DNA of 64,000 bases. It comes from Bugula neritina. Taxonomy: Eukaryota; Bryozoa; Gymnolaemata; Cheilostomatida; Bugulidae. The notes beneath the pieces are model-generated. The model was not told where the DNA came from. It searched no databases and saw nothing but the letters and a program-made list of their open reading frames with translations. The DNA is taken from the NCBI GenBank assembly GCA_964035545.1, contig OZ037765.1, forward strand, positions 8,894,698 to 8,958,697. Direction: 5' to 3'. The position numbers and the translations under genes were made by a program. The stretch's first letter is position 1, and each line of letters starts with the position of its first letter. Shown here in pieces: positions 1 to 64,000 of this stretch.

Positions 1-255
1 GTAATACTAATGCTATTAGTATTACTATTAGTAAATCACTAAATGACTAAATCAATGACAATGTAATAGTAATACTAAAAGTAATAGTAATACATTTAGT
101 AATAGTAAATGTAACAGAAAGTACATTTAATTTGCTTATAATAAACTTATAGTTTTTATTAAATTTATTAATATCAATATAAATGCAAAATCATAGCTTA
201 TGGCAATCAAAATTACAGACCTCTGTGCAAGCTAAGAGAGGTAGAGATGGATTGG
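1..255. repeat. degenerate TAGTAATACTA-type repeat
   Basis: Low-complexity AT-rich sequence built from interleaved AGTAAT and ATTACT words. The same kind of sequence recurs near 1020-1420, 6160-6300, 6810-7110, 13140-13310, 16440-16850 and 17010-17050. No coding signal is seen. Confidence 0.6.
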
Positions 256-745
256 GTAGACACAACATACCTGGGGATTGTAATGCAATCAAACCTTAAA
301 TTTTATCAGCACATTACACCTAAAAATGATAAGGTCTCAAAATCTGGGAGCAATTAAACAGGTTCTACATGAGGCCCCCCAGAGAAGGCAAGCTACTGGC
401 TTACACTAGTTTGCGCCGTCCCATTTTCGAGTACGCAGATACCAAGTGGGATCCAACATTAGCTAAAGACTTTGAGTCTCTGGAAATATTACAGTAAAGG
501 GTGGTGAGGTTTATTGCTGGATTAAAGGGACAAGAACGTGTCACTAAGGCATGCTCTCAGCTTGGCCTTCAGCCTCTCAAACAGAGATACAGGACTCACC
601 GGCTCAATCTCCTCATGAAAATTTTGCAGAAAGAAGAACAACACTAAATATTGGCAATGGCATACGATGAAATCACAGGAGATATGGCAATAACCACTAG
701 GTCTGCTGCCCGAGGTGAACTGGAATCTATATATGCAAACTAACA
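256..745 (+). mobile_element. non-LTR retrotransposon fragment (reverse-transcriptase C-terminal region), decayed
   Basis: Plus-strand translation gives a typical LINE reverse-transcriptase thumb and connection region: a 'TYLGIVMQSNLKF' stretch (the YLGV.. motif), then 'LLAYTSLRRPIFEYADTKWDP', then 'ESLEILQ', a stop, and 'RVVRFIAGLKG'. The frame is broken by stops (for example at about 494 and 643). The order and spacing match CR1/jockey/L2-like elements; the clade cannot be fixed. Neither a 5' end nor a tail is visible, so this is a dead fragment. Confidence 0.7.
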
Positions 746-2600
746 AGTATACCAGGGTGGTTTCTTACAAAGAATCATTAGAAACACCAAAGAATCCATA
801 TAAGAGAAAATGAAAAAATCAACACAATTACCTCTTAACTTTTAGTCCACACTGTAAAACAGATGAGGCACTTTTATAACTTTGAGTGTTTCCAGGTGTT
901 CTATGTCTTCAAATGCATTTAAAGGTATTATTATTTATTTATTTTATTATTAGAATTTAATATTTATTAGTTAAATTATACTAATACTTATACTTATAGA
1001 ACTAAAAATTACAACTTATAAGTTATTAAGTTCAACTTAAAGTTAGTGTACTGCTACTAGTAATTGCAAGTAACTACTACTACTAGTACTACTATTAGTA
1101 CTCTACTAATTCTAAGTAACTCGGTCTAACACTCACACTGTACCAGTGTCCAGTAAATGAGTAATGAGTAACACCAAGTCCAACTAATAGTAATTGTAAC
1201 TGTAATACTTAAATTTATAATATTAACAATAATTACAATAACACTAAGTCTAGTAATACTAATAAATATAATAGTTATTTAGTATTACTAATACTAATAG
1301 TAAATGTAATAGTAATACTTAATACTAATAGTAATAGTACTACTACAGTACTAGTAAGTACTACTACTACTACTACTAGTACTAGTAGTAGTAATACCAA
1401 AAACTAAAAGTAAATCTAATAGACTATCATTATCATTATGACAATTGACATCGTCATATTGATATTAATACTCATAGTGATAGTTAATGTTATTCTTATT
1501 GCAATAGAAAACACAAAGTAACAGTAACTGTGAGGTGAAGCTGTAAACCCAGCTGGCTGCTAAGCAGTCCATACAGAGTTCAGTGTGAAACCCAAGTTGG
1601 AGTAGAAATTTAGAGAAAACAAAAACCGCACCTTAGACTTATCCGAAAATTATTTGTGAAATTACGATATAAAATAAGAAAATAAACTCGTCTAAAATGT
1701 CACTGTTGTCTAGTGTGAAATGTTGAGACAACTCTTATTGCAATACACACTATCACTGCTGCACATCGCATTTGAATGCGCCTATATTCTTATGTAGGTA
1801 ATTCATTAACAATAATTACCCTATGTTATAAATAGTTTTCATTCATAAACAGATCGCCTAAGAGATTATTATTATTATTATGTGAACTTCTCTCATCTAT
1901 GTACCATGTACCGTACTTTTGACTATAACGTGTAGCAGTGCAGTGCTCTTTAATCCTTCGAGTTCAGACTAGCATCAAAAGTAAGCATTCTTGTTATCAT
2001 AATAGGTAAAGCTGAGTAGCATGAATCTTGATATATCATTGGAAATAATTGAAAGTTGAATGTGATGTGATCCATGAGATTCATTGAAGTGAATTTGCCA
2101 TAGTAATGAGCTAATTCACACTCCCAACTACAAATTCAAAATGGTATCCATGTTGATAAAAAAGTAAACATTGAAGGAGTATGAAAATCAGCATGAAAAT
2201 ATTGATCTAACTAAATTTATTTAGAAATGTTAGGCTAATTTAAGGCAATGGAAAAATATTAGCTAGATATGAAAATTATCAAAACATCTCATACAAAGAA
2301 TACATACATATAATTTAAGTTAAGTGGTGGCTTAAAAAGATCCTTGTAAAAAATAAAGGAGTGAAAAATGAGAGAAATATCAAACTTGAAAAAGTAGAAT
2401 GAGGATTGATTGGGGGATATTTGGTTACATACCTCAGTTGGACACATTTATTGAATACAATTTAATATTACAACACCTTTTGAATAATTCAAATAATGAT
2501 AATATCATAATTTAAACTTTCTTCATGATATTAGTTTTCTTAACGATGCTGCAATTTAACATGATGGCTATATTAGGTTTAAAATGATATATCATGACTT
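746..2600. other. intergenic AT-rich DNA, no gene seen
   Basis: No exon-like open frame or RNA gene is recognised. It holds a block of interleaved TAGTA/TACTA repeats (about 1020-1420) including a short ACT/AGT trinucleotide run near 1345-1395. The 3' flank of the FKBP-like gene lies at its right edge. Confidence 0.5.
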
Positions 2601-5404
2601 TTAATGTTTTGGGGAGTTGTTTCCACCACCAGTGGATTTTTCAGGCATTTTCTCTCCAAAAGCTTCCATTTCCTGATGTAGTGAGATCATACCATCAGCC
2701 ATTTCATTGGACCAGTAGCCTATAGGTTCATCGTTGATTGAGCTTTGTGATTTATCCAAAGTTTCTTTCTAAGAATAGATACAATTAGTAAAAAGGAACG
2801 AATATTGTCTGACAAAACATAATTTGTAAATGATTATAAGTTTTTGTGTTGATAATGATACATTGCAACTTTTGTAATATATTCTGCTAACAGAGTTTCA
2901 ACAACTTTGAAATACTTCAATTAAAAAATAGCAGAGAAACAAGAAATTATAAATTCTATACAATATATTCACCTGCTCATCTTTCTTAGCAAACTTTTCA
3001 AACATTCCATTATAATGATTTTTCAGCTTCAACCTTTCTCTTTTAGCTAATTGCTTTGCAGAAATTATGCCATTGTGAGCAGCTTGATTGGATGGGTAAT
3101 GAGATATAAGTTTTTGAAAGTTAGAAATTGCCTCCTCATAGTCCTTTCTACCTAATAAAGCCTACAACCATTAAATAGTATTTTGTACAAAATACAAGCC
3201 AAAAAACACATAACATTCTTCGAGCTTAACAGTGTCACACAGTAATGGAATAATATCTATGCATGCATATTACCCACAAAAGCTGTAACTATATTAAAAT
3301 CATTATATAAAAAATAACATTTAGCAGTAGCACTTGAATGCAGTTTTTTATTTTAAGGTTAGTGGACACTGGGAGATTTCTCAACTAGTCTAAATGTTGA
3401 CCCGTAAACCAAAATGAGCACAAGAGAACAATTACTTACCTGAGCTTTTCTAAAAAGTGCCTTTTCATTTATGGGGTCAATGTGGAGTGCCATATCACTG
3501 CTATCTACAGCCCCGTTCCAAGACTCCAACTTGAGCAAACACAGAGCGCAATTGAGGTGCAGTGAAAGAAGACATGATTCCCGTAATTTAGATTCTTCTT
3601 CAGTGTAGCCAGGAGAATAATCCAAGAACTTTACAGCTTTTTTATACATTCTTAGGGCCTTGGCTACACAGTCCCGCTAAAATTGACAACTTGACCATTT
3701 TTAGTAAAATATTTAAATGTTCACACTCATTGCTTACAAGTATAAAACACAAAAAATGCTGCTAATAAAAATATATTTTGCTAAGGTAACCCACAAGCAG
3801 GCAATTTTCAGATTAGGAAATAGTACATTTTTAGCGTACACGCGCACGCATGCACGCACGCACGCGCGCACACACACACACATATATATATACATATATT
3901 ACGTACACACAATACACATATGCATACACCGACATATACATATAAACAATGTTATGGCTAATGCTTACTTTAAACAGGAATGTCCCATGGTCTTTCTGCT
4001 TCATGGCTAACTCAAGTTTTTCAGATGGCCCCATATTCCAATGTTCTTTTGCCTAATAAAATGAATAGCAACACTGAAACTGCTGCTTTGGAATGCAAAG
4101 ATCATAAATGTGCATATTTTGATTGATTGCATGAAAATTCACTGGATATACTTGAAGTATCAGCATAATATACTGATATATATATTTATATGGTTTGATA
4201 TATAGTATGCAGTCTAGGGCTTGATTGTCTAACAAGATGTCACACACTTCGGAAATTAGCCTTCTTACATATGTACTTTCCATACTTAGCATTGTGCATA
4301 CAATTTTGAATTTACTTTATGTTATGGCAATAGATAGATAATTATACAATATTCTAACTGCTGCCTCTACCTTCAAGAAGTTGAGAAGTTGCACTTCGTA
4401 TTGAACAGTAGCATCAGCTGGTATGTTATATATTTCCGACCCAGCAGTTCCAAATGCATACTTCGGCGATAACGTCAACAAAGACTTTTCTCCACATTTG
4501 AATTTCCGAAGAGCTTTTTCTATGCCATTGACAATATCATATTCTAAGCCATAGTCAAGGTCAAATTTCAGGTCGCGGGTATCAAATATTCGCCCTTCAT
4601 ACATTCCTTTAATGGCAACTGAAATAAAACAAAAACAGTAAATAACAGTAGACACATTGCTGATGAATAGTTTATTATTCAATGATAAATAAGTACACAA
4701 AACCAACACTATAGTCTTACTTTCAACAGTTGCACCATCGTTTGGTGAACTTCCATCATCACCTTGAATTAAAATTGATCTGATAATTCCTCCATTTTTG
4801 CTGGATGTGATATCTTCTCCTTCAAATAAATGGTTTTTTTTTAAATATACTGGTTGTTAATTGCTATATATTATTCAAAATACAAAATACGAGAATGCTG
4901 TAGTTTGAAGTGTATTTGACAAGACTTAACTAATGTCTAGAATTGGTAGTATATTCCTCTAACTTGTAGGAGCACAAAATTTTCTGAATAAAGAACATTT
5001 TAGATGTGAATTATTAAAATTTTCTAAAACTTTGATAAAATAACTACAGCACATCAGCAGGAAATACCAAAGTATAGTCATAAGCTACAAACAATTTAAT
5101 ACTTACAACAATATTTTCTTGGTAAATAATTTCTTAGTAAAATAGCCAATGAAAGAATTTTTAGGTGAACAAATAATTACCAAATGTTTCAACAATACCA
5201 CAATGAAGGCCAGCAAGGTTATGCTGCAAAATTTTAAAATAAAATTTTAAAACAGTTTATAATGAACCTTTATCACCCCACCATCTTTAGTGTCAGTTAG
5301 AGCATTCTTTTCTCTTATTTTTTCATCCATGTTGTGACTTGAACATTTGGAGAAATCAAAATTATTCTCTTTCACTTCAGCTGACACAATAAACGACACA
5401 GCAT
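2601..5404 (-). CDS. FKBP51/52-like immunophilin co-chaperone (FKBP domain + TPR), 5' end not found
   Basis: Minus-strand gene. Exons in transcript order: 5268-5404, 5181-5223, 4721-4819, 4371-4618, 3969-4052, 3440-3676, 2973-3161, 2601-2768 (stop TAA 2601-2603), joined by GT-AG sites with consistent phase. Exons 4721-4819 and 4371-4618 encode an FKBP fold ('NGGIIRSILIQGDDG', 'GMYEGRIFDTRDL', 'KSLLTLSPKYAFGTAG', 'VQYEVQLLNFLK') that best resembles the second, structural FK domain of FKBP51/52. Exons 3969-3161 encode TPR helices ('LHLNCALCLLKLESW', 'NEKALFRKAQ', 'KDYEEAISNFQKLI') and the C-terminal linker. TPR regions of this family bind the C-terminal EEVD of Hsp90 in the cytosol. The catalytic first FK domain is not visible: 'DGGVIK' (exon 5268-5404) is followed by a 43-nt exon and then the FK2-like part. 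Either it was lost or its exons lie unrecognised upstream. Could also be an FKBP6-like one-domain protein. Confidence 0.8.
3836..3950. repeat. compound (AC/GC)n-(AT)n microsatellite
   Basis: Run of ACGC, ACAC and ATAT dinucleotides inside an intron of the FKBP-like gene, just 3' (plus-strand left) of exon 3969-4052. Open frames over it on either strand are artefacts of the repeat. Confidence 0.85.
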
Positions 5405-8400
5405 CTATCAAGAAATATTTCTATACAACTACAATGGCAAACATATTTATATTAATATTTAATTCTATATAATATAAAATAATAGTTACACCAACATTAT
5501 TTTAAACACTTATGCTATGTATTGAACTAGCCTTGTCAATACACCACATAGATGCATATTATGACATACCACATTTTATGTGCTGGGTTACTTTTTATTC
5601 TAATGTCTATTTGTTTAAACTCATTATATACAGTTTTTTTCCATATCAATATAAAAGCCAGTTGTTATTCTGTCACTGTTTATCTACATGTATTTTTATG
5701 TCAGTTACTTGTTAGCTTCAATACAATATAGTCATACATTCTACTCTACAGCCAATCTTACTTATACGTGCTTAATCTTACTGTTTATTCTTGTTTAACA
5801 TAAATAACAAGAACACAACAATTTACAAATTAAAATACAAAATTATTATTACAAAATTAAATCTCATTATATTAATATTGAAAATGAAATAACTATTAAT
5901 ATTTAAATTTAGATTATTATTATATCTAATTTCATAATTTATAACTAAAATCGTTTTAAAATTCAAAATTATGATAATAATTATTACCACTAAACACCTA
6001 ATGATTATTCTAAGTATCATTATTATAATTATATAATTTGAGTCATCATTAAAATTTCTCTTTATTTGAATTTTCCGTTGACACTGACAATCACAATGAG
6101 TATGGCTATGAGTGACAGTATGACACTGTTAAGTGTAAATCCAACTGTAAGACTACTCAGTAATACTAATAGTAACAGTAATATTAATTACTCATATTAA
6201 TACTAATAATAAGTTACTAACTGCATATTTTACTAATAATTAGTATTACTAATATGTAATTACTATAACTATAAATATTAGTATTAATACTATAAAGTTC
6301 TTTTTGCACTAGACTGGGCTTGGGGACTGCACTTCATTTGGGCCAGGGTTCGTGGCGGTCCACTACTAGTTCTATTGCTAATTCAATTGCAAAGCTAAAA
6401 TGACTCAGCTTAACTCGGCTATATAGCAGGCTACTGTTAGCTATTAAGCTGTTGCACTAAAGAATAGCCTTTATTTTAAGCTATTAGTATTGGTATTTAT
6501 AGCAAACAGATGACTGAATACAATTAGTATTACTGAATTAGTAATCAGTAATCTACTAGGCGTAGACCAACAAGGTTTCACGGTTGGTAATGGTTGATGA
6601 GCAAAATTAGTTGCTGATCAGTGATTGATTCCTAGTTATAAATATACGTTAGAAATAAAGATGAAATCCAACCCGTGCACCTTTCCGGCCTAATAGTAGT
6701 AGTACTTGTAGTTTATTCAATAGTAAATGAGCATCAGACTCTGCTTATGCAACAGAAACCACAATTGGTCATAACTCATAAGTCTTGAGAACGTGAAGTG
6801 AAAACTTCATAAGTATTTTAATACTAATAGTATAATCACTAATACTATTAGCATTAGTATTACTATTACTATTAGTATTACTATTAGTATTAGTATTAGT
6901 AATACTATTAGTATTACTAATACTAATAGTAAATGTAATAGTAATACTAATACTAAATAAAATAGTAAATTTAATACTGTAATAGTAATACTTATACTAC
7001 TAATACTAATAGTAATGACTAATTAGTAATTACTATTATTAGTATTACTATTACTATTAGTATTGGTATTACTATTAGTAAATTTAGTAAATAAGTAATG
7101 ACAAATTTAATGTAAATCACTAAATGTGTAATGCCAATGGTTATGATAGATTACTAAAAGTAAAAACAATATTATGTTAGTATTAAATATTAGTATTAAA
7201 GTAAGTGTTACATTTACTTTTGGATTTACACACTCGAACTCCTTAGAGCCTACCGAAGAGTTAAAGTTGATAGATCATACTCTTACTGGAGCCTACAAGT
7301 ATTGAAGTAATGAAATGAAATGAAAACTTGCTTCATTCCAATTGCCTTAAACTTAGAGCAGTTCCACGATTGTACCTGAAGTCGACGAGGGGCGGGGGGT
7401 AGTAAACTAAATTCCAAGAAGAGAAAAGTTTGTCCACTGAGCTGGAATATTATTGAGTTCGATGAGTTTGTCCCTTTCGACTTCACACCGTGACCAAAAC
7501 ATATTTCGGAAAGACTTCGGAAAGTCCGCATTGTTTAAACAGGAGACAGGAATCGGTTTTTCTCACTGAGAAGATTGGCCCGTGGTGTTTCGTTCTCTGC
7601 TGATGAGAAGACAAACCTAAGAAGCAGCGCGCTCGCTCACTATTGAAATGTTCTTTTAATGAACTAATATTAAAGATTCCGTCTTGCCATTTGATCCGGA
7701 GTACAGGCCTCAGACAGCAGAGATGGAAGCTGTTCTAACAGACCAACACTTTTTCTAACTGGCATAGAATATCCAAGCTTTGCTGTAGTGGAGTAGTGTA
7801 AACAACACACAACCTCTGTATACATGTGTCCTGATATGTTTGCTGATGGGCTGTTGTTTTCTTCCCTCCTATGTAACTTAAACATATTGTGGAAGCTTTG
7901 ACACACCTTGAGTTGATTTCAGACTGATGAGAGAGGTTTGCACTGCTGGTTAGTTTTAACACTAATTTTTCTCGATTGAGCTTAGCTCCTGACTTCCTAT
8001 GCAGATGCTCAGGTGTGAGTCAGTACTTGGTCACATTACTTCCCCTAGTTATTGCTAATGGCGAGACCATAGCCATTACACAAAAAAAGTCAGTGATTAA
8101 CTAGTCTCTAAAGTGTTTTATGTGTGTGCTATCAGAGCAGCCTTATCAGTAAAAAAAGGCCGTCTCTAATGCTGACCTGCCTTACCTTGGTTTTGGCTCG
8201 TAATCGAGCCAAGTTGTGTACAGCTTGTGCCAAACCTAGTTGTACAAGCTAGGAGTATAGACAACTCCTAACATCTTAGTCATATTATTGTCCATCCTAT
8301 TATACCTCCATTAGCCCATTCTGTCTGACACTGATTAATAACTTATTCAAGCAATTGCCAAATTTTTATTTTATTAGCTTTCAGCAAATATAAATTTTCA

Positions 8401-8680
8401 GCTTTATAAAATATATCAATTTTTTATTATTTAAAAATTATTCAGTTTCAACTTTTACACTGCAACTTGATAGAGTTGATTAATACTTCAGCTAGTCACT
8501 AGCGCTAATAGTATTATGATTATCAAGTGAAAAAAGAACTGCGTATTTGTAAAATAAGATTAACAGTATATTCATGGCAATATTCATGGCAATCAAACAC
8601 ATCACAGAAAGTATAAAAATGTTGCAATGCACAAATAAAGTGTCTATTTTTCAATGGCTTTAATAAATTTCGAAAATAAA
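5405..8680. other. intergenic DNA with AT repeats, no gene recognised
   Basis: Mostly low-complexity AT sequence with TAGTAATACTA-type blocks at 6160-6300 and 6810-7110. A less AT-biased stretch lies at about 7340-7640 and could be promoter or 5'-UTR sequence of the FKBP-like gene, but no open reading frame there resembles the missing FK1 domain. A short direct repeat of 'tattcatggcaa' occurs at about 8570-8595. Confidence 0.4.
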
Positions 8681-10656
8681 TTAAATACCTTTAATAACTA
8701 TATTGATAAATTGAGATTTCATACTGTTGGGAATCGGTAATTGTTGGAGCGATTGATATTGACGATCAATTTGCTTCCAAACAACTTTTGCGGCCAAAGT
8801 CTTGAGTCGCAAAAGTGGAGGGTTTAACAAAAACCTTTTCAAAGCAGGAGTGAATAGTTCTTCAACTTCCTTAGATAGAAATTCTGCTGTTATTTTACTA
8901 GCTTTACACAAAGTATTATAGTCCATGCAGTAAACGATCCATTTAAGAACGGGGTTCTCGCTAAGTGTTTGCAACATAATCTGGTCGCCACGATTGCGTG
9001 CTTCATACATCGACATAATATAATGATTGATGGGATAGAGATGCTCAGCTCTGTCACTGCACCACTTTACTGTAGGAGTGTTTGTATCTACACCATGCCA
9101 CAAGTATCTGAACACAACGTGCTCAAGATTCTTTTGTATTGATCTACTTCGCTTGCCACGACCCATTAACTTGAGTATCCCTACAACACATAAAATAATT
9201 ATCAAAACAAAAATTGAAAAAATTAGCTAAAATCTGTATCGAAATAATCAAATGCTGCTTGGTTGTGTCAATTGAAACTAGTGCACAAATTTAAGTTACT
9301 GAAAAAAACTAAAATATTAAGTAAAAAAGTAAATTGATTAAAGCAATTGACAATTATTTCATAGCTGCAGAGCAACCAAAAATAAAATAATTAAAAGAAG
9401 AGAGCTGTCATCATACCAGATAAATCAGTAGCTTCTAGCTGGCAATCTTCTGTTTTATACGTCAAAAGAATATCGACGGTATCTCTGATCATTTCACTAG
9501 AAGCTAGATTAACATCCATTAGGTCCTTATATGCACAGTGAGACACGACATCAAATGCCGATCTAAATGGGTTTCGGCCATACATAACTTCACCAGTGAC
9601 TTCAGCTCCGATTTTAACTTCATTTAAATTTAATTTCACACCATCTAAAAATGGAAGCAAAAATGTCTTCTGCTAATCACATGATTATGTAAACAGATGA
9701 AAGTCACTTTGATCTGTACCTGGTGTGTTCAGTTAAGTTGATGAAGCTATAGTATACTGTATAGTATAGTATATATAGTATAGTTGGCGAATTATTGAAT
9801 TTCATTGGTCTACTTATACCAATCTCTTTTGTAGGTAGCACCGAAAAATGTGCTTCAAATATAAAAAACACCAGTTCACATTCCTATTTAAAATAAATTT
9901 TATAGTAAAACAACTTAGAACTCACACCTTGTTTTAAAATAAGTTTGAGGCAGGACAACAACTGTTGGCTTGCAATGCCATCAGAAACGTACTCTTCTCC
10001 ATATGCACGGACGTCCTCAAATATCAAGAATAAGAGACTGTAAAGAGGGTAACTGCAGATGGGAAGAAAAGAGGATGCCTTACAACCTGCATGATTTTAC
10101 AACAAACAAATCATGTCTTACACTACTATATTATACTTATATCAATGTACATATCAATATAATACTTGCACCAATATACATACCAATAAAAATATATTAT
10201 ACCTAATGCAAACTATTAAAAAAACGTCAATTTTATATCAAAGATGTATGAGCAAATTTGTTGAGATTTAGGTTATGTGTAAATTGCTAGAAATAACAAA
10301 AACACACTTTTAAACTAGTCTAAATTGTGACATTAAAACAATTTACTACAGCATAAAAGTTTGTTCAGAATGCAACTGACCAGCTTTAAGGAGGATCTGT
10401 GTAGTCTCCAGGAGTCCATCATGCCTGCTAGTATGGTTGTTATAGCCTGAAGAGTACATGTACATAAAGTGAAAGGGGTTCATTTTTCCAACATGCAATT
10501 GCTGACTCATGTTTGTTTCTGAGAGAAGAACATTTAAACAGAAATGCCGTCTATACTGCAGGCATAAATGATAAGCGTTCTACAAAATTAAAATAAACAT
10601 AGTTGTTATTGAAAAACTTGAATTGATCGACAATTTGTAAAAAAAATTATTTTCAG

Positions 10657-10715
<59 letters not shown>

Positions 10716-11728
10716 AATATATATAATATATTTATTTATTTACATGCAATAATCAAGAGTTACAAAATGTGAACTGATCACCCAGCTCCAGAACCCTCAT
10801 ATAAATAGACAGTTAAACAGTGAGCTTTTTACTTTATACAGAGAAGAACCACTTCCAACTTTTCTTACAAAATAAAAACGATTTATTAGCCAAAAAAAGC
10901 AGCTAAGGCTTACATTTTAAATAACCAAGCAAATAGCTGACAATTGTATAATTTTTCACTCACTCAATACATTGTCTCACCTCAAAATCATCAGCAGTAA
11001 GACCAACTTTTACGAGCATTGCCAAAGCAGCTGGGTGATTTATCTTGCATAACAGAGATGCTGGCGATGCTTTCTTTAAATCAGGCACTCCATTGAGCAT
11101 GACTAATAAACATTTCAGATCTTTGTTTGCTACTACAATATCTAATGCCGTCTGTCCAATAAGGAATGTTTGTTTTGAATTTGACTGAAAAATCTCATCA
11201 TGGTGAAAACACGGATTTGGATAACACACCCTTCCTTTGATGTGAAAATCCCCAGAACGAGCCTACAATTGATAAATGTACCTATTTTATGTTTACTTTA
11301 AAACTGTTATTCTAAAGTATGAATAATGTCAAAAGTTTTATGTCGCACAGTTTCTTTCAATCAATGGTCAACTACTTATATTTAACAACTGCATATTGCA
11401 ATTTATAGTAAATAATGATTTAAACTCTAGAAGATGGTCATACCGCAAGAATTGTCTGTATCATAGCAGGGTTTCTAAGCTTACAAGCAAGATGGAGATA
11501 CTCATTACATGGTGGATGATAGTCCAATGACGGACAATTTTTCATTAATAAATAAGAAACAGCATCAGTATTTCCAGATATAATAGCCTCTTGCAATATA
11601 TCAAAATTGCGATTTTCACCAAAGTACTCTTTTATGACACATTTATTCAACAACTCATCTATCTCATCAAGACTGGTGTCTGATTTCACTAGCGATAAGT
11701 GCATCAAAGAGCTTTTTTCACCTGTCAT
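8681..11728 (-). CDS. ankyrin-repeat and SOCS-box (ASB-like) protein
   Basis: Minus-strand gene with six coding exons: 11444-11728 (exon reaches 11750 into the 5'UTR), 10981-11262, about 10377-10579, 9926-10052, 9417-9669, 8681-9180. The ATG at 11726-11728 follows an AG acceptor, so at least one upstream non-coding exon is expected. Exons 1-5 encode weak ankyrin repeats (for example 'FDILQEAIISGNTDAVSYLL', 'GQTALDIVVANKDLKCLLVM'). The last exon ends in a SOCS box: 'LKTLAAKVVWKQI', then 'LQQLPIPNSMKSQFI'. Proteins of this type are substrate receptors of Cullin5-Elongin B/C ubiquitin ligases; the substrate is unknown. The exon 3 donor is ambiguous: the strong site at 10380 breaks the frame into exon 4, while a weaker GTTGCA donor after 10377 keeps it open. 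Stop TAA at 8681-8683. Confidence 0.75.
10660..10735. repeat. (AT)n microsatellite
   Basis: Perfect then slightly interrupted TA dinucleotide run in an intron of the ASB-like gene. Confidence 0.9.
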
Positions 11729-11750
11729 TTCCTGCAGCTATTTCATAGTC

Positions 11751-13802
11751 CTAAAATGAAATAAAACTAAAGGTAAAATTTATATATTAAATATTAGTTA
11801 ACGAGCAGCAAGTAATACGCTGAGACTCATTTTAAAAGATTCAGCTATTCAATATTTTAAAAATTAGTCAGTAAATTATTAAATATTTAAAAGTTTCAGC
11901 TAGCTGTGCCATTTTTATGTCAAATAACTTTTAGTGCTGATACTTGAATCACAAGTAAAATGACTCAGCCGACATTTATTTACATTAAAAAAAATTACTT
12001 TATCAACTTTAATACCTGACCATTATAACTTATATAAAATTCACCAAGTTCAACTGTAAAATACTTGTTTCTGAAAAATAGCCTGAAATCATAGGATCTT
12101 TAATTAAGCAAAAATTCATGAATGATGAAAATCTGTTTGTCATGTAAAAAGGTAAGCATTAGAAAACTATTCAGGTATAAATAAACTAGTTGCGAAAATG
12201 AACTAATTTAAATCTAATACTACGGTTGTTATAGAAATTACAACTAATGAACTGGTATTGTAGTAAATCTGAGGATAGAACTTATGTCATCACTATATCA
12301 TTTTTGTTATTTACTATTTAAACCATTCATTGCGTAATTTCCTTTGTAAATTAGTTTCTTTTGTGAGTTTCCACTTCGGTCAAGCCGGACACCTTAAAAC
12401 TATTCGGGATGTCTGATTCTACATCGGGATTCCAATTCAAAATAAAAAATAGCTTTTAACTGGGAAGCGTCCGAGTGGAAAGCGTCTAAGTGGGAAATTC
12501 AGCCTAACCTCTAACTAGGAATCGTCTATCTGGGATGAAGCCCCCTTGCCAAGACTGATTAATAACAGAAAAATACCTGCTTTTTATACTAAGATCCCTC
12601 GCACAGAGGCTCGATCTTCGGCCCAAATTTGGGTGTCCTGTCCTGTCGGACATAAGAAGCCTCCGGACCGGACATCTCGACCTATTTCGACGTGTTTGAC
12701 TTAACCGAAGATCAAAACCCTCAGCCATACGAGAGATTAACAATCACGAAGAAAATAGCTAATGTAAATAAAAACAATTAAGGCATTTTAACAATAGTAT
12801 CAAAAATAGGTCCCCAAATTTACCACAATGGGAGGGATTCTAGTTTTTAAGATTTGGGCAAAGAGCTTTCTCTTAGGTTTGAATTTAGCCAATCATGCAA
12901 TTAGCTTTGGCAATTAGCAATTAAGCTTGTAGCAACATTTCGGATTGTCTAACAGCAGCATTTCAACTAACAACCCCTGAAATATTTGGGGTCGTCTAAC
13001 TGGGGGTCACCTATCTGAAATGACACCTTTAAGTTTATTACATATTACACTTACAGTTTATTACATAACTAGAAACTCCATTTAGTTTTACTAAATTGAA
13101 AAATGATTATCAAACCATAGTCATAGTGATATTGAATAGTCTGAGACTGAGTAGTAATCTAACTAATAGTAATACTAATAGTAAAACTAAACACCAATAG
13201 TCTTAGGCAATGGCAATGCATAATTACTTTATCTTAATCATAATGATAATGAATTATTAAAAATAAATGATAAATTACTTATTACTATTAGTATTAGTAA
13301 AGTAGAATTAAACTAAAGAAAAAGTTAAAAAGGACATCAAAATGAAAATGTCAGTGAAGCTTGCACTGTCAAAGTGAGTATTATATTTGCTGAGTAAATG
13401 ACCTTGGCTAAAGCATATGGCAATAAATAATTACAATACTTTGTCGCCAACTAAAATTTTAAGTCGGGAAGAGGGAAACGATGACAAAAACGACCATGTT
13501 TGCCATAGAAACACGTATAATGGAGATTGGTGCACGTTATAAACGACTCGTGAGCGTTTCTGCTCGTCACGGGTCGACGAACGGCTCAATTTAATTTGAA
13601 TAAAAAGTTGTGCTCTCTCGATAAAGAAAAGACAACTTTTAAATGAATATATATTATATGTAACTGATGGGAATGAAACCAAACAGAAGATCTACATGCA
13701 GTATTCTTAAGCCACATTAGTATCCAAGTACAAATGAAATGTAATTTGAAGTATTGAAATATTTCATAAGTTATTCATAAATAAAGGAGACCAAATACTC
13801 AC
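11751..13802. other. intergenic region, no gene recognised
   Basis: No convincing exon. A less AT-rich patch at about 12590-12730 contains repeated TCCGGACCGGAC / TCGGAC words, faintly like the GC-rich patch at 39815-39925; the meaning is unknown. The rest is AT-rich with a short TAGTAATACTA-type stretch at about 13140-13310. Confidence 0.35.
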
Positions 13803-14430
13803 CCTGACTGATGGATGACTTGTGATTGTCACAGAGTGTGACAATAACTTTGCCTTCATGAAGAGCATTTTTCTTCTCAGTTATAAAATATCTTACAACT
13901 TGAATTAAAGAAAACTAACAAAGTAGCATAATCAATATTGTTAAACAAACTATGAGTAGAAATATAATTAGTTGTTGTATTGAATGTTGTAAAACATAAA
14001 CAGCTAGACTCTGTACAAACAATTATATGGTATCAGGTGTTCAGCTGGTTTAAAATTAAGGTAGCTTCTGAACCAAGAGATGTAACTCATATCTTATTCG
14101 TATATGGGCTATGAAACGTAATCTTCTCACACAAAAGCTGTAACATTATTTTTAAAAAACTGCATGATTTTTGACTCGTGAAAGTTAGCCAAAATAGTGT
14201 TTCCTTGTAATTAAACAAAAATGGGAATTGTCACATGTAGCCTTTCAGCACACAATTTACACTCAATTTAAATACATTTAGAATATTATGCAACTTCAAC
14301 ATATTTATAATACAAATAATATAGAAAAGGATACGGTTGAAGGATCTTGATTAAACCGTAATCGTTCTAGCATGGTGATCTCATTTTCAGTTCTCGGGTC
14401 TCTCAGCATAGCAGCCTCTTTAGCTCGTAT
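13803..14430 (-). other. possible exons of an unrecognised minus-strand gene
   Basis: Segment 14335-14430 is a 96-nt open stretch flanked by a CAG acceptor and a GT donor in phase 0. It would encode a charged, helix-prone 32-residue segment ('IRAKEAAMLRDPRTENEI', then 'TMLERLRFNQ'). A second open stretch, about 13803-13882, ends in a good GTGAGT donor and encodes 'EGKVIVTLCDNHKSSISQ'. Phases do not join cleanly between the two, so they may belong to different isoforms or to a decayed gene. Family not recognised; 14431-14756 shows nothing further. Confidence 0.3.
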
Positions 14431-14756
14431 CTGGTAACACAAGGGATAACATTTAAAGTGATGCAAATGCTTAATGAAAAGTGTAGGTGGTGAAAAACCA
14501 AATCAGAACACATTAATGCAAAATCAAATTTGTGTTTCAGTATGTTGGCCATAAAAATATTTCAATAATTTTCGTTATATTCAGGGAAAAAACCTATTAC
14601 ACAACAAAAGACTCCCATAGTTGTTAGAAATGACATACCCTCTTCTAAACAGAAGGTAAGGAAACACGAACTTTCTCTATATTCAGCTTGCTTATTATAA
14701 ATACATCTATATATTAAAAGCACAACAAAAATTAAAAAACAGCACCAGCATTTTAA

Positions 14757-15065
14757 GGTATAATAAATAAGCTCTTGCAAAATATCAAATTTATGATTTC
14801 CATCAAATCTATTAAAAAATTAATCAATCAATTATTAAGACTGGTGTCTGCTTTAATTATAGTGATAAGTGGATCATTATCAAAGAGCTTTTTTCAGTTG
14901 TCTTTTCTTGCAACTATTTTATATTCCTAGAAAGAAATAAAACTAAAGGTAAACTTTATACATTACAGTGCAACAAATTTAAGTTGGAACTTATTTTAAA
15001 GGATTCAATTATTGAATAATTGGGAAAGTAGTAAAAAAAGCATTGGATTTCAGAAAGTTTCAGCA
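14757..15065 (-). pseudogene. decayed duplicate of ASB-like exon 1 and its upstream intron
   Basis: The plus-strand sequence here parallels 11560-11915, which covers most of ASB exon 1 and upstream DNA. Shared blocks include 'aagactggtgtctg', 'caaagagcttttttca' and 'aaataaaactaaaggtaaa'. Indels and stops destroy the frame, and the splice donor part is missing. The equivalent of the start region is altered. It is a partial duplication about 3 kb upstream of the functional exon. Confidence 0.7.
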
Positions 15066-17245
15066 ATGTCACTGTTATGCAAAAAAACTAGTAGGCTATT
15101 GCGTATATTGTGTATATTATACAACATAAATAGTTTAAGTTCTGTCAGTTATAGATCTATAGCCTTATGTTTTTGCTACATTATGAATTTGTTCACTTGA
15201 AAAACAGTTATAGTATAGTCTGTAAGACAAGAAATGTGTAATTGTGAAAAAAAAACTTAATTTATATAATGTACTGTTATCCATTTGACACAAATATTGA
15301 AATAGTATACATGCACAAGATTTGCTATACATTTGAAACATACATTTTAAAAAAATTCAACAAACATGTTTAAACTTATCTATAGCAACTAGGCTTACTT
15401 AGAGCATATAATATTCTTTGACCAAATATAACGATATGGGAAGGCAAAAACAAATTTGTTGAAACCAATTGAAACTTTTCATGATAAGAAATTAAATGGC
15501 ATTCAATTTTAGCTGTGACTCTTATTTTTAAATAATTTGAAATTTCGGAAATGTTTTATTTGCGTCCATCTATATGTTAAGTAAAATACCTTTTTTGTAT
15601 TATAATTGTAATATATAATATTGCTGTAAACTAATTGGGGGTGAATGGATCAAAATATATAGCAAATAGATTGATATTCATTTTTCTTCATTGAATGTAC
15701 TAAACTATAACTAAACTCTCCCAACAGCAACCTTACTGCTAGGTATGCTGTGAAATTTCTTTAAAACTATGTTCTTTGTAGTAGTTTTATGTGCTACCCA
15801 TGCTGTATTTCATGCAAAAAACCATATCCACTGAAACCAACAGACACGGAATCATAAGTGTATAACGATTTGTACAGTAATAAGAATAGAGGAATGTTTT
15901 TGTCAAAGGGTTAATAGATCACACTGGTTTTTGTGCAAGATTGTTTATCTATGCTTACCCATTCGTATATAATATACATATTCTTTTATGATCCCAGCAA
16001 TTCAGGGTACCTATAACAGTAGTTTTAAAAAATTGTCTGTTAAGTCCTAAATTATTGACTGTTCAAAGTGTACTTGATATGATGTTTTCTGTATAAACAG
16101 TCAAACATGTTGTAAGTTGCAACCCTTGCATTCTGATTAGGTCATACTCATCAGCCTACGCCTAGATTCGCGTTTGAAACATGTTGTTTAAAACAGTGCT
16201 TGTTGCCCATGAACGCAACACATTTGTATGAAACAAGTAGCGCTCCTGCCGTTGAGTGGTCTTGTTATTACGGGCTAATTTGTTGCGGCCGGTTTCGACA
16301 GAAAGGCTATTGGTCGCCGTATCGCCAAACCTAACGATTCCTGCACTTGAACTAGGTTACGCATTTTTGCAGAGATGATCTATTTCTATGATAATATTAA
16401 TATAGATCATCTCTGACGTTTGCTGGTTATTTCAGTTTTACTGGAAACCCTGTACTACTACTAGTATAGTATTACTATAGAATAAATCGGTGATACTAAT
16501 AGTTATATAACGAAGATTTAGAAATAAATGAGATTAACTCTAGGATTATCATTTTTGAATCTCAAAATGAAAATCAAAATGCAAATACACCAACTTACAT
16601 TTAATGATTTATGGAGTCTAAGTCTATTACTCTATACTTAGTCTTATACTAGGCACTACTAAAGCTAGAATTAAAATTGCCGTGAACGGTGAATAATTAT
16701 AAACTGAATTCTTATACTTATAGTTATAGTCAATGTTATACTAATACTAATAGTAATACTCTATAGACATAGTCTATAACTTATGCTCACAGTAATTTAA
16801 ATTACTATTACTATTAGTATTACTATTACTATTAGTATTACTTTATAACGTAATGAGTTTATTAATAATAATATTATAATGATAGCTTAATTTTTTTTAT
16901 TAATCATAATGATGCATATGCTGATGCCAATTAAAATTTTTATGCTGATAACTTGTTAGTATAAATTGATGAAAATGATGATAGTGGTCATGATAATCAT
17001 AATACATTTAGATTTAATAATACTAATACTAATGGTAATAGTAATCAAAACCTTAGCCATCAATCATCATCATCATGGTAGTCATTGTCACATTGATTTA
17101 ATTAGATGCTTGCTAGTCAGTTTAGAGAGACTAGAGTGAGAGTCAACGCTTCTCTGATCGAGCTTTGCTGATATTGATCTTATACTAGTGCTGACATGTT
17201 TACAGCCACCTTACAGTACAATTTACAGAAATAAGCTGAATTGCA
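15066..17245. other. intergenic region upstream of tetraspanin A
   Basis: No exon recognised. It contains a perfect 13-bp inverted repeat with an 18-nt loop (16371-16414), AT-rich TAGTAATACTA-type blocks from about 16440 to 17050, and presumably the promoter of tetraspanin A, for which no specific element can be named. Confidence 0.4.
16371..16414. repeat. short perfect inverted repeat (hairpin)
   Basis: Arms AGAGATGATCTAT (16371-16383) and ATAGATCATCTCT (16402-16414). They could form a hairpin, or be the remains of a small palindromic element. Confidence 0.6.
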
Positions 17246-20200
17246 ATGGGATCAGGAAATGGATTGGATGGCTGCTATGCATGCATCAAATATTTGATGT
17301 TTGCATTCAACTTTATATTTTGGGTAAGTATAGAAATCATTAACTTAATTTAAGTAATTTTGTTTTCGATTTGTTTTGGCAATTTTTTCATTAATAGCTT
17401 TGTTTAACTTCTAGATCCTCCTGATACATAACACTAATGGTATCACTAACATAAAGTGTTGCGCATTGTATCTATATATCTACGGCAGGCCATATAGCAT
17501 ATCCATGTAGCTTTTAAAAATATAATACTATTAATAAAGATAGAGGTGTACGTAATCTCAATATCAGCATTCATAAAAGATATTCACACTCATAAATATA
17601 TAAAAAAGAAGTACTAAATAGAGAAATTTTACATTTGTTTGTTCAGCTAGCTAATCATTTTGTGACCTGAAAAAATATCAACGAGTTCGATGTATTTGTG
17701 ATTGCCTTGCTAAGCAACAAATTTTGCTTAAGCTGGTACATACAGATTTGCTTCACCGAGCTTCGTTGTATTGATTTTGCATAAGGTTTCATGACCAACA
17801 TTCAAGCTTTGTAAAATGATATTGATTTGATAACTACAGAGCCTTACTGGCTTGAATCACACTGTTCATGTGAATAGAAGTATATGACAATTAGCCTAAA
17901 TATCTAAATATGTTTTTTTATAATATGAACGTTTTCTATCATGTGTATTTATTATTTAGAGCCCCTCCTAATTCAAACTAAAACATTGAGTCATTCATAC
18001 CTGTAAGGTCAGCATAACATGTTCTCATAACACAAATATGCCTTTGGTTCTACCAAGGCAGCATTTAGTTTTAGTACCATGCTCTTTACAAAATTTACAC
18101 CTTTTCTTGTAAGAGTAGCCAAAAACTTTTCTGCTTCAAAACTAAGGTTTGTTGTCAACTTGATCTCACTGCAACAGTAGTTTGCTATTTCTAAGTATTG
18201 AATTCTAAAACTTTTAAAAACTTTTTTAGGAGTAAATAACATACATGGGTTACGACCATTAAGTTTCATAAATGTTTTTACTATACCCAGTGTACTCCTT
18301 TCAAAAGTGACATTGATAATCCGCAGTGATTGTAATAATTTTAATTGTAATAAATTGTAATGTAATATGTCATGTAATGTAATTGTAATAAACCCAATTG
18401 GTTTTTGCAGTATTAATTTCCACGTAAAAACTTCAATGTTCATCAATGCAAATATGGAAACAATTCAAATTAACATAGGCAAACGTAAGGTAATATTGCA
18501 ACCTGTGGTGAATTAGTAAATCAAATGATGTCTCAATCACAAAGATATTTTATAATATAATAATTAATGAGTTATTGCAAGCCTCCGTGATGCTAATTTT
18601 GGCAATATTAGTGATAATTATATTTTCCATCTATTGAGCAGTTTTAACTTGATTGTTGAGTTTGAGGATAAAAATAGATAACTTTATGATGGTGATGAAT
18701 GCTTAACAATCAATTCAGTACTATATTGTATTGATTTAATCAAATCGAACTTGAGACTGGGTTTTATCGTTTTCCATTTGTTAAAATGATTAAAATGGGT
18801 GGATTGCAGCATAAAATGTGTAGTTGTCAATTGTAAACCGGTCTATTTGTGTAACTATTGGCACTGGGAAACTTTTTCAGTATTTGAAAAAGTTGATTTT
18901 CAGACCATTCAGTAGCCTACAATAACACTATTGTTAGAACACTGAAGCTAGTCAAATACAGTGCTGTCTTCCATTGAGTTACACTAATAGAACTTATATT
19001 CCAGCTGCATGCTTTCAGAGCTATATAGTTTTATTGATTTATAGGCAGTCTACTCACATCTCTAAGTAATTCTAATGCTTACTAGATATATTGTTTTATC
19101 GGCAGCCAAGTGTGAATCACTCTAATTACGAAGGGTTTGAGTTGGTTTATCTTTTCCCTTGAGATGCTGTCACCATTTATACACAAATTGAAACGAGACA
19201 TGTTTTAAAAGGTGTTCTCTGCCCTACTCTTTCAGCAGCTTCCCTGGGTTCATGGCTGTGTATGGTTATAACTACTATTGCACTCATCAGTAATTGTTGT
19301 ATAAAGACTTGCTATCATGGAGCACGAAGTCATTCCTTCTATAATGCCTACTGTCTTAGCATTACACCTCTACTAGTTTATAAATATGATATTTTATTCA
19401 TTATTGTATCTGGTTTCATGAATTGGATCTCAGATTTCATCTGTTTTTTCTGAGTACTCTTTTCTCCTGAATAGACAATGCCTCAAATTGACTTTCTAGT
19501 TACTGAACATACTCATGTTATTGAATGATAGTCGCTATATTTACTGCAATGTATAGAATAGTATAAAGAAAGCCACTGACCAGAAACATCAGCCCTGCTG
19601 CTGCATATTCAACTTAGTTTTTCCAGTTTAGGGAAGCAGACTACCATTGCGTTTCCATTATCGCATTATGCGAATGGATTTTTTCATTCGGCTAATGGAA
19701 ACAGTTACATCGAATGAAACCGCAACTATAAGTTAATGCAAACCACAAACCACAAATAATCCGTACGGGGCATTCATTCGCATTATGCGCAGTCATGGAA
19801 ACGCAGTGTACTAGTTGAATATTTACATTTTGAGATGATTTTCAAACAAGCATGACTAATGTCATAGCAAGATGACTATAAAAACCAACATGTTGATCGC
19901 CAGCACATAGCACAGTAACAAGCAATTAGTTGTTATAAAGTTTCATGTTGTAGTTCTTTAGTGTTGCATCTATGGGATGACCTGGCTTAATCCAGATAGT
20001 TACGATGTTTCAGTTTGTTTACCAAAGCTGTCATTTTCTTGCTGGAAAAGTTGTTGTTGGCAATCAGAAATGGCTAAACTAGTGACATAATTATGCACAT
20101 CATTTCATGTGAAACACCAGCGCCTAGAATGTTTATATAGACTGTGTTTTTGCCAGTAAACCCGTAGACTGAGAGAAACAAAGTAGTATTTGTAATTACT

Positions 20201-20438
20201 CATGAGCTAGCTACATACTCTGCTGAATGCAGGAGGAAGTCCATGCTAGGCTAGTTGCTAGCTCTGAGTCAGCAGGAAATGTTCTCTAATGATAATACTA
20301 AAACTGCTAGCACTTTCAATATAAAATAAAGCTTATTATTTTTACAGTTAGGCTCAGCTATCTGTAGCTATTATAGCTGTCAAACATTTTTTTTATTTAG
20401 ACCTATTTTCAACAAATAGGCACAATCATCACAGTCGC

Positions 20439-20499
<61 letters not shown>

Positions 20500-22051
20500 A
20501 TAGTCCTGAAACAATTTCTGTACAATTATGTTTTTATTGTTGTAGCTGATTGGTTGCGCACTGGTAGGGATTGGAATATGGGTGCTGGTAGACCAGAACT
20601 TCAAGAGTCTCGTTAGCGAATCTCAAACTTTTGCCTTCCTTCAGTATGCTGGAATAGTACTGATTGTTGTTGGATCAATCGTCATGGTTGTGGGTTTCTT
20701 TGGCTGCTGTGGAGCAATTAGAGAGAGTGAATGCTGCCTCATGCTGGTAGGCTATTGGCCATATTTAAACCTGGTTCAGTAGTCCACCCAAACCTACTGC
20801 AGAATTTATAAATTACTAAGTACTCCCTCACATTGATGTTTACTAAATTGTTTTAAACAGGTGTTAGTATAGCAAAACTTGCTCTAATATGAGAAGCATG
20901 AAGAGGCACTTTAAAAGTGTCAGATCTTTTGCAATAGCTGTTCGGGAAGAGATGCCATTGTTTGTGTACTCCAAAGTTACACACTTGATTTGTTCGAGTT
21001 GAAGTGGAATTTTATTGCTGATAAGTTTTCTATTGAGAGAAGTTGCAGTTTTTTTTTATAATAATAACAGCACAATAATTCAATAGACTGCTGTCGGCAG
21101 GTTTACATTCTGACAGCTGTATCTAGTTGGATGTTACATAAATTCTTATATGAATCATCAGCTTTACAGTTAGTAGTAGTAGTCAGTAATGTTATGCGTT
21201 GTACAGGCAGCACATGCTAGCCACATACCAGCATTCGGCTGTGCAGATATTTCAATATCTCAGTCGCATAGCATTCTAATATTTTTGACGTATGGCTCTT
21301 GATTTTGTAGCTATACAAACACTATTTCATTTCTTAGCAATTTGCAACAATATACCTTTTTTGTTGACACAATTATTTAAAATTTAAGCATTTGAATACT
21401 CCCTTTACAAACAGTGTTTACACAAACACTATAGTTAAGGCTCATGGCCTGTAGTTGTGTTAAGTCAAGTTGAAAGTGTGAGGCACACAGTTATTGCACT
21501 GGTAACATTGCACTTGCCTGCGATTATTTTACCCTAATAAACCTTGCCTTAGCTGAGAAAACCTACTTTTATTTTAAATGGTTAACTGAGAGACTTGACT
21601 TTGGCTATCATTTCGAAAAAACTTATGAAAATTATATTTCTCACAGTTCCTTTAAACAATATTACTTTCTATCTAGGCTTCAAATGTGAATGTAGTCTAT
21701 CACTGTGTCTATGTCATAAAGTTTGTGTATCACTGAAGCCTACAGCCATGGAAAGACCCAGCATATTTAATGTCAAAATTATTTTTGTAATTTTGTGTTT
21801 TTCATTACTATTACTGCATTACTACTGCTACCAGTTTACTCTTTACTGCCACCACCACTAATACTGCTACTGCTGCTGCTACTACTACTGTTACTACTAC
21901 TATTACTACTACTACTGCTGCTACTACTACTACTACTACTACTATTACTGCATTACTACTGCTACCAGTTAACTCTTTACTGCCACCACCACTAATACTG
22001 CTACTGCTGCTGCTGCTACTAATACTATTACTACTACTGCTGCTGCTGCTG

Positions 22052-22086
<35 letters not shown>

Positions 22087-22129
22087 GCTACTGCTACTGC
22101 TACTGCTACTGCTACTGCTACCACTACTG

Positions 22130-22164
<35 letters not shown>

Positions 22165-24190
22165 GCTACTAGTCGCCTCAGTCTGAAAATACTTAGTCAG
22201 TTTTAGGCATGGTATTTTTATCATCTACTCATCTTAGCTGTGAAAAGTATATGTGCAGGTAAAAGGAAACTGCTGTTGTTTATGGCTGGTGTTGTGTTAG
22301 TAATTAATTGCACAAAAAAGAATGCAATATTGAAAAATTAAATTTTGTGATATGGTGCCATTTACCCCTTGAGGAAGTTGTTAATTTTTGGTTTATAGTT
22401 GACCTGCAGTTGCTCAGATAACTTATCACCACACATAACTGTAAATCAGACTTTATGCTCTACTATAAAGAACCTTTTGGCACCTAGTAGAGACTAATGA
22501 GAATAATTATTGCTCATGAGAAGAGTAATGAGTGTTGCAGTGTAAAACAATAAAATTATGCTGTCGAACAAATTGTAATCTTACATAATGAGGCTCTAAT
22601 GGTTACATAATAAAATGATGGAGATAAAATACAAGTGATAAAAGATTATTACTATTGGTGTGAGGTTATAAAGTCCTTGTAATTCTGAGGTTAGAGGTTA
22701 GTGGTAATGTTATTAGCACAGTAGTACAAGTAAAACTGACGGGAAAGGCAAGCTTTCAGCACATAGTTTTGCTACAAAATGGCAATGAGCAGAGCTTGTT
22801 AATAAAGAGTCACATTTCTTGAGTGAAATTTAGAAAAGTTTCAAAAATTTGTAACCTTTAATTATCTTCAATTTTAAGCACTAGAAAGTTGCAAAGCATG
22901 TTTCTCAACATTTCGAGTGGACAGATGTAACTGTGAAGGGGACAACTCTAAGTATGCTTACTGGCTGGCGGAATATCAAAATATTTGCATTTGTTCTATT
23001 AAATATACAACATAAAACATTTGCATGTATATAATAGCCTAGCCCTAACACCCTGGTCTCAAGCTAATTTGTTTTCTGTTTTGTATCTGCTTCACTATAA
23101 AATTTTATTTTAAAAATTGCCTTTTTTAAAGCATAAAATAGTTTACTCAAATTAGAATAAAATTATTTTAACATTTTTATTTTGTAGTTTTTCATAAGCA
23201 TGCTGATTCTCTTCCTGGCCCTGGTTGCTGGAGGTGTCGCCTGCTTAGTGTACAAAACTGAGGTATTTATCTAGTAAAAGAGACTGTCTGCACTTAGTAT
23301 GTGGAGCTTTAATTTTTATGTGTTACTTGTTGAATTATTTTCAAGTGCATATAACTAGAATAAATGTCTTTTAGTACTTTGAAAATGTTCCTAAAACATG
23401 CTAAACCACATCAAGTTTATTTCTGGTTTAGGTGTCCGAGATCGCCTTGCAAGCATTTCAAGACTCGTTTGATCTGTACACCGATGACGACCCTCAAAGT
23501 TTGGTCGACCTTGTGCAGCAAGTTTTCTCTTGCTGCGGAGTCAACTCTTTTACTGATTACATAAACAAAGGTGTGCAGATACCTGCCAGCTGCAAGCCTG
23601 ATGATGTCACAGATGTTGCTACCTTACAGGGTTGTAGTGTCGTTGTGCCAGAGAAGCTAGATGAGAAAGTTATTATTACTGGTGGGGTTGCCCTAGGGGC
23701 TGGAGCTACTATGGTAAGCATCTGGTTGAGTGATGTAATAATGTTAACATATTATAGTGGTATGTAGATTTGAATAGTATCTCAAATTAGTTGATCTATT
23801 GTGTAAGCTAATCAGCTACAATACCTACTGATCTTGCCTTACTGCTGAAACTACTTTTCTGTTGGCAACTGCAATCTGCAATATTTGGGTGTAAGAATAT
23901 AGCATTTTGAAATTTAAATGGCAACTCATATATATTTAGCAATTTCAATAGCTCTGAAGAGTTATTACACTCAGTGTCATTTACTTGAAAACAACTTAAA
24001 TATTTGCAATGACCTGTGGAGTTGCCAACACCTTGTTGGAAACTCTGTGCATTTTGTGATGAGATATTTTACAGTTTCAATTTTTCTCATACCATTAATT
24101 AAAAGGAGTTATTTATTTTGTATTTTACAGCTCATTGGCTTGGTGTTCTCCATGATGTTATGCTGTGCCATTAGAAATCAGAATCTGTAA
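17246..24190 (+). CDS. tetraspanin A (complete, five coding exons)
   Basis: Exons 17246-17323, 20546-20746, 23188-23262, 23432-23713, 24131-24190, all phase 0 with GT-AG ends. They give 231 residues, a normal tetraspanin size. Exon 1: short cytoplasmic N-terminus with cysteines then TM1 ('CIKYLMFAFNFIFW'). Exon 2: end of TM1, small loop, TM2 and the 'GCCGAIRES' intracellular loop whose CC is typically palmitoylated. Exon 3: TM3 ('[17 protein letters not shown]'). Exon 4: large extracellular loop with the diagnostic CCG ('FSCCGVNS'), 'IPASC' (PxSC) and 'QGC' cysteines, and the start of TM4. Exon 5: rest of TM4 and tail ending 'CCAIRNQNL'. Tetraspanins organise membrane-protein microdomains at the plasma membrane; the partner is unknown. 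It is the most upstream of three tandem paralogues and the only one with this first exon. Confidence 0.92.
19644..19808. mobile_element. mariner-type MITE (165 bp, TA target duplication)
   Basis: Present in intron 1 of tetraspanin A, absent from the equivalent places in B (about 28670) and C (about 60285). The termini are inverted: CCATTGCGTTTCCAT at the left and ATGGAAACGCAGTG at the right, each followed inward by a CGCATTATGCG block. TA dinucleotides flank it (19642-19643 and 19809-19810), while the empty sites have one. Confidence 0.8.
20441..20495. repeat. (AT)n microsatellite
   Basis: TA dinucleotide run in intron 1 of tetraspanin A, just upstream of exon 2. The same position in gene B holds a much longer run (29257-29397) and in C only a short one. 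Confidence 0.9.
21830..22175. repeat. (CTA/CTG)n trinucleotide repeat block
   Basis: About 350 bp of TAC/TGC triplets in intron 2 of tetraspanin A, containing an internal direct duplication of 'taccagttwactctttactgcc'-type sequence. Shorter versions occur at 29776-29890 (B) and 61039-61150 (C). Poly-Leu and poly-Ser frames across it are artefacts. Confidence 0.9.
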
Positions 24191-27154
24191 TACTACTAAA
24201 ATTGGATCATGTTACCCTGTATTCCTAATTAATGGTTTACTTTGATTTTGTTATTAGTGTTACTTATGCTTAGCCTTTAATAGTAGTTGTTCTAGTCACA
24301 GTTCATACACACTTAATGCTTGCATGCTCTTTAGTAGACTAGTTGGTAATTTCACTATTTCTTTCATGTAAATCATACTTTAGTATACTAGGTATAATTT
24401 CCTACTGGAAATGCTAATCATAATAATTTGTAATGTTGTTGCATTCATATGCTATTGCATATATGATCTATTTTACATTTTTCTATATATTATCTTTATT
24501 GCTAAACGTTGTAAAATCATTATTGCAAAAACTTATTTTTACACCAGCAGTTAATTTACTTTGCTAGAATATTTTTAGTGACTTTTTTGGCTTTGATTTA
24601 CTTCATACATACATGCTTTTTACTTAATACAGGGCTTTTAAAAAGTAAACTATGTTACTTCTTGTTTGAAAAGCATTCTGTCCAAGTTACCTGAATTGCC
24701 TTGTAAAAGTTGAGTAGAAAGCAAGTTTACATATTACATTTTAATATGTATTCATAATTAAAATTTAGCAATAGAATATTAAAGCACAACTTTCACCTTC
24801 AGTGTAAGTATTATCAACATGGTAACTAAAAAGTAAGTAAAAATAAAGTTAGATTATTCAGTAGGCTGAAAAAGCACCAAGTGTTGGTTAAGGCAGCATA
24901 AATATGACATGATTGTATATCACACTGCACCTCAAATAAGTAGATTAACGATGAGATTAAAGTGTACACTAATTTACTAATCATTTAAAAAATGATAAAA
25001 TATGAATAGTGAAAACACAACATAAACAAGGCTAACCCTAAGAAAGCAAAATGACTATTTTGTCTCGAAGTAAGTTATTAAAAAAACATTTCCAAACTTG
25101 AGTCTCATTGGACTTAATTATAGTTACCAAAGATATAGGAACCAAGAATAGACATAGTAATCAATGCATATAGTGTAGAACTGTAGATAATGCTGTTTCC
25201 AGATGAACTCTTGTTTTCTTGAAAGTTCTTAGGTTGGCTACAGAATGGTGAGCTTATAATCATCACCAACCCAGCTCACTTTACATGATAACTTAGCCAA
25301 TTGTTATTTCGTTAGATAATGCTGTATTGTAGCTACTGATGTTTGGTGCTTTGGCTTCGTCTGACATTGAAAAAAGGATTAAAGACGTTCAGCAAATTTG
25401 TTTACATTGATGATTTAAGCTGATTTAAATCCAATTATTAGTGTATAACTCATGTTCATGAATGTAGGCAGAAAATGTATTATAAATTAGTACCTATTTG
25501 TGGTATTTCAAACTACCAGTAGTGACATGGTTTGGTTTCAACTCTCCTCTGCTAATTTCAGCAGTTAAGTCACATTTACTCACTTCTTCTACCTTACTGC
25601 CCAATGCTGCCACTTTATCATGGCCACTTGATGACTTCCATCGATTATGTGCTTTTCCAGACATCTCAATAAATCGTCAGTGTATTCTGAATAATATAAT
25701 ACATATCATGTAAGTTTATAATGACTAGTAAGTAGTAACGAATGGCTCTATAAGCAGCTCTTAGTTGGAGATGATTGAGTGCAGTAGTAATTGCTATTCT
25801 CCAGTATAAAATTGGGATTTTCAAAGAACACCAAATGCAAACTTGGAAACCTACAAACTACTGCACCCAATCACCCCTCCCCGACTCTGAGCTGCTTATA
25901 GAGCCATTCGATGCCCATTATTTCCACCAGAAGGAACTTTAGCTCTTAAGATCTATAGTAAAAGGGTCATAAGTATAAGATCTATAAGTAAAGCGTGCCA
26001 GAGATTCTTTAAGTTTTCATATACATGTTTTCACCATACCCAGTGTAGCCTTTCAAAAGTGACATTAATAATCCAGTGATTATGCCCCAAGCCAAGGAGC
26101 AAAGCCTTACAGAATTATGCATTTCTATTAGCCTCGACCTAATTTGAAAAGTGGGTGAAATTGAAAATAAACTAAAAATGTGTACTTTTGCACTGCTTGA
26201 TATATTTGCTGAAATTGAACTGAGAGCACAAAATTACTCCTCTAGATAATTTATGTTTGGCCAGCTAAATGAAAGTTCATATTATATTATTTGCATTGCT
26301 TAAATTGCCTAAATTTCATGAATTTTGATTTTACCAGTTTGGCTAGTTTGTTTGGTAGTTCACCTATGGGTAGTTTTAATTGAAAGGATGCATATTGCAG
26401 ACTTTTCAGGTTCATCTCATGGTCAAATTTTTATTAAAAGGGGTTACAATAGCTTTGGACATGTTTTTCTAAAGAACAAGCCAGGTAAGGAACATTAGTC
26501 CCAAATTTGCTTTTATAGGCTCAATTGGTTTTTGCAGCTATCAGTTTCAACAAAAAACTTCAATGTTCATCAATAATGCAAATATATAAACAATTCAAAA
26601 TTAACATAGGCAAACTAAAGGTAATCTTACAACTTGGCGAATTAGTAAATCAAATGATGTCTCAATCACAAAGATATTTTATAATATAAAAATTAATAAG
26701 TTATTGCAAGCCTTATTTATGATACTGATGTTGGCAGTATTATTGTTAATTATCTTGTCTATTTATTGAGCAGTTTTAACTTAATTGCTGAGTTTGAGGA
26801 TAAAAATAGATAACTGTATATAATGACAATGATTGCTATGTCAAAAAGACCTTCATTTTTATTAAATGACTTTCATTGTTTTTTATGATGATGGCAATCA
26901 ATCCAGTATAAGTGTTGTACTATGAGCTCATGTTTAATTTGAGGTTAAACATTATTGAAATTCCTAAATTATTATGGTATCTTTAGGCACAAAAATATGT
27001 GACATCATACATATAATTTAATATATCAAGTATAAAAGTAAAAGTAAGAATGAAATAAGCTCAACCAATTAACATTAAGCCCGATTCCTATTTTCACAAA
27101 GCTAAGTATCTCCCATGGCGGCAGCATTACTTTAAAAAAAGAAACAGCACCACA
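24191..27154. other. intergenic DNA between tetraspanins A and B
   Basis: Duplicated after gene B (56737-59422) and partly after C (62986-63770). No exon is supported. It contains a foldback repeat (25740-25912) and a small duplicated open frame (25498-25713, counterpart 57955-58146) judged not to be a gene. Confidence 0.5.
25740..25912. repeat. foldback (inverted-repeat) element
   Basis: About 50-nt arms: 'gaatggctctataagcagct' at 25740 onward, and its reverse complement ending at 25910. In the copy after gene B (about 58165) only the left arm remains and about 190 bp are missing, so this is a palindromic element either inserted here or half deleted there. Confidence 0.7.
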
Positions 27155-27358
27155 ATGGACGCTGAAAACATACAAGCAGCCTCTGTAGAAGCTGCAGTGT
27201 CCCAGGGTACACCCGACGAACAGCCTCCAGGTGAGGCTGTTCTTGATTCAAATAATGAGACCAGTTCTCAAAAAGTCAAAAGTAGATCACATGACATATT
27301 ATCCAGATTATATGAGAAGTCGGTGAAGTTCCAGAAAGTATTGTTACTTATATACACA
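27155..27358 (+). CDS. candidate first exon (1') of tetraspanin B
   Basis: Opens with ATG in a good context (caccacaATGG). It encodes a polar, acidic-to-basic stretch ending '[16 protein letters not shown]' before a GTAGGT donor in phase 0. Joined to exon 2 ('[12 protein letters not shown]') it completes a hydrophobic TM1. The counterpart in gene C (59423-59623) differs by a whole codon and mostly conservative changes up to this donor. Past the donor, copy B has a stop (27386-27388) while C stays open, as expected if only the part before the donor is coding. Gene A lacks this block entirely. It could instead be a fragment of an unrelated gene captured before the B/C duplication. Confidence 0.5.
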
Positions 27359-29252
27359 GTAGGTGATAGTGCAGCTAGATTTGTATAATTATGTGCAAGG
27401 TATGAGGAAAATCAAAATCCTCGAGTCCTTATTGTATTGATTTAATTAAATATAACTTGAGACTGGTGTTATTCATTGGTTAAAATTGTTCAAGTGGGTG
27501 GTTTGCAGCATAAATTGTGTAATATTCTTGGCACTGGGAAACTTTTTCAGTATTTGAAAAAGTTGATTTTCAGACCATTCAGTACAATAACACTATTGTT
27601 AGAACACTGAAGCTAGTCAAATACAGTGCTGTCTTCCATTGAGCTACATTAATAGAACTTATATTCCAGCTGCATGCTTTCAGAGCTATATAGTTTTATT
27701 GATTTATATATAGGCAGTCTACTCACATCTCTGAGTAATTCTAATCCTTACTAGACATATTGTTTTATCGGCAGCCAAGTGTGAATCACTCTAATTACAA
27801 AGAGTTTGAGTTGGTTTATCTTTTCCCTTGAGATGCTGTCACCATTTATACACAAATTGAAATGAAACATGTTTTAAATAGGTGTCCGATAAAAACACCA
27901 CTAGTAAAAATGGCACAGGTAAAAATGGCACAGGTAAAAATGGCACAGGTAAAAATGGCACATTTTCAATATTAGTGTTTGGAATGGGGGTAAAGGTTTG
28001 GGGATGGGGGTTTGAGTTTGGGAAAATTTAACATCAGTGTGTCATTTTTACCTACTTTTCCATTTGTGCCACTATAACCTGTGCCATTCTTAAATTTGTC
28101 ATTTTTAGCTTGCAATTTTTACCTTTAATTATTTTGAGATGTGTTCGCTGTCTGACTCTTTCAGCAGCTTCCCTGGGCTTATGATGTGAACGGTCATAAC
28201 CACTGAATTGAACTCCCACCATTCCATCAGTAACCACTAGATTCTAGAATTAGAACTAGAGTTAGAGGAGTTATATATTTCAATGGTTATAAGCCTTATA
28301 ACCACTATTGCACTCATCAGTTATTGTTGTATAAAGACTTGCTATCATGGAGCACGAAGTCATTCCTTCTATAATGCCTACTGTCTTAGCATTACACCTC
28401 TACTAGTTTATAAATATGATATTTTATTCATTATTGTATCTGGTTTCATGAATTGGGATCTCAGATTTCACCTGTTTTTTCTGACTACTCCTTTCTCCTG
28501 AATAGACAATGCCTCAAATTGACTTTCTAGTTACTGAACATCTCATGTTATTGAATGATAGTTGCTATATTTACTGCAATGTATAGAATAGTATAAAGAA
28601 AGCCACTGACCAGAGACATCAGTCCTGCTGCTGCATATTCAACTTAGTTTTTCCAGTTTAGTGAAGCAGACTACTAGTTGAATATTTAAATTTACCTATA
28701 TAATATAATGTGTTGGACTGTTCTAAAATAGTCAAACATGCACACATTTCCCAAATGTTGCTAGCTCTGATCAGACTTTTGATATCATAATAAAATGATT
28801 ATATAGACCAACCTGTTGGTCACCAGCACGTACATAACACATGGTAACAAGCTATTAGTTGTTTTAGAGTTTAGTGTTGCTCGTATAATAGTGACTTGTT
28901 TTAGTTTGTTTACACCAGGGCTGTCCGGCAGGCGGTCTCAGGGCCGGATGTGGCCCCACATTTTTGTGGCCCTCAAAGACATAACGCATAAAATTATTGT
29001 TCACATCTTATACAAACTAGAGTGAAAAAAAACCTTTTTAAATGTCTTATTTATACACATATTACAAAACATGCAACCTGCAGTAACTATTGGCACTTTA
29101 TTGTGTAATGATTCATATGAATTTGGAATAAAGTATTTGAAAATCACTGATGTTGTGGCGCCGCCAGCTCAAGCTAAATTTGACAATTTGGCTTCCCCAT
29201 GAAATATTCCCTTTCAGTGGCCCGCTGAAAAAGTTGGACACCCCTGGTTTAC

Positions 29253-29339
<87 letters not shown>

Positions 29340-29343
29340 TATG

Positions 29344-29374
<31 letters not shown>

Positions 29375-32300
29375 GTATATATATATGTATATATATAATC
29401 CTATAATAGTCCTGAAATATGTTTCTGTAAAATCATGTTATTATTGTTGTAGCTGATTGGTTGCGTACTGGTAGGATTTGGAATATGGATGCTGAATGGC
29501 CAGAACTCTGACAGTCTCCTTAGCGAGCTTCAGAGTACCAGTAGTGAATCTCAGCCTTCTGATTTCCCAGAGCATGTTGGAATTGTGCTGATCGTTGTTG
29601 GAGTACTCCTCGTGGTTGTGGGTTTCTTTGGCTCCAGTGGAGCAATTAGAGAGAGTAAAATCTGCCTCGTGCTGGTAGGCTATTCGCCATGTTTAAACTT
29701 GAATCAGTGAGGTAGGTGCAGTAATGGAAAAATTGGGAACAGCCTCTGTTCTAGAGTAGAAGCGTAGCAAAAGATGTTAGTAGTAGTAGTAGTAACAGTG
29801 GTAATAGTACCAGTACTAGCAGTACTACTATTATTACCACTACCACTACCAATACCAAACCCACTACCACTACTACTACTGCTATTGCATAAAGACGCCT
29901 CAGTCTGTCAGTCTGAAAATACTTAGTCAGTTTTAGGCATGGTATTTTTATCAACTACTCATCTTAGCTATGAAAATATATTATATGCAGGTAAAAAGTA
30001 GTAATGGTGGGAGGTTATCCAACCCTTGTAATCGTGTGGTTAGTGGTAACGCAAGCCATTCAAGATAATGATTAGAACAGTTAGTAAAAGTAACACATTT
30101 CAAGAAGGCAAGATTTCAGCACATAGTTTTGCTACAAAATGGCAATGAGCAGAGCTTGTTGATAAAGAATCATTTTTTAAGTATTGAAATGCACATTTCT
30201 TGAGTGAAATTCAGAAAAGCTTCAAAAGTTCGTAACCTTTAATTATCTCCAATTTTAGGCTTAAAAAAATTGCAAAAGCCAGTTCTTCAACATTTTGAGT
30301 GGAGAAATCTGACTTTAAGTTGCTGTTTTATATTTATATACTTACTGGCTTGCAAAATACCAAATTATTTGCATTTTCTACTCTATTAAACGAGCAATAT
30401 AAAATGCTTGCATATATGTATTAGCCTAAAGCTAACGCCCGAATTAAATTGTTTGCCACTATATATCTCTTTTACTATTAATTTAATTTTAAAATTGCCT
30501 TTTCAAAGCATAAAATAAAATTTATTTGCAGGATGTAAATACAGCTAGTTGTGGGTGTAGTGTGTTTATTACTTGTATATTTATACACTGTCTTGCTATG
30601 AATACTTGCTTCAGGACTTAATTCTCATCTCACTAAAGCTAGTTGTGGCTGTTGTAGATGGAAGACTACCCAAGTTATAAAATTATTTTAACATTTTTAT
30701 TTTGTAGTTTTTTATAAGCATGCTGATTTTCTTCCTGGCCCTGGTTGCTGGAGGTGTTGCCTGCTTAGCCTACAAAAGTGAGGTGAGTGAATCTACATGT
30801 TAAAAGAGACTGCCTCTACGTAGTATATGAAGCTTTACTTTTACTGTGTTCCTTGTTGAATTATTTTTGAGTGCATATTACTAGAAGAACTTAATTCCTT
30901 TAAACTTTGAAAATGTTTCTGAAACTGCATCAAGTTTATTTCTGGTTTAGTTGACTGAGTTCACCAAGCAAGCATTTCAAGACTCTTTTGATCAGTACAC
31001 GAATGACGACCCTCAAAGTTCGGTAGACCTTGTGCAGCGAGTTTTCTCTTGCTGCGGAGTCAACTCTTATGCTGATTACATAAAGAAAGATGTGCAGATA
31101 CCTTTCAGCTGCAAACTTGACAATACTACTGATGTCACTGAATTAGAAGGTTGTAGGGCTGTTGTGCTAGAGAAGCTAGATGAGAAAGTTATTATTACTG
31201 GTGGGATTGCCCTTGGGGGGGCTGGAGCTGCTATGGTAAGCATCTGGTTATGTGATGTAATAATGTTAACATATTATAATTTGTAGATTTGAATAATATC
31301 TCAAATTGGTTGATTTATTGTGTAAGCCAGCCAGCTACAATACCTGCTGATCTTCCATTACTGCTGAAACTACTTTTTTGTTGGCAACTGCAACCTGCAA
31401 TATTTGGGTGTACGAATATAGCCTTTAAAGATTTAAATAGCAACCTATATATGTTTAGCAATCTCAAAAGCTCTGAAGAGTTATTACACTCAGTGTCATT
31501 TACTTGAAAAAACTTAAATATTTGTTGAAAGGGACTGCTTGTACTTAGTATGAGACGCTTTACTTTTACTGTGTTACTTGTTGAATTTTTTTTGAGTGCA
31601 TATTACTAGAATAACTTAATCCCTTTAAGCTTTGAAAATGTTTCTGAAAATGTATCAAGTTTATTTCTGATTTAGATGTCCGAGATCGCCTTGCAAGCAT
31701 TTAAAGACTCGTTTGATCTGTACACGGATGACGACCCTCAAAATTTGGCAGACCTTGTGCAGCAAGTTTTCTCTTGCTGCGGAGTCAACTCTTTTACTGA
31801 TTACATATACAGAGGTGTGCAGATACCTGCCAGCTGCAAGCCTGATGATGTCACTGATGTTGCTACCTTACTGGGTTGTGCTGTCGTTTTGCGAGAACAG
31901 CTAGATGAGAAAGTTATTATTACTGGTGGGGTTGCCCTAGGGGCTGGAGCTGCTATGGTGAGCATCTGGTTATGTGATGTAATAATGTTAACATATTATT
32001 GTGGTATGTAAGTTTGAATAGTATCTCAAATTGGTTGATTTATTGTGTAAACCAGCCAGCTACAATACCTGCTGATTTTCCATTACTGCTGAAACTACTT
32101 TTCTGTTGGCAACTGCAATCTGCAATATTTGGGTGTAAGAATGTAGCATTTTGAAATTTAAATGGCAACTTATATATATTTAGCAATCTCAATAGCTCTG
32201 AAGAGTTATTACACTCAGTGTCATTTACTTGAAAAAAACTTAAATATTTGTTAAAAGAGACTGCCTGTACTTAGTACGTGAAGCTTTACTTTTACTGTTA

Positions 32301-35300
32301 CTTGTTGAATTATTTTCAAGTGCATATTACTAAAAGAACTTAATTCTTTTAAACTTTGAAAATGTTCCTAAAAATGCATCAAGTTTATTTATCTGGTTTA
32401 GTTGCCTGAGATCGCCCTGCAAGCATTTAAAGCCTCTTTTGATCAGTACAGGGATGACAACCCTCAAAGCTTGGTAGACCTTGTGCAGCGAGTTTTCTCT
32501 TGCTGCGGAGTCAACTCTTATGCTGATTATACAAAAAATGGTGTGCAGATACCTTTCAGCTGCAAATCTGGCAATACCACTGATGTCACTGAATTAGAGG
32601 GTTGTAGGGCCGTTGTGCTAGAGAAGCTAGATGAGAAGCTTGCTATTATTCCTGGTGGGATTGCCATAGGGGCTGGAGCTGCTATGGTAAGCATCTGGTT
32701 GTGTGATGTAATAGTGTTAACATAATATTATGATTTGTAGATTTGAATAATATCTCAAATTAGTTGATTTATTGTGTAAGCCAGCCAGCTACAATACCTG
32801 CTGATCTTCCGTTACTGCTGAAACTACTTTTTTAAATTCTTCAAGAAGCATATCTCTAGCTTCATGATCTTGATGTGTATGACTCAAGTTTTTTACATCT
32901 TGGGAAAACAAGCAGAAGAAATTCACATTTTTACAAATGATTTGTCGAGGTAATTTAAAATAATTTTGTGACAAGTGAAAGTAGTCGGCGTTACTGTGTC
33001 GTCCTCGTACGTAATACCTTTTGCAAGCGTTCTGTTTTTCCAACAACAAATCATATAACACCATCAGACTTTTATCATTGATGTCCAAATCTTTTAGATC
33101 GTAAACATCATCACCCCACCCAAAAAAAATCTGCGCCTGTATGGGTAATATTGTTTTTGTTCGTAGCCATATTTTCTAAGAGAGAATTTACATCCTACCA
33201 GAATTTATTACTGCGTCGCTATTCTTAAGAACTTTGAATATATCTACTTTGGGTAGTCCGAGCTCAAAAGCTTTTTGCATAATACGATTTTTGGGTTGAA
33301 AAAGAATTTTACCGTAAACCATAGGTTTATTGTAATCAAGCCGCCAGGGTTGTACAAGTAGATTACAAAGTAATGTAGTTTTATCGCATCCCGATTTACC
33401 AACAATAACGCCTCTCACGTTTTTAGGAAGTAGAGGGCTGTTGTTACAATTACTTTCGCTTTTCTAAGAAAGATTTTGTATATTCATTTACTATAATAAA
33501 TGTATTGCTTCAAATGTAAGAATCTAACTAAAACTTATAATTAAGGAGAGTCTCCAAAAACGGAAAGCTAATGGGATATGGCTGCTGTAGTTTTTGTGGA
33601 GGTAAAAAGACTACTTTCTTTAAGCAAGGGTCAGGCGTTGTAAATAGTTTGATAAATAACCTACTCGTCAAATTACATTATCCAGGTCATAACTCTTTGG
33701 GGCCCGGTACCAAACTAAATAAGCGTCTTAACGATGACACGACGCCTAAAGAATGGAGCATACCGGTAGATTGAGATGATGCGATAGCTTGTCGCCACAA
33801 TTTGTGCTACGCGAAAAATAAGGACGGGAAGACTAGAAATTCTGTATGCAATAAAAATATGTTGGATGAACTAAAGGCTATACCGAATCCTACACCCGCT
33901 GAACAATGACACAGTCGTATTGCCGAGACAATAATAGGAATAAAAAAGCGCTTAGGGTGAGGGCTTGAAAACAAGTTCGCTGGGCGAATGAATTAGCCGA
34001 AGAACCACATAAACCGGTACAAAAACAACTTCGTAAAAGACGGGTCTGGGTATCAAAATATTAATGACACCTGGGCAGCTGACTTGGTTGACATGACTGA
34101 ATTCGCTAAAGAAAATGACGGTTATAAATATCTGTCAACGGTAATAGACGTGTTTTCTAAATACGGTTGGATGATACCGTTAAAAAAAGACTGGAAAAGC
34201 AGTGGCTTTAGCTTTAAAAAAGATTTTAAGCTATTGCATAAAGGAGTTTTATAATAAAGACGTAAAGTTCTTAATAGATTTATATTTTACGGAAAATGAA
34301 AAAAAGTTTAGCATAGTTTAGTACAGAAGTGGAATAGAACTATATATGAGCGAATGTTTAAATATTTTTTAGCAAATAATATTTGTAGATATATAGATTT
34401 AATGAAAGACTTAGCCTCGGGCCACACGGTGCGTATTTTCGCATGTGAAATTTGAAATCACAAGTAGCAAAGGTGTCCACTGTAGCGTCAGTGATGCGTG
34501 ATAAATGAAGCTTTCATTTTCAAATCGCACTCGCTTTCAATAAAATGCAATTTACTGGAATGTAGCACTAAAATAAAGAAATTGGGCTCGCTGAATAACT
34601 ACCAGCAAATTAGGTGATGACGACAGAAATGATTCGCACTTGCGTTGAGAATGCTAAGCGACAAGTGCGAATGTTTTCTCAATGCGTACAGTGGACACCT
34701 TTGCTACTTGTGATTTCATTTTTCGCATGCGAAAATACGCAACGTGTGGCTAAAGTATTTGAAAAAATTGACTACCCAGCAACTGAAGGACTCTTACAGC
34801 TCGTAACATGTAAGAACCCAAAATACTACAACAAAGACAATTAAAAGAACTACGGTAATATACTCGATAAGAGTGATGCAATTTATTTGGGTGGAAATAG
34901 GCCTATAGATAAAAATAGTGCTAAATGAAAAAACATCGTTACACCTATTTGGGAACAATTAAATCCAAAAAAGCTAGATCTGCCGATTATAAGAAAGCCC
35001 AAAGGCAGACTGGTAAAGGCATTATCTTTTTACCAAACGCTTTAGTTGAACGACTTCAACTTTTACTTTCTAGCATTCAATCAGGAAAAACAGGGATTGT
35101 TCAAAATGAGATTGTTGCGATATTAGATGAACTGCTTTGAATGAAGCATATTGATTGTGAGGAATATAAAAGTATTCTTTCGCAGGTATAATAAATGTAT
35201 GTTTATAACAAACAATGTTGTGTTCACAGGAACTATGCCGGTGGTGGAATATTTGAATTTATTGCTCGAGTAGTAAGTCATGTAGCGGGAAATGAGGTGT

Positions 35301-38300
35301 TTGAAAAACCGCCTCTGCAGCGGGAAAAATTTTTATAGAGAGCACAGCAAAAAAAGTTGGTTATGTAGCTGAAGAAAAATAATTGTTAGCGAAATTGACA
35401 GACTAGTAAATATAAAAATACTAGTCTAAATGCCAAGAGTCGGGATGTATTAAAAATTTTTAGTTAACCTCGAAATGTTTCTATTTGTAATATTTTAGAA
35501 AAAAGTGGACGAGCTATAGCCATTAAAGAACTTACCAGAAAATTAAATAGATAATTTTTTTGTTATATAAATGTATGTGTTTAATATTACCCAAAATATT
35601 GTATCCGACACAAGCGTAGAGCGTGATCAAGTTCAAAAAAATACGAGCCCGTCATCGGAATGAATTTGAACAATTCCGGTTAAATTAGAATAGTTATTAA
35701 CCAGAAAGATTTATACGTTCAACCTAGTAAAAGTTATCTCATGATTGAAAGTAGATTGACAAAAAACGATGGGCCAGTGTATGCCAATATTGACATGATT
35801 TTTTTGATACATAATGGTATCGCTTACTTATTTAAAAGCGTTAGATATCAGATTAACGGACAAGACCTTGAGTATATAAATAACTCGGGTCATGCTTCGA
35901 CCATGATGGGTCTTCTAACTTATCCCGATGACTACGGTAAGTCAAGAGGCCTCAACCAATTATGGTCAAAAGACACCACCGATGCCACAGCTGCTGTTAA
36001 CTTGGGATTCCCTGCTCGTCAAGCCTATCTTATACAAAAGCCTGATCCTAAGGGATCTTTTAGTATTAAGGTGGATCTCAGACATTTGTTCGATTTGACC
36101 GATGATTATGACAAAGCTTTATATGGCATAAAGCAACAACTGACTTTAATTCGTGATACCGATGATAATGCCATCTTCAGAGCGAATGGCGTTGATGCCG
36201 GAAAATTGAACTAAGCAAGATTTCTTGGTGGGTACCGCACATAACGCCTAGCTTTGAAACGAAAGCCCAGCTTAACAAGATTATGGAATCCAAAGCTCGA
36301 ATTCCAATAATGTATAGGTCAAGATGGTGCGATAGTATCTCAGTGCCTCAACCTACTAGCCCTACTTGGCGTTTGGGTTCTAGAGGGGGGGCACCAAAAA
36401 ACCTCGCTTACGTAGGTTTTCAGACGAATAAGGCCGAAAACCAGGAAACGAATCTAGCTCTCTTTGATCACGTCAATGTCAAAAGCGTGCACGCGATGCT
36501 TAACAGTGAGCAACATCCTCAAATTGATTACAACATAGACTTTGCAAAAATAAAGTTTAGCAGGTTGTACGGAGATGCCGTTAAGTTTTGTGGAAATTAT
36601 TACAGTATAAACGAGTTGACCGCTTATTCTCTGCTCATTCTAGGCGTTAGCAAGCAGAGTGAATCGCTCAAGAATAGTGTAGCAAATATTCAACTACGAG
36701 TACAATTTAGCAAAAATGTAGCGACGAACACTCAAGCTTATGCGCTAATCCTGTCGAACAAAACCACGTCACTTAAGTCTGATGGAAATAATCTGCGAGT
36801 AGAATAATTCTTGTAATATAAATGGAAAATCTGTTGAGACAAGTTGCTGCTAATACTCTATGAGTATTGCCGTCAAGAGTGATGAAACTAAAATAATTAC
36901 AAATTGTAGCCCACCTATCGAACTAGACCGGTCTAAAAATTAGGAGATGACGCTCGTAGGTCTTGAGACCTATTATTCTTTTCCAAACATTGATGCGACT
37001 AAAAACGCAATCAAATGGTCATGAGACGGTGGGACCAACTGGCACGAATTTAAACTACCGATTGGCGTCTATGAACTTTCGGATATTGAACGAGCGATCT
37101 AAAATGAGGTAGTGAAAAATTGTGGTGCGAAAAAAGGCATCAAGATCCAACCCAACAAAATTACGCTAAAAGCCATTCTTAAGCTGAATGATGACTATCA
37201 AATAGATTTCAACATTGAAAACTCTTTACGAAATGTTTTAGGCTTTGACGCAAAAATTTGTGATCAATCTTATGTAGAACCAGAAAATGTAGATCTTCTG
37301 ATCTTAAAAGACTATGTGAATAGTGCCAGATAAATAAGCTAACAATTAATTATGAAAAAAACATCTTACATTATTTTTTAAGAACTATCAAAATAAATTT
37401 CAATTTAATTTAAAATTAACAATAAACGACAAACCAATAACAGCATGTTGACGAAGTAAAATTTTTAGGTGTGATAATTGATAGAAATTTAAACTGGTCA
37501 TCCCACATTCAGAAAATATTATTAAATCTTCGACCAATTTCGGGACTTTTTTATCGTTTAAATGCATTCGCTCCTAAAAAATTTTGATTTTGTTATACTA
37601 TTCACTTATACATTCTAGGCTGTGCTACTCTATAGAATCATGGGGGAATGCATCCAGGGTCCATTTTGATAGAGTGATAAAATTTCAAAAGAAAATTGTC
37701 TGTTTAATTCACCGCAAACTTTTTGGATACCATTCTAAAGACCTGTTTAGGAAATCAGACATTTTACCAGTTGAAAAGTCGTACAAGTACAAACTGCTAA
37801 TTAAAGCTCATAAAATCTACTATCCAGGAAGCTTTTCAACACACTCTCACCAACTACTCATCATAAGTTGCAATCTCTTCCTGTTCCATTTTGTCCCTCA
37901 TTTGCTGGTCAACGCACTTCCAATTTTGTAATATCTGCACTGTGGAATAAGTTGCCTAAATTTTTAAAAATTATACAGCTACTTGGTAAATTTAAACTGA
38001 AATTGAGGCATCACCTCCACTCTGTTGAGTAATCTGTGGTGCCTTGTACGGTTATGCCAACTTTGGGCCCGCGTACCACTAGCCCTGCTGTTTCGCACTG
38101 GGCCCCACCATCACTTCTGACAGCTTTATTGTTTATATACTGTTGTTTGTTACTATGTTTCCTTTCTAATTGTTTGTTTGCTCTTGTAACTTATGCTAAC
38201 TGTAAAACACTATATTATAATAAAAATAAAACACACACACACATTCTTAATATAAATACTATTCATGTCCACTTTGATGTAATCAGCGCAAGTTATGTGG

Positions 38301-41300
38301 ATGAAGCTCACAGACCAGTCATTTACTCATTTTTCCCCAACGTTGACCGCAGACATACAATAGTAGAAAAACCTCAAAACTTAGTGTATCAACCAGTGCA
38401 TGTACATTACATTCATGGTATGACCGTCACAATAACTAATCAAGACAGCAAGCTGTTGGCTCTCAGAAGCGAACAAATGTCTGTGAGATTTCATTTGAGA
38501 GAACAATAATTACCATAATAAATCTCATACATCAAGTACTATGTAAATGTGTCAAAAGGACAAAAAAAAATTCGCAATTTCTACACGGACAACAAAGGCG
38601 TTACCATTCAATTTTCTTACCAGGATTTGTTGAGAGGAAACGACATAATCGCTATTACGAAGACTCAGTATTCGCATATAGATAAATTCATGGAAAATGG
38701 AAAAAGCTTGGAGATAAAAGTGTCACCGGCACAAGTAAAAGCTAATCTTAAAATAGAAGGTGGATTTTTAAGCGCTCTTCTAGGTCTAGCGATAAGATTT
38801 TTACCCAATATGGCAAAGACTATTTTATCGGGTTTAGCTGTAGGAGCTCTTTCCGGGGCCGCTAGTGCCGGTGTAGAGCGAGCTATCAAAGATAATGGTC
38901 TTTACTTGAAAAATGGTGGTTGCGTGTGCACCGTAGAACCAGTTTGTGGTGGTGGGCTTTTTTGTACATCAAACTACCTTACCTAACTCCTTATCCGGAG
39001 ACGAAGTGTATTTAAAAAGAGGTTCGGGATTTGTAAGAAGTGAAGTACTGATTTTAAGTCTAAAAAGTTAGTTTAAAAACATTTTTATTTTAGGAGCCAT
39101 TTTGTAAAAAATTTATATATTGAGAGTATGTTTTAAAAACTTGAAGCTTTTAAAACTTTTCTAATACGTTGAAGAATGCAATTTATTGTTATCAACCTTT
39201 TGATTGGCTACTCATGCGTTATTCCGTTAGACATTGTCATGGACATAAATGTATTATTGGTGCTGGGCTGGGCTCCAAAGACTCTATAATATTACTGTCG
39301 GCTGTTGACATTAATAATTTACCTGCAGTCGATGACTGTAACTTAGGAATAGCAAATTCTGATATACTTCTTTTCTGCACAATCTCCTCAACGCTTAAAT
39401 CACTCTCTATGACATTACCTTCGGTCATCAACATTAATAATTTACCCCCGGTTGGTGATTGTAGCTTGGAAATAGCGAATTCTAATATATCACTTTTCTT
39501 AATGATATCCTCAACGCTTGAATCACTATCTACAACATTACCGTCTTCAGTTAATATATTTAGTCTTTTACCGGGATTTTGTATAAGTGTCATAGCAGTA
39601 TTTTTAACCCATTCTTTTACGTTATTGTTGTGATTTTGCGGGTTTAATGAAATAGACAAGTAGTCTGCATGCCAATACTTGTAATTGTTGAATAAAAGTC
39701 TTTGTAAAATATTGATTCTAATAGTCTTTATTGATGTTTCCTCTGCGAGCTCCAGTGTTAGACTGATTCATACTAGAAAAACTCACGCTTTTATACAGGG
39801 AATTTCTCGCCACTTAAGAGGGGGTCCGAAGTTCGTACGAAGTTCGGAGTTCCGGCGACCGATGTCGGAAATATCCGGTCCGATCTCGGACAGGCTCCTC
39901 CGACATCGGTTCCGACTTTAGACGAGCTTCGGCTCACATAGTTAATTATTTATAAAACAAAAAGAAAAGTGGCAGGGAATACAACTCACAAAAACTATTA
40001 CAGTAAACAAACAAAAACAATAGGAAGGGCAATTCACAATCATTACGCTATTTACTACACTAAGAGCTTAGCTATAATTACAATATTTGAGGCATTAGAA
40101 AGCTACACAAGGAGCTTAGCTATAATTACAGCATTTACAGTATTTACAAAGTTACGCTAAGTCCATTATAATAGTGACGCGATATAATTACTAGAGCGTT
40201 AAAATCCATTACATTATCAACATACTTTTTTGTATCAGCGTCTTCAGCATCAACAGAATTCGCAACTTTAGAGACTTTGCTAATACCCATATCCGAAGTG
40301 CCAGTGAGCGTATTACCACCATCTCTCAAAACAAAATCATTATTCATTTTACCAATAACTGCTAATTGCTCTTTTTTGAGCTCGGATGATCCACCAAACT
40401 TGTATACCCTACTCATTTATCATAGGTATTTATAATAAAGTTTTACTGATGCCCACGCAAATGGAATGGATCCTGGGTTTTCAGAATTCAATAGTGGGGA
40501 ACCACTCAAAGACGATACATCAGGAGGTTTTCGACTCGTAAACGACTCTGAACATAACAATGTTAGACTAAGGTTTTTATTTGCAGTCATTATCTTTATA
40601 CCATGCTGCCAGTGAGTACCACAGCCTAGGGTATTATCTAAATTTAAAATTCCCGACTTTTTTTTAGGCTTACCCTGTAAAGCGTCTTTAGAAAAAGTCC
40701 TCTTAAAGTTGAAAACTTTTAACTTTTTCACCGCTGACTCGAGGTTAGCATTTCTGAGGGGTTTGTTTATTTGGAAGAATTCTATCGTGTATTCGTATCA
40801 TTTATTTAGGTCGTCTTACTCGCCGTGGTGCGAGACGCTTTGTTAACTTTTGAAATCGAAAGTTTTTTTTCACAATCTTACCAAAATTGGTGCATATAAT
40901 AAAAAAACAATTTAGCCTCATTGATATTTATTATATCCATAAGGAATTGTATTTATTCCATCATCCAGTATAATTTTTTTATCATCCTTGGCATACAAGG
41001 CTACTTTGTTTATAGTTTCAGCGTACATCGTATGCTTATGACTTCTTAGAACATTCATCATTCGATGCTGACCGAGTTGTGTCTTAAGGCATTCTAGATA
41101 ATCGTCAAATGTTATACATATGTATGAGTACAACTTGGTGCAAATACCTAAAAACTTAATTATTTGTTTACCACCGGCTTCATCTTTAAACACACCTATT
41201 TTCTTTTTGTTCTTGCCCGTTGGTATACCCGATTTATGGCCTTTCAAATAATTACTTGTATCAAACATAGATTCTACATCTTGAGATATGTCTTTGTAAA

Positions 41301-44300
41301 AATCATCAGTCTGCATGCGATACATTAGGCTATCCGTGTCTGTAAACAACAACTGCGCATTTGTACCATAATTTGGTTTGATGCAGCCATAGTGAAAGTC
41401 ATACATTAATATTTTGTTGATATCCAAGATCGCCGCTCCTAAATATACGGGTTTGTCAAACTCTAGTTTCGTTACATTCATATGAACGGCTACGAGATTA
41501 TTAGAAAATATTGTTCAGCCTATGTAGTTTAACTGAGCTGTTAATTTTTTAGTTTGACTTTTTTCGCTAATGAGTTTACATCAATTTGATTACGATTATT
41601 TTCCATTGTCTTACCGAACACCGAGTTATTCATGAGATTGAAAGCGTCTTTTTCGAAATCACTTTGAGCTTGAGCCCGCAGCTTCGTATTTTTTTCTATG
41701 TAGTCTTTAAGTTTATCAGATTTGTCAAAAGTTATACCTCTATAAATCTTTGTAAGTTTTAAGCCGTATTTAAGACACTGCTATAGCGCCTTGTAGTGTA
41801 GAACATAATTTTTCTTATCTCTTAAGTTTGGAATAAATTTTTCTACCCCGTAATTATTAGCTTTTTCGGGCAAAATGAATAATCTTTATGAAGGTCGTGC
41901 AACGTGTTTGGATACTCTAAATCTACCTCTAAAAAGCTAGGTGGTAAAGTTCCACCTTTCTCTAGGTTCTGACAATGCTCATCGGTCATCCACTTAAATT
42001 TGCCGACTGGTACCTTTTGAGACATAGCGTACACCTGTATAAATTGTTAGCGTCCAAGTACGTAATATAACTCGTAGACTTATCAGGAACATAATTTTTC
42101 ATGTACGAGTTATTTGCTCGAGCATGTCTATGACTAATCATGCTTACTTCACCTCTAATTCCTTTCTCAAAGAGAAGTGATTTTTCGACATAGTGTTATA
42201 ATTTTCAGATTTAGGGTTGATGTGCTATCCAGAGAGTCTATTTATCTAGTATAGAACTGCACCAGGCTAAGTCGAGTGAACGAGTATATTTTATACACAA
42301 CTATACATTACAAAAACACGATACATTATTTCCAACAAGTTACACATCTAATCTATTTCACACTCTAGCTTCGACTGAGTTAGCAGCGGGAAACTACAAT
42401 TGCTGCTAACTATCAACTACGCTAATTGGCTATCCATTGTTCCGGGTCAATTACGCGACCCTACATGTTGTGCTGCTGGTAGTTCCACGAACCACCACAC
42501 CGCCCCCACCAGCAGAAAGCCATCTTTCTGATATATATATAAAAAAAAACATTCAATAGTAATTGCATACATCAGTGGACAAAATAACACATAACATACA
42601 GGAAGAGACATAATAATAGACAGAGTCAGTATAACGATCCGTTGCATACAATTGGCCAGCTGTAGATAGACGAGGAATACTAGCTAGCTGTGGTGTTAGA
42701 CAGGGGATAACCTGTTAAGCAGTCAAACATTTACATGACATCTGGGCTTCTCCCAAGAGGCGGAGTTGGAGTACTCCGGGTAGTCTAACTAGAGTCCTTG
42801 TTGGGCACGCCGGTGCTTGGCTTGGCATGTACGCAGTTTCCGTTTCATACGGCATACGGATCCCTTTAGCTGGAAGAGTCCTGTGGTAGTGTTAAGTAGA
42901 TCTGGTGCCAGCTGGGTGAACTCTTCTTGTAATCGTAGGAGGCGTTCTTCTACTGTAGCCAGGCGTACTGGGTCTGGGGACGGTGTCCGTCTGCGGCGCA
43001 AGGGTGGACTGGGGGACCTGGTTCGTCTCTTCGCCGGTGTAGGGGAGATCTCTCCTTCTTCTGGATATGTAATTGGAGGGCGGTCAGACACCAACGGGGA
43101 TTGTTGGCGGGCGTTGTCTAACACACGTTGGAACCCCGAGGACAGAACGGCTAACAACATGGCCTTCTTCACCAGAGGCCGTATAAGTGTGAGGAACTCC
43201 GGGTATAGCTTAGCGTCGACCACGTAGTTTTCTCCAGGGAAACAGCCCGCCGCTCTGTGTCTGGTGACGGGGTAGGGATACACATCATTGTACCCGCAGG
43301 GGCAGAATGTCAGTAGGAGATGAGCATTGACGTGTAGTTTAAGGGAGCGGTGAGAGGCGCAATCTTCACCACAGATCTGGCATCTCGTCCGTCCTCTGGA
43401 CCCCCAGGCTGTTTCTATTTCTTCTTCGGTTTGTGGGGACACCCACCGCCAACGGCGGCGTAGTGGCTCAGGCCGGTCACCACTAGCATAGTCCTCCGGA
43501 TACGGAGCGGGAAGTGTTCTATCCCGTACCCTGGTTGTAGCGGGTCGAGTGTAATCTGAAAAAGTTTCAACAGTGTTAGTACAGTACACTGCTGTGTTGT
43601 CAGCTTGAACAGCTTGGCAACTCCTAATTCAGTTACCTCGTAGAGATTAATGATAGTGAATAGTCAGATAGAACCGTATTGCAATGAGATTATAAAAATC
43701 TCTAAGTCAAACTGAGTTCTTACTACGGTATTTCACTAACCTATCTCCAGCTCGATTGACTCAGTGAGTCAGAGCTGAGCGATGCAATCTAGTTTCGTAT
43801 TAAGATATAGTTAACTCACCCCACGATCTGTTGTCGTAAGACATACTGAATATGTGAAATGGTTTGAACTACTGCTTAGAAACACGTCTACTCTTGACTG
43901 CATCAGCGTATGAAAAGATCGAGCAACGTGGTTGGGGTGCGTGATTAAGACTTTGTGCACCCGGCGGATGAATTTTATTTCTATTTCCGCCGATGTAAAA
44001 GTTGATATTTCTGTGGTGTTGACAACTCCCACATTTGCTCGATTCTTTTCTCGTACGGCTTTCCCCTAGACTTTCATGCGTGCCGCTTTTAACGCAGTCA
44101 CATACGAAGTCCTTCAAGTATGCGGGGGGTTGCCTCGTACGCTGTCCCCTTTCTAGGGGGGGTGACACGCTTGCCGGTTCGTTAGTAGGGGCCTCTAATG
44201 GCGTCTCTACTTCACCGTCAGCAGTCACCTCTTCTTGTTCTCCGGATGGAGCCCCTCCCTCCGTGGGGGTTTGCACTTCCGGAACCGGCTCGGTTTCTGG

Positions 44301-47300
44301 AAGTGATGGAATTAGACTTGGCGGTGGCGGACACGCTTCCGTTGGTAGAAGCTGCCGCTCCTCTCTCACCAAGTTTTCTTCCCGCGGTATGACCACTTCG
44401 TATTCAGGTCCATGCCGCCGTCGCCCGCGCGTTGTTGTCTGCCTCCTGGGCTCTAACAACGGGGGGGGGCTTCTCCCACTCCGCCGGGGCTAGCCCAATA
44501 CGGTTTCAAGCGAGACTCATTCTGGATAGATACCTGTCCTGAGCGCTCGATCTTGTACGTATGATTGGGCATAGCCTCGACGACCACGTAGGGGCCTACG
44601 AACTTAGGCTTCAGCTTATCAGCCTGTCCGCGGCGCCTACGGTAATTGACCATCCACACCTTATCTCCCCTTTGATAGAGAGGGGGTTCATCGGAATCTT
44701 CGTGCCGCACCTTCCACTGCTGTTGACGCAGTATATCGTGTGCGGCCTTCATCCGTTCCACTAGTTCACTGGCATACTCGTGAACCGAGTTGTCTTGCTC
44801 TGGAACGTGATAGGTGAGATGGTCAGGGACACGAGTCTCTCTCCCGAGCATCAAGAGGTTTGGGGTCTCACCAGTACTGGTGTGTGGGGTGCTACGATAT
44901 GCACGCATGACTTGCGGCAACACCGTATCCCATTCCTCTTGACCTCGTCCAAGGAGGAGACTCCGGAGCGCATCACCTAGCATCCGGTTGTTGCGCTCCA
45001 CCACCCCGTTACCTTGAGGGTGGTAGGGGGTGGTCCTGCTCTGATTTACTCCCCAGAGATGGCAAAGGTCGCTCATCAGTTGAGACTGGAATTGAGCGCC
45101 TTGATCAGAGTGTATCTGTTCGGGAATCCCAAAATAACAGAATACATGTTGGTCTAGTGCCCTGGCCACTGTTGGGGCTGATGCATCTGGGATAGCCAGA
45201 GCATCCGCCCACCTAGTAAAGTGGTCGGTTAGTACTAGGATCCAATTATTGCCTCTGGGGGTCAGGGGCATGGGTCCGACCAGGTCTACAGCGACTACTT
45301 GCCAGGGCCTACCAGCATATAGCCTCCGCCGTCCTGCTTCACCAGGGGGGCGGCTATGCTTACTGGCCTGGCAGATCTCACACTGTTTGACTCTGAGCCG
45401 GACGTCACGCTCCATCTGCGGCCAATACCATCGGAGTCGTAATTTGGATATCACTCGCTTGACCCCTGCGTGGGCCTGCTTGTGAGTATCCCAAATCAAC
45501 TCACGGCGGATGGCTGTGGGGCAGACTACCCTCTTCCTTTCCGGGTGTCTGACGCTGGCAGCTAGAGAGATGGTTAGCAACCCATCCTGCCCGATCCGCA
45601 GCGAGTCCCAACGCTGACAGTATAGCCGGAACTCGGCGCATCCCTGTCGTGTGCGTTCCTCGCTGGGTCGTCGCCCTTCCCTTTTGGCCCGGTATATGTC
45701 TGCCACGACTCCAGGCAGCTCTTCTTGGAGCTTCTTCAGCTCTCGAACATTACCGGCCAGTACAGGGTTGGCGCGGAGGTTTTGTACATCCTCCGGGGAC
45801 TCATCAACTCTTTGCCTGAGTTGACCTTGATCCCAGTCAAACGGCGCTCCGTGATGAGCCAGCGTCTCCAACTCGCATCGTGGGGGACCTCCATCCCTCC
45901 TCTCGATGTTGAGACACTGTTTGCAACCTCCGTCAGGTCGGCGACTCAACCCATCCGCATTGCTGTGTCTCTTGCCCGGTCGGTGTTCGATCCGGTACGA
46001 GAATTCAGCTAGGATTTCGAGCCACCGGGCGACCTGACTAGAGGGCTCTGCTCTCCTGCACAACCAGATCAGCGAGGCATGATTCGTACGCAGCCGGAAC
46101 TTCCTGCCATATAGGTATGGTCTGAAGTGCTTCACTGACTTGATTACTGCCAGCAGCTCCTTGAGGGTAGTGCAGTAATTTCGTTCAGCGGGAGAGAGAG
46201 ACTTGCTGTAGTAGGCTACTACTACTTCTCGGCCTTCCTGCACTTGTGACAGCACAGCGCCAACATTCTGGTCACTGGCGTCCGTGTCTAGGATGTACTC
46301 CAGAGTGGGGTCTGGGTAGGCCAAGATGGGCGCCGTTAGGAGGCAGCCCTTGAGGCGGTCGAACGCTTCTTGTTCGACTGGGGTCCACTGCCACGTCACT
46401 CCCTTTGCGGTAAGCCGGTTTAACGGCTGGGCTATGCCCGCAAAGTCTGGTATGTATTGCCTGTAATACCCTACCAGCCCCAAGAAAGCCCGGAGTTCGG
46501 TCAAGTCTTGGGGGGTGACCCAGTCTTCTACTGCCCGTACCTTCTCGGGATCCGTTGCCACGCCGTTTCGACCGACAACGTGCCCCAGGTACTTGACCTC
46601 CGGCTGCAACAGAGCGCACTTGGAAGGTTTGAGCTTAAGACCGGCACCTCGGAGTCTCTCGAAAACCTCCTGCAGACGACTGACATGTGTCTCGAAGTCT
46701 GGAGAGATTACGATGACATCATCGAGGTAGACCAGCAGTGTCTTCCAATGGAGTCCGCTAAGGACTTGTTCCATCAGCCTCTGGAAGGTGGCTGGGGCGG
46801 AGGTTAACCCGAAGGGCAGCACCTTCCACTTCCACAAACCGTCCCGTGTGATAAACGCCGCTTTCTCCTGGGCGTCGGGACTCAGAGGAACCTGCCAATA
46901 GCCGCTTAGCAAGTCTAACGTACTGAAGTACTTGCTGTCGGCTAGGGCGTCCAATGACTCGTCAATACGAGGTAGAGGGTAGGCGTCCTGTATGGTTACG
47001 CTATTGAGTTTGCGGTAGTCCACACAGAACCGCCAACTGCCGTCTTTCTTCCGGACCAGTACGACTGGCGAGCTCCACGCACTATGGGCGGGCTCTATCA
47101 GTCCCCGGTCCAGAAGATCCCGTACTTGTCGGCTAACCTCCTTCTCTTTCTCCGGCCCCAGCTTGCGCGTGGGCTGCCGGACAGGGACTGTCCCTGCAGT
47201 CAGCGGTATTTCGTGTCTGACAATTCCAGTCAGTCCCACGTCATGCTCTCCGCTGCTGAACACATCACCGTAGTCGCGTAGTAACTTAGCCATAGCTTGG

Positions 47301-50300
47301 CGTTCCCTGTTACTCGCGCAGCCGCCACTGGCTGTTTCATATAACTCCCGGAGATGTGTTGGGACTGCCCCTCGTCCCTGAATAGGGTGTCGAGGGAGTG
47401 CCTCTGTCGCATCATCCAGCGACGGGCCTACGTCTCCCTCCTGAACAGAGTGAAAACGGCCCAGCATCGACCCAGCCGGGAGCTTGATAGGCTCGGTAAA
47501 GGGGTTGACGCACTGCACTAAGATCTCCCCTTGCTCAGTCAGCTGATTCAGACTGCTGGCAAGTTGGATCTTTTCGTGCGCGCCTTTAACCACCCCGAGT
47601 CCAGAGATCCGGCTACTATTCACCCTGCAGTGAATGGTAGCCCGGGAGCGGCCTGGTATGGTACGGTTGCGTACCACTTGCACACCTCCCACTAAAGGGC
47701 AGCCGAACTTGTCGACGCAGGCGAGTTCCCGCCCGGACATCATCATTGCAGATCTGCTAAAATCTATGTGACATCCGTGCCGTTTAAGGAACGGCATCCC
47801 GAGGATAGCATCCTCCTTGAGCTGACTGACGATGAACGTCTCTTGGATCGGTTGATCGCGGACTCGTCCCGTCAGCTCAATTATACCATAGAAGGGAAGG
47901 CACGACCCGTCAGCTAGGGTGCCGTATTCCCCTTCGTATGCTTCCATCTCGCCCCTGACCCTAGCACTGAGGGTGTCGAAGAGTTGGCGGCTTAAGAGGT
48001 TTGTGGTACAGCCCGAATCAATGAGAAAAGTAACAGCTTTGCCTTCCAGTTTACCGGGCAAGAAATAGCTGTTCCCATGGGGCTGCACCTGAACTCTCCC
48101 TTCAGGCCTTACTCTCGCAGGGAGTACCTCCCTCGCTTTGGGTCGCGAAGGAGGTCTCTTGGGGCGGTGATAGGTAGGCCTCGGGGGTGCCGAGGCTAGA
48201 TTCTCAGCTACCTTTGTGTGCTCCCATCCAGATTCTTGGACTTGTAGCCCTGTGAATCTGTTGTGAAGGGGCATAGAAAAGGCAGCCGCGGGGCGAAGCC
48301 CCTTGCTGGTCCGTCGTGGCTGTTGCCACTGTTGGTTGCCAGTACGCGGTACCCGTCTGGGTGACCTGCGTTTCTTCTTCCCTAGAGGTTTCATCGTCGG
48401 CCCGCGGAAGGTGGGAACATCTGCGGGCCGCGGTAGTTTAACCCCTGATTTAGGAAGGGACAATATCGGCGGAAATGTCCTTGATTTCCGCACTCCCAGC
48501 AAAAACTGACTGTTTCTCCCTGTGGCGGCGCCGATGGCCGCATGGGCTCAGGGGCGGTACTCACTGGGTTTTGTGGTGTCAGTGTTGCTATCAGCTTGGC
48601 TAGCATGTCCGTCAGTTGAGTGACTTTTGATGCCGTCGCCAACTGGGACACGGCAGCCGCGGCGGAGGTTTCCTCCCCTTGTCCCGCGGCCGTGTCTGCG
48701 CGGTCTATCTCCACTTGGCGGGAGCTTCCGCGACTTTTATGCATTTGGTTAGCTAGGAGGTAAGCTTCCCCCTCAGTCAGAGCATCTTCAACGGTGGTGA
48801 CTCCCCTAGCTAGAAACTGGTGGTGGAGACCCAGATCGTCGACAGATGCTATGAAAGCGTCGAGGGTGTACCTCTCGCGGTTGACTGGGGGCAAGTCGCT
48901 GTACGCGATCTGTGCCAGCTTCATGACCGCGGCGGCATGCTCCCGCAGCGGGGTGCGGGGATCACGCCGCAACCTCTGCAATCTGGCCCTGGCATCTGTA
49001 GCAGAGAGGCCAAAGCGGGCCCGCAGAGAAGCAAAGATATTATCAATGTCTACGCCCAGCCCATATGGCTTGGCTTTGTCCATCAATGCCATTCTAAGCT
49101 TCAGCAGGGCCACCCTAGGGGGCCACTGAGCGACGTCCATTACGTCGCTAAACTCTTGGATAAATTGTTCCACCTCCTCTTCACCCGTGAAGGTGGGCGC
49201 CTTTAACCTGTAGCGGTCTTCAGCTAGTTCTCGCGGAACCCTTCGCTCTTCTACTACATGGTTAACAGGCATTGTCTCTACAGCATTGTCTCTACGCTCA
49301 CCTTCGATTGCCGGTGGTTGAGTTCCAGCATTTTCAGTCTCCATCTTGGATGCACTATCCCACCGCTGCCACCACTGTTATAATTTTCAGATTTAGGGTT
49401 GATGTGCTATCCAGAGAGTCTATTTATCTAGTATAGAACTGCACCAGGCTAAGTCGAGTGAACGAGTATATTTTATACACAACTATACATTACAAAAACA
49501 CGATACATTATTTCCAACAAGTTACACATCTAATCTATTTCACACTCTAGCTTCGACTGAGTTAGCAGCGGGAAACTACAATTGCTGCTAACTATCAACT
49601 ACGCTAATTGGCTATCCATTGTTCCGGGTCAATTACGCGACCCTACATGTTGTGCTGCTGGTAGTTCCACGAACCACCACAATAGGTAATTGGATCTAGC
49701 TCTAGCTCAGTCGTTTTAAGCATAGCATCCCACGCCAAGCCAGGGGCAGTATAATACCAAGCCGGGTCCAATTGATAGTGTTTGAGACATATGTCTCTAA
49801 AATTCTCAAACACCTCCACTAACTGCAGCACATCAACTTTCATATAAAGATCGTGGTAGTCTTTAAAAGTCTTCATATCAAACGCTTACCAAACATCTTG
49901 AGCGTGGGTATAGTCTTCATTTGATATGCCTTTTTCAGTGAAACTCGAATAGAATTTTTCTTTTGACGGTAAAGAAGTTTCATCTAACATCGATTGATCG
50001 TTAAAATAGTCATACGGGAAAACTCATTTTCTTAATAATAAATCTAATTGTTTCTCGAGATAATATTTTTTCAAGTGTTTAAAGTGGTCACGCTTTAGAT
50101 TCTCAACTAATTTTTTTAACAAAAAGTTCATAAATTTGAACGTGTCTAAAAATCGAATTTCTCGTTTAATTTCAACGATTTTTACCCTCTTTGTCAATAA
50201 ATTTATCTACTACTAGTTGTTTACTAAAAGATATGTACTTTTCTTCGTTGTTCGAAATACACAAAATTTTACCATCCCTTAAACTTTTAATGAACAGGTG

Positions 50301-53300
50301 AGCATCGTATCCTGACAAGTTGTGAATAAACACTGGATAAAATTCCGGAACCTTATAATTTAGCTTGCACTTATTATAAGTCGGTTTTCAAAAGCATCCA
50401 GTCTGCAGTGTTGAGTTTACCTAGTAGCTCCTGTGGCATAATGGTAGCACACTTGGTTGCCAGCCAGAGGATTCGGGTTCGATTCCCAGTGGGGGCAATT
50501 ATTTTTCAAGCTCTTCCGGCCTTTAGTGAAGTGTAGTAGTACTCCGAGGGAGTTGAGTTTACTTTTTCCATCATCACGCCAGACAATTCAGAGACACCCA
50601 TAGACTATAATAATATAACTTCAACACTCCACGAAAATAGCATAATTTCTATAATAGCTTCGCCAGTAGTTATATTGTAGTGGCCAATGAAGCGTAGTAG
50701 TATACACTTGCAGTTAAGCCAAACAGAAGGAAACACGTGATTACCCCCCCCCCCCCCCCCCCCGGCAAAGCAGAATGCTTCCTGACAGTTTATATAGAGT
50801 TTAAGTTTTTTAAGTAGTATGTGAAGACAGAGAGTAGACTTGTATATGTGTAATAGAATTTAAATGTATTTTGCTATCATTTGTATATTGTGGTGGCTCG
50901 TGGAGCTACCAGCAACACAATACGCAAGGTTGCGTATTGACCCGGAACAATGTATTAGCCAATTAGCTAGGCTGTTTTATGAGTAATAGTAGCAGCTTCG
51001 CGCTACTAGCTCAGTTGAGGATAGTGCTGTAAATTAAATAGACGTGCGTATCATTACTGTTGTACATTAGATTTTATTATGTATTCTTGTATTAAAATAT
51101 AACGATATCTACTCGACTTAACTCGGTGAAGTTTCTCTAGTGATAAATAGACTCTCTTGGTGGCACATCAACCCTAAATCTGAAAATCTTAACAATATAT
51201 TGGATTAAATATAGATTTTATCTCCTACCATCTGCAAAGTGTTTGGAACTATCCGTCAAATAGGATACGATTGCATATAGAATTTACTCTAAGCATTGTA
51301 ACTTGGGAAAATTATAACAATATTAATTTTTTCCATCTCACAAAATAAAAATATTTTAACTTTTATAGAGGATTTTAACAACTTTAACACTTTTGGTTTT
51401 ACTAATTTGACAAATGACTCAAAATCGTGCTTTGGTAAACCCTGAATCTCATAGGTTTGAAACCAACCTCTAGTGGCTCGCTCTTTTAGCACGGGCTTAA
51501 TCTTAGGTTGATTATATAATGCCATGATTTTTTCCTTAAACGATTTTATGGCTGGATCTATGTCTTTTAGCGTGGATATTAACTCATAATCCACTTCTCT
51601 AAGGCATGTATTTTTTCTTTGGCTTTAGTCATCATATTTCTTTCACTATGCTTTACGGCTTGAGGTATTAGTGGAGCTTGTCCAACATTGGGAATCATAA
51701 TATTTGCAGGGGTCAATAGCTGTACGAGTTCAACTTTTTTAAGTCGAGGCTCTGAGGTCTTTGACCGTTGAAAAATGCTTCTTAGTTCTATTCATTTATT
51801 ATATAAGAATTCTTTAAGTCTATCAAAATCAATTTCTATATAATAAAATGGATATAGGACTAAGAAGAACTTTTTTTCAATGAGGTTTACCGCACAGGCT
51901 GCCAATTAGCACGCGACTAAATCAATCCTAAGAGCGGATCACGCTTGAACATTGTACAGCTCTCCCCATTTATTATGCAAAAGTTTTTTAAACTATGAAA
52001 AATGATTTACACTAACATTACTACTCATGTACATGACTAGTCGTAATACTGCTAGGTCAGTTGCTATCAAGGGTTAGCTCAATTGCTAATACTATACAAC
52101 TTTAAGGCATTACTGTAATTTCAATCACTAGTATCTCAATACATAGAGCATTCCTGTATATAGAGACTAGGTATTTAATGTAAACTATATTACACACCAC
52201 TCTACTCTCATGTGTGCACGGAATCAAGAGTCATTGAGTGTGAGGTAGTCCTGATTCATCTTTAGAGTTGTCTCATGTGTGCACAAAATCAAGGTTCATT
52301 GAATGTCCTGATTCATAAAATTATTTTTAGAGTTGTTCCTACCTCTCAAAGCGTGCACAGATTCCCATGTTTCTCAGGATCATTGGTGGTTTAGAATCAT
52401 ATAATAAATTGATTTATTTTTGGAGTTGTCCCTACCCTTCAAAGCGTGCACGGATTCCTGTATTTTGTGTAAAAATGAGTTAAAAAAGGGAGCCAGAACC
52501 ATTAAAGTTCTACTACTACTGTCTGTATTTATTATGTGAAGCTTTACTTTTACTGTGTTCCTTGTTGCATTATTTTCAAGTGCATATTACTAGAAGAACT
52601 TAATTCCTTTAAACTTTGAAAATGTTCCTGAAACCACATCAAGTTTGTTTCTGGTTTAGTTGCCTGAGATCGCCGTGCAAGAATTTAAAGCCTCTCTTGA
52701 TCAGTACACGAATGGCTTCTCGGGAGATTTGGTAGACCTTGTGCAGCGGGTTTTCTCTTGCTGCGGAGTCAACTCTTATGCTGATTACTTGAACAAAAGT
52801 GTGCAGATACCTGCCAGCTGCAAATCTGGCAATACCACTGATGTCACTGAATTAGAGGGTTGTAGGGCCGTTGTGCTAGAGAAGCTAGATGAGAAGCTTG
52901 CTATTATTACTGGTGGGATTGACCTAGGGGCTGGAGCTGCTATGGTAAGCATCTGGTTATGTGATGTAATAATGTTAACATATTATGATTTGTAGATTTG
53001 AATAGTATGTCAAATTAGTTGATTTATTGTGTAAGCCAGCCAGCTACAATACCTGCTGATTTTCCATTACTGCTGAAACTACTTTTCTGTTAGCAACTGC
53101 AATCTGCAATATTTGGGTGTAAGAATATAGCATTTAAAGATTTGAATGGCAACTCATATATATTTAGCAATTTCAATAGCTCTGAAGAGTTATTACACTC
53201 AGTGTCATTTACTTGAACAAACTTAAATATTTGCTAAAAGAGACTGCCTGTACTTGGTACGTGAAGCTTTACTTTTACTGTTACTTGTTGAATTATTTTC

Positions 53301-56300
53301 AAGTGCATATTACTAAAAGAACTTAATTCCTTTAAGCTTTGAAAATGTTCATAAAACTGCATCAAGTTTGTTTCTGGGTTTAGTTGCCTGAAATCACCGT
53401 GCAAGCGTTTAAAGACTCTTTTGCTCTGTACAAGAATGACGACCCTCAAAGTTTGGTAGACATTGTGCAGCGAGTTTTCTCTTGCTGCGGAGTCAACTCT
53501 TATGCTGATTATACAAAAAATGGTGTGCAGATACCTTTCAGCTGCAAATCTGATGATGTCACTGATGTCACTACCTTACAGGGTTGTAGTGCCGTTGTGC
53601 CAGAGAAGCTAGATGAGAAAGTTATTATTACTGGTGGGATTGCCCTAAGGGCTGAAGCTGCTATGGTGAGCATCTGGTTATGTGATGTAATAATGTTAAC
53701 ATAATGTGATACGTAGATTTGAATAGTATCTCAAATAGGTTGATTTATTGTGTAAGCCAGCCAGCTATAATACCTGCTAATCTTCCATTACTGCTGAAAC
53801 TACTTTTCTGTTGGCAACTGCAACCTGCAATTATATTTGGGTGTAAAAATATAGCATTTAAAGATTTAAATGGCAACTTATATATATTTAGCAATCTCAA
53901 TAGCTCTAGAGAGTTATTACACTCAGTGTCATTTACTTGAAAAAACTCAAATATTTGTTAAAAGAGACTGCGTCTGTACTTAGTACGTGAAGCTTTACTT
54001 TTACTGTGTTCCTCGTTGAGTTACTTTCAAGTGCATATTATTAAAAGAACTTAAGGGTCATTCCACACCAACTCAACAAGGTTTTTGAGGATTTTCACGG
54101 ACAGCTGCTCCGTCAGAGAATTAATGAATTTTTTTCAAGTGGGAGACAATTTCTCTACTAGATTCAAGACTGTTTTCTAAATCATCCTGATGGAAACAGT
54201 GTCATGTTGCAAACAGTTACTTTTTATACAAAGGCAGTAATTAGGTTTAACCTCCAAGATCTACAGGATATGCCACAAAGCGATTTACAGCAGCTTAGGA
54301 ATTTTCCCAGTAAAACTACTGCACCACATTGTAACAATTAGTCCTTTGAAACCAAGAACTATCAGGCCATAGCATCTAATGTCTATGCACCTAAATATGT
54401 AAACTTCATTATTTACATAATATTTTCTGGTTTAGCAAAAAATTGAGAGTTTTTTGTCTAATTTAATATATACGTAATTGAAGAAACAATTGCTAAAGCC
54501 AGCATTTCTTCTTCACTCCATCCTTCACGCACTCATCCACACCCTCAGCCACCCATCATCTCTTACCTTCTTCCGGTAAAATTCCACACACACACACACC
54601 CACCCTGTAAGAAACCTGCTCTTTCAGTTTGACTGGCTTGCTAATAATAAAATACATTTTGGCAGTATGCTTCGTGAAGGTATCTCTACTTGATTAATTT
54701 ACAGGTCGGAGCAGGTGATAATTGTTTGGTAAAAGAAAAAAAGATATGTATGTGTGTGTGTGCATGCGTGTGTGTCTATGTATGTATGTAGGAGTGCATC
54801 AGGAGTGGTGCATGGGAGCAAGTGAGGGGGTACAAATGAAAGGGCAGAAAATAATGAGAAATATACTGCATGAAAGCATGGCACCCATCAAGTGGCAGCA
54901 TGACAAAATACATTAATTTAGTCGAATATTTACTCATGAGAAAACATGCAAACATTGATTCTTTGAGAAGTAAAAATGTATACATATAAACCCACAAGTG
55001 ATATAATTGTAATAATGTTCTTTTTTTATTTACTAGATTAAAATCTATATTGTGCTTTTAAATTCAAACAGTTTACGATATTTTTAAAGTGAACCCAGTT
55101 CAATAAATCTTATGAAGTATAATAATGATTAATGATATCCAAATTAAACTTGAATGTTGCGAAAATGATTGCGCAGATAATATGTAAACAATTTTGGTAT
55201 TTTTATGACTTTATGCATGTTTCAGCAACTGTATAAACTATATATAAGTGTAGTTTTAAATATAGGCAAAAATCAAAATAACGTCATTAACTTCAACATC
55301 TTTAAAATGCATCATTTTTAAAAAAACTCATTTATGCCCACATTGAGTTTTCTCCTCATGAAATAGTACATAATTTCAAAATTTTAGGATTTCAACATGC
55401 AATTGTGATGAAATTTATGCCAGTAAAAAGCTGAAACTTTTCTAATGTGGTATATATAATATAGTTTTTAGGCCCTTGCTAATACTATCAAGATCATAGC
55501 TGTTTGTAAAAAGTGAGTTTTAAGTGCCGGAAAATTGACGATTTTGAAAAATTACCAAATTTTTGACCTAAAAACGTAATACAACAGAAAATTTTTGTCA
55601 ACACTTATGGCAGATTTAAGCTTTAACTTGAATAAAATCATGTAGAACTTTCATCCATAAAAGTATGAAAGGTCTGTCTTGAATCGTCTCCGAGATATAA
55701 ATCAGTGAAGTTGACCTCCGGTACCGAAACTTATGAGAAAAGTACCAATTTTTTATCAACCTTTGCTCACAAAAAGTGCCACAACTACAAAAATATTAGG
55801 AATTAAGGGCTAATATTTGACAATTTTTCATTTGACATGATCTGGGATACCATACTTGAATCTCAAAAAATTCTGAGATGGGTCGGTTTTGGCCTTGTTG
55901 AGTTGGCGTGGAATGACCCTTGATTACTTTAAGTTTTGAAAATGTTCCTAAAACTGCATCAGGTTTGTTTCTGGTTTAGTTAAGCGAGTTCGCTGAGCAA
56001 GCATTTACAGACTCTTTTGATCTGTACACCAATGATGACCCTCAAAGTTTGGTAGACCTTGTGCAGCGGGTATTCTCTTGCTGCGGAGTCAACTCTTATG
56101 CTGATTACTTAAACAAAAGTGTGCAGATACCTGCCAGCTGTAAATCTGGCAATACCACTGATGTCACTGAATTAGAGGGTTGTAGTGTCGCTTTGCCAGA
56201 GAAGCTAGATAAGAAAGTTATTATTACTGGTGGGGTTGCCCTGGGGGCTGGGGCTACTATGGTAAGCATCTGGTTGAGTGATGTAATAATGTTAACATAT

Positions 56301-56736
56301 TATAGTGGTATGTAGATTTGAATAGTATCTCAAATAGGATGATTTATTGTGTAAGCCAGCCAGCTACAATACCTGCTAATCTTCCATTACTGCTGAAACT
56401 ACTTTTCTGTTGGCAACTGCAACCTGCAATATTTGGGTGTAAGAATGTAGCATTTTAAGATTTAAATGGCAACTTATATATATTTAGCAATCTCAACAGC
56501 TCTGAAGAGTTATTACACTTGGTGTAACTTACTTGAAAAGATTGAATATTTGCAATGACCTGTGGAGTTGCCTACACCTTGTTTGAAACTCTGTGTATTT
56601 TTTGATGAGATGTTTCACAGTAACAATTTTTCTTATACCATTAATTAAAGGGAATTATATATTTTGTATTTTACAGCTCATTGGCTTGGTGTTCTCCATG
56701 ATGTTATGCTGTGCCATTAGAAATCAGAATCTGTAA
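27155..56736 (+). CDS. tetraspanin B with six tandem alternative EC2 exons
   Basis: Exon 1' 27155-27358 (inferred), exon 2 29453-29674 (TM1 end, TM2), exon 3 30708-30782 (TM3), then six EC2 exons: 30951-31235, 31676-31957, 32402-32686, 52660-52944, 53384-53665 and 55980-56261, then last exon 56677-56736 (TM4 end, tail 'CCAIRNQNL'). All are phase 0, so any single EC2 exon gives a normal tetraspanin, while joining two would give two loops without a membrane segment between. Mutually exclusive splicing is therefore the simplest reading. Exon 2 has 'GSSGAIRES' where A and C have 'GCCGAIRES', so the palmitoylation cysteines of the inner loop are lost. With exon 1' the protein would have a long polar cytoplasmic N-terminus. 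The array is interrupted by about 19.7 kb of mobile DNA after EC2 exon 3, so use of exons 4-6 needs an intron of about 22 kb. Whether B is expressed is unknown. Confidence 0.8.
27886..28140. mobile_element. unclassified small insertion with tandem and inverted 'aggtaaaaatggcac' units
   Basis: Absent at the same place in A (about 19215) and C (about 59855). It holds four head-to-tail copies of a 15-bp unit (about 27905-27965) and an inverted, diverged copy ('gtcatttttacct', about 28042). Probably a non-autonomous element; no clear terminal repeats are defined. Confidence 0.55.
28916..29246. mobile_element. hAT-type MITE (331 bp)
   Basis: Terminal inverted repeats CAGGGCTGTCCGGC and GTTGGACACCCCTG, with an exact 8-bp target duplication GTTTACAC (28908-28915 and 29247-29254), which is the hAT hallmark. 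The empty site is seen in gene A (about 20012-20025). Inserted in intron 1 of tetraspanin B. Confidence 0.9.
29257..29397. repeat. (AT)n microsatellite
   Basis: About 140 bp of TA dinucleotides with a few GTATAT interruptions, in intron 1 of tetraspanin B. Confidence 0.92.
29453..29674 (+). CDS. tetraspanin B exon 2 (TM1 end, small loop, TM2)
   Basis: 222 nt, phase 0. Encodes '[14 protein letters not shown]', a serine-rich small loop 7 residues longer than in A, and TM2 '[20 protein letters not shown]'. The SS replaces the CC found in genes A and C. Confidence 0.88.
29776..29890. repeat. trinucleotide (AGT/ACC/ACT) repeat
   Basis: Shorter homologue of the triplet block in intron 2 of gene A; the C counterpart is at 61039-61150. 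Confidence 0.8.
30708..30782 (+). CDS. tetraspanin B exon 3 (TM3)
   Basis: 75 nt, phase 0. Encodes '[20 protein letters not shown]'. Good acceptor (tttgtag) and GTGAGT donor. It is followed 168 nt later by the first EC2 exon. Confidence 0.9.
30951..31235 (+). CDS. tetraspanin B EC2 exon, unit 1
   Basis: 285 nt, acceptor 'tctggtttag', donor GTAAGC. Encodes a complete EC2 with '[15 protein letters not shown]', 'IPFSC' and 'EGC', and an N-glycosylation sequon NTT. It has one extra residue in the TM4 start ('LGGAGAAM'). Confidence 0.9.
31676..31957 (+). CDS. tetraspanin B EC2 exon, unit 2
   Basis: 282 nt, acceptor 'tgatttag', donor GTGAGC. It is closest to gene A's EC2 ('[13 protein letters not shown]', '[12 protein letters not shown]'), lacks the NTT sequon, and carries a 'REQLDEK' variant. 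The first codon happens to be ATG, but the context is that of an internal exon. Confidence 0.9.
32402..32686 (+). CDS. tetraspanin B EC2 exon, unit 3
   Basis: 285 nt, acceptor 'tctggttta g', donor GTAAGC. Encodes '[15 protein letters not shown]', '[12 protein letters not shown]' (sequon present) and 'KLAIIPGG', with proline replacing the threonine seen in unit 4. It is the last unit before the Polinton insertion. Confidence 0.9.
32833..33461 (-). pseudogene. Polinton FtsK/HerA-type packaging ATPase, broken
   Basis: The N-terminal part has a Walker A-like P-loop ('[10 protein letters not shown]', about 33388-33411), followed by '[12 protein letters not shown]'. The C-terminal part (32833-33160) has a Walker B-like hydrophobic strand '[13 protein letters not shown]' and '[18 protein letters not shown]', typical of virus-type genome-packaging ATPases. 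The frame is broken near 33090-33190, and the C-terminus ends abruptly at the junction with host DNA. In the intact element it would translocate DNA into capsids. Confidence 0.8.
33571..33958 (+). pseudogene. PLA2-like protein (parvovirus VP1-type phospholipase motif), broken
   Basis: Starts at ATG 33571 with '[11 protein letters not shown]'. It contains a calcium-loop-like '[13 protein letters not shown]' and, after an in-frame TGA at 33772-33774, '[13 protein letters not shown]', which parallels the PLA2 catalytic helix (HDxxY). The aspartate next to the histidine is N here. In related elements such a domain is thought to act in membrane passage during entry; here it is disrupted by at least two stops. 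Confidence 0.65.
33975..34420 (+). pseudogene. Polinton retroviral-type integrase, broken
   Basis: Shows the first two acidic positions of the DDE core in context: 'WAADLVDM' (about 34074) and '[17 protein letters not shown]' (about 34134-34184), preceded by a basic stretch near 34000-34050. Several frameshifts and stops follow. The 3' end is cut by the MITE at 34421. It would have catalysed insertion of the element. Confidence 0.8.
34421..34750. mobile_element. MITE with about 65-bp terminal inverted repeats, inside the Polinton
   Basis: Left arm 34421-34485 (begins GCCACACGGTGCGTATTTTC) pairs with right arm about 34685-34750 (ends CGCAACGTGTGGC). The core also has a smaller inverted repeat around 'attcgcacttg'. 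A clear target duplication was not found. It separates the integrase remnant from the next Polinton gene. Confidence 0.75.
34751..35190 (+). pseudogene. uncharacterised Polinton gene, broken
   Basis: Encodes '[20 protein letters not shown]', then (after stops at about 34842 and a frame change near 34925) '[20 protein letters not shown]' and a helical tail up to 35140. The position between integrase and capsid genes and the overall character fit a conserved Polinton protein of unknown role. The original start was probably removed by the MITE. Confidence 0.5.
35194..35562 (+). pseudogene. small Polinton virion-type protein remnant
   Basis: ATG at 35194. It encodes '[20 protein letters not shown]' followed by a charged region with several frame breaks. 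A glycine-rich amphipathic start upstream of the capsid gene resembles minor virion proteins of Polintons. Function not assigned. Confidence 0.45.
35571..36807 (+). pseudogene. Polinton/adintovirus-like major capsid protein (double jelly-roll), broken
   Basis: Two long open parts, 35741-36214 and 36283-36807, lie in different frames. A frameshift near 36215 and further breaks near the 5' end (35630-35740) disable the gene. Recognisable stretches are '[20 protein letters not shown]', '[13 protein letters not shown]', '[19 protein letters not shown]' and '[10 protein letters not shown]'. The combined length of about 410 codons is somewhat short for the family. In the live element it would form the icosahedral shell. 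Confidence 0.75.
36822..38509 (+). pseudogene. Polinton minor capsid (penton-like) protein, broken and split by a non-LTR insertion
   Basis: The 5' part (36822-37300) has several stops but reads '[13 protein letters not shown]', '[15 protein letters not shown]' and '[14 protein letters not shown]'. The 3' part (about 38248-38509) reads '[15 protein letters not shown]', 'VIYSFFPNV' and '[15 protein letters not shown]'. Both halves have the character of single-jelly-roll penton proteins and are in matching order. The LINE fragment 37301-38247 lies between them. Confidence 0.65.
37301..38247 (+). mobile_element. 5'-truncated non-LTR retrotransposon (reverse-transcriptase C-terminus and 3' tail)
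   Basis: Translation in mixed frames gives '[17 protein letters not shown]', '[19 protein letters not shown]', '[20 protein letters not shown]' and '[18 protein letters not shown]', diagnostic of jockey/CR1-type reverse transcriptases after the catalytic core. It ends in an A/C-rich tail with an (AC)n run (38229-38244). The 5' end is inferred where capsid frame gives way to RT frame. Stops and frameshifts show it is dead. Confidence 0.8.
38522..38986 (+). pseudogene. Polinton hydrophobic core/membrane-active protein
   Basis: Open frame with no in-frame ATG near its 5' end. It contains '[16 protein letters not shown]', '[19 protein letters not shown]', and a cysteine-rich end. A central glycine/alanine-rich hydrophobic helix with lysine-rich flanks resembles adenovirus pX/pVI-like core peptides reported for adintoviruses. 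The open frame is long, but the start appears lost. Confidence 0.5.
39237..39659 (-). CDS. repeat-containing Polinton protein (fibre-like?)
   Basis: 140 residues in one uninterrupted frame, unlike its decayed neighbours. It is built from about three imperfect repeats of 41 residues (123 nt), each with a variant of '[18 protein letters not shown]' followed by 'KLQSxTxGKLLM'. The repeats are also visible in DNA (39300-39560). No family recognised; its place next to the fibre-like frame suggests a surface or adaptor protein. Confidence 0.45.
   Translation of the reverse strand: MSISLNPQNHNNNVKEWVKNTAMTLIQNPGKRLNILTEDGNVVDSDSSVEDIIKKSDILEFAISKLQSPTGGKLLMLMTEGNVIESDLSVEEIVQKRSISEFAIPKLQSSTAGKLLMSTADSNIIESLEPSPAPIIHLCP
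39685..40143. other. non-coding stretch with GC-rich inverted repeats
   Basis: Between Polinton genes. 39815-39925 is much more GC-rich than its surroundings and contains direct repeats (GAAGTTCG) and an inverted pair (ACCGATGTCGGA / TCCGACATCGGT). Downstream, 'gcttagctataattac' is directly repeated (about 40068 and 40113). Possibly a small palindromic insertion. Confidence 0.4.
40144..40416 (-). CDS. fibre-like Polinton protein fragment
   Basis: Encodes '[20 protein letters not shown]' then '[13 protein letters not shown]', the motif style used by tail or head fibre proteins of tailed phages and Polintons, where a stalk repeat ends in a 'KKYVD' segment. Only 90 residues; the protein may continue in another frame. 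Confidence 0.5.
   Translation of the reverse strand: MSRVYKFGGSSELKKEQLAVIGKMNNDFVLRDGGNTLTGTSDMGISKVSKVANSVDAEDADTKKYVDNVMDFNALVIISRHYYNGLSVTL
40420..40803 (-). pseudogene. adenain-like cysteine protease, broken
   Basis: '[16 protein letters not shown]' carries the catalytic-histidine block of adenovirus-type maturation proteases. The upstream start (ATG at about 40801) is separated from it by a stop and frame change, and the downstream part, including any catalytic cysteine, is scrambled by frameshifts. In an intact element it would process capsid and core proteins. Confidence 0.65.
40918..42193 (-). pseudogene. protein-primed DNA polymerase B, C-terminal half
   Basis: Read on the minus strand from the gypsy insertion. 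'YLDANNLYR' (motif A, about 42045) is followed by the motif B region '[15 protein letters not shown]' (about 41605-41650) and motif C '[11 protein letters not shown]' (about 41328-41360), then a C-terminal domain ending at 40918. It is broken by stops near 41490-41560, 41780 and 42020. It continues upstream at 49682, on the far side of the gypsy element. Confidence 0.85.
42190..42193. repeat. target-site duplication of the gypsy element (left)
   Basis: ATAG immediately outside the left LTR, matching ATAG at 49682-49685 outside the right LTR. A 4-bp duplication. Confidence 0.8.
42194..42499 (-). repeat. 3' LTR of the gypsy element
   Basis: 306 bp. On the minus strand it starts TGTGGTGGTTCGTGG and ends ATTATAACA (TG...CA). 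Same length and, as read, same sequence as 49376-49681. Confidence 0.95.
42500..42788 (-). other. gypsy 3' untranslated region with polypurine tract
   Basis: Between the zinc-finger stop and the 3' LTR. Directly next to the LTR the minus strand reads CTGGTGGGGGCG (42500-42511), a plausible plus-strand primer (polypurine tract). Nothing else recognised. Confidence 0.6.
42789..43844 (-). CDS. spliced C2H2-like zinc-finger accessory protein of the gypsy element
   Basis: Two exons: 43820-43844 (ATG plus 22 nt, donor GTGAGT) and 42789-43555 (acceptor 'ctttttcag'), intron 264 nt. The join is in frame and gives 263 residues beginning '[13 protein letters not shown]'. A Cys/His region follows ('[20 protein letters not shown]', then '[12 protein letters not shown]' and 'RHRAAGC'), compatible with one C2H2 finger and a second degenerate zinc site. 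Then come a proline/arginine/serine-rich basic region ('[19 protein letters not shown]') and a C-terminal coiled coil ('[16 protein letters not shown]') with a basic tail. No membrane segment, so it is not an envelope protein. It occupies the env position, and its own intron implies expression from a spliced subgenomic RNA. Function unknown; nucleic-acid binding is likely from composition. Confidence 0.7.
43869..44459 (-). CDS. gypsy pol C-terminal tail in a shifted frame
   Basis: 196 codons open directly after the pol stop, with no ATG at the start (the first in-frame codon is TTG after the C9 tract). Proline/glutamate-rich, containing '[16 protein letters not shown]', a motif usual at the C-terminus of gypsy integrase polyproteins. 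Pol stops at the frame change, at a run of nine C (44461-44469 on the minus strand); ten C would keep the two in one frame. So this is either a one-base deletion in a homopolymer (real or a sequencing error) or a slippage site. Confidence 0.7.
   Translation of the reverse strand: MLEPRRQTTTRGRRRHGPEYEVVIPREENLVREERQLLPTEACPPPPSLIPSLPETEPVPEVQTPTEGGAPSGEQEEVTADGEVETPLEAPTNEPASVSPPLERGQRTRQPPAYLKDFVCDCVKSGTHESLGESRTRKESSKCGSCQHHRNINFYIGGNRNKIHPPGAQSLNHAPQPRCSIFSYADAVKSRRVSKQ
44453..48502 (-). CDS. pol: gypsy Pol polyprotein (protease, RT, RNase H, integrase)
   Basis: 1349 codons, uninterrupted. Aspartic protease '[13 protein letters not shown]' (DSG near residue 162). RT with 'FCVDYRKLN' and catalytic 'YLDDVIV' (about 592). 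RNase H '[14 protein letters not shown]' (about 739). Integrase zinc domain H-H-C-C ('HKQAHAG', '[10 protein letters not shown]', about 1005-1045), DDE core at 'VAVDLVGPM' (about 1073), 'HSDQGAQF' (about 1131) and '[10 protein letters not shown]' (about 1168), then a GPY/F-type module ('[10 protein letters not shown]', about 1300). It overlaps gag by 112 nt in the -1 frame, so Gag-Pol needs -1 frameshifting; the first ATG at 48502 need not be used. All catalytic residues look present. The C-terminal stop probably reflects a one-base slip. Confidence 0.95.
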   Translation of the reverse strand: MLGVRKSRTFPPILSLPKSGVKLPRPADVPTFRGPTMKPLGKKKRRSPRRVPRTGNQQWQQPRRTSKGLRPAAAFSMPLHNRFTGLQVQESGWEHTKVAENLASAPPRPTYHRPKRPPSRPKAREVLPARVRPEGRVQVQPHGNSYFLPGKLEGKAVTFLIDSGCTTNLLSRQLFDTLSARVRGEMEAYEGEYGTLADGSCLPFYGIIELTGRVRDQPIQETFIVSQLKEDAILGMPFLKRHGCHIDFSRSAMMMSGRELACVDKFGCPLVGGVQVVRNRTIPGRSRATIHCRVNSSRISGLGVVKGAHEKIQLASSLNQLTEQGEILVQCVNPFTEPIKLPAGSMLGRFHSVQEGDVGPSLDDATEALPRHPIQGRGAVPTHLRELYETASGGCASNRERQAMAKLLRDYGDVFSSGEHDVGLTGIVRHEIPLTAGTVPVRQPTRKLGPEKEKEVSRQVRDLLDRGLIEPAHSAWSSPVVLVRKKDGSWRFCVDYRKLNSVTIQDAYPLPRIDESLDALADSKYFSTLDLLSGYWQVPLSPDAQEKAAFITRDGLWKWKVLPFGLTSAPATFQRLMEQVLSGLHWKTLLVYLDDVIVISPDFETHVSRLQEVFERLRGAGLKLKPSKCALLQPEVKYLGHVVGRNGVATDPEKVRAVEDWVTPQDLTELRAFLGLVGYYRQYIPDFAGIAQPLNRLTAKGVTWQWTPVEQEAFDRLKGCLLTAPILAYPDPTLEYILDTDASDQNVGAVLSQVQEGREVVVAYYSKSLSPAERNYCTTLKELLAVIKSVKHFRPYLYGRKFRLRTNHASLIWLCRRAEPSSQVARWLEILAEFSYRIEHRPGKRHSNADGLSRRPDGGCKQCLNIERRDGGPPRCELETLAHHGAPFDWDQGQLRQRVDESPEDVQNLRANPVLAGNVRELKKLQEELPGVVADIYRAKREGRRPSEERTRQGCAEFRLYCQRWDSLRIGQDGLLTISLAASVRHPERKRVVCPTAIRRELIWDTHKQAHAGVKRVISKLRLRWYWPQMERDVRLRVKQCEICQASKHSRPPGEAGRRRLYAGRPWQVVAVDLVGPMPLTPRGNNWILVLTDHFTRWADALAIPDASAPTVARALDQHVFCYFGIPEQIHSDQGAQFQSQLMSDLCHLWGVNQSRTTPYHPQGNGVVERNNRMLGDALRSLLLGRGQEEWDTVLPQVMRAYRSTPHTSTGETPNLLMLGRETRVPDHLTYHVPEQDNSVHEYASELVERMKAAHDILRQQQWKVRHEDSDEPPLYQRGDKVWMVNYRRRRGQADKLKPKFVGPYVVVEAMPNHTYKIERSGQVSIQNESRLKPYWASPGGVGEAPPRC
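48391..49344 (-). CDS. gag: gypsy Gag
   Basis: 317 codons. Capsid-like helical domain ('[20 protein letters not shown]') and one C-terminal CCHC zinc knuckle '[14 protein letters not shown]' (about residue 280) for RNA packaging. The ATG lies only 31 nt inside the 5' LTR. It overlaps pol in the -1 frame. Confidence 0.92.
   Translation of the reverse strand: METENAGTQPPAIEGERRDNAVETMPVNHVVEERRVPRELAEDRYRLKAPTFTGEEEVEQFIQEFSDVMDVAQWPPRVALLKLRMALMDKAKPYGLGVDIDNIFASLRARFGLSATDARARLQRLRRDPRTPLREHAAAVMKLAQIAYSDLPPVNRERYTLDAFIASVDDLGLHHQFLARGVTTVEDALTEGEAYLLANQMHKSRGSSRQVEIDRADTAAGQGEETSAAAAVSQLATASKVTQLTDMLAKLIATLTPQNPVSTAPEPMRPSAPPQGETVSFCWECGNQGHFRRYCPFLNQGLNYRGPQMFPPSAGRR
49345..49375 (-). promoter_or_regulatory. 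gypsy primer-binding site and short leader
   Basis: Between the 5' LTR and gag ATG the minus strand reads GTGGTGGCAGCGGTGGGATA and then 11 more bases. A primer-binding site beginning TGG one or four bases after the LTR is expected; the cognate tRNA was not identified. The leader is unusually short. Confidence 0.6.
49376..49681 (-). repeat. 5' LTR of the gypsy element
   Basis: 306 bp, same sequence as 42194-42499 by direct reading. It should contain the promoter; no TATA box can be chosen with confidence. Confidence 0.95.
50427..50497 (+). repeat. tRNA-Gly(GCC)-like sequence, probably a SINE head or tRNA pseudogene
   Basis: 71 nt with a 7-bp acceptor stem (GCTCCTG/TGGGGGC, with wobbles), a D-arm-like TGGCATAATGGTAGC, an anticodon loop TTGCCAG (GCC), and the box B sequence GGGTTCGATTCC. 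Mismatches in the anticodon and T stems and no flanking signature of a functional gene suggest a retroposed SINE 5' part. The body may run to about 50880 and includes a C20 run at 50744-50763. Confidence 0.6.
50744..50763. repeat. poly-C tract (20 nt)
   Basis: Uninterrupted run of 20 C in an AT-rich setting. The length is error-prone in sequencing. Confidence 0.85.
50889..51194 (+). repeat. solo LTR of the same gypsy family (opposite orientation)
   Basis: 306 bp, the same length as the gypsy LTRs, and clearly homologous to their reverse complement but diverged. It starts TGTGGTGGCTCGTGG, shares 'ttgacccggaacaatg' and ends near 'ctaaatctgaaaat' before CTTAACA. Flanked by a 4-bp duplication ATAT (50885-50888 and 51195-51198). 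An older insertion reduced to one LTR by recombination. Confidence 0.9.
51860..52185. other. right edge of the foreign insert, unassigned
   Basis: No tetraspanin homology and no recognisable Polinton protein. It could hold the degraded right Polinton terminus. Confidence 0.35.
52186..52470. repeat. diverged tandem repeats with 'gtgcacrgatt' core
   Basis: Four imperfect units of about 60-110 bp, each with 'GTGTGCACGGAATC' or 'GCGTGCACGGATTCC' and ending in 'ttttagagttgt' or 'ttttggagttgt'. Located just before the tetraspanin array resumes. Confidence 0.6.
52660..52944 (+). CDS. tetraspanin B EC2 exon, unit 4
   Basis: 285 nt, acceptor 'ctggtttag', donor GTAAGC. Carries the most divergent N-terminal part of the six ('[12 protein letters not shown]' in place of 'DDPQSLVDL'), then '[15 protein letters not shown]' and '[12 protein letters not shown]' (sequon). 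Confidence 0.9.
53384..53665 (+). CDS. tetraspanin B EC2 exon, unit 5
   Basis: 282 nt, acceptor 'gggtttag', donor GTGAGC. A mosaic: 'SYADYTKN' and 'IPFSC' as in unit 3, followed by '[16 protein letters not shown]', closer to unit 2 and gene A. The TM4 start has 'ALRAEAAM', putting a charged Arg and Glu into the membrane segment. Confidence 0.87.
54055..55919. mobile_element. piggyBac-like non-autonomous element (1865 bp, TTAA site)
   Basis: 27-bp terminal inverted repeats with one mismatch: GGGTCATTCCACACCAACTC onward at the left (54055-54081), with the reverse complement at 55893-55919. Flanked by TTAA (54051-54054) and TTGA (55920-55923). The empty site in sister units reads AACTTAATTCC, a single TTAA. 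No transposase frame is recognised inside. It sits in the intron between EC2 units 5 and 6. Confidence 0.8.
55980..56261 (+). CDS. tetraspanin B EC2 exon, unit 6
   Basis: 282 nt, acceptor 'ctggtttag', donor GTAAGC. It contains no ATG near its 5' end, consistent with an internal exon. Encodes '[19 protein letters not shown]', '[15 protein letters not shown]', '[12 protein letters not shown]' and 'LPEKLDKK'. It is the EC2 exon nearest to the shared last exon. Confidence 0.9.
56677..56736 (+). CDS. tetraspanin B last exon (TM4 end and C-terminal tail)
   Basis: 60 nt after 'tattttacag'. Encodes '[19 protein letters not shown]' and stop, identical in protein to genes A and C. Confidence 0.92.
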   Translation, partial: LIGLVFSMMLCCAIRNQNL

Positions 56737-59422
56737 TACTACTAAAATTGGATCATGTTACCCTGTATTCCTAATTAATGGCTCTATAGTAGACTAGTTG
56801 GTAATTTCACTATTTCTTTCATGTAAATCATACTTTAGGATACTAGGTATAATTTGTAATGTTGTTGCATTCATATGCTATTGCATATATGATTTATTTT
56901 GCATTTTCTATATATTATCTTTATTGCTAAATGTTGTAAAATCATTATGGCAAAAACTTATTTTTACACCAGCAGTTAATTTACTTTGCTAGAATATTTT
57001 TAATGACGTTTTCGCTTAGATTTACTTCATACATACATGCTTTTTACTTAATACAGGGCTTTTAAAAAGTAAACTATTTTACTTCTTGTTTGAAAAGGAT
57101 TCTGTTCAAATTACCTGAATTAAATGCCTTGTAAAAGTTGAGTAGAAAACAAGTTTACATATTACATTTTAATATGTATTCATAATTAAAATTTACCAAT
57201 AAAATAGTAAAGCACAACTTTCACCTTCAGTGTAAGTATTATCAACATGGTAACTAAAAAGTAAGTAAAAATAAAGCTAGATTATTTGGTAAGCTGAAAA
57301 AGCACCAAGTGTTGGTTAAGGCAGCATAAATATGACATGATTGTATATCACACTGCACCTCAAATAAGCAGACAGGATTAGATTAAAGTGTACACTAATT
57401 TACTAATCATTTAATAAATGATAAAATATGAATAGTGAAAACACATAACATGCATAAACAAGGCTAACCCTAAGAAAGCAAAATGACTATTTTGTCTCGA
57501 AGTAAGTTATTAAAACATTTCCAAACTTGAGTCATATTGGACTTAAGTATAGTTACCAAAGATACAGGAACCAAGAATAGACATAGTAATCAATGCATAT
57601 AGTGTAGAACTGTAGATAATGCTGTTTCCAGATGAACTCTTGTTTTCTTGAAAGTTCTTAGGTTGGCTACAGAATGGTGAGCTTATAATCATCACCAACC
57701 CAGCTCACTTCACATGATAACTTAGCGAATTGTTATTTCGTTTCAGATAATGCTGTATTGTAGCTACTGATGTTGGGTGCTTTGGCTTCATCTGACATTG
57801 AAAAAAGGATTAAAGACGTTCAGCAATTTTGTTTACATTGATGATTTAAGCTGATTCAAATTCAATTATTAGTATATAACTCATGTTCATGAATGTAGGC
57901 AGAAAATGTATTATAAATTAGTACCTATATTCGTGGTATTTCAAACTACAAGTAGTGACATGGTTTGGTTTCAACTCTCCTCTGCTAATTTCAGCAATCA
58001 AGTCACATTTACTCACTTCTCCTACCTTACTGCCCAATGCTGCCACTTTATCATGGCTACTTGATGACTTCCATCGATTATGTGCTTTTCAAGACATCTC
58101 AATAAATCGTCAGCGTATTCTGAATAATATAATACATATCATGTAAGTTTACAATAACTAGTGACGAATGGCTCTATAATCAGCTCTTAGTTGGAGATGG
58201 TTGAGTGCAGTAGCAATTGCTAAGTAAAGTGTGCCAGAGATTCTCTAAGTTTCCATATACATGTTTTCACCATACCCAGTGTAGCCTTTCAGAAGTGACA
58301 TTATTAATCCAGTGATTATGCCCCAAGCCAAGGAGCAAAGCCTTACAGAATTATGCATTTCTATTGGACGAAACAGTGTTGAGCCGCGACCTAATTTGAA
58401 AACTGGGTAAAATTGAAAATAAACTGAAAATTTGTACTTTTGTACTGCTTGATATATTTGCTGAAATTGAACTGATTATAGCACAAAATTATTCCTCTAG
58501 ATAACGTTATGATTGGCCAGCTAAATGAAAGTTCATATTATATTATTTGCATTGCTTAAATTGCCTAAATTTCGCGAATTTTGATTTTACCAGCTTGGCT
58601 AGTTTGTTTGGTAGTTCACCTATGGGTAGTTTTAACTGAGTTGATGCATATTGCAGACTTTTCAGGTTTAGAAAACCCAAAACATCTCATGGTCATTTTT
58701 TTGTTAAAAGGGATTACAATGAGCTCGACATGTTTTACTAACGAACAAGCCAGGTAACGATCATTAGTCCCAAATTTGCTTTTATAGACTCAATTGGTTT
58801 TTGCAGTGATCAGTTTCAACAAAAAACTGCAATGTTCATCAATGCAAATATGGAAACAATTCAAAATTAACATAGGCAAACTTAAGGTAATCTTACAACT
58901 TGGTGAATTAGTAAATCAAATGATGTCTCAATCACAAAGATGTTTTATAATATAAAAATTAATGAGTTATTGCATGCGAGCCTTATTTGTGATACTGATG
59001 TTGGCAATATTATTGTTAATTATATTGTCCATATATTGAGCAGTTTTAACTTAATTGTTGAGTTTGAGGATATAAATAGATAACTGTATATAATGACAAT
59101 GATTGCTATGTCAAAAAGACCATCATTTTTATTAAATGACTTTCATTGTTTTTTATGATAATGACAATCAGTCCAGTATAAGTGTTGTACCATGATCTCA
59201 TGTTTAATTTGATGTTAAACATTATTGAAATTCCTAAAGTATTATAGTATCTTTAGGCACAAAAATATGTGACATCATACATATAATTTAATAAATCAAG
59301 TATAAAGGTAAAAGTAAGAATGAAATAAGCTCAACCAATTAACATTAAGCCCGATTCCTGTTTTCACAAAGCTAAGTATCTCCCATGGCGGCAGCATTAC
59401 TTTAAAAAGAAACAGCACCACA
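56737..59422. other. intergenic DNA between tetraspanins B and C
   Basis: Near-copy of 24191-27154, lacking about 190 bp of the foldback element. No exon recognised. Confidence 0.5.
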
Positions 59423-62400
59423 ATGGACGCTGAAAACATACAAGCAGCTTCTGTAGAAGCTGCAGTGTCTCAGGGTACACCCAATGAACAGCCTCCAGGT
59501 GAGGCTGTCCTTGATTCAAATAATGAGACCAGTTCTCAAAAAGTCAAAAGTAGATCACATCACATATTATCCAGATTATATGAGAAGTCGGTGAAGTTCC
59601 AGAGAGCATTGCTACTATACACAGTAGGTGATAGTGCAGCTAGATTTGTAAAATTATGTGCAAGGTATGAGGAAAATCAAAATCCTCGAGTCCTTATTGT
59701 ATTGATTTAATCAAATTGAAATTGAGACTGGTTTTTTTCATTGGTTAAAATTGTTCAAGTGGGTGGTTTGCAGCATAAATTGCGTAATATTGTTGGCACT
59801 GGGAAACTTTTTCACCATTTATACACAAATTGAAATGAAACATGTTTTAAAAGGTGTTCTCTGCCCTACTTTTTCAGCAGCTTCCCTGGGTTCATGGCTG
59901 TGTATGGTTATAACTACTATTGCACTCATCAGTTATTGTCGTATAAAGACTTGCTATCATGGAGCACAAAGTCATTCTTTACTTCTATAATGTCTACTGT
60001 CTTAGCATTACACCTCTACTAGTTCATAAATATGATATTTTATTCATTATTGTATCTGGTTTCATGAATTGCGATTTCGGATTTCACCTGTTCTTTTCTG
60101 GCTACTCTTTTCTCCTGAAAAGACAATGCCTCAAATTGACCTTCTAGTCACTGAACAAACTCATGCATGTTAATGATAGTCGCTATATTTACTGCAATGT
60201 ATAGAATAGTATAAAGAAAGCCACTGACCAGAGACATCAGCCCTGCTGCCGCATATTCATATGTTTTTCCAGTTTAGTGAAGCAGACTACTAGTTGAATA
60301 TTTAAATTTAACTATATAATATAATATGTTGGACTGTTCTAAAGTAGTTAAATATGCACACATTTCCCAAATGTTGCTAGCTGTGATCAGACTTTTGATA
60401 TCATAATAAAATGATCATATAGACCAACCTGTTGGTCACCAGCATATACAGGTATAACACAGTAACATGCAATTAACAAAAAATCAGTTGTAAAGTTTCA
60501 TCTGGTAGTTCTTAGTATATATCTCATCAGACTGAGTCAACTAAGCCAATCAAATGGCACTGAATGGCCTAGCAGCTCAGATATGCAACTGAATGAGATG
60601 CAATGTTACTGCGACCACACACACGCACGCACGCACACACACAAACATATATATATATAATGTATTATCATACAATAGTCCTAAAATATGTTTCTGTAAA
60701 ATCATGTTATTGTTGTAGCTGATTGGTTGCGTACTGGTAGGAATTGGAATATGGATGCTCGTGGGCCAGAACTCTGACAGTCTCCTTAGCCAGCTTCAGA
60801 GTACCAGTAGTGAATCTCAGCCTTCTGATTTCCCAGAGCATGTTGGAATCGTGCTGATCGTTGTTGGAGTACTCCTCGTGGTTGTGGGTTTTTTTGGCTG
60901 CTGTGGAGCAATTAGAGAGAGTAAAATCCGCCTCGTGCTGGTAGGCTATTCGCCATGTTTAAACTTGAATCAGTGAGGTAGGTGCAGTAATGGAAAAATT
61001 GGGAACAGCCTCTGTTCTAGAGTAGAAATATTGCAAAAGATGTCAGTAGTATTGGTAACAGTGGTAATAGTACCAGTACTAGTAGTACTACTATTATTGC
61101 CAATATGCCACTACCACTACCAAACCCACTACTACTACTACTACTGCTATTGCATATAGACGCCTCAGTCTGAAAATACTTAGTCAGTTTTAGGCATGGT
61201 AATTTTATCAACTACTCATCTTAGCTATGAAAATATATTTTATGCAGGTAAAAAGTAATAATAATGTGAGGTTATCAAATCCTTGTAATCCTGTGGTTAG
61301 TGGTACAGCAAACCATGCAAAATAATAATTTGTACAGTTCTACAAGTCAAACTGACGAGGAAGGCAAGATTTCAGCACATAGTTTTGCTACAAAATGGCA
61401 ATGAGCAGAGCTTGTTGATAAAGAATCACTTTTTACGTATTGAAATGCACATTTCTTGAGTGAAATTCAGAAAAGTTTCCAATGTTTTTAACCTTTAATT
61501 ATCTTCAATTTTAAGCATTAGAAAATTGCAAAAGCCAGTTTTTCAACCTTTTGAGTGGAGAAATCTGACTTTGTAAGGGAATAACTTTAAGTTGCTGTTT
61601 TATATTTATATACTTACTGGCTGGCAGAATATCCAATTATTTGAATTTTTTACTCTTATTAAATAAACAATATAAAATGCTTGCATATATGTAATAGCCT
61701 AAAGCTAATGCCCGAATTAAATTGTTTGCCACTATATATCTATTTTACTATTAATTTAATTTTAAAATTGCCTTTTCAAAGCATAAAATAAAATTTATTT
61801 GCAGGATGTAAATACAGCTAGTTGTGGGTGTAGTGTGTTCATCACTTGTATATTTATACACTGTCTTGCTATGAATACTTGCTTCATGACTTAATTCTCA
61901 TCTCACTAAAGCTAGTTGTGGCTGTTGTAGATGGAAGACTACCCAAGTTATAAGATTATTTTAACATTTTTATTTTGTAGTTTTTCATAAGCATGCTGAT
62001 TTTCTTCCTGGCCCTGGTTGCTGGAGGTGTCGCCTGCTTAGCCTACAAAAGTGAGGTGAGTGAATCTACATGTTAAAAGAGACTGCCTGTACTTAGTATG
62101 TGAAGCTTTACTTTTACTGCGTTCCTTGTTGAATTATTTTTGAGTGCATATTACTAAAAAAACTTAATTTCTTTAAGCTTTGAAAATATTCCTAAAACTG
62201 CATCAAGTTTGTTTCTGGATTAGTTTCCTGAGATCGCAGTGCAAGCATTTCAAGACTCTTTTGATCTGTACACGGATGACGACCCTCAAAGTTTGGTCGA
62301 CCTTGTGCAGCGAATTTTTTCTTGCTGTGGAGTCAACTCTTTTACTGATTACATAGACAAAGGTGTGGAGATATCTTTCAGCTGCAAACTTGACAATACC

Positions 62401-62985
62401 ACTGATGTGACTGAATTAGAGGGTTGTAGTGTCGTTGTGCTAGAGAAGCTAAATGAGAAGTTTGTTATTATTACTGGTGGGGTTGCCCTAGGGGCTGGGG
62501 CTGCTATGGTAAGCATCTGGTTATGTGATGTAATAATGTTAACATATTATAGTGGTATGTAGATTTGAATAGTATCTCAAATAGGATGATTTATTGTGTA
62601 AGCCAGCCAGCTATAATACCTGCTGATCTTCCATTACTGCTGAAACTACTTTTCTGTTAGCAACTGCAACCTGCAATATTTGGGTGCAAGAATATGGCAT
62701 TTTGAAATTTAAATGGCAACTTATATATATTTAGCAATTTCAATAGCTCTGAAGAGTTATTACACTCAGTGTCATTTACTTGAAAAGATTGAATATTTGC
62801 AATGACTTGTGGAGTTGCCTACACCTTGTTTGAAACTCTGTGCATTTTGTGATGAGATATTATACAGTCACAATTTTTCTCATATACCATTAATTAAAGG
62901 GAATTATTTATTTTGTATTTTACAGCTCATTGGCTTGGTGTTCTCCATGATGTTATGCTGTGCCATTAGAAATCAGAATCTGTAA
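59423..62985 (+). CDS. tetraspanin C (five exons)
   Basis: Exons 59423-59623 (exon 1', inferred), 60719-60940, 61981-62055, 62224-62508, 62926-62985, all phase 0 with GT-AG ends. The TM1/TM2 exon keeps 'GCCGAIRES'. TM3 exon '[17 protein letters not shown]'. The single EC2 exon has '[15 protein letters not shown]', 'ISFSC' (serine instead of proline before the third cysteine's 'FSC'), the sequon NTT, and 'EGC'. The last exon ends 'CCAIRNQNL'. If exon 1' is right, the N-terminus has about 55 cytoplasmic residues before TM1 ('RALLLYT' joined to '[12 protein letters not shown]'). Closest to gene B in exons 1'-3, so B and C diverged after A. Confidence 0.85.
60616..60660. repeat. (CA)n/(CACG)n/(TA)n microsatellite
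   Basis: Mixed dinucleotide run in intron 1 of tetraspanin C, at the place of the (AT)n runs of A and B. Confidence 0.85.
61039..61150. repeat. trinucleotide repeat, intron 2 of tetraspanin C
   Basis: Diverged AGT/ACT/ACC triplets homologous to 21830-22175 and 29776-29890. Confidence 0.8.
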
Positions 62986-64000
62986 TACTACTAAAATTGG
63001 ATCATGTTACCCTGTATTCCTAATTAATGGTTTAAAATTTAAATTGACGCAGTTTAACTTAGTAGTTATTCTAGTCACAGTTTATACACCCTTAATGATT
63101 GCATGCTCTATAGCAGACTAGTTGGTAATTTCACTATTTCTTTCATGTAAATCATACTTTAGAATACTAGGTATAATTTCATGCTGGAAATGTTAATCAT
63201 AATAATTTGTAATGTTGTTGCATTCATATGCTATTGCAAAAAAACTTTTTTTTACACCAGTACCTAATTTACTTTGCTAGAATATTTACAATGACTTTTT
63301 GGCTTTGATCTATTACATACATACATGTTTTTTACTTAATACAGGGCTTTTAAAAAGTAAACTATGTTACTTCTTGTTTGAAGAGCATTCTGTCCAAGTT
63401 ACCTGAATTGCCTTGTAAAAATTGAGTAGAAAGCAAGTTTACATATTACATTTTAATATAATGTATTCATAATTAAAATTTCACAATAAAATAGTAAAGC
63501 ACAACTTTCACCTTCAGTGTAAGTATTATCAACATGGTAACTAAAAAGTAAGTATAAATAAAGCTAGATTATTCGGTAGGCTGAAAAAGCACCAAGTGTT
63601 TGTAAAGGCAGCATAAATATGACATGATTGTATATCACACTGCACCTTAAATAAGTAGACAAGATTTAAGTGTACACTAATTTACTAACCATTTATAAAA
63701 TGATAAAATATGAGTAGGGAAAACACATAACATAAACAAACCTAACCCTAGGAAAGCAAAATGACGATGTTTTATGCAGACATTCATTCACTTGAGTATA
63801 TAAAAACAATCATAATCTATGAACAACTAATTTACCCTGAAATCCCATGTATTTTTGTGTGAAACAGCAGACCTAATCAAGCTATCGTGGAGACTAGCTA
63901 GCCGTTCATTCAAAGTATGAAATCTTGTGAACAAGTAAAACATGTGATTAAAACTCATCGTGAGTTTTGGTGAGAGCCTCCCCAAAGTCCGTGGCTTGAC
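62986..64000. other. 3' flank of tetraspanin C and end of the duplication
   Basis: Homologous to 24191 onward and 56737 onward until about 63770, then unique sequence. No gene is seen to the end of the window. Confidence 0.5.

What the first reader, a model, noticed from the sequence alone, without database searches (positions are those of the whole stretch)
30951..56261. Tetraspanin gene with six tandem, phase-matched exons for the extracellular loop: a candidate mutually exclusive splicing array
Seen: between one TM3 exon (30708-30782) and one last exon (56677-56736) lie six EC2 exons (30951, 31676, 32402, 52660, 53384, 55980). Each is 282 or 285 nt, phase 0-0, open, with its own 'ggtttag'-type acceptor and GTAAG/GTGAG donor, and every one keeps CCG, PxSC and GC. 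Undisturbed units recur every 724-726 nt, introns included. The sister genes A and C have one such exon. Inference: only one EC2 exon can be used per protein, so the gene would swap the ligand-binding face of one tetraspanin, in the manner of Dscam exon clusters. I know of no described tetraspanin with such an array.
Basis: partly seen in the sequence, partly recalled or inferred. Interest (0 to 1): 0.92.

Follow-up and report, generated by a model that had tools for sequence, protein, structure and literature searches.

The report
Bryozoan tetraspanin with six swappable loop exons
In the moss animal Bugula neritina, a cell-surface tetraspanin gene carries six side-by-side versions of the exon for its partner-binding loop, and two of its three gene blocks seem to have no first exon of their own, so one start may feed many loop versions; no RNA evidence was available to show which are used.

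Summary
The window is Bugula neritina chromosome 1. Six phase 0-0 exons of 282 or 285 nt, each encoding a tetraspanin EC2 loop, lie at the stated places with intact splice sites. They repeat every 724-726 nt except where mobile elements split the array.

Three things change the picture. (1) A, B and C are not three complete genes. Only one exon 1 was found (17246-17323); the duplicated block begins inside intron 1, so cassettes B and C were copied without exon 1 or the ancestral promoter. If made as four-pass proteins, they most simply borrow exon 1. (2) The EC2 exons are mosaics made by exchange between units, and unnamed public sequences hold further EC2 exons of this family, three sharing one listed contig length (3,168 nt). 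(3) Mutual exclusion is not shown: all exons are multiples of three, introns are long enough for serial splicing, and a simple docking/selector test was negative.

Evidence of coding constraint is modest (pN/pS 0.83, interval includes 1). Best reading: alternative, one-at-a-time EC2 use. Serious rival: promoterless duplication debris. The paper searches made listed no similar tetraspanin.

The parts
17246..17323 (+). single exon 1 (first half of TM1), donor GTAAGT; the only copy found in window +-10 kb
   Evidence: resembles the start of Watersipora CD9-like P0003
18259..18395 (+). left end of the duplicated block, inside intron 1: copies reappear at 26009-26081 and from 26522, and at 58246-58317 and from 58784
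20546..20746 (+). cassette A, EC1/TM2 exon
23188..23262 (+). cassette A, TM3 exon
23432..23713 (+). cassette A, single EC2 exon
24131..24190 (+). cassette A, last exon with stop
29453..29674 (+). cassette B, EC1/TM2 exon (membrane-proximal CC replaced by SS)
30708..30782 (+). cassette B, TM3 exon
30951..31235 (+). EC2 exon B1
31676..31957 (+). EC2 exon B2
32402..32686 (+). EC2 exon B3
32832..52517 (.). mobile-element block inside the array: degraded Polinton-like pieces and an LTR retroelement at 42194-49681
52660..52944 (+). EC2 exon B4
53384..53665 (+). EC2 exon B5
54055..55919 (.). 1,865-bp inverted-terminal-repeat element between B5 and B6, flanked by TTAA / TTGA
55980..56261 (+). EC2 exon B6
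56677..56736 (+). cassette B, last exon with stop
60719..60940 (+). cassette C, EC1/TM2 exon
61981..62055 (+). cassette C, TM3 exon
62224..62508 (+). cassette C, single EC2 exon
62926..62985 (+). cassette C, last exon with stop

Best explanation
A CD9-like tetraspanin locus in which one exon 1 serves three tandem downstream cassettes (A, B, C). Cassette B has had its EC2 exon, with flanking intron, duplicated in tandem to six. Each mRNA would take exon 1, one EC1/TM2 exon, its TM3 exon, one EC2 exon and the matching last exon, giving up to eight proteins that differ mainly in the partner-binding loop. Shown: exon anatomy, a single exon 1 in the searched stretch, duplication boundary inside intron 1, exchange between units. 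Inferred: transcription, borrowing of exon 1 by B and C, and one-at-a-time choice. How one exon is chosen is unknown; leading possibilities are a regulated choice among weak splice sites, or RNA pairing missed by the simple test.
For: Six open exons with intact splice sites and equal phase. Six motif codons (CCG, C, GC) invariant in 8 of 8 exons, chance 0.004 if invariant columns fell at random, and 0.008 for B1-B6 alone. Exon length differences are 3 nt in 22 of 22 pairwise counts (they come from two alignment columns, so few events), while the intron pieces compared show 1, 2, 3 and 9 nt. One exon 1 in window +-10 kb; the only other found by a genome DNA search belongs to a chr2 paralog. Duplicated block starts about 1 kb inside intron 1. 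EC1 acceptors and phase are kept in A, B and C, and chr2-paralog gene models P0098/P0099 show the same exon 1-to-EC1 join. Unnamed public sequences hold more EC2 exons of this family, three sharing a listed contig length of 3,168 nt.
Against: No transcript of any B exon was found. Among close relatives, protein searches returned one gene model (P0001, nearest cassette C) and ORFs that read into an intron or end at a contig end; search 50 (120 of 285 hits listed) added only chr2-paralog models for this species. pN/pS among the eight exons is 0.83 (0.58-1.24) and variable columns are spread 38/32/33 over codon positions. A conservative stop-codon test gives P=0.19 for B1-B6; a less strict one gives 0.003 for all eight. 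Docking/selector test negative. Cassette A has polyadenylation-like signals after its last exon that a transcript reaching B or C must pass.
Confidence: 0.5

Rival explanations
1. Cassettes B and C are recent duplication debris without exon 1 or promoter; the EC2 array is an unexpressed tandem repeat that has not yet decayed.
For: No exon 1 found for B or C; near-neutral pN/pS 0.83, interval 0.58-1.24, and even spread over codon positions; conservative stop test not significant, P=0.19; EC1-B has lost the CC pair; mobile-element insertions inside the array, one with identical LTRs.
Against: All six B exons keep splice sites, frame and motif cysteines; only 3-nt length differences in exons; TM3 of B and C identical in protein, and the 57 coding bases of the last exon identical in A, B and C; further, different EC2 exons of the family exist in other public sequences, though an ORF-based search favours open ones.
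Confidence: 0.28
2. Only one of the six EC2 exons is used in practice, the others being skipped or dying.
For: Nothing in the sequence forces choice among six; the B3-B4 intron is about 20 kb, so exons before and after it are in unequal positions.
Against: No exon shows a broken splice site or frame.
Confidence: 0.1
3. The extra EC2 exons are a reservoir that donates sequence by gene conversion to one expressed exon or to A and C.
For: Mosaic pattern: exon PHI-type test 0 of 1000 permutations (window 50), 23 of 1000 (window 100); B3 is identical to B5 over codons 33-56 and to B4 over 57-80.
Against: The A-like and C-like exons of other sequences are 89-91% like A and C, while the other exons reach at most 83% to any exon here, so A and C do not look like heavy recipients. 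The counterparts were picked by similarity, so this is weak.
Confidence: 0.07
4. Several EC2 exons are spliced in series, giving one long protein.
For: All exons are 3n and phase 0-0, so series inclusion stays open.
Against: Each exon ends in what looks like half of TM4, so repeats would put hydrophobic half-helices between loops; topology argument, not tested.
Confidence: 0.05

Closest known systems
Mutually exclusive exon clusters of Dscam1 (PMC6071210, passages; PMC8042237, search listing only)
   Same: Neighbouring homologous exons for a variable extracellular region, equal phase, flanking introns duplicated with the exon.
   Different: Six exons, not dozens; a tetraspanin loop instead of Ig domains; no docking/selector signal found; no RNA proof.
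Chelicerate sDscam with tandem 5' cassettes (PMC4835542, passages)
   Same: Whole multi-exon cassettes duplicated in tandem around a shared constant part.
   Different: There the variable cassettes are 5', each preceded by a promoter, sharing 3' constant exons; here the shared part is exon 1 and the cassettes are 3' with their own stops.
Drosophila lola / mod(mdg4) (recalled, not looked up)
   Same: Shared 5' exon(s) joined to alternative 3' terminal cassettes.
   Different: Transcription factors, not surface proteins; trans-splicing known there (recalled), untested here.
CD9/CD81-type tetraspanins (6k4j, 7jic)
   Same: EC2 plus TM4 profile matches human CD9 (E 8e-10); CCG and later cysteines.
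   Different: The tetraspanin splice forms described in the passages seen of PMC6773723 mainly delete or shorten parts; no EC2 exon array was seen in those passages.

Membership tests
Tetraspanin (Pfam PF00335, CD9-like) | Profile match, CCG motif and further EC2 cysteines | tested here: met
   EC2 exon B1 53.9 and EC1-B 45.9 bits against cut-off 32.1; TM3-B exon alone below it at 12.6; all eight EC2 exons over the cut-off in the genome search; CD9 by sequence. Low-confidence fold (pLDDT 64.4); best Foldseek hits are tetraspanins, none at E <= 0.001
Tetraspanin (Pfam PF00335, CD9-like) | Four transmembrane segments in one product | not tested
   exons for all four are present for A if exon 1 is used; B and C lack the first half of TM1 unless they borrow exon 1; no membrane predictor was run
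Mutually exclusive exon cluster | Neighbouring exons, similar length, splice-site and frame conservation, sequence homology (criteria in the title of PMC3228551) | tested here: met
Mutually exclusive exon cluster | Exactly one exon per mature RNA | not testable with these tools
   no RNA data held; no spliced B transcript in the listed hits of searches
Mutually exclusive exon cluster | A mechanism that prevents joint inclusion: spatial block, spliceosome incompatibility, decay, or competing RNA pairing (PMC6071210 passages) | tested here: inconclusive
   decay by frame excluded because all exons are 3n; the first two are described for clusters of two; RNA pairing 36, 29 and 54 of 100 shuffles as strong, 51, 48, 8 and 26 of 60
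Shared-first-exon, alternative-3'-cassette locus | Single first exon with several downstream cassettes lacking their own | tested here: met
   (sequence anatomy only)
Shared-first-exon, alternative-3'-cassette locus | Exon 1 spliced to each cassette in mRNA | not testable with these tools
   no such transcript in the listed hits

The most novel reading that the evidence does not exclude
A two-level isoform generator in a tetraspanin: one first exon feeds three tandem cassettes, and the middle one chooses among six partner-binding loops that are continually reshuffled by gene conversion and differ between colonies or lineages. It would serve as a variable recognition surface in a colonial animal (colony or symbiont recognition).
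Probability: 0.12. Interest if true: 0.9.

Novelty: new member of a known kind. Interest (0 to 1): 0.6.

Why it matters
Tetraspanins pick their partners largely through the variable part of EC2 (passages of PMC2650405 and PMC6773723). A gene that can swap the whole loop exon by exon would be a new way to diversify a surface protein, outside the Ig and cadherin families. It would also give a natural set of EC2 variants on one scaffold for binding studies. In a colonial bryozoan with symbionts, a loop array that differs between samples makes a recognition role directly testable. If it is debris, it is a clear example of how exon arrays arise before function.

Tried and rejected
MDAE reading frame (27155 and 59423) as a first exon for B and C: rejected. 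It is 37-44% like the start of frames elsewhere in the genome, 11 of them 1,372 aa long. The start of one such frame looks gag-pol-like by my reading (no domain search was run on it). In B it meets a stop.

Intron read-through as an alternative end: every EC2 exon reads into 12-17 hydrophobic residues and a stop (8 of 8). No AATAAA follows within 450 nt in 8 of 8; ATTAAA does in 4 of 8 (A, B5, B6, C). Left as a side note.

Docking/selector pairing: first script timed out. One search used six upstream pieces (B6 only 54 nt) and mononucleotide shuffles; one search used the three undisturbed internal introns and dinucleotide shuffles. Both negative; single sequences cannot show conserved pairing.

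Positive selection: exon diversity 0.140 exceeds the downstream intron (0.077) but not clearly the upstream intron (0.129). No claim made.

Structure: AlphaFold2 of EC2 exon B1 gave mean pLDDT 64.4, too low to map variable sites.

Relatives: this assembly has no relatives held (tool text); the metagenome contigs carrying further EC2 exons could not be fetched (cap 0 in the tool description).
Full report
Where it is. The window is G000:C1:8894698-8958697. C1 is 35,640,107 bases, the exact length given for the longest scaffold of the Bugula neritina assembly tzBugNeri2.1 (PMC11480708, outline and section 5 read). So this is chromosome 1 of a bryozoan.

What is there. The six EC2 exons are confirmed at the stated coordinates, open and with intact splice sites. 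A genome search with B1 gives 8 matches, and all 8 lie in this window: the six plus one each in cassettes A and C. A tetraspanin profile search of the genome gives 41 matches at E <= 0.001 (54 candidates scored); judged by the profile ranges listed, repeated EC2 matches close together occur only here. Undisturbed units recur every 724-726 nt. The two larger gaps are insertions: an inverted-terminal-repeat element of 1,865 bp between B5 and B6, and between B3 and B4 about 20 kb of degraded Polinton-like pieces plus an LTR retroelement whose two 306-base LTRs are identical.

A, B and C. Each cassette has an EC1/TM2 exon, a TM3 exon, EC2 exon(s) and a last exon. A motif scan upstream of each cassette found an exon 1 only before A, at 17246-17323. 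A protein search of window +-10 kb found no second significant copy. A genome DNA search found one other, on C2, at a paralogous tetraspanin with exon 1, EC1, an EC2 that matches in two pieces and a last exon; its TM3 exon was not matched. Comparison of the spacers shows that the copied block starts inside intron 1, between 18259 and 18395, and runs past the last exon. Cassettes B and C were therefore copied without exon 1 and without the ancestral promoter. Acceptors and phase at EC1 are kept in all three. The simplest way to make a four-pass protein from B or C is to splice exon 1 over A; this is inference.

Evolution of the array. Mean pairwise difference among the eight units is 14.0% in exons, 12.9% in the upstream intron and 7.7% in the downstream intron; B6 upstream and B3 downstream were cut short at the insertions. 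pN is 0.134 and pS 0.162, ratio 0.83 with bootstrap interval 0.58-1.24; variable columns fall 38/32/33 on codon positions 1/2/3. So protein constraint across the exon as a whole is weak. Against plain decay: six motif codons are invariant in 8 of 8 exons, chance 0.004, or 0.008 in the six B exons; exon length differences are 3 nt in 22 of 22 pairwise counts, which reflect only two alignment columns, against 1, 2, 3 and 9 nt in the intron pieces. Stop-codon tests: no stops, where 5.7 were expected if each exon's differences from the consensus are dealt out at random, P about 0.003; with changes unique to each exon only, 2.3 expected, P=0.08 for all eight and P=0.19 for B1-B6. The exons are mosaics: a home-made PHI-type test gives 0 of 1000 permutations at window 50 and 23 of 1000 at window 100. 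For the introns alone it gives 23 and 502 of 1000 downstream and 935 and 893 of 1000 upstream, so the signal lies mainly in the exon. B3 equals B5 over codons 33-56 and B4 over codons 57-80.

Other sequences. Protein one search (19 hits at E <= 1e-5) returned seven unnamed jgi proteins (P0081, P0083-P0087, P0090) and one ena protein (P0082) that are plainly EC2 exons of this family. They read on into the intron, so they look genomic. P0085, P0086 and P0087 list the same longest contig of 3,168 nt, which fits three exons in one array; the contig itself was not seen. P0082 is 91% like A, and P0001 and P0084 are 89% like C, while the others are at most 83% like any exon here. The array may turn over faster than the single exons. 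That these sequences are B. neritina is inferred from similarity; of these only P0001 is so named.

Mutual exclusion. PMC6071210 (passages) lists spatial constraint, spliceosome incompatibility, nonsense-mediated decay and competing RNA pairing, limits the first two to clusters of two, and says decay does not apply to exons that are multiples of three. Here all are. RNA pairing between flanking sequence and the repeated introns was no stronger than shuffles (36, 29, 54 of 100; 51, 48, 8, 26 of 60). One-at-a-time use thus rests on topology: each exon encodes the loop and about half of TM4. It is not shown.

Literature. Searches returned no paper; two returned one unrelated paper; one listed 11 of 12 and 73 listed 10 of 44, none of which names a tetraspanin exon array in title or abstract start. 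Two were opened by passages. PMC2650405 describes ancestral phase 0 introns in tetraspanins, so equal phase is expected here. PMC6773723 describes tetraspanin splice forms that mainly lose parts, and says that deletion of the first CD82 membrane segment blocks exit from the ER, which bears on what a B or C product without exon 1 would do.

Verdict. The array is real and not in the listings of the searches made. Alternative EC2 use is the best reading at about 0.5; promoterless debris is the main rival at 0.28. RNA reads across a few junctions would settle it.

Noticed in passing
window 42194-49681: LTR retroelement with identical 306-base LTRs and ATAG next to both ends, with reverse transcriptase, RNase H and integrase domains; probably a very recent insertion in the B3-B4 intron.
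   Followed up: partly
window 34036-41481: Degraded Polinton/Maverick-like pieces: double-jelly-roll capsid halves in two frames, a weak integrase fragment, and a polymerase-like fragment with no Pfam hit.
   Followed up: partly
window 29633-29638 (EC1-B): Cassette B reads [12 protein letters not shown] where A and C read GFFGCCGAIRES: the membrane-proximal cysteine pair is lost.
   Followed up: no
first 36-51 nt after each EC2 exon (window): Intron read-through gives a hydrophobic 12-17 residue tail and a stop in 8 of 8 units; an intron-retained form would still have a TM4-like end.
   Followed up: partly
window 27155-27385 and 59423-59710: Gag-like fragment upstream of cassettes B and C but not matched upstream of A; could have brought regulatory sequence.
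   Followed up: partly
L043 (G000:C2:2138000-2147999): Paralogous CD9-like gene with similar exon 1 and last-exon boundaries but EC2 matching in two pieces, as if split by an intron.
   Followed up: partly
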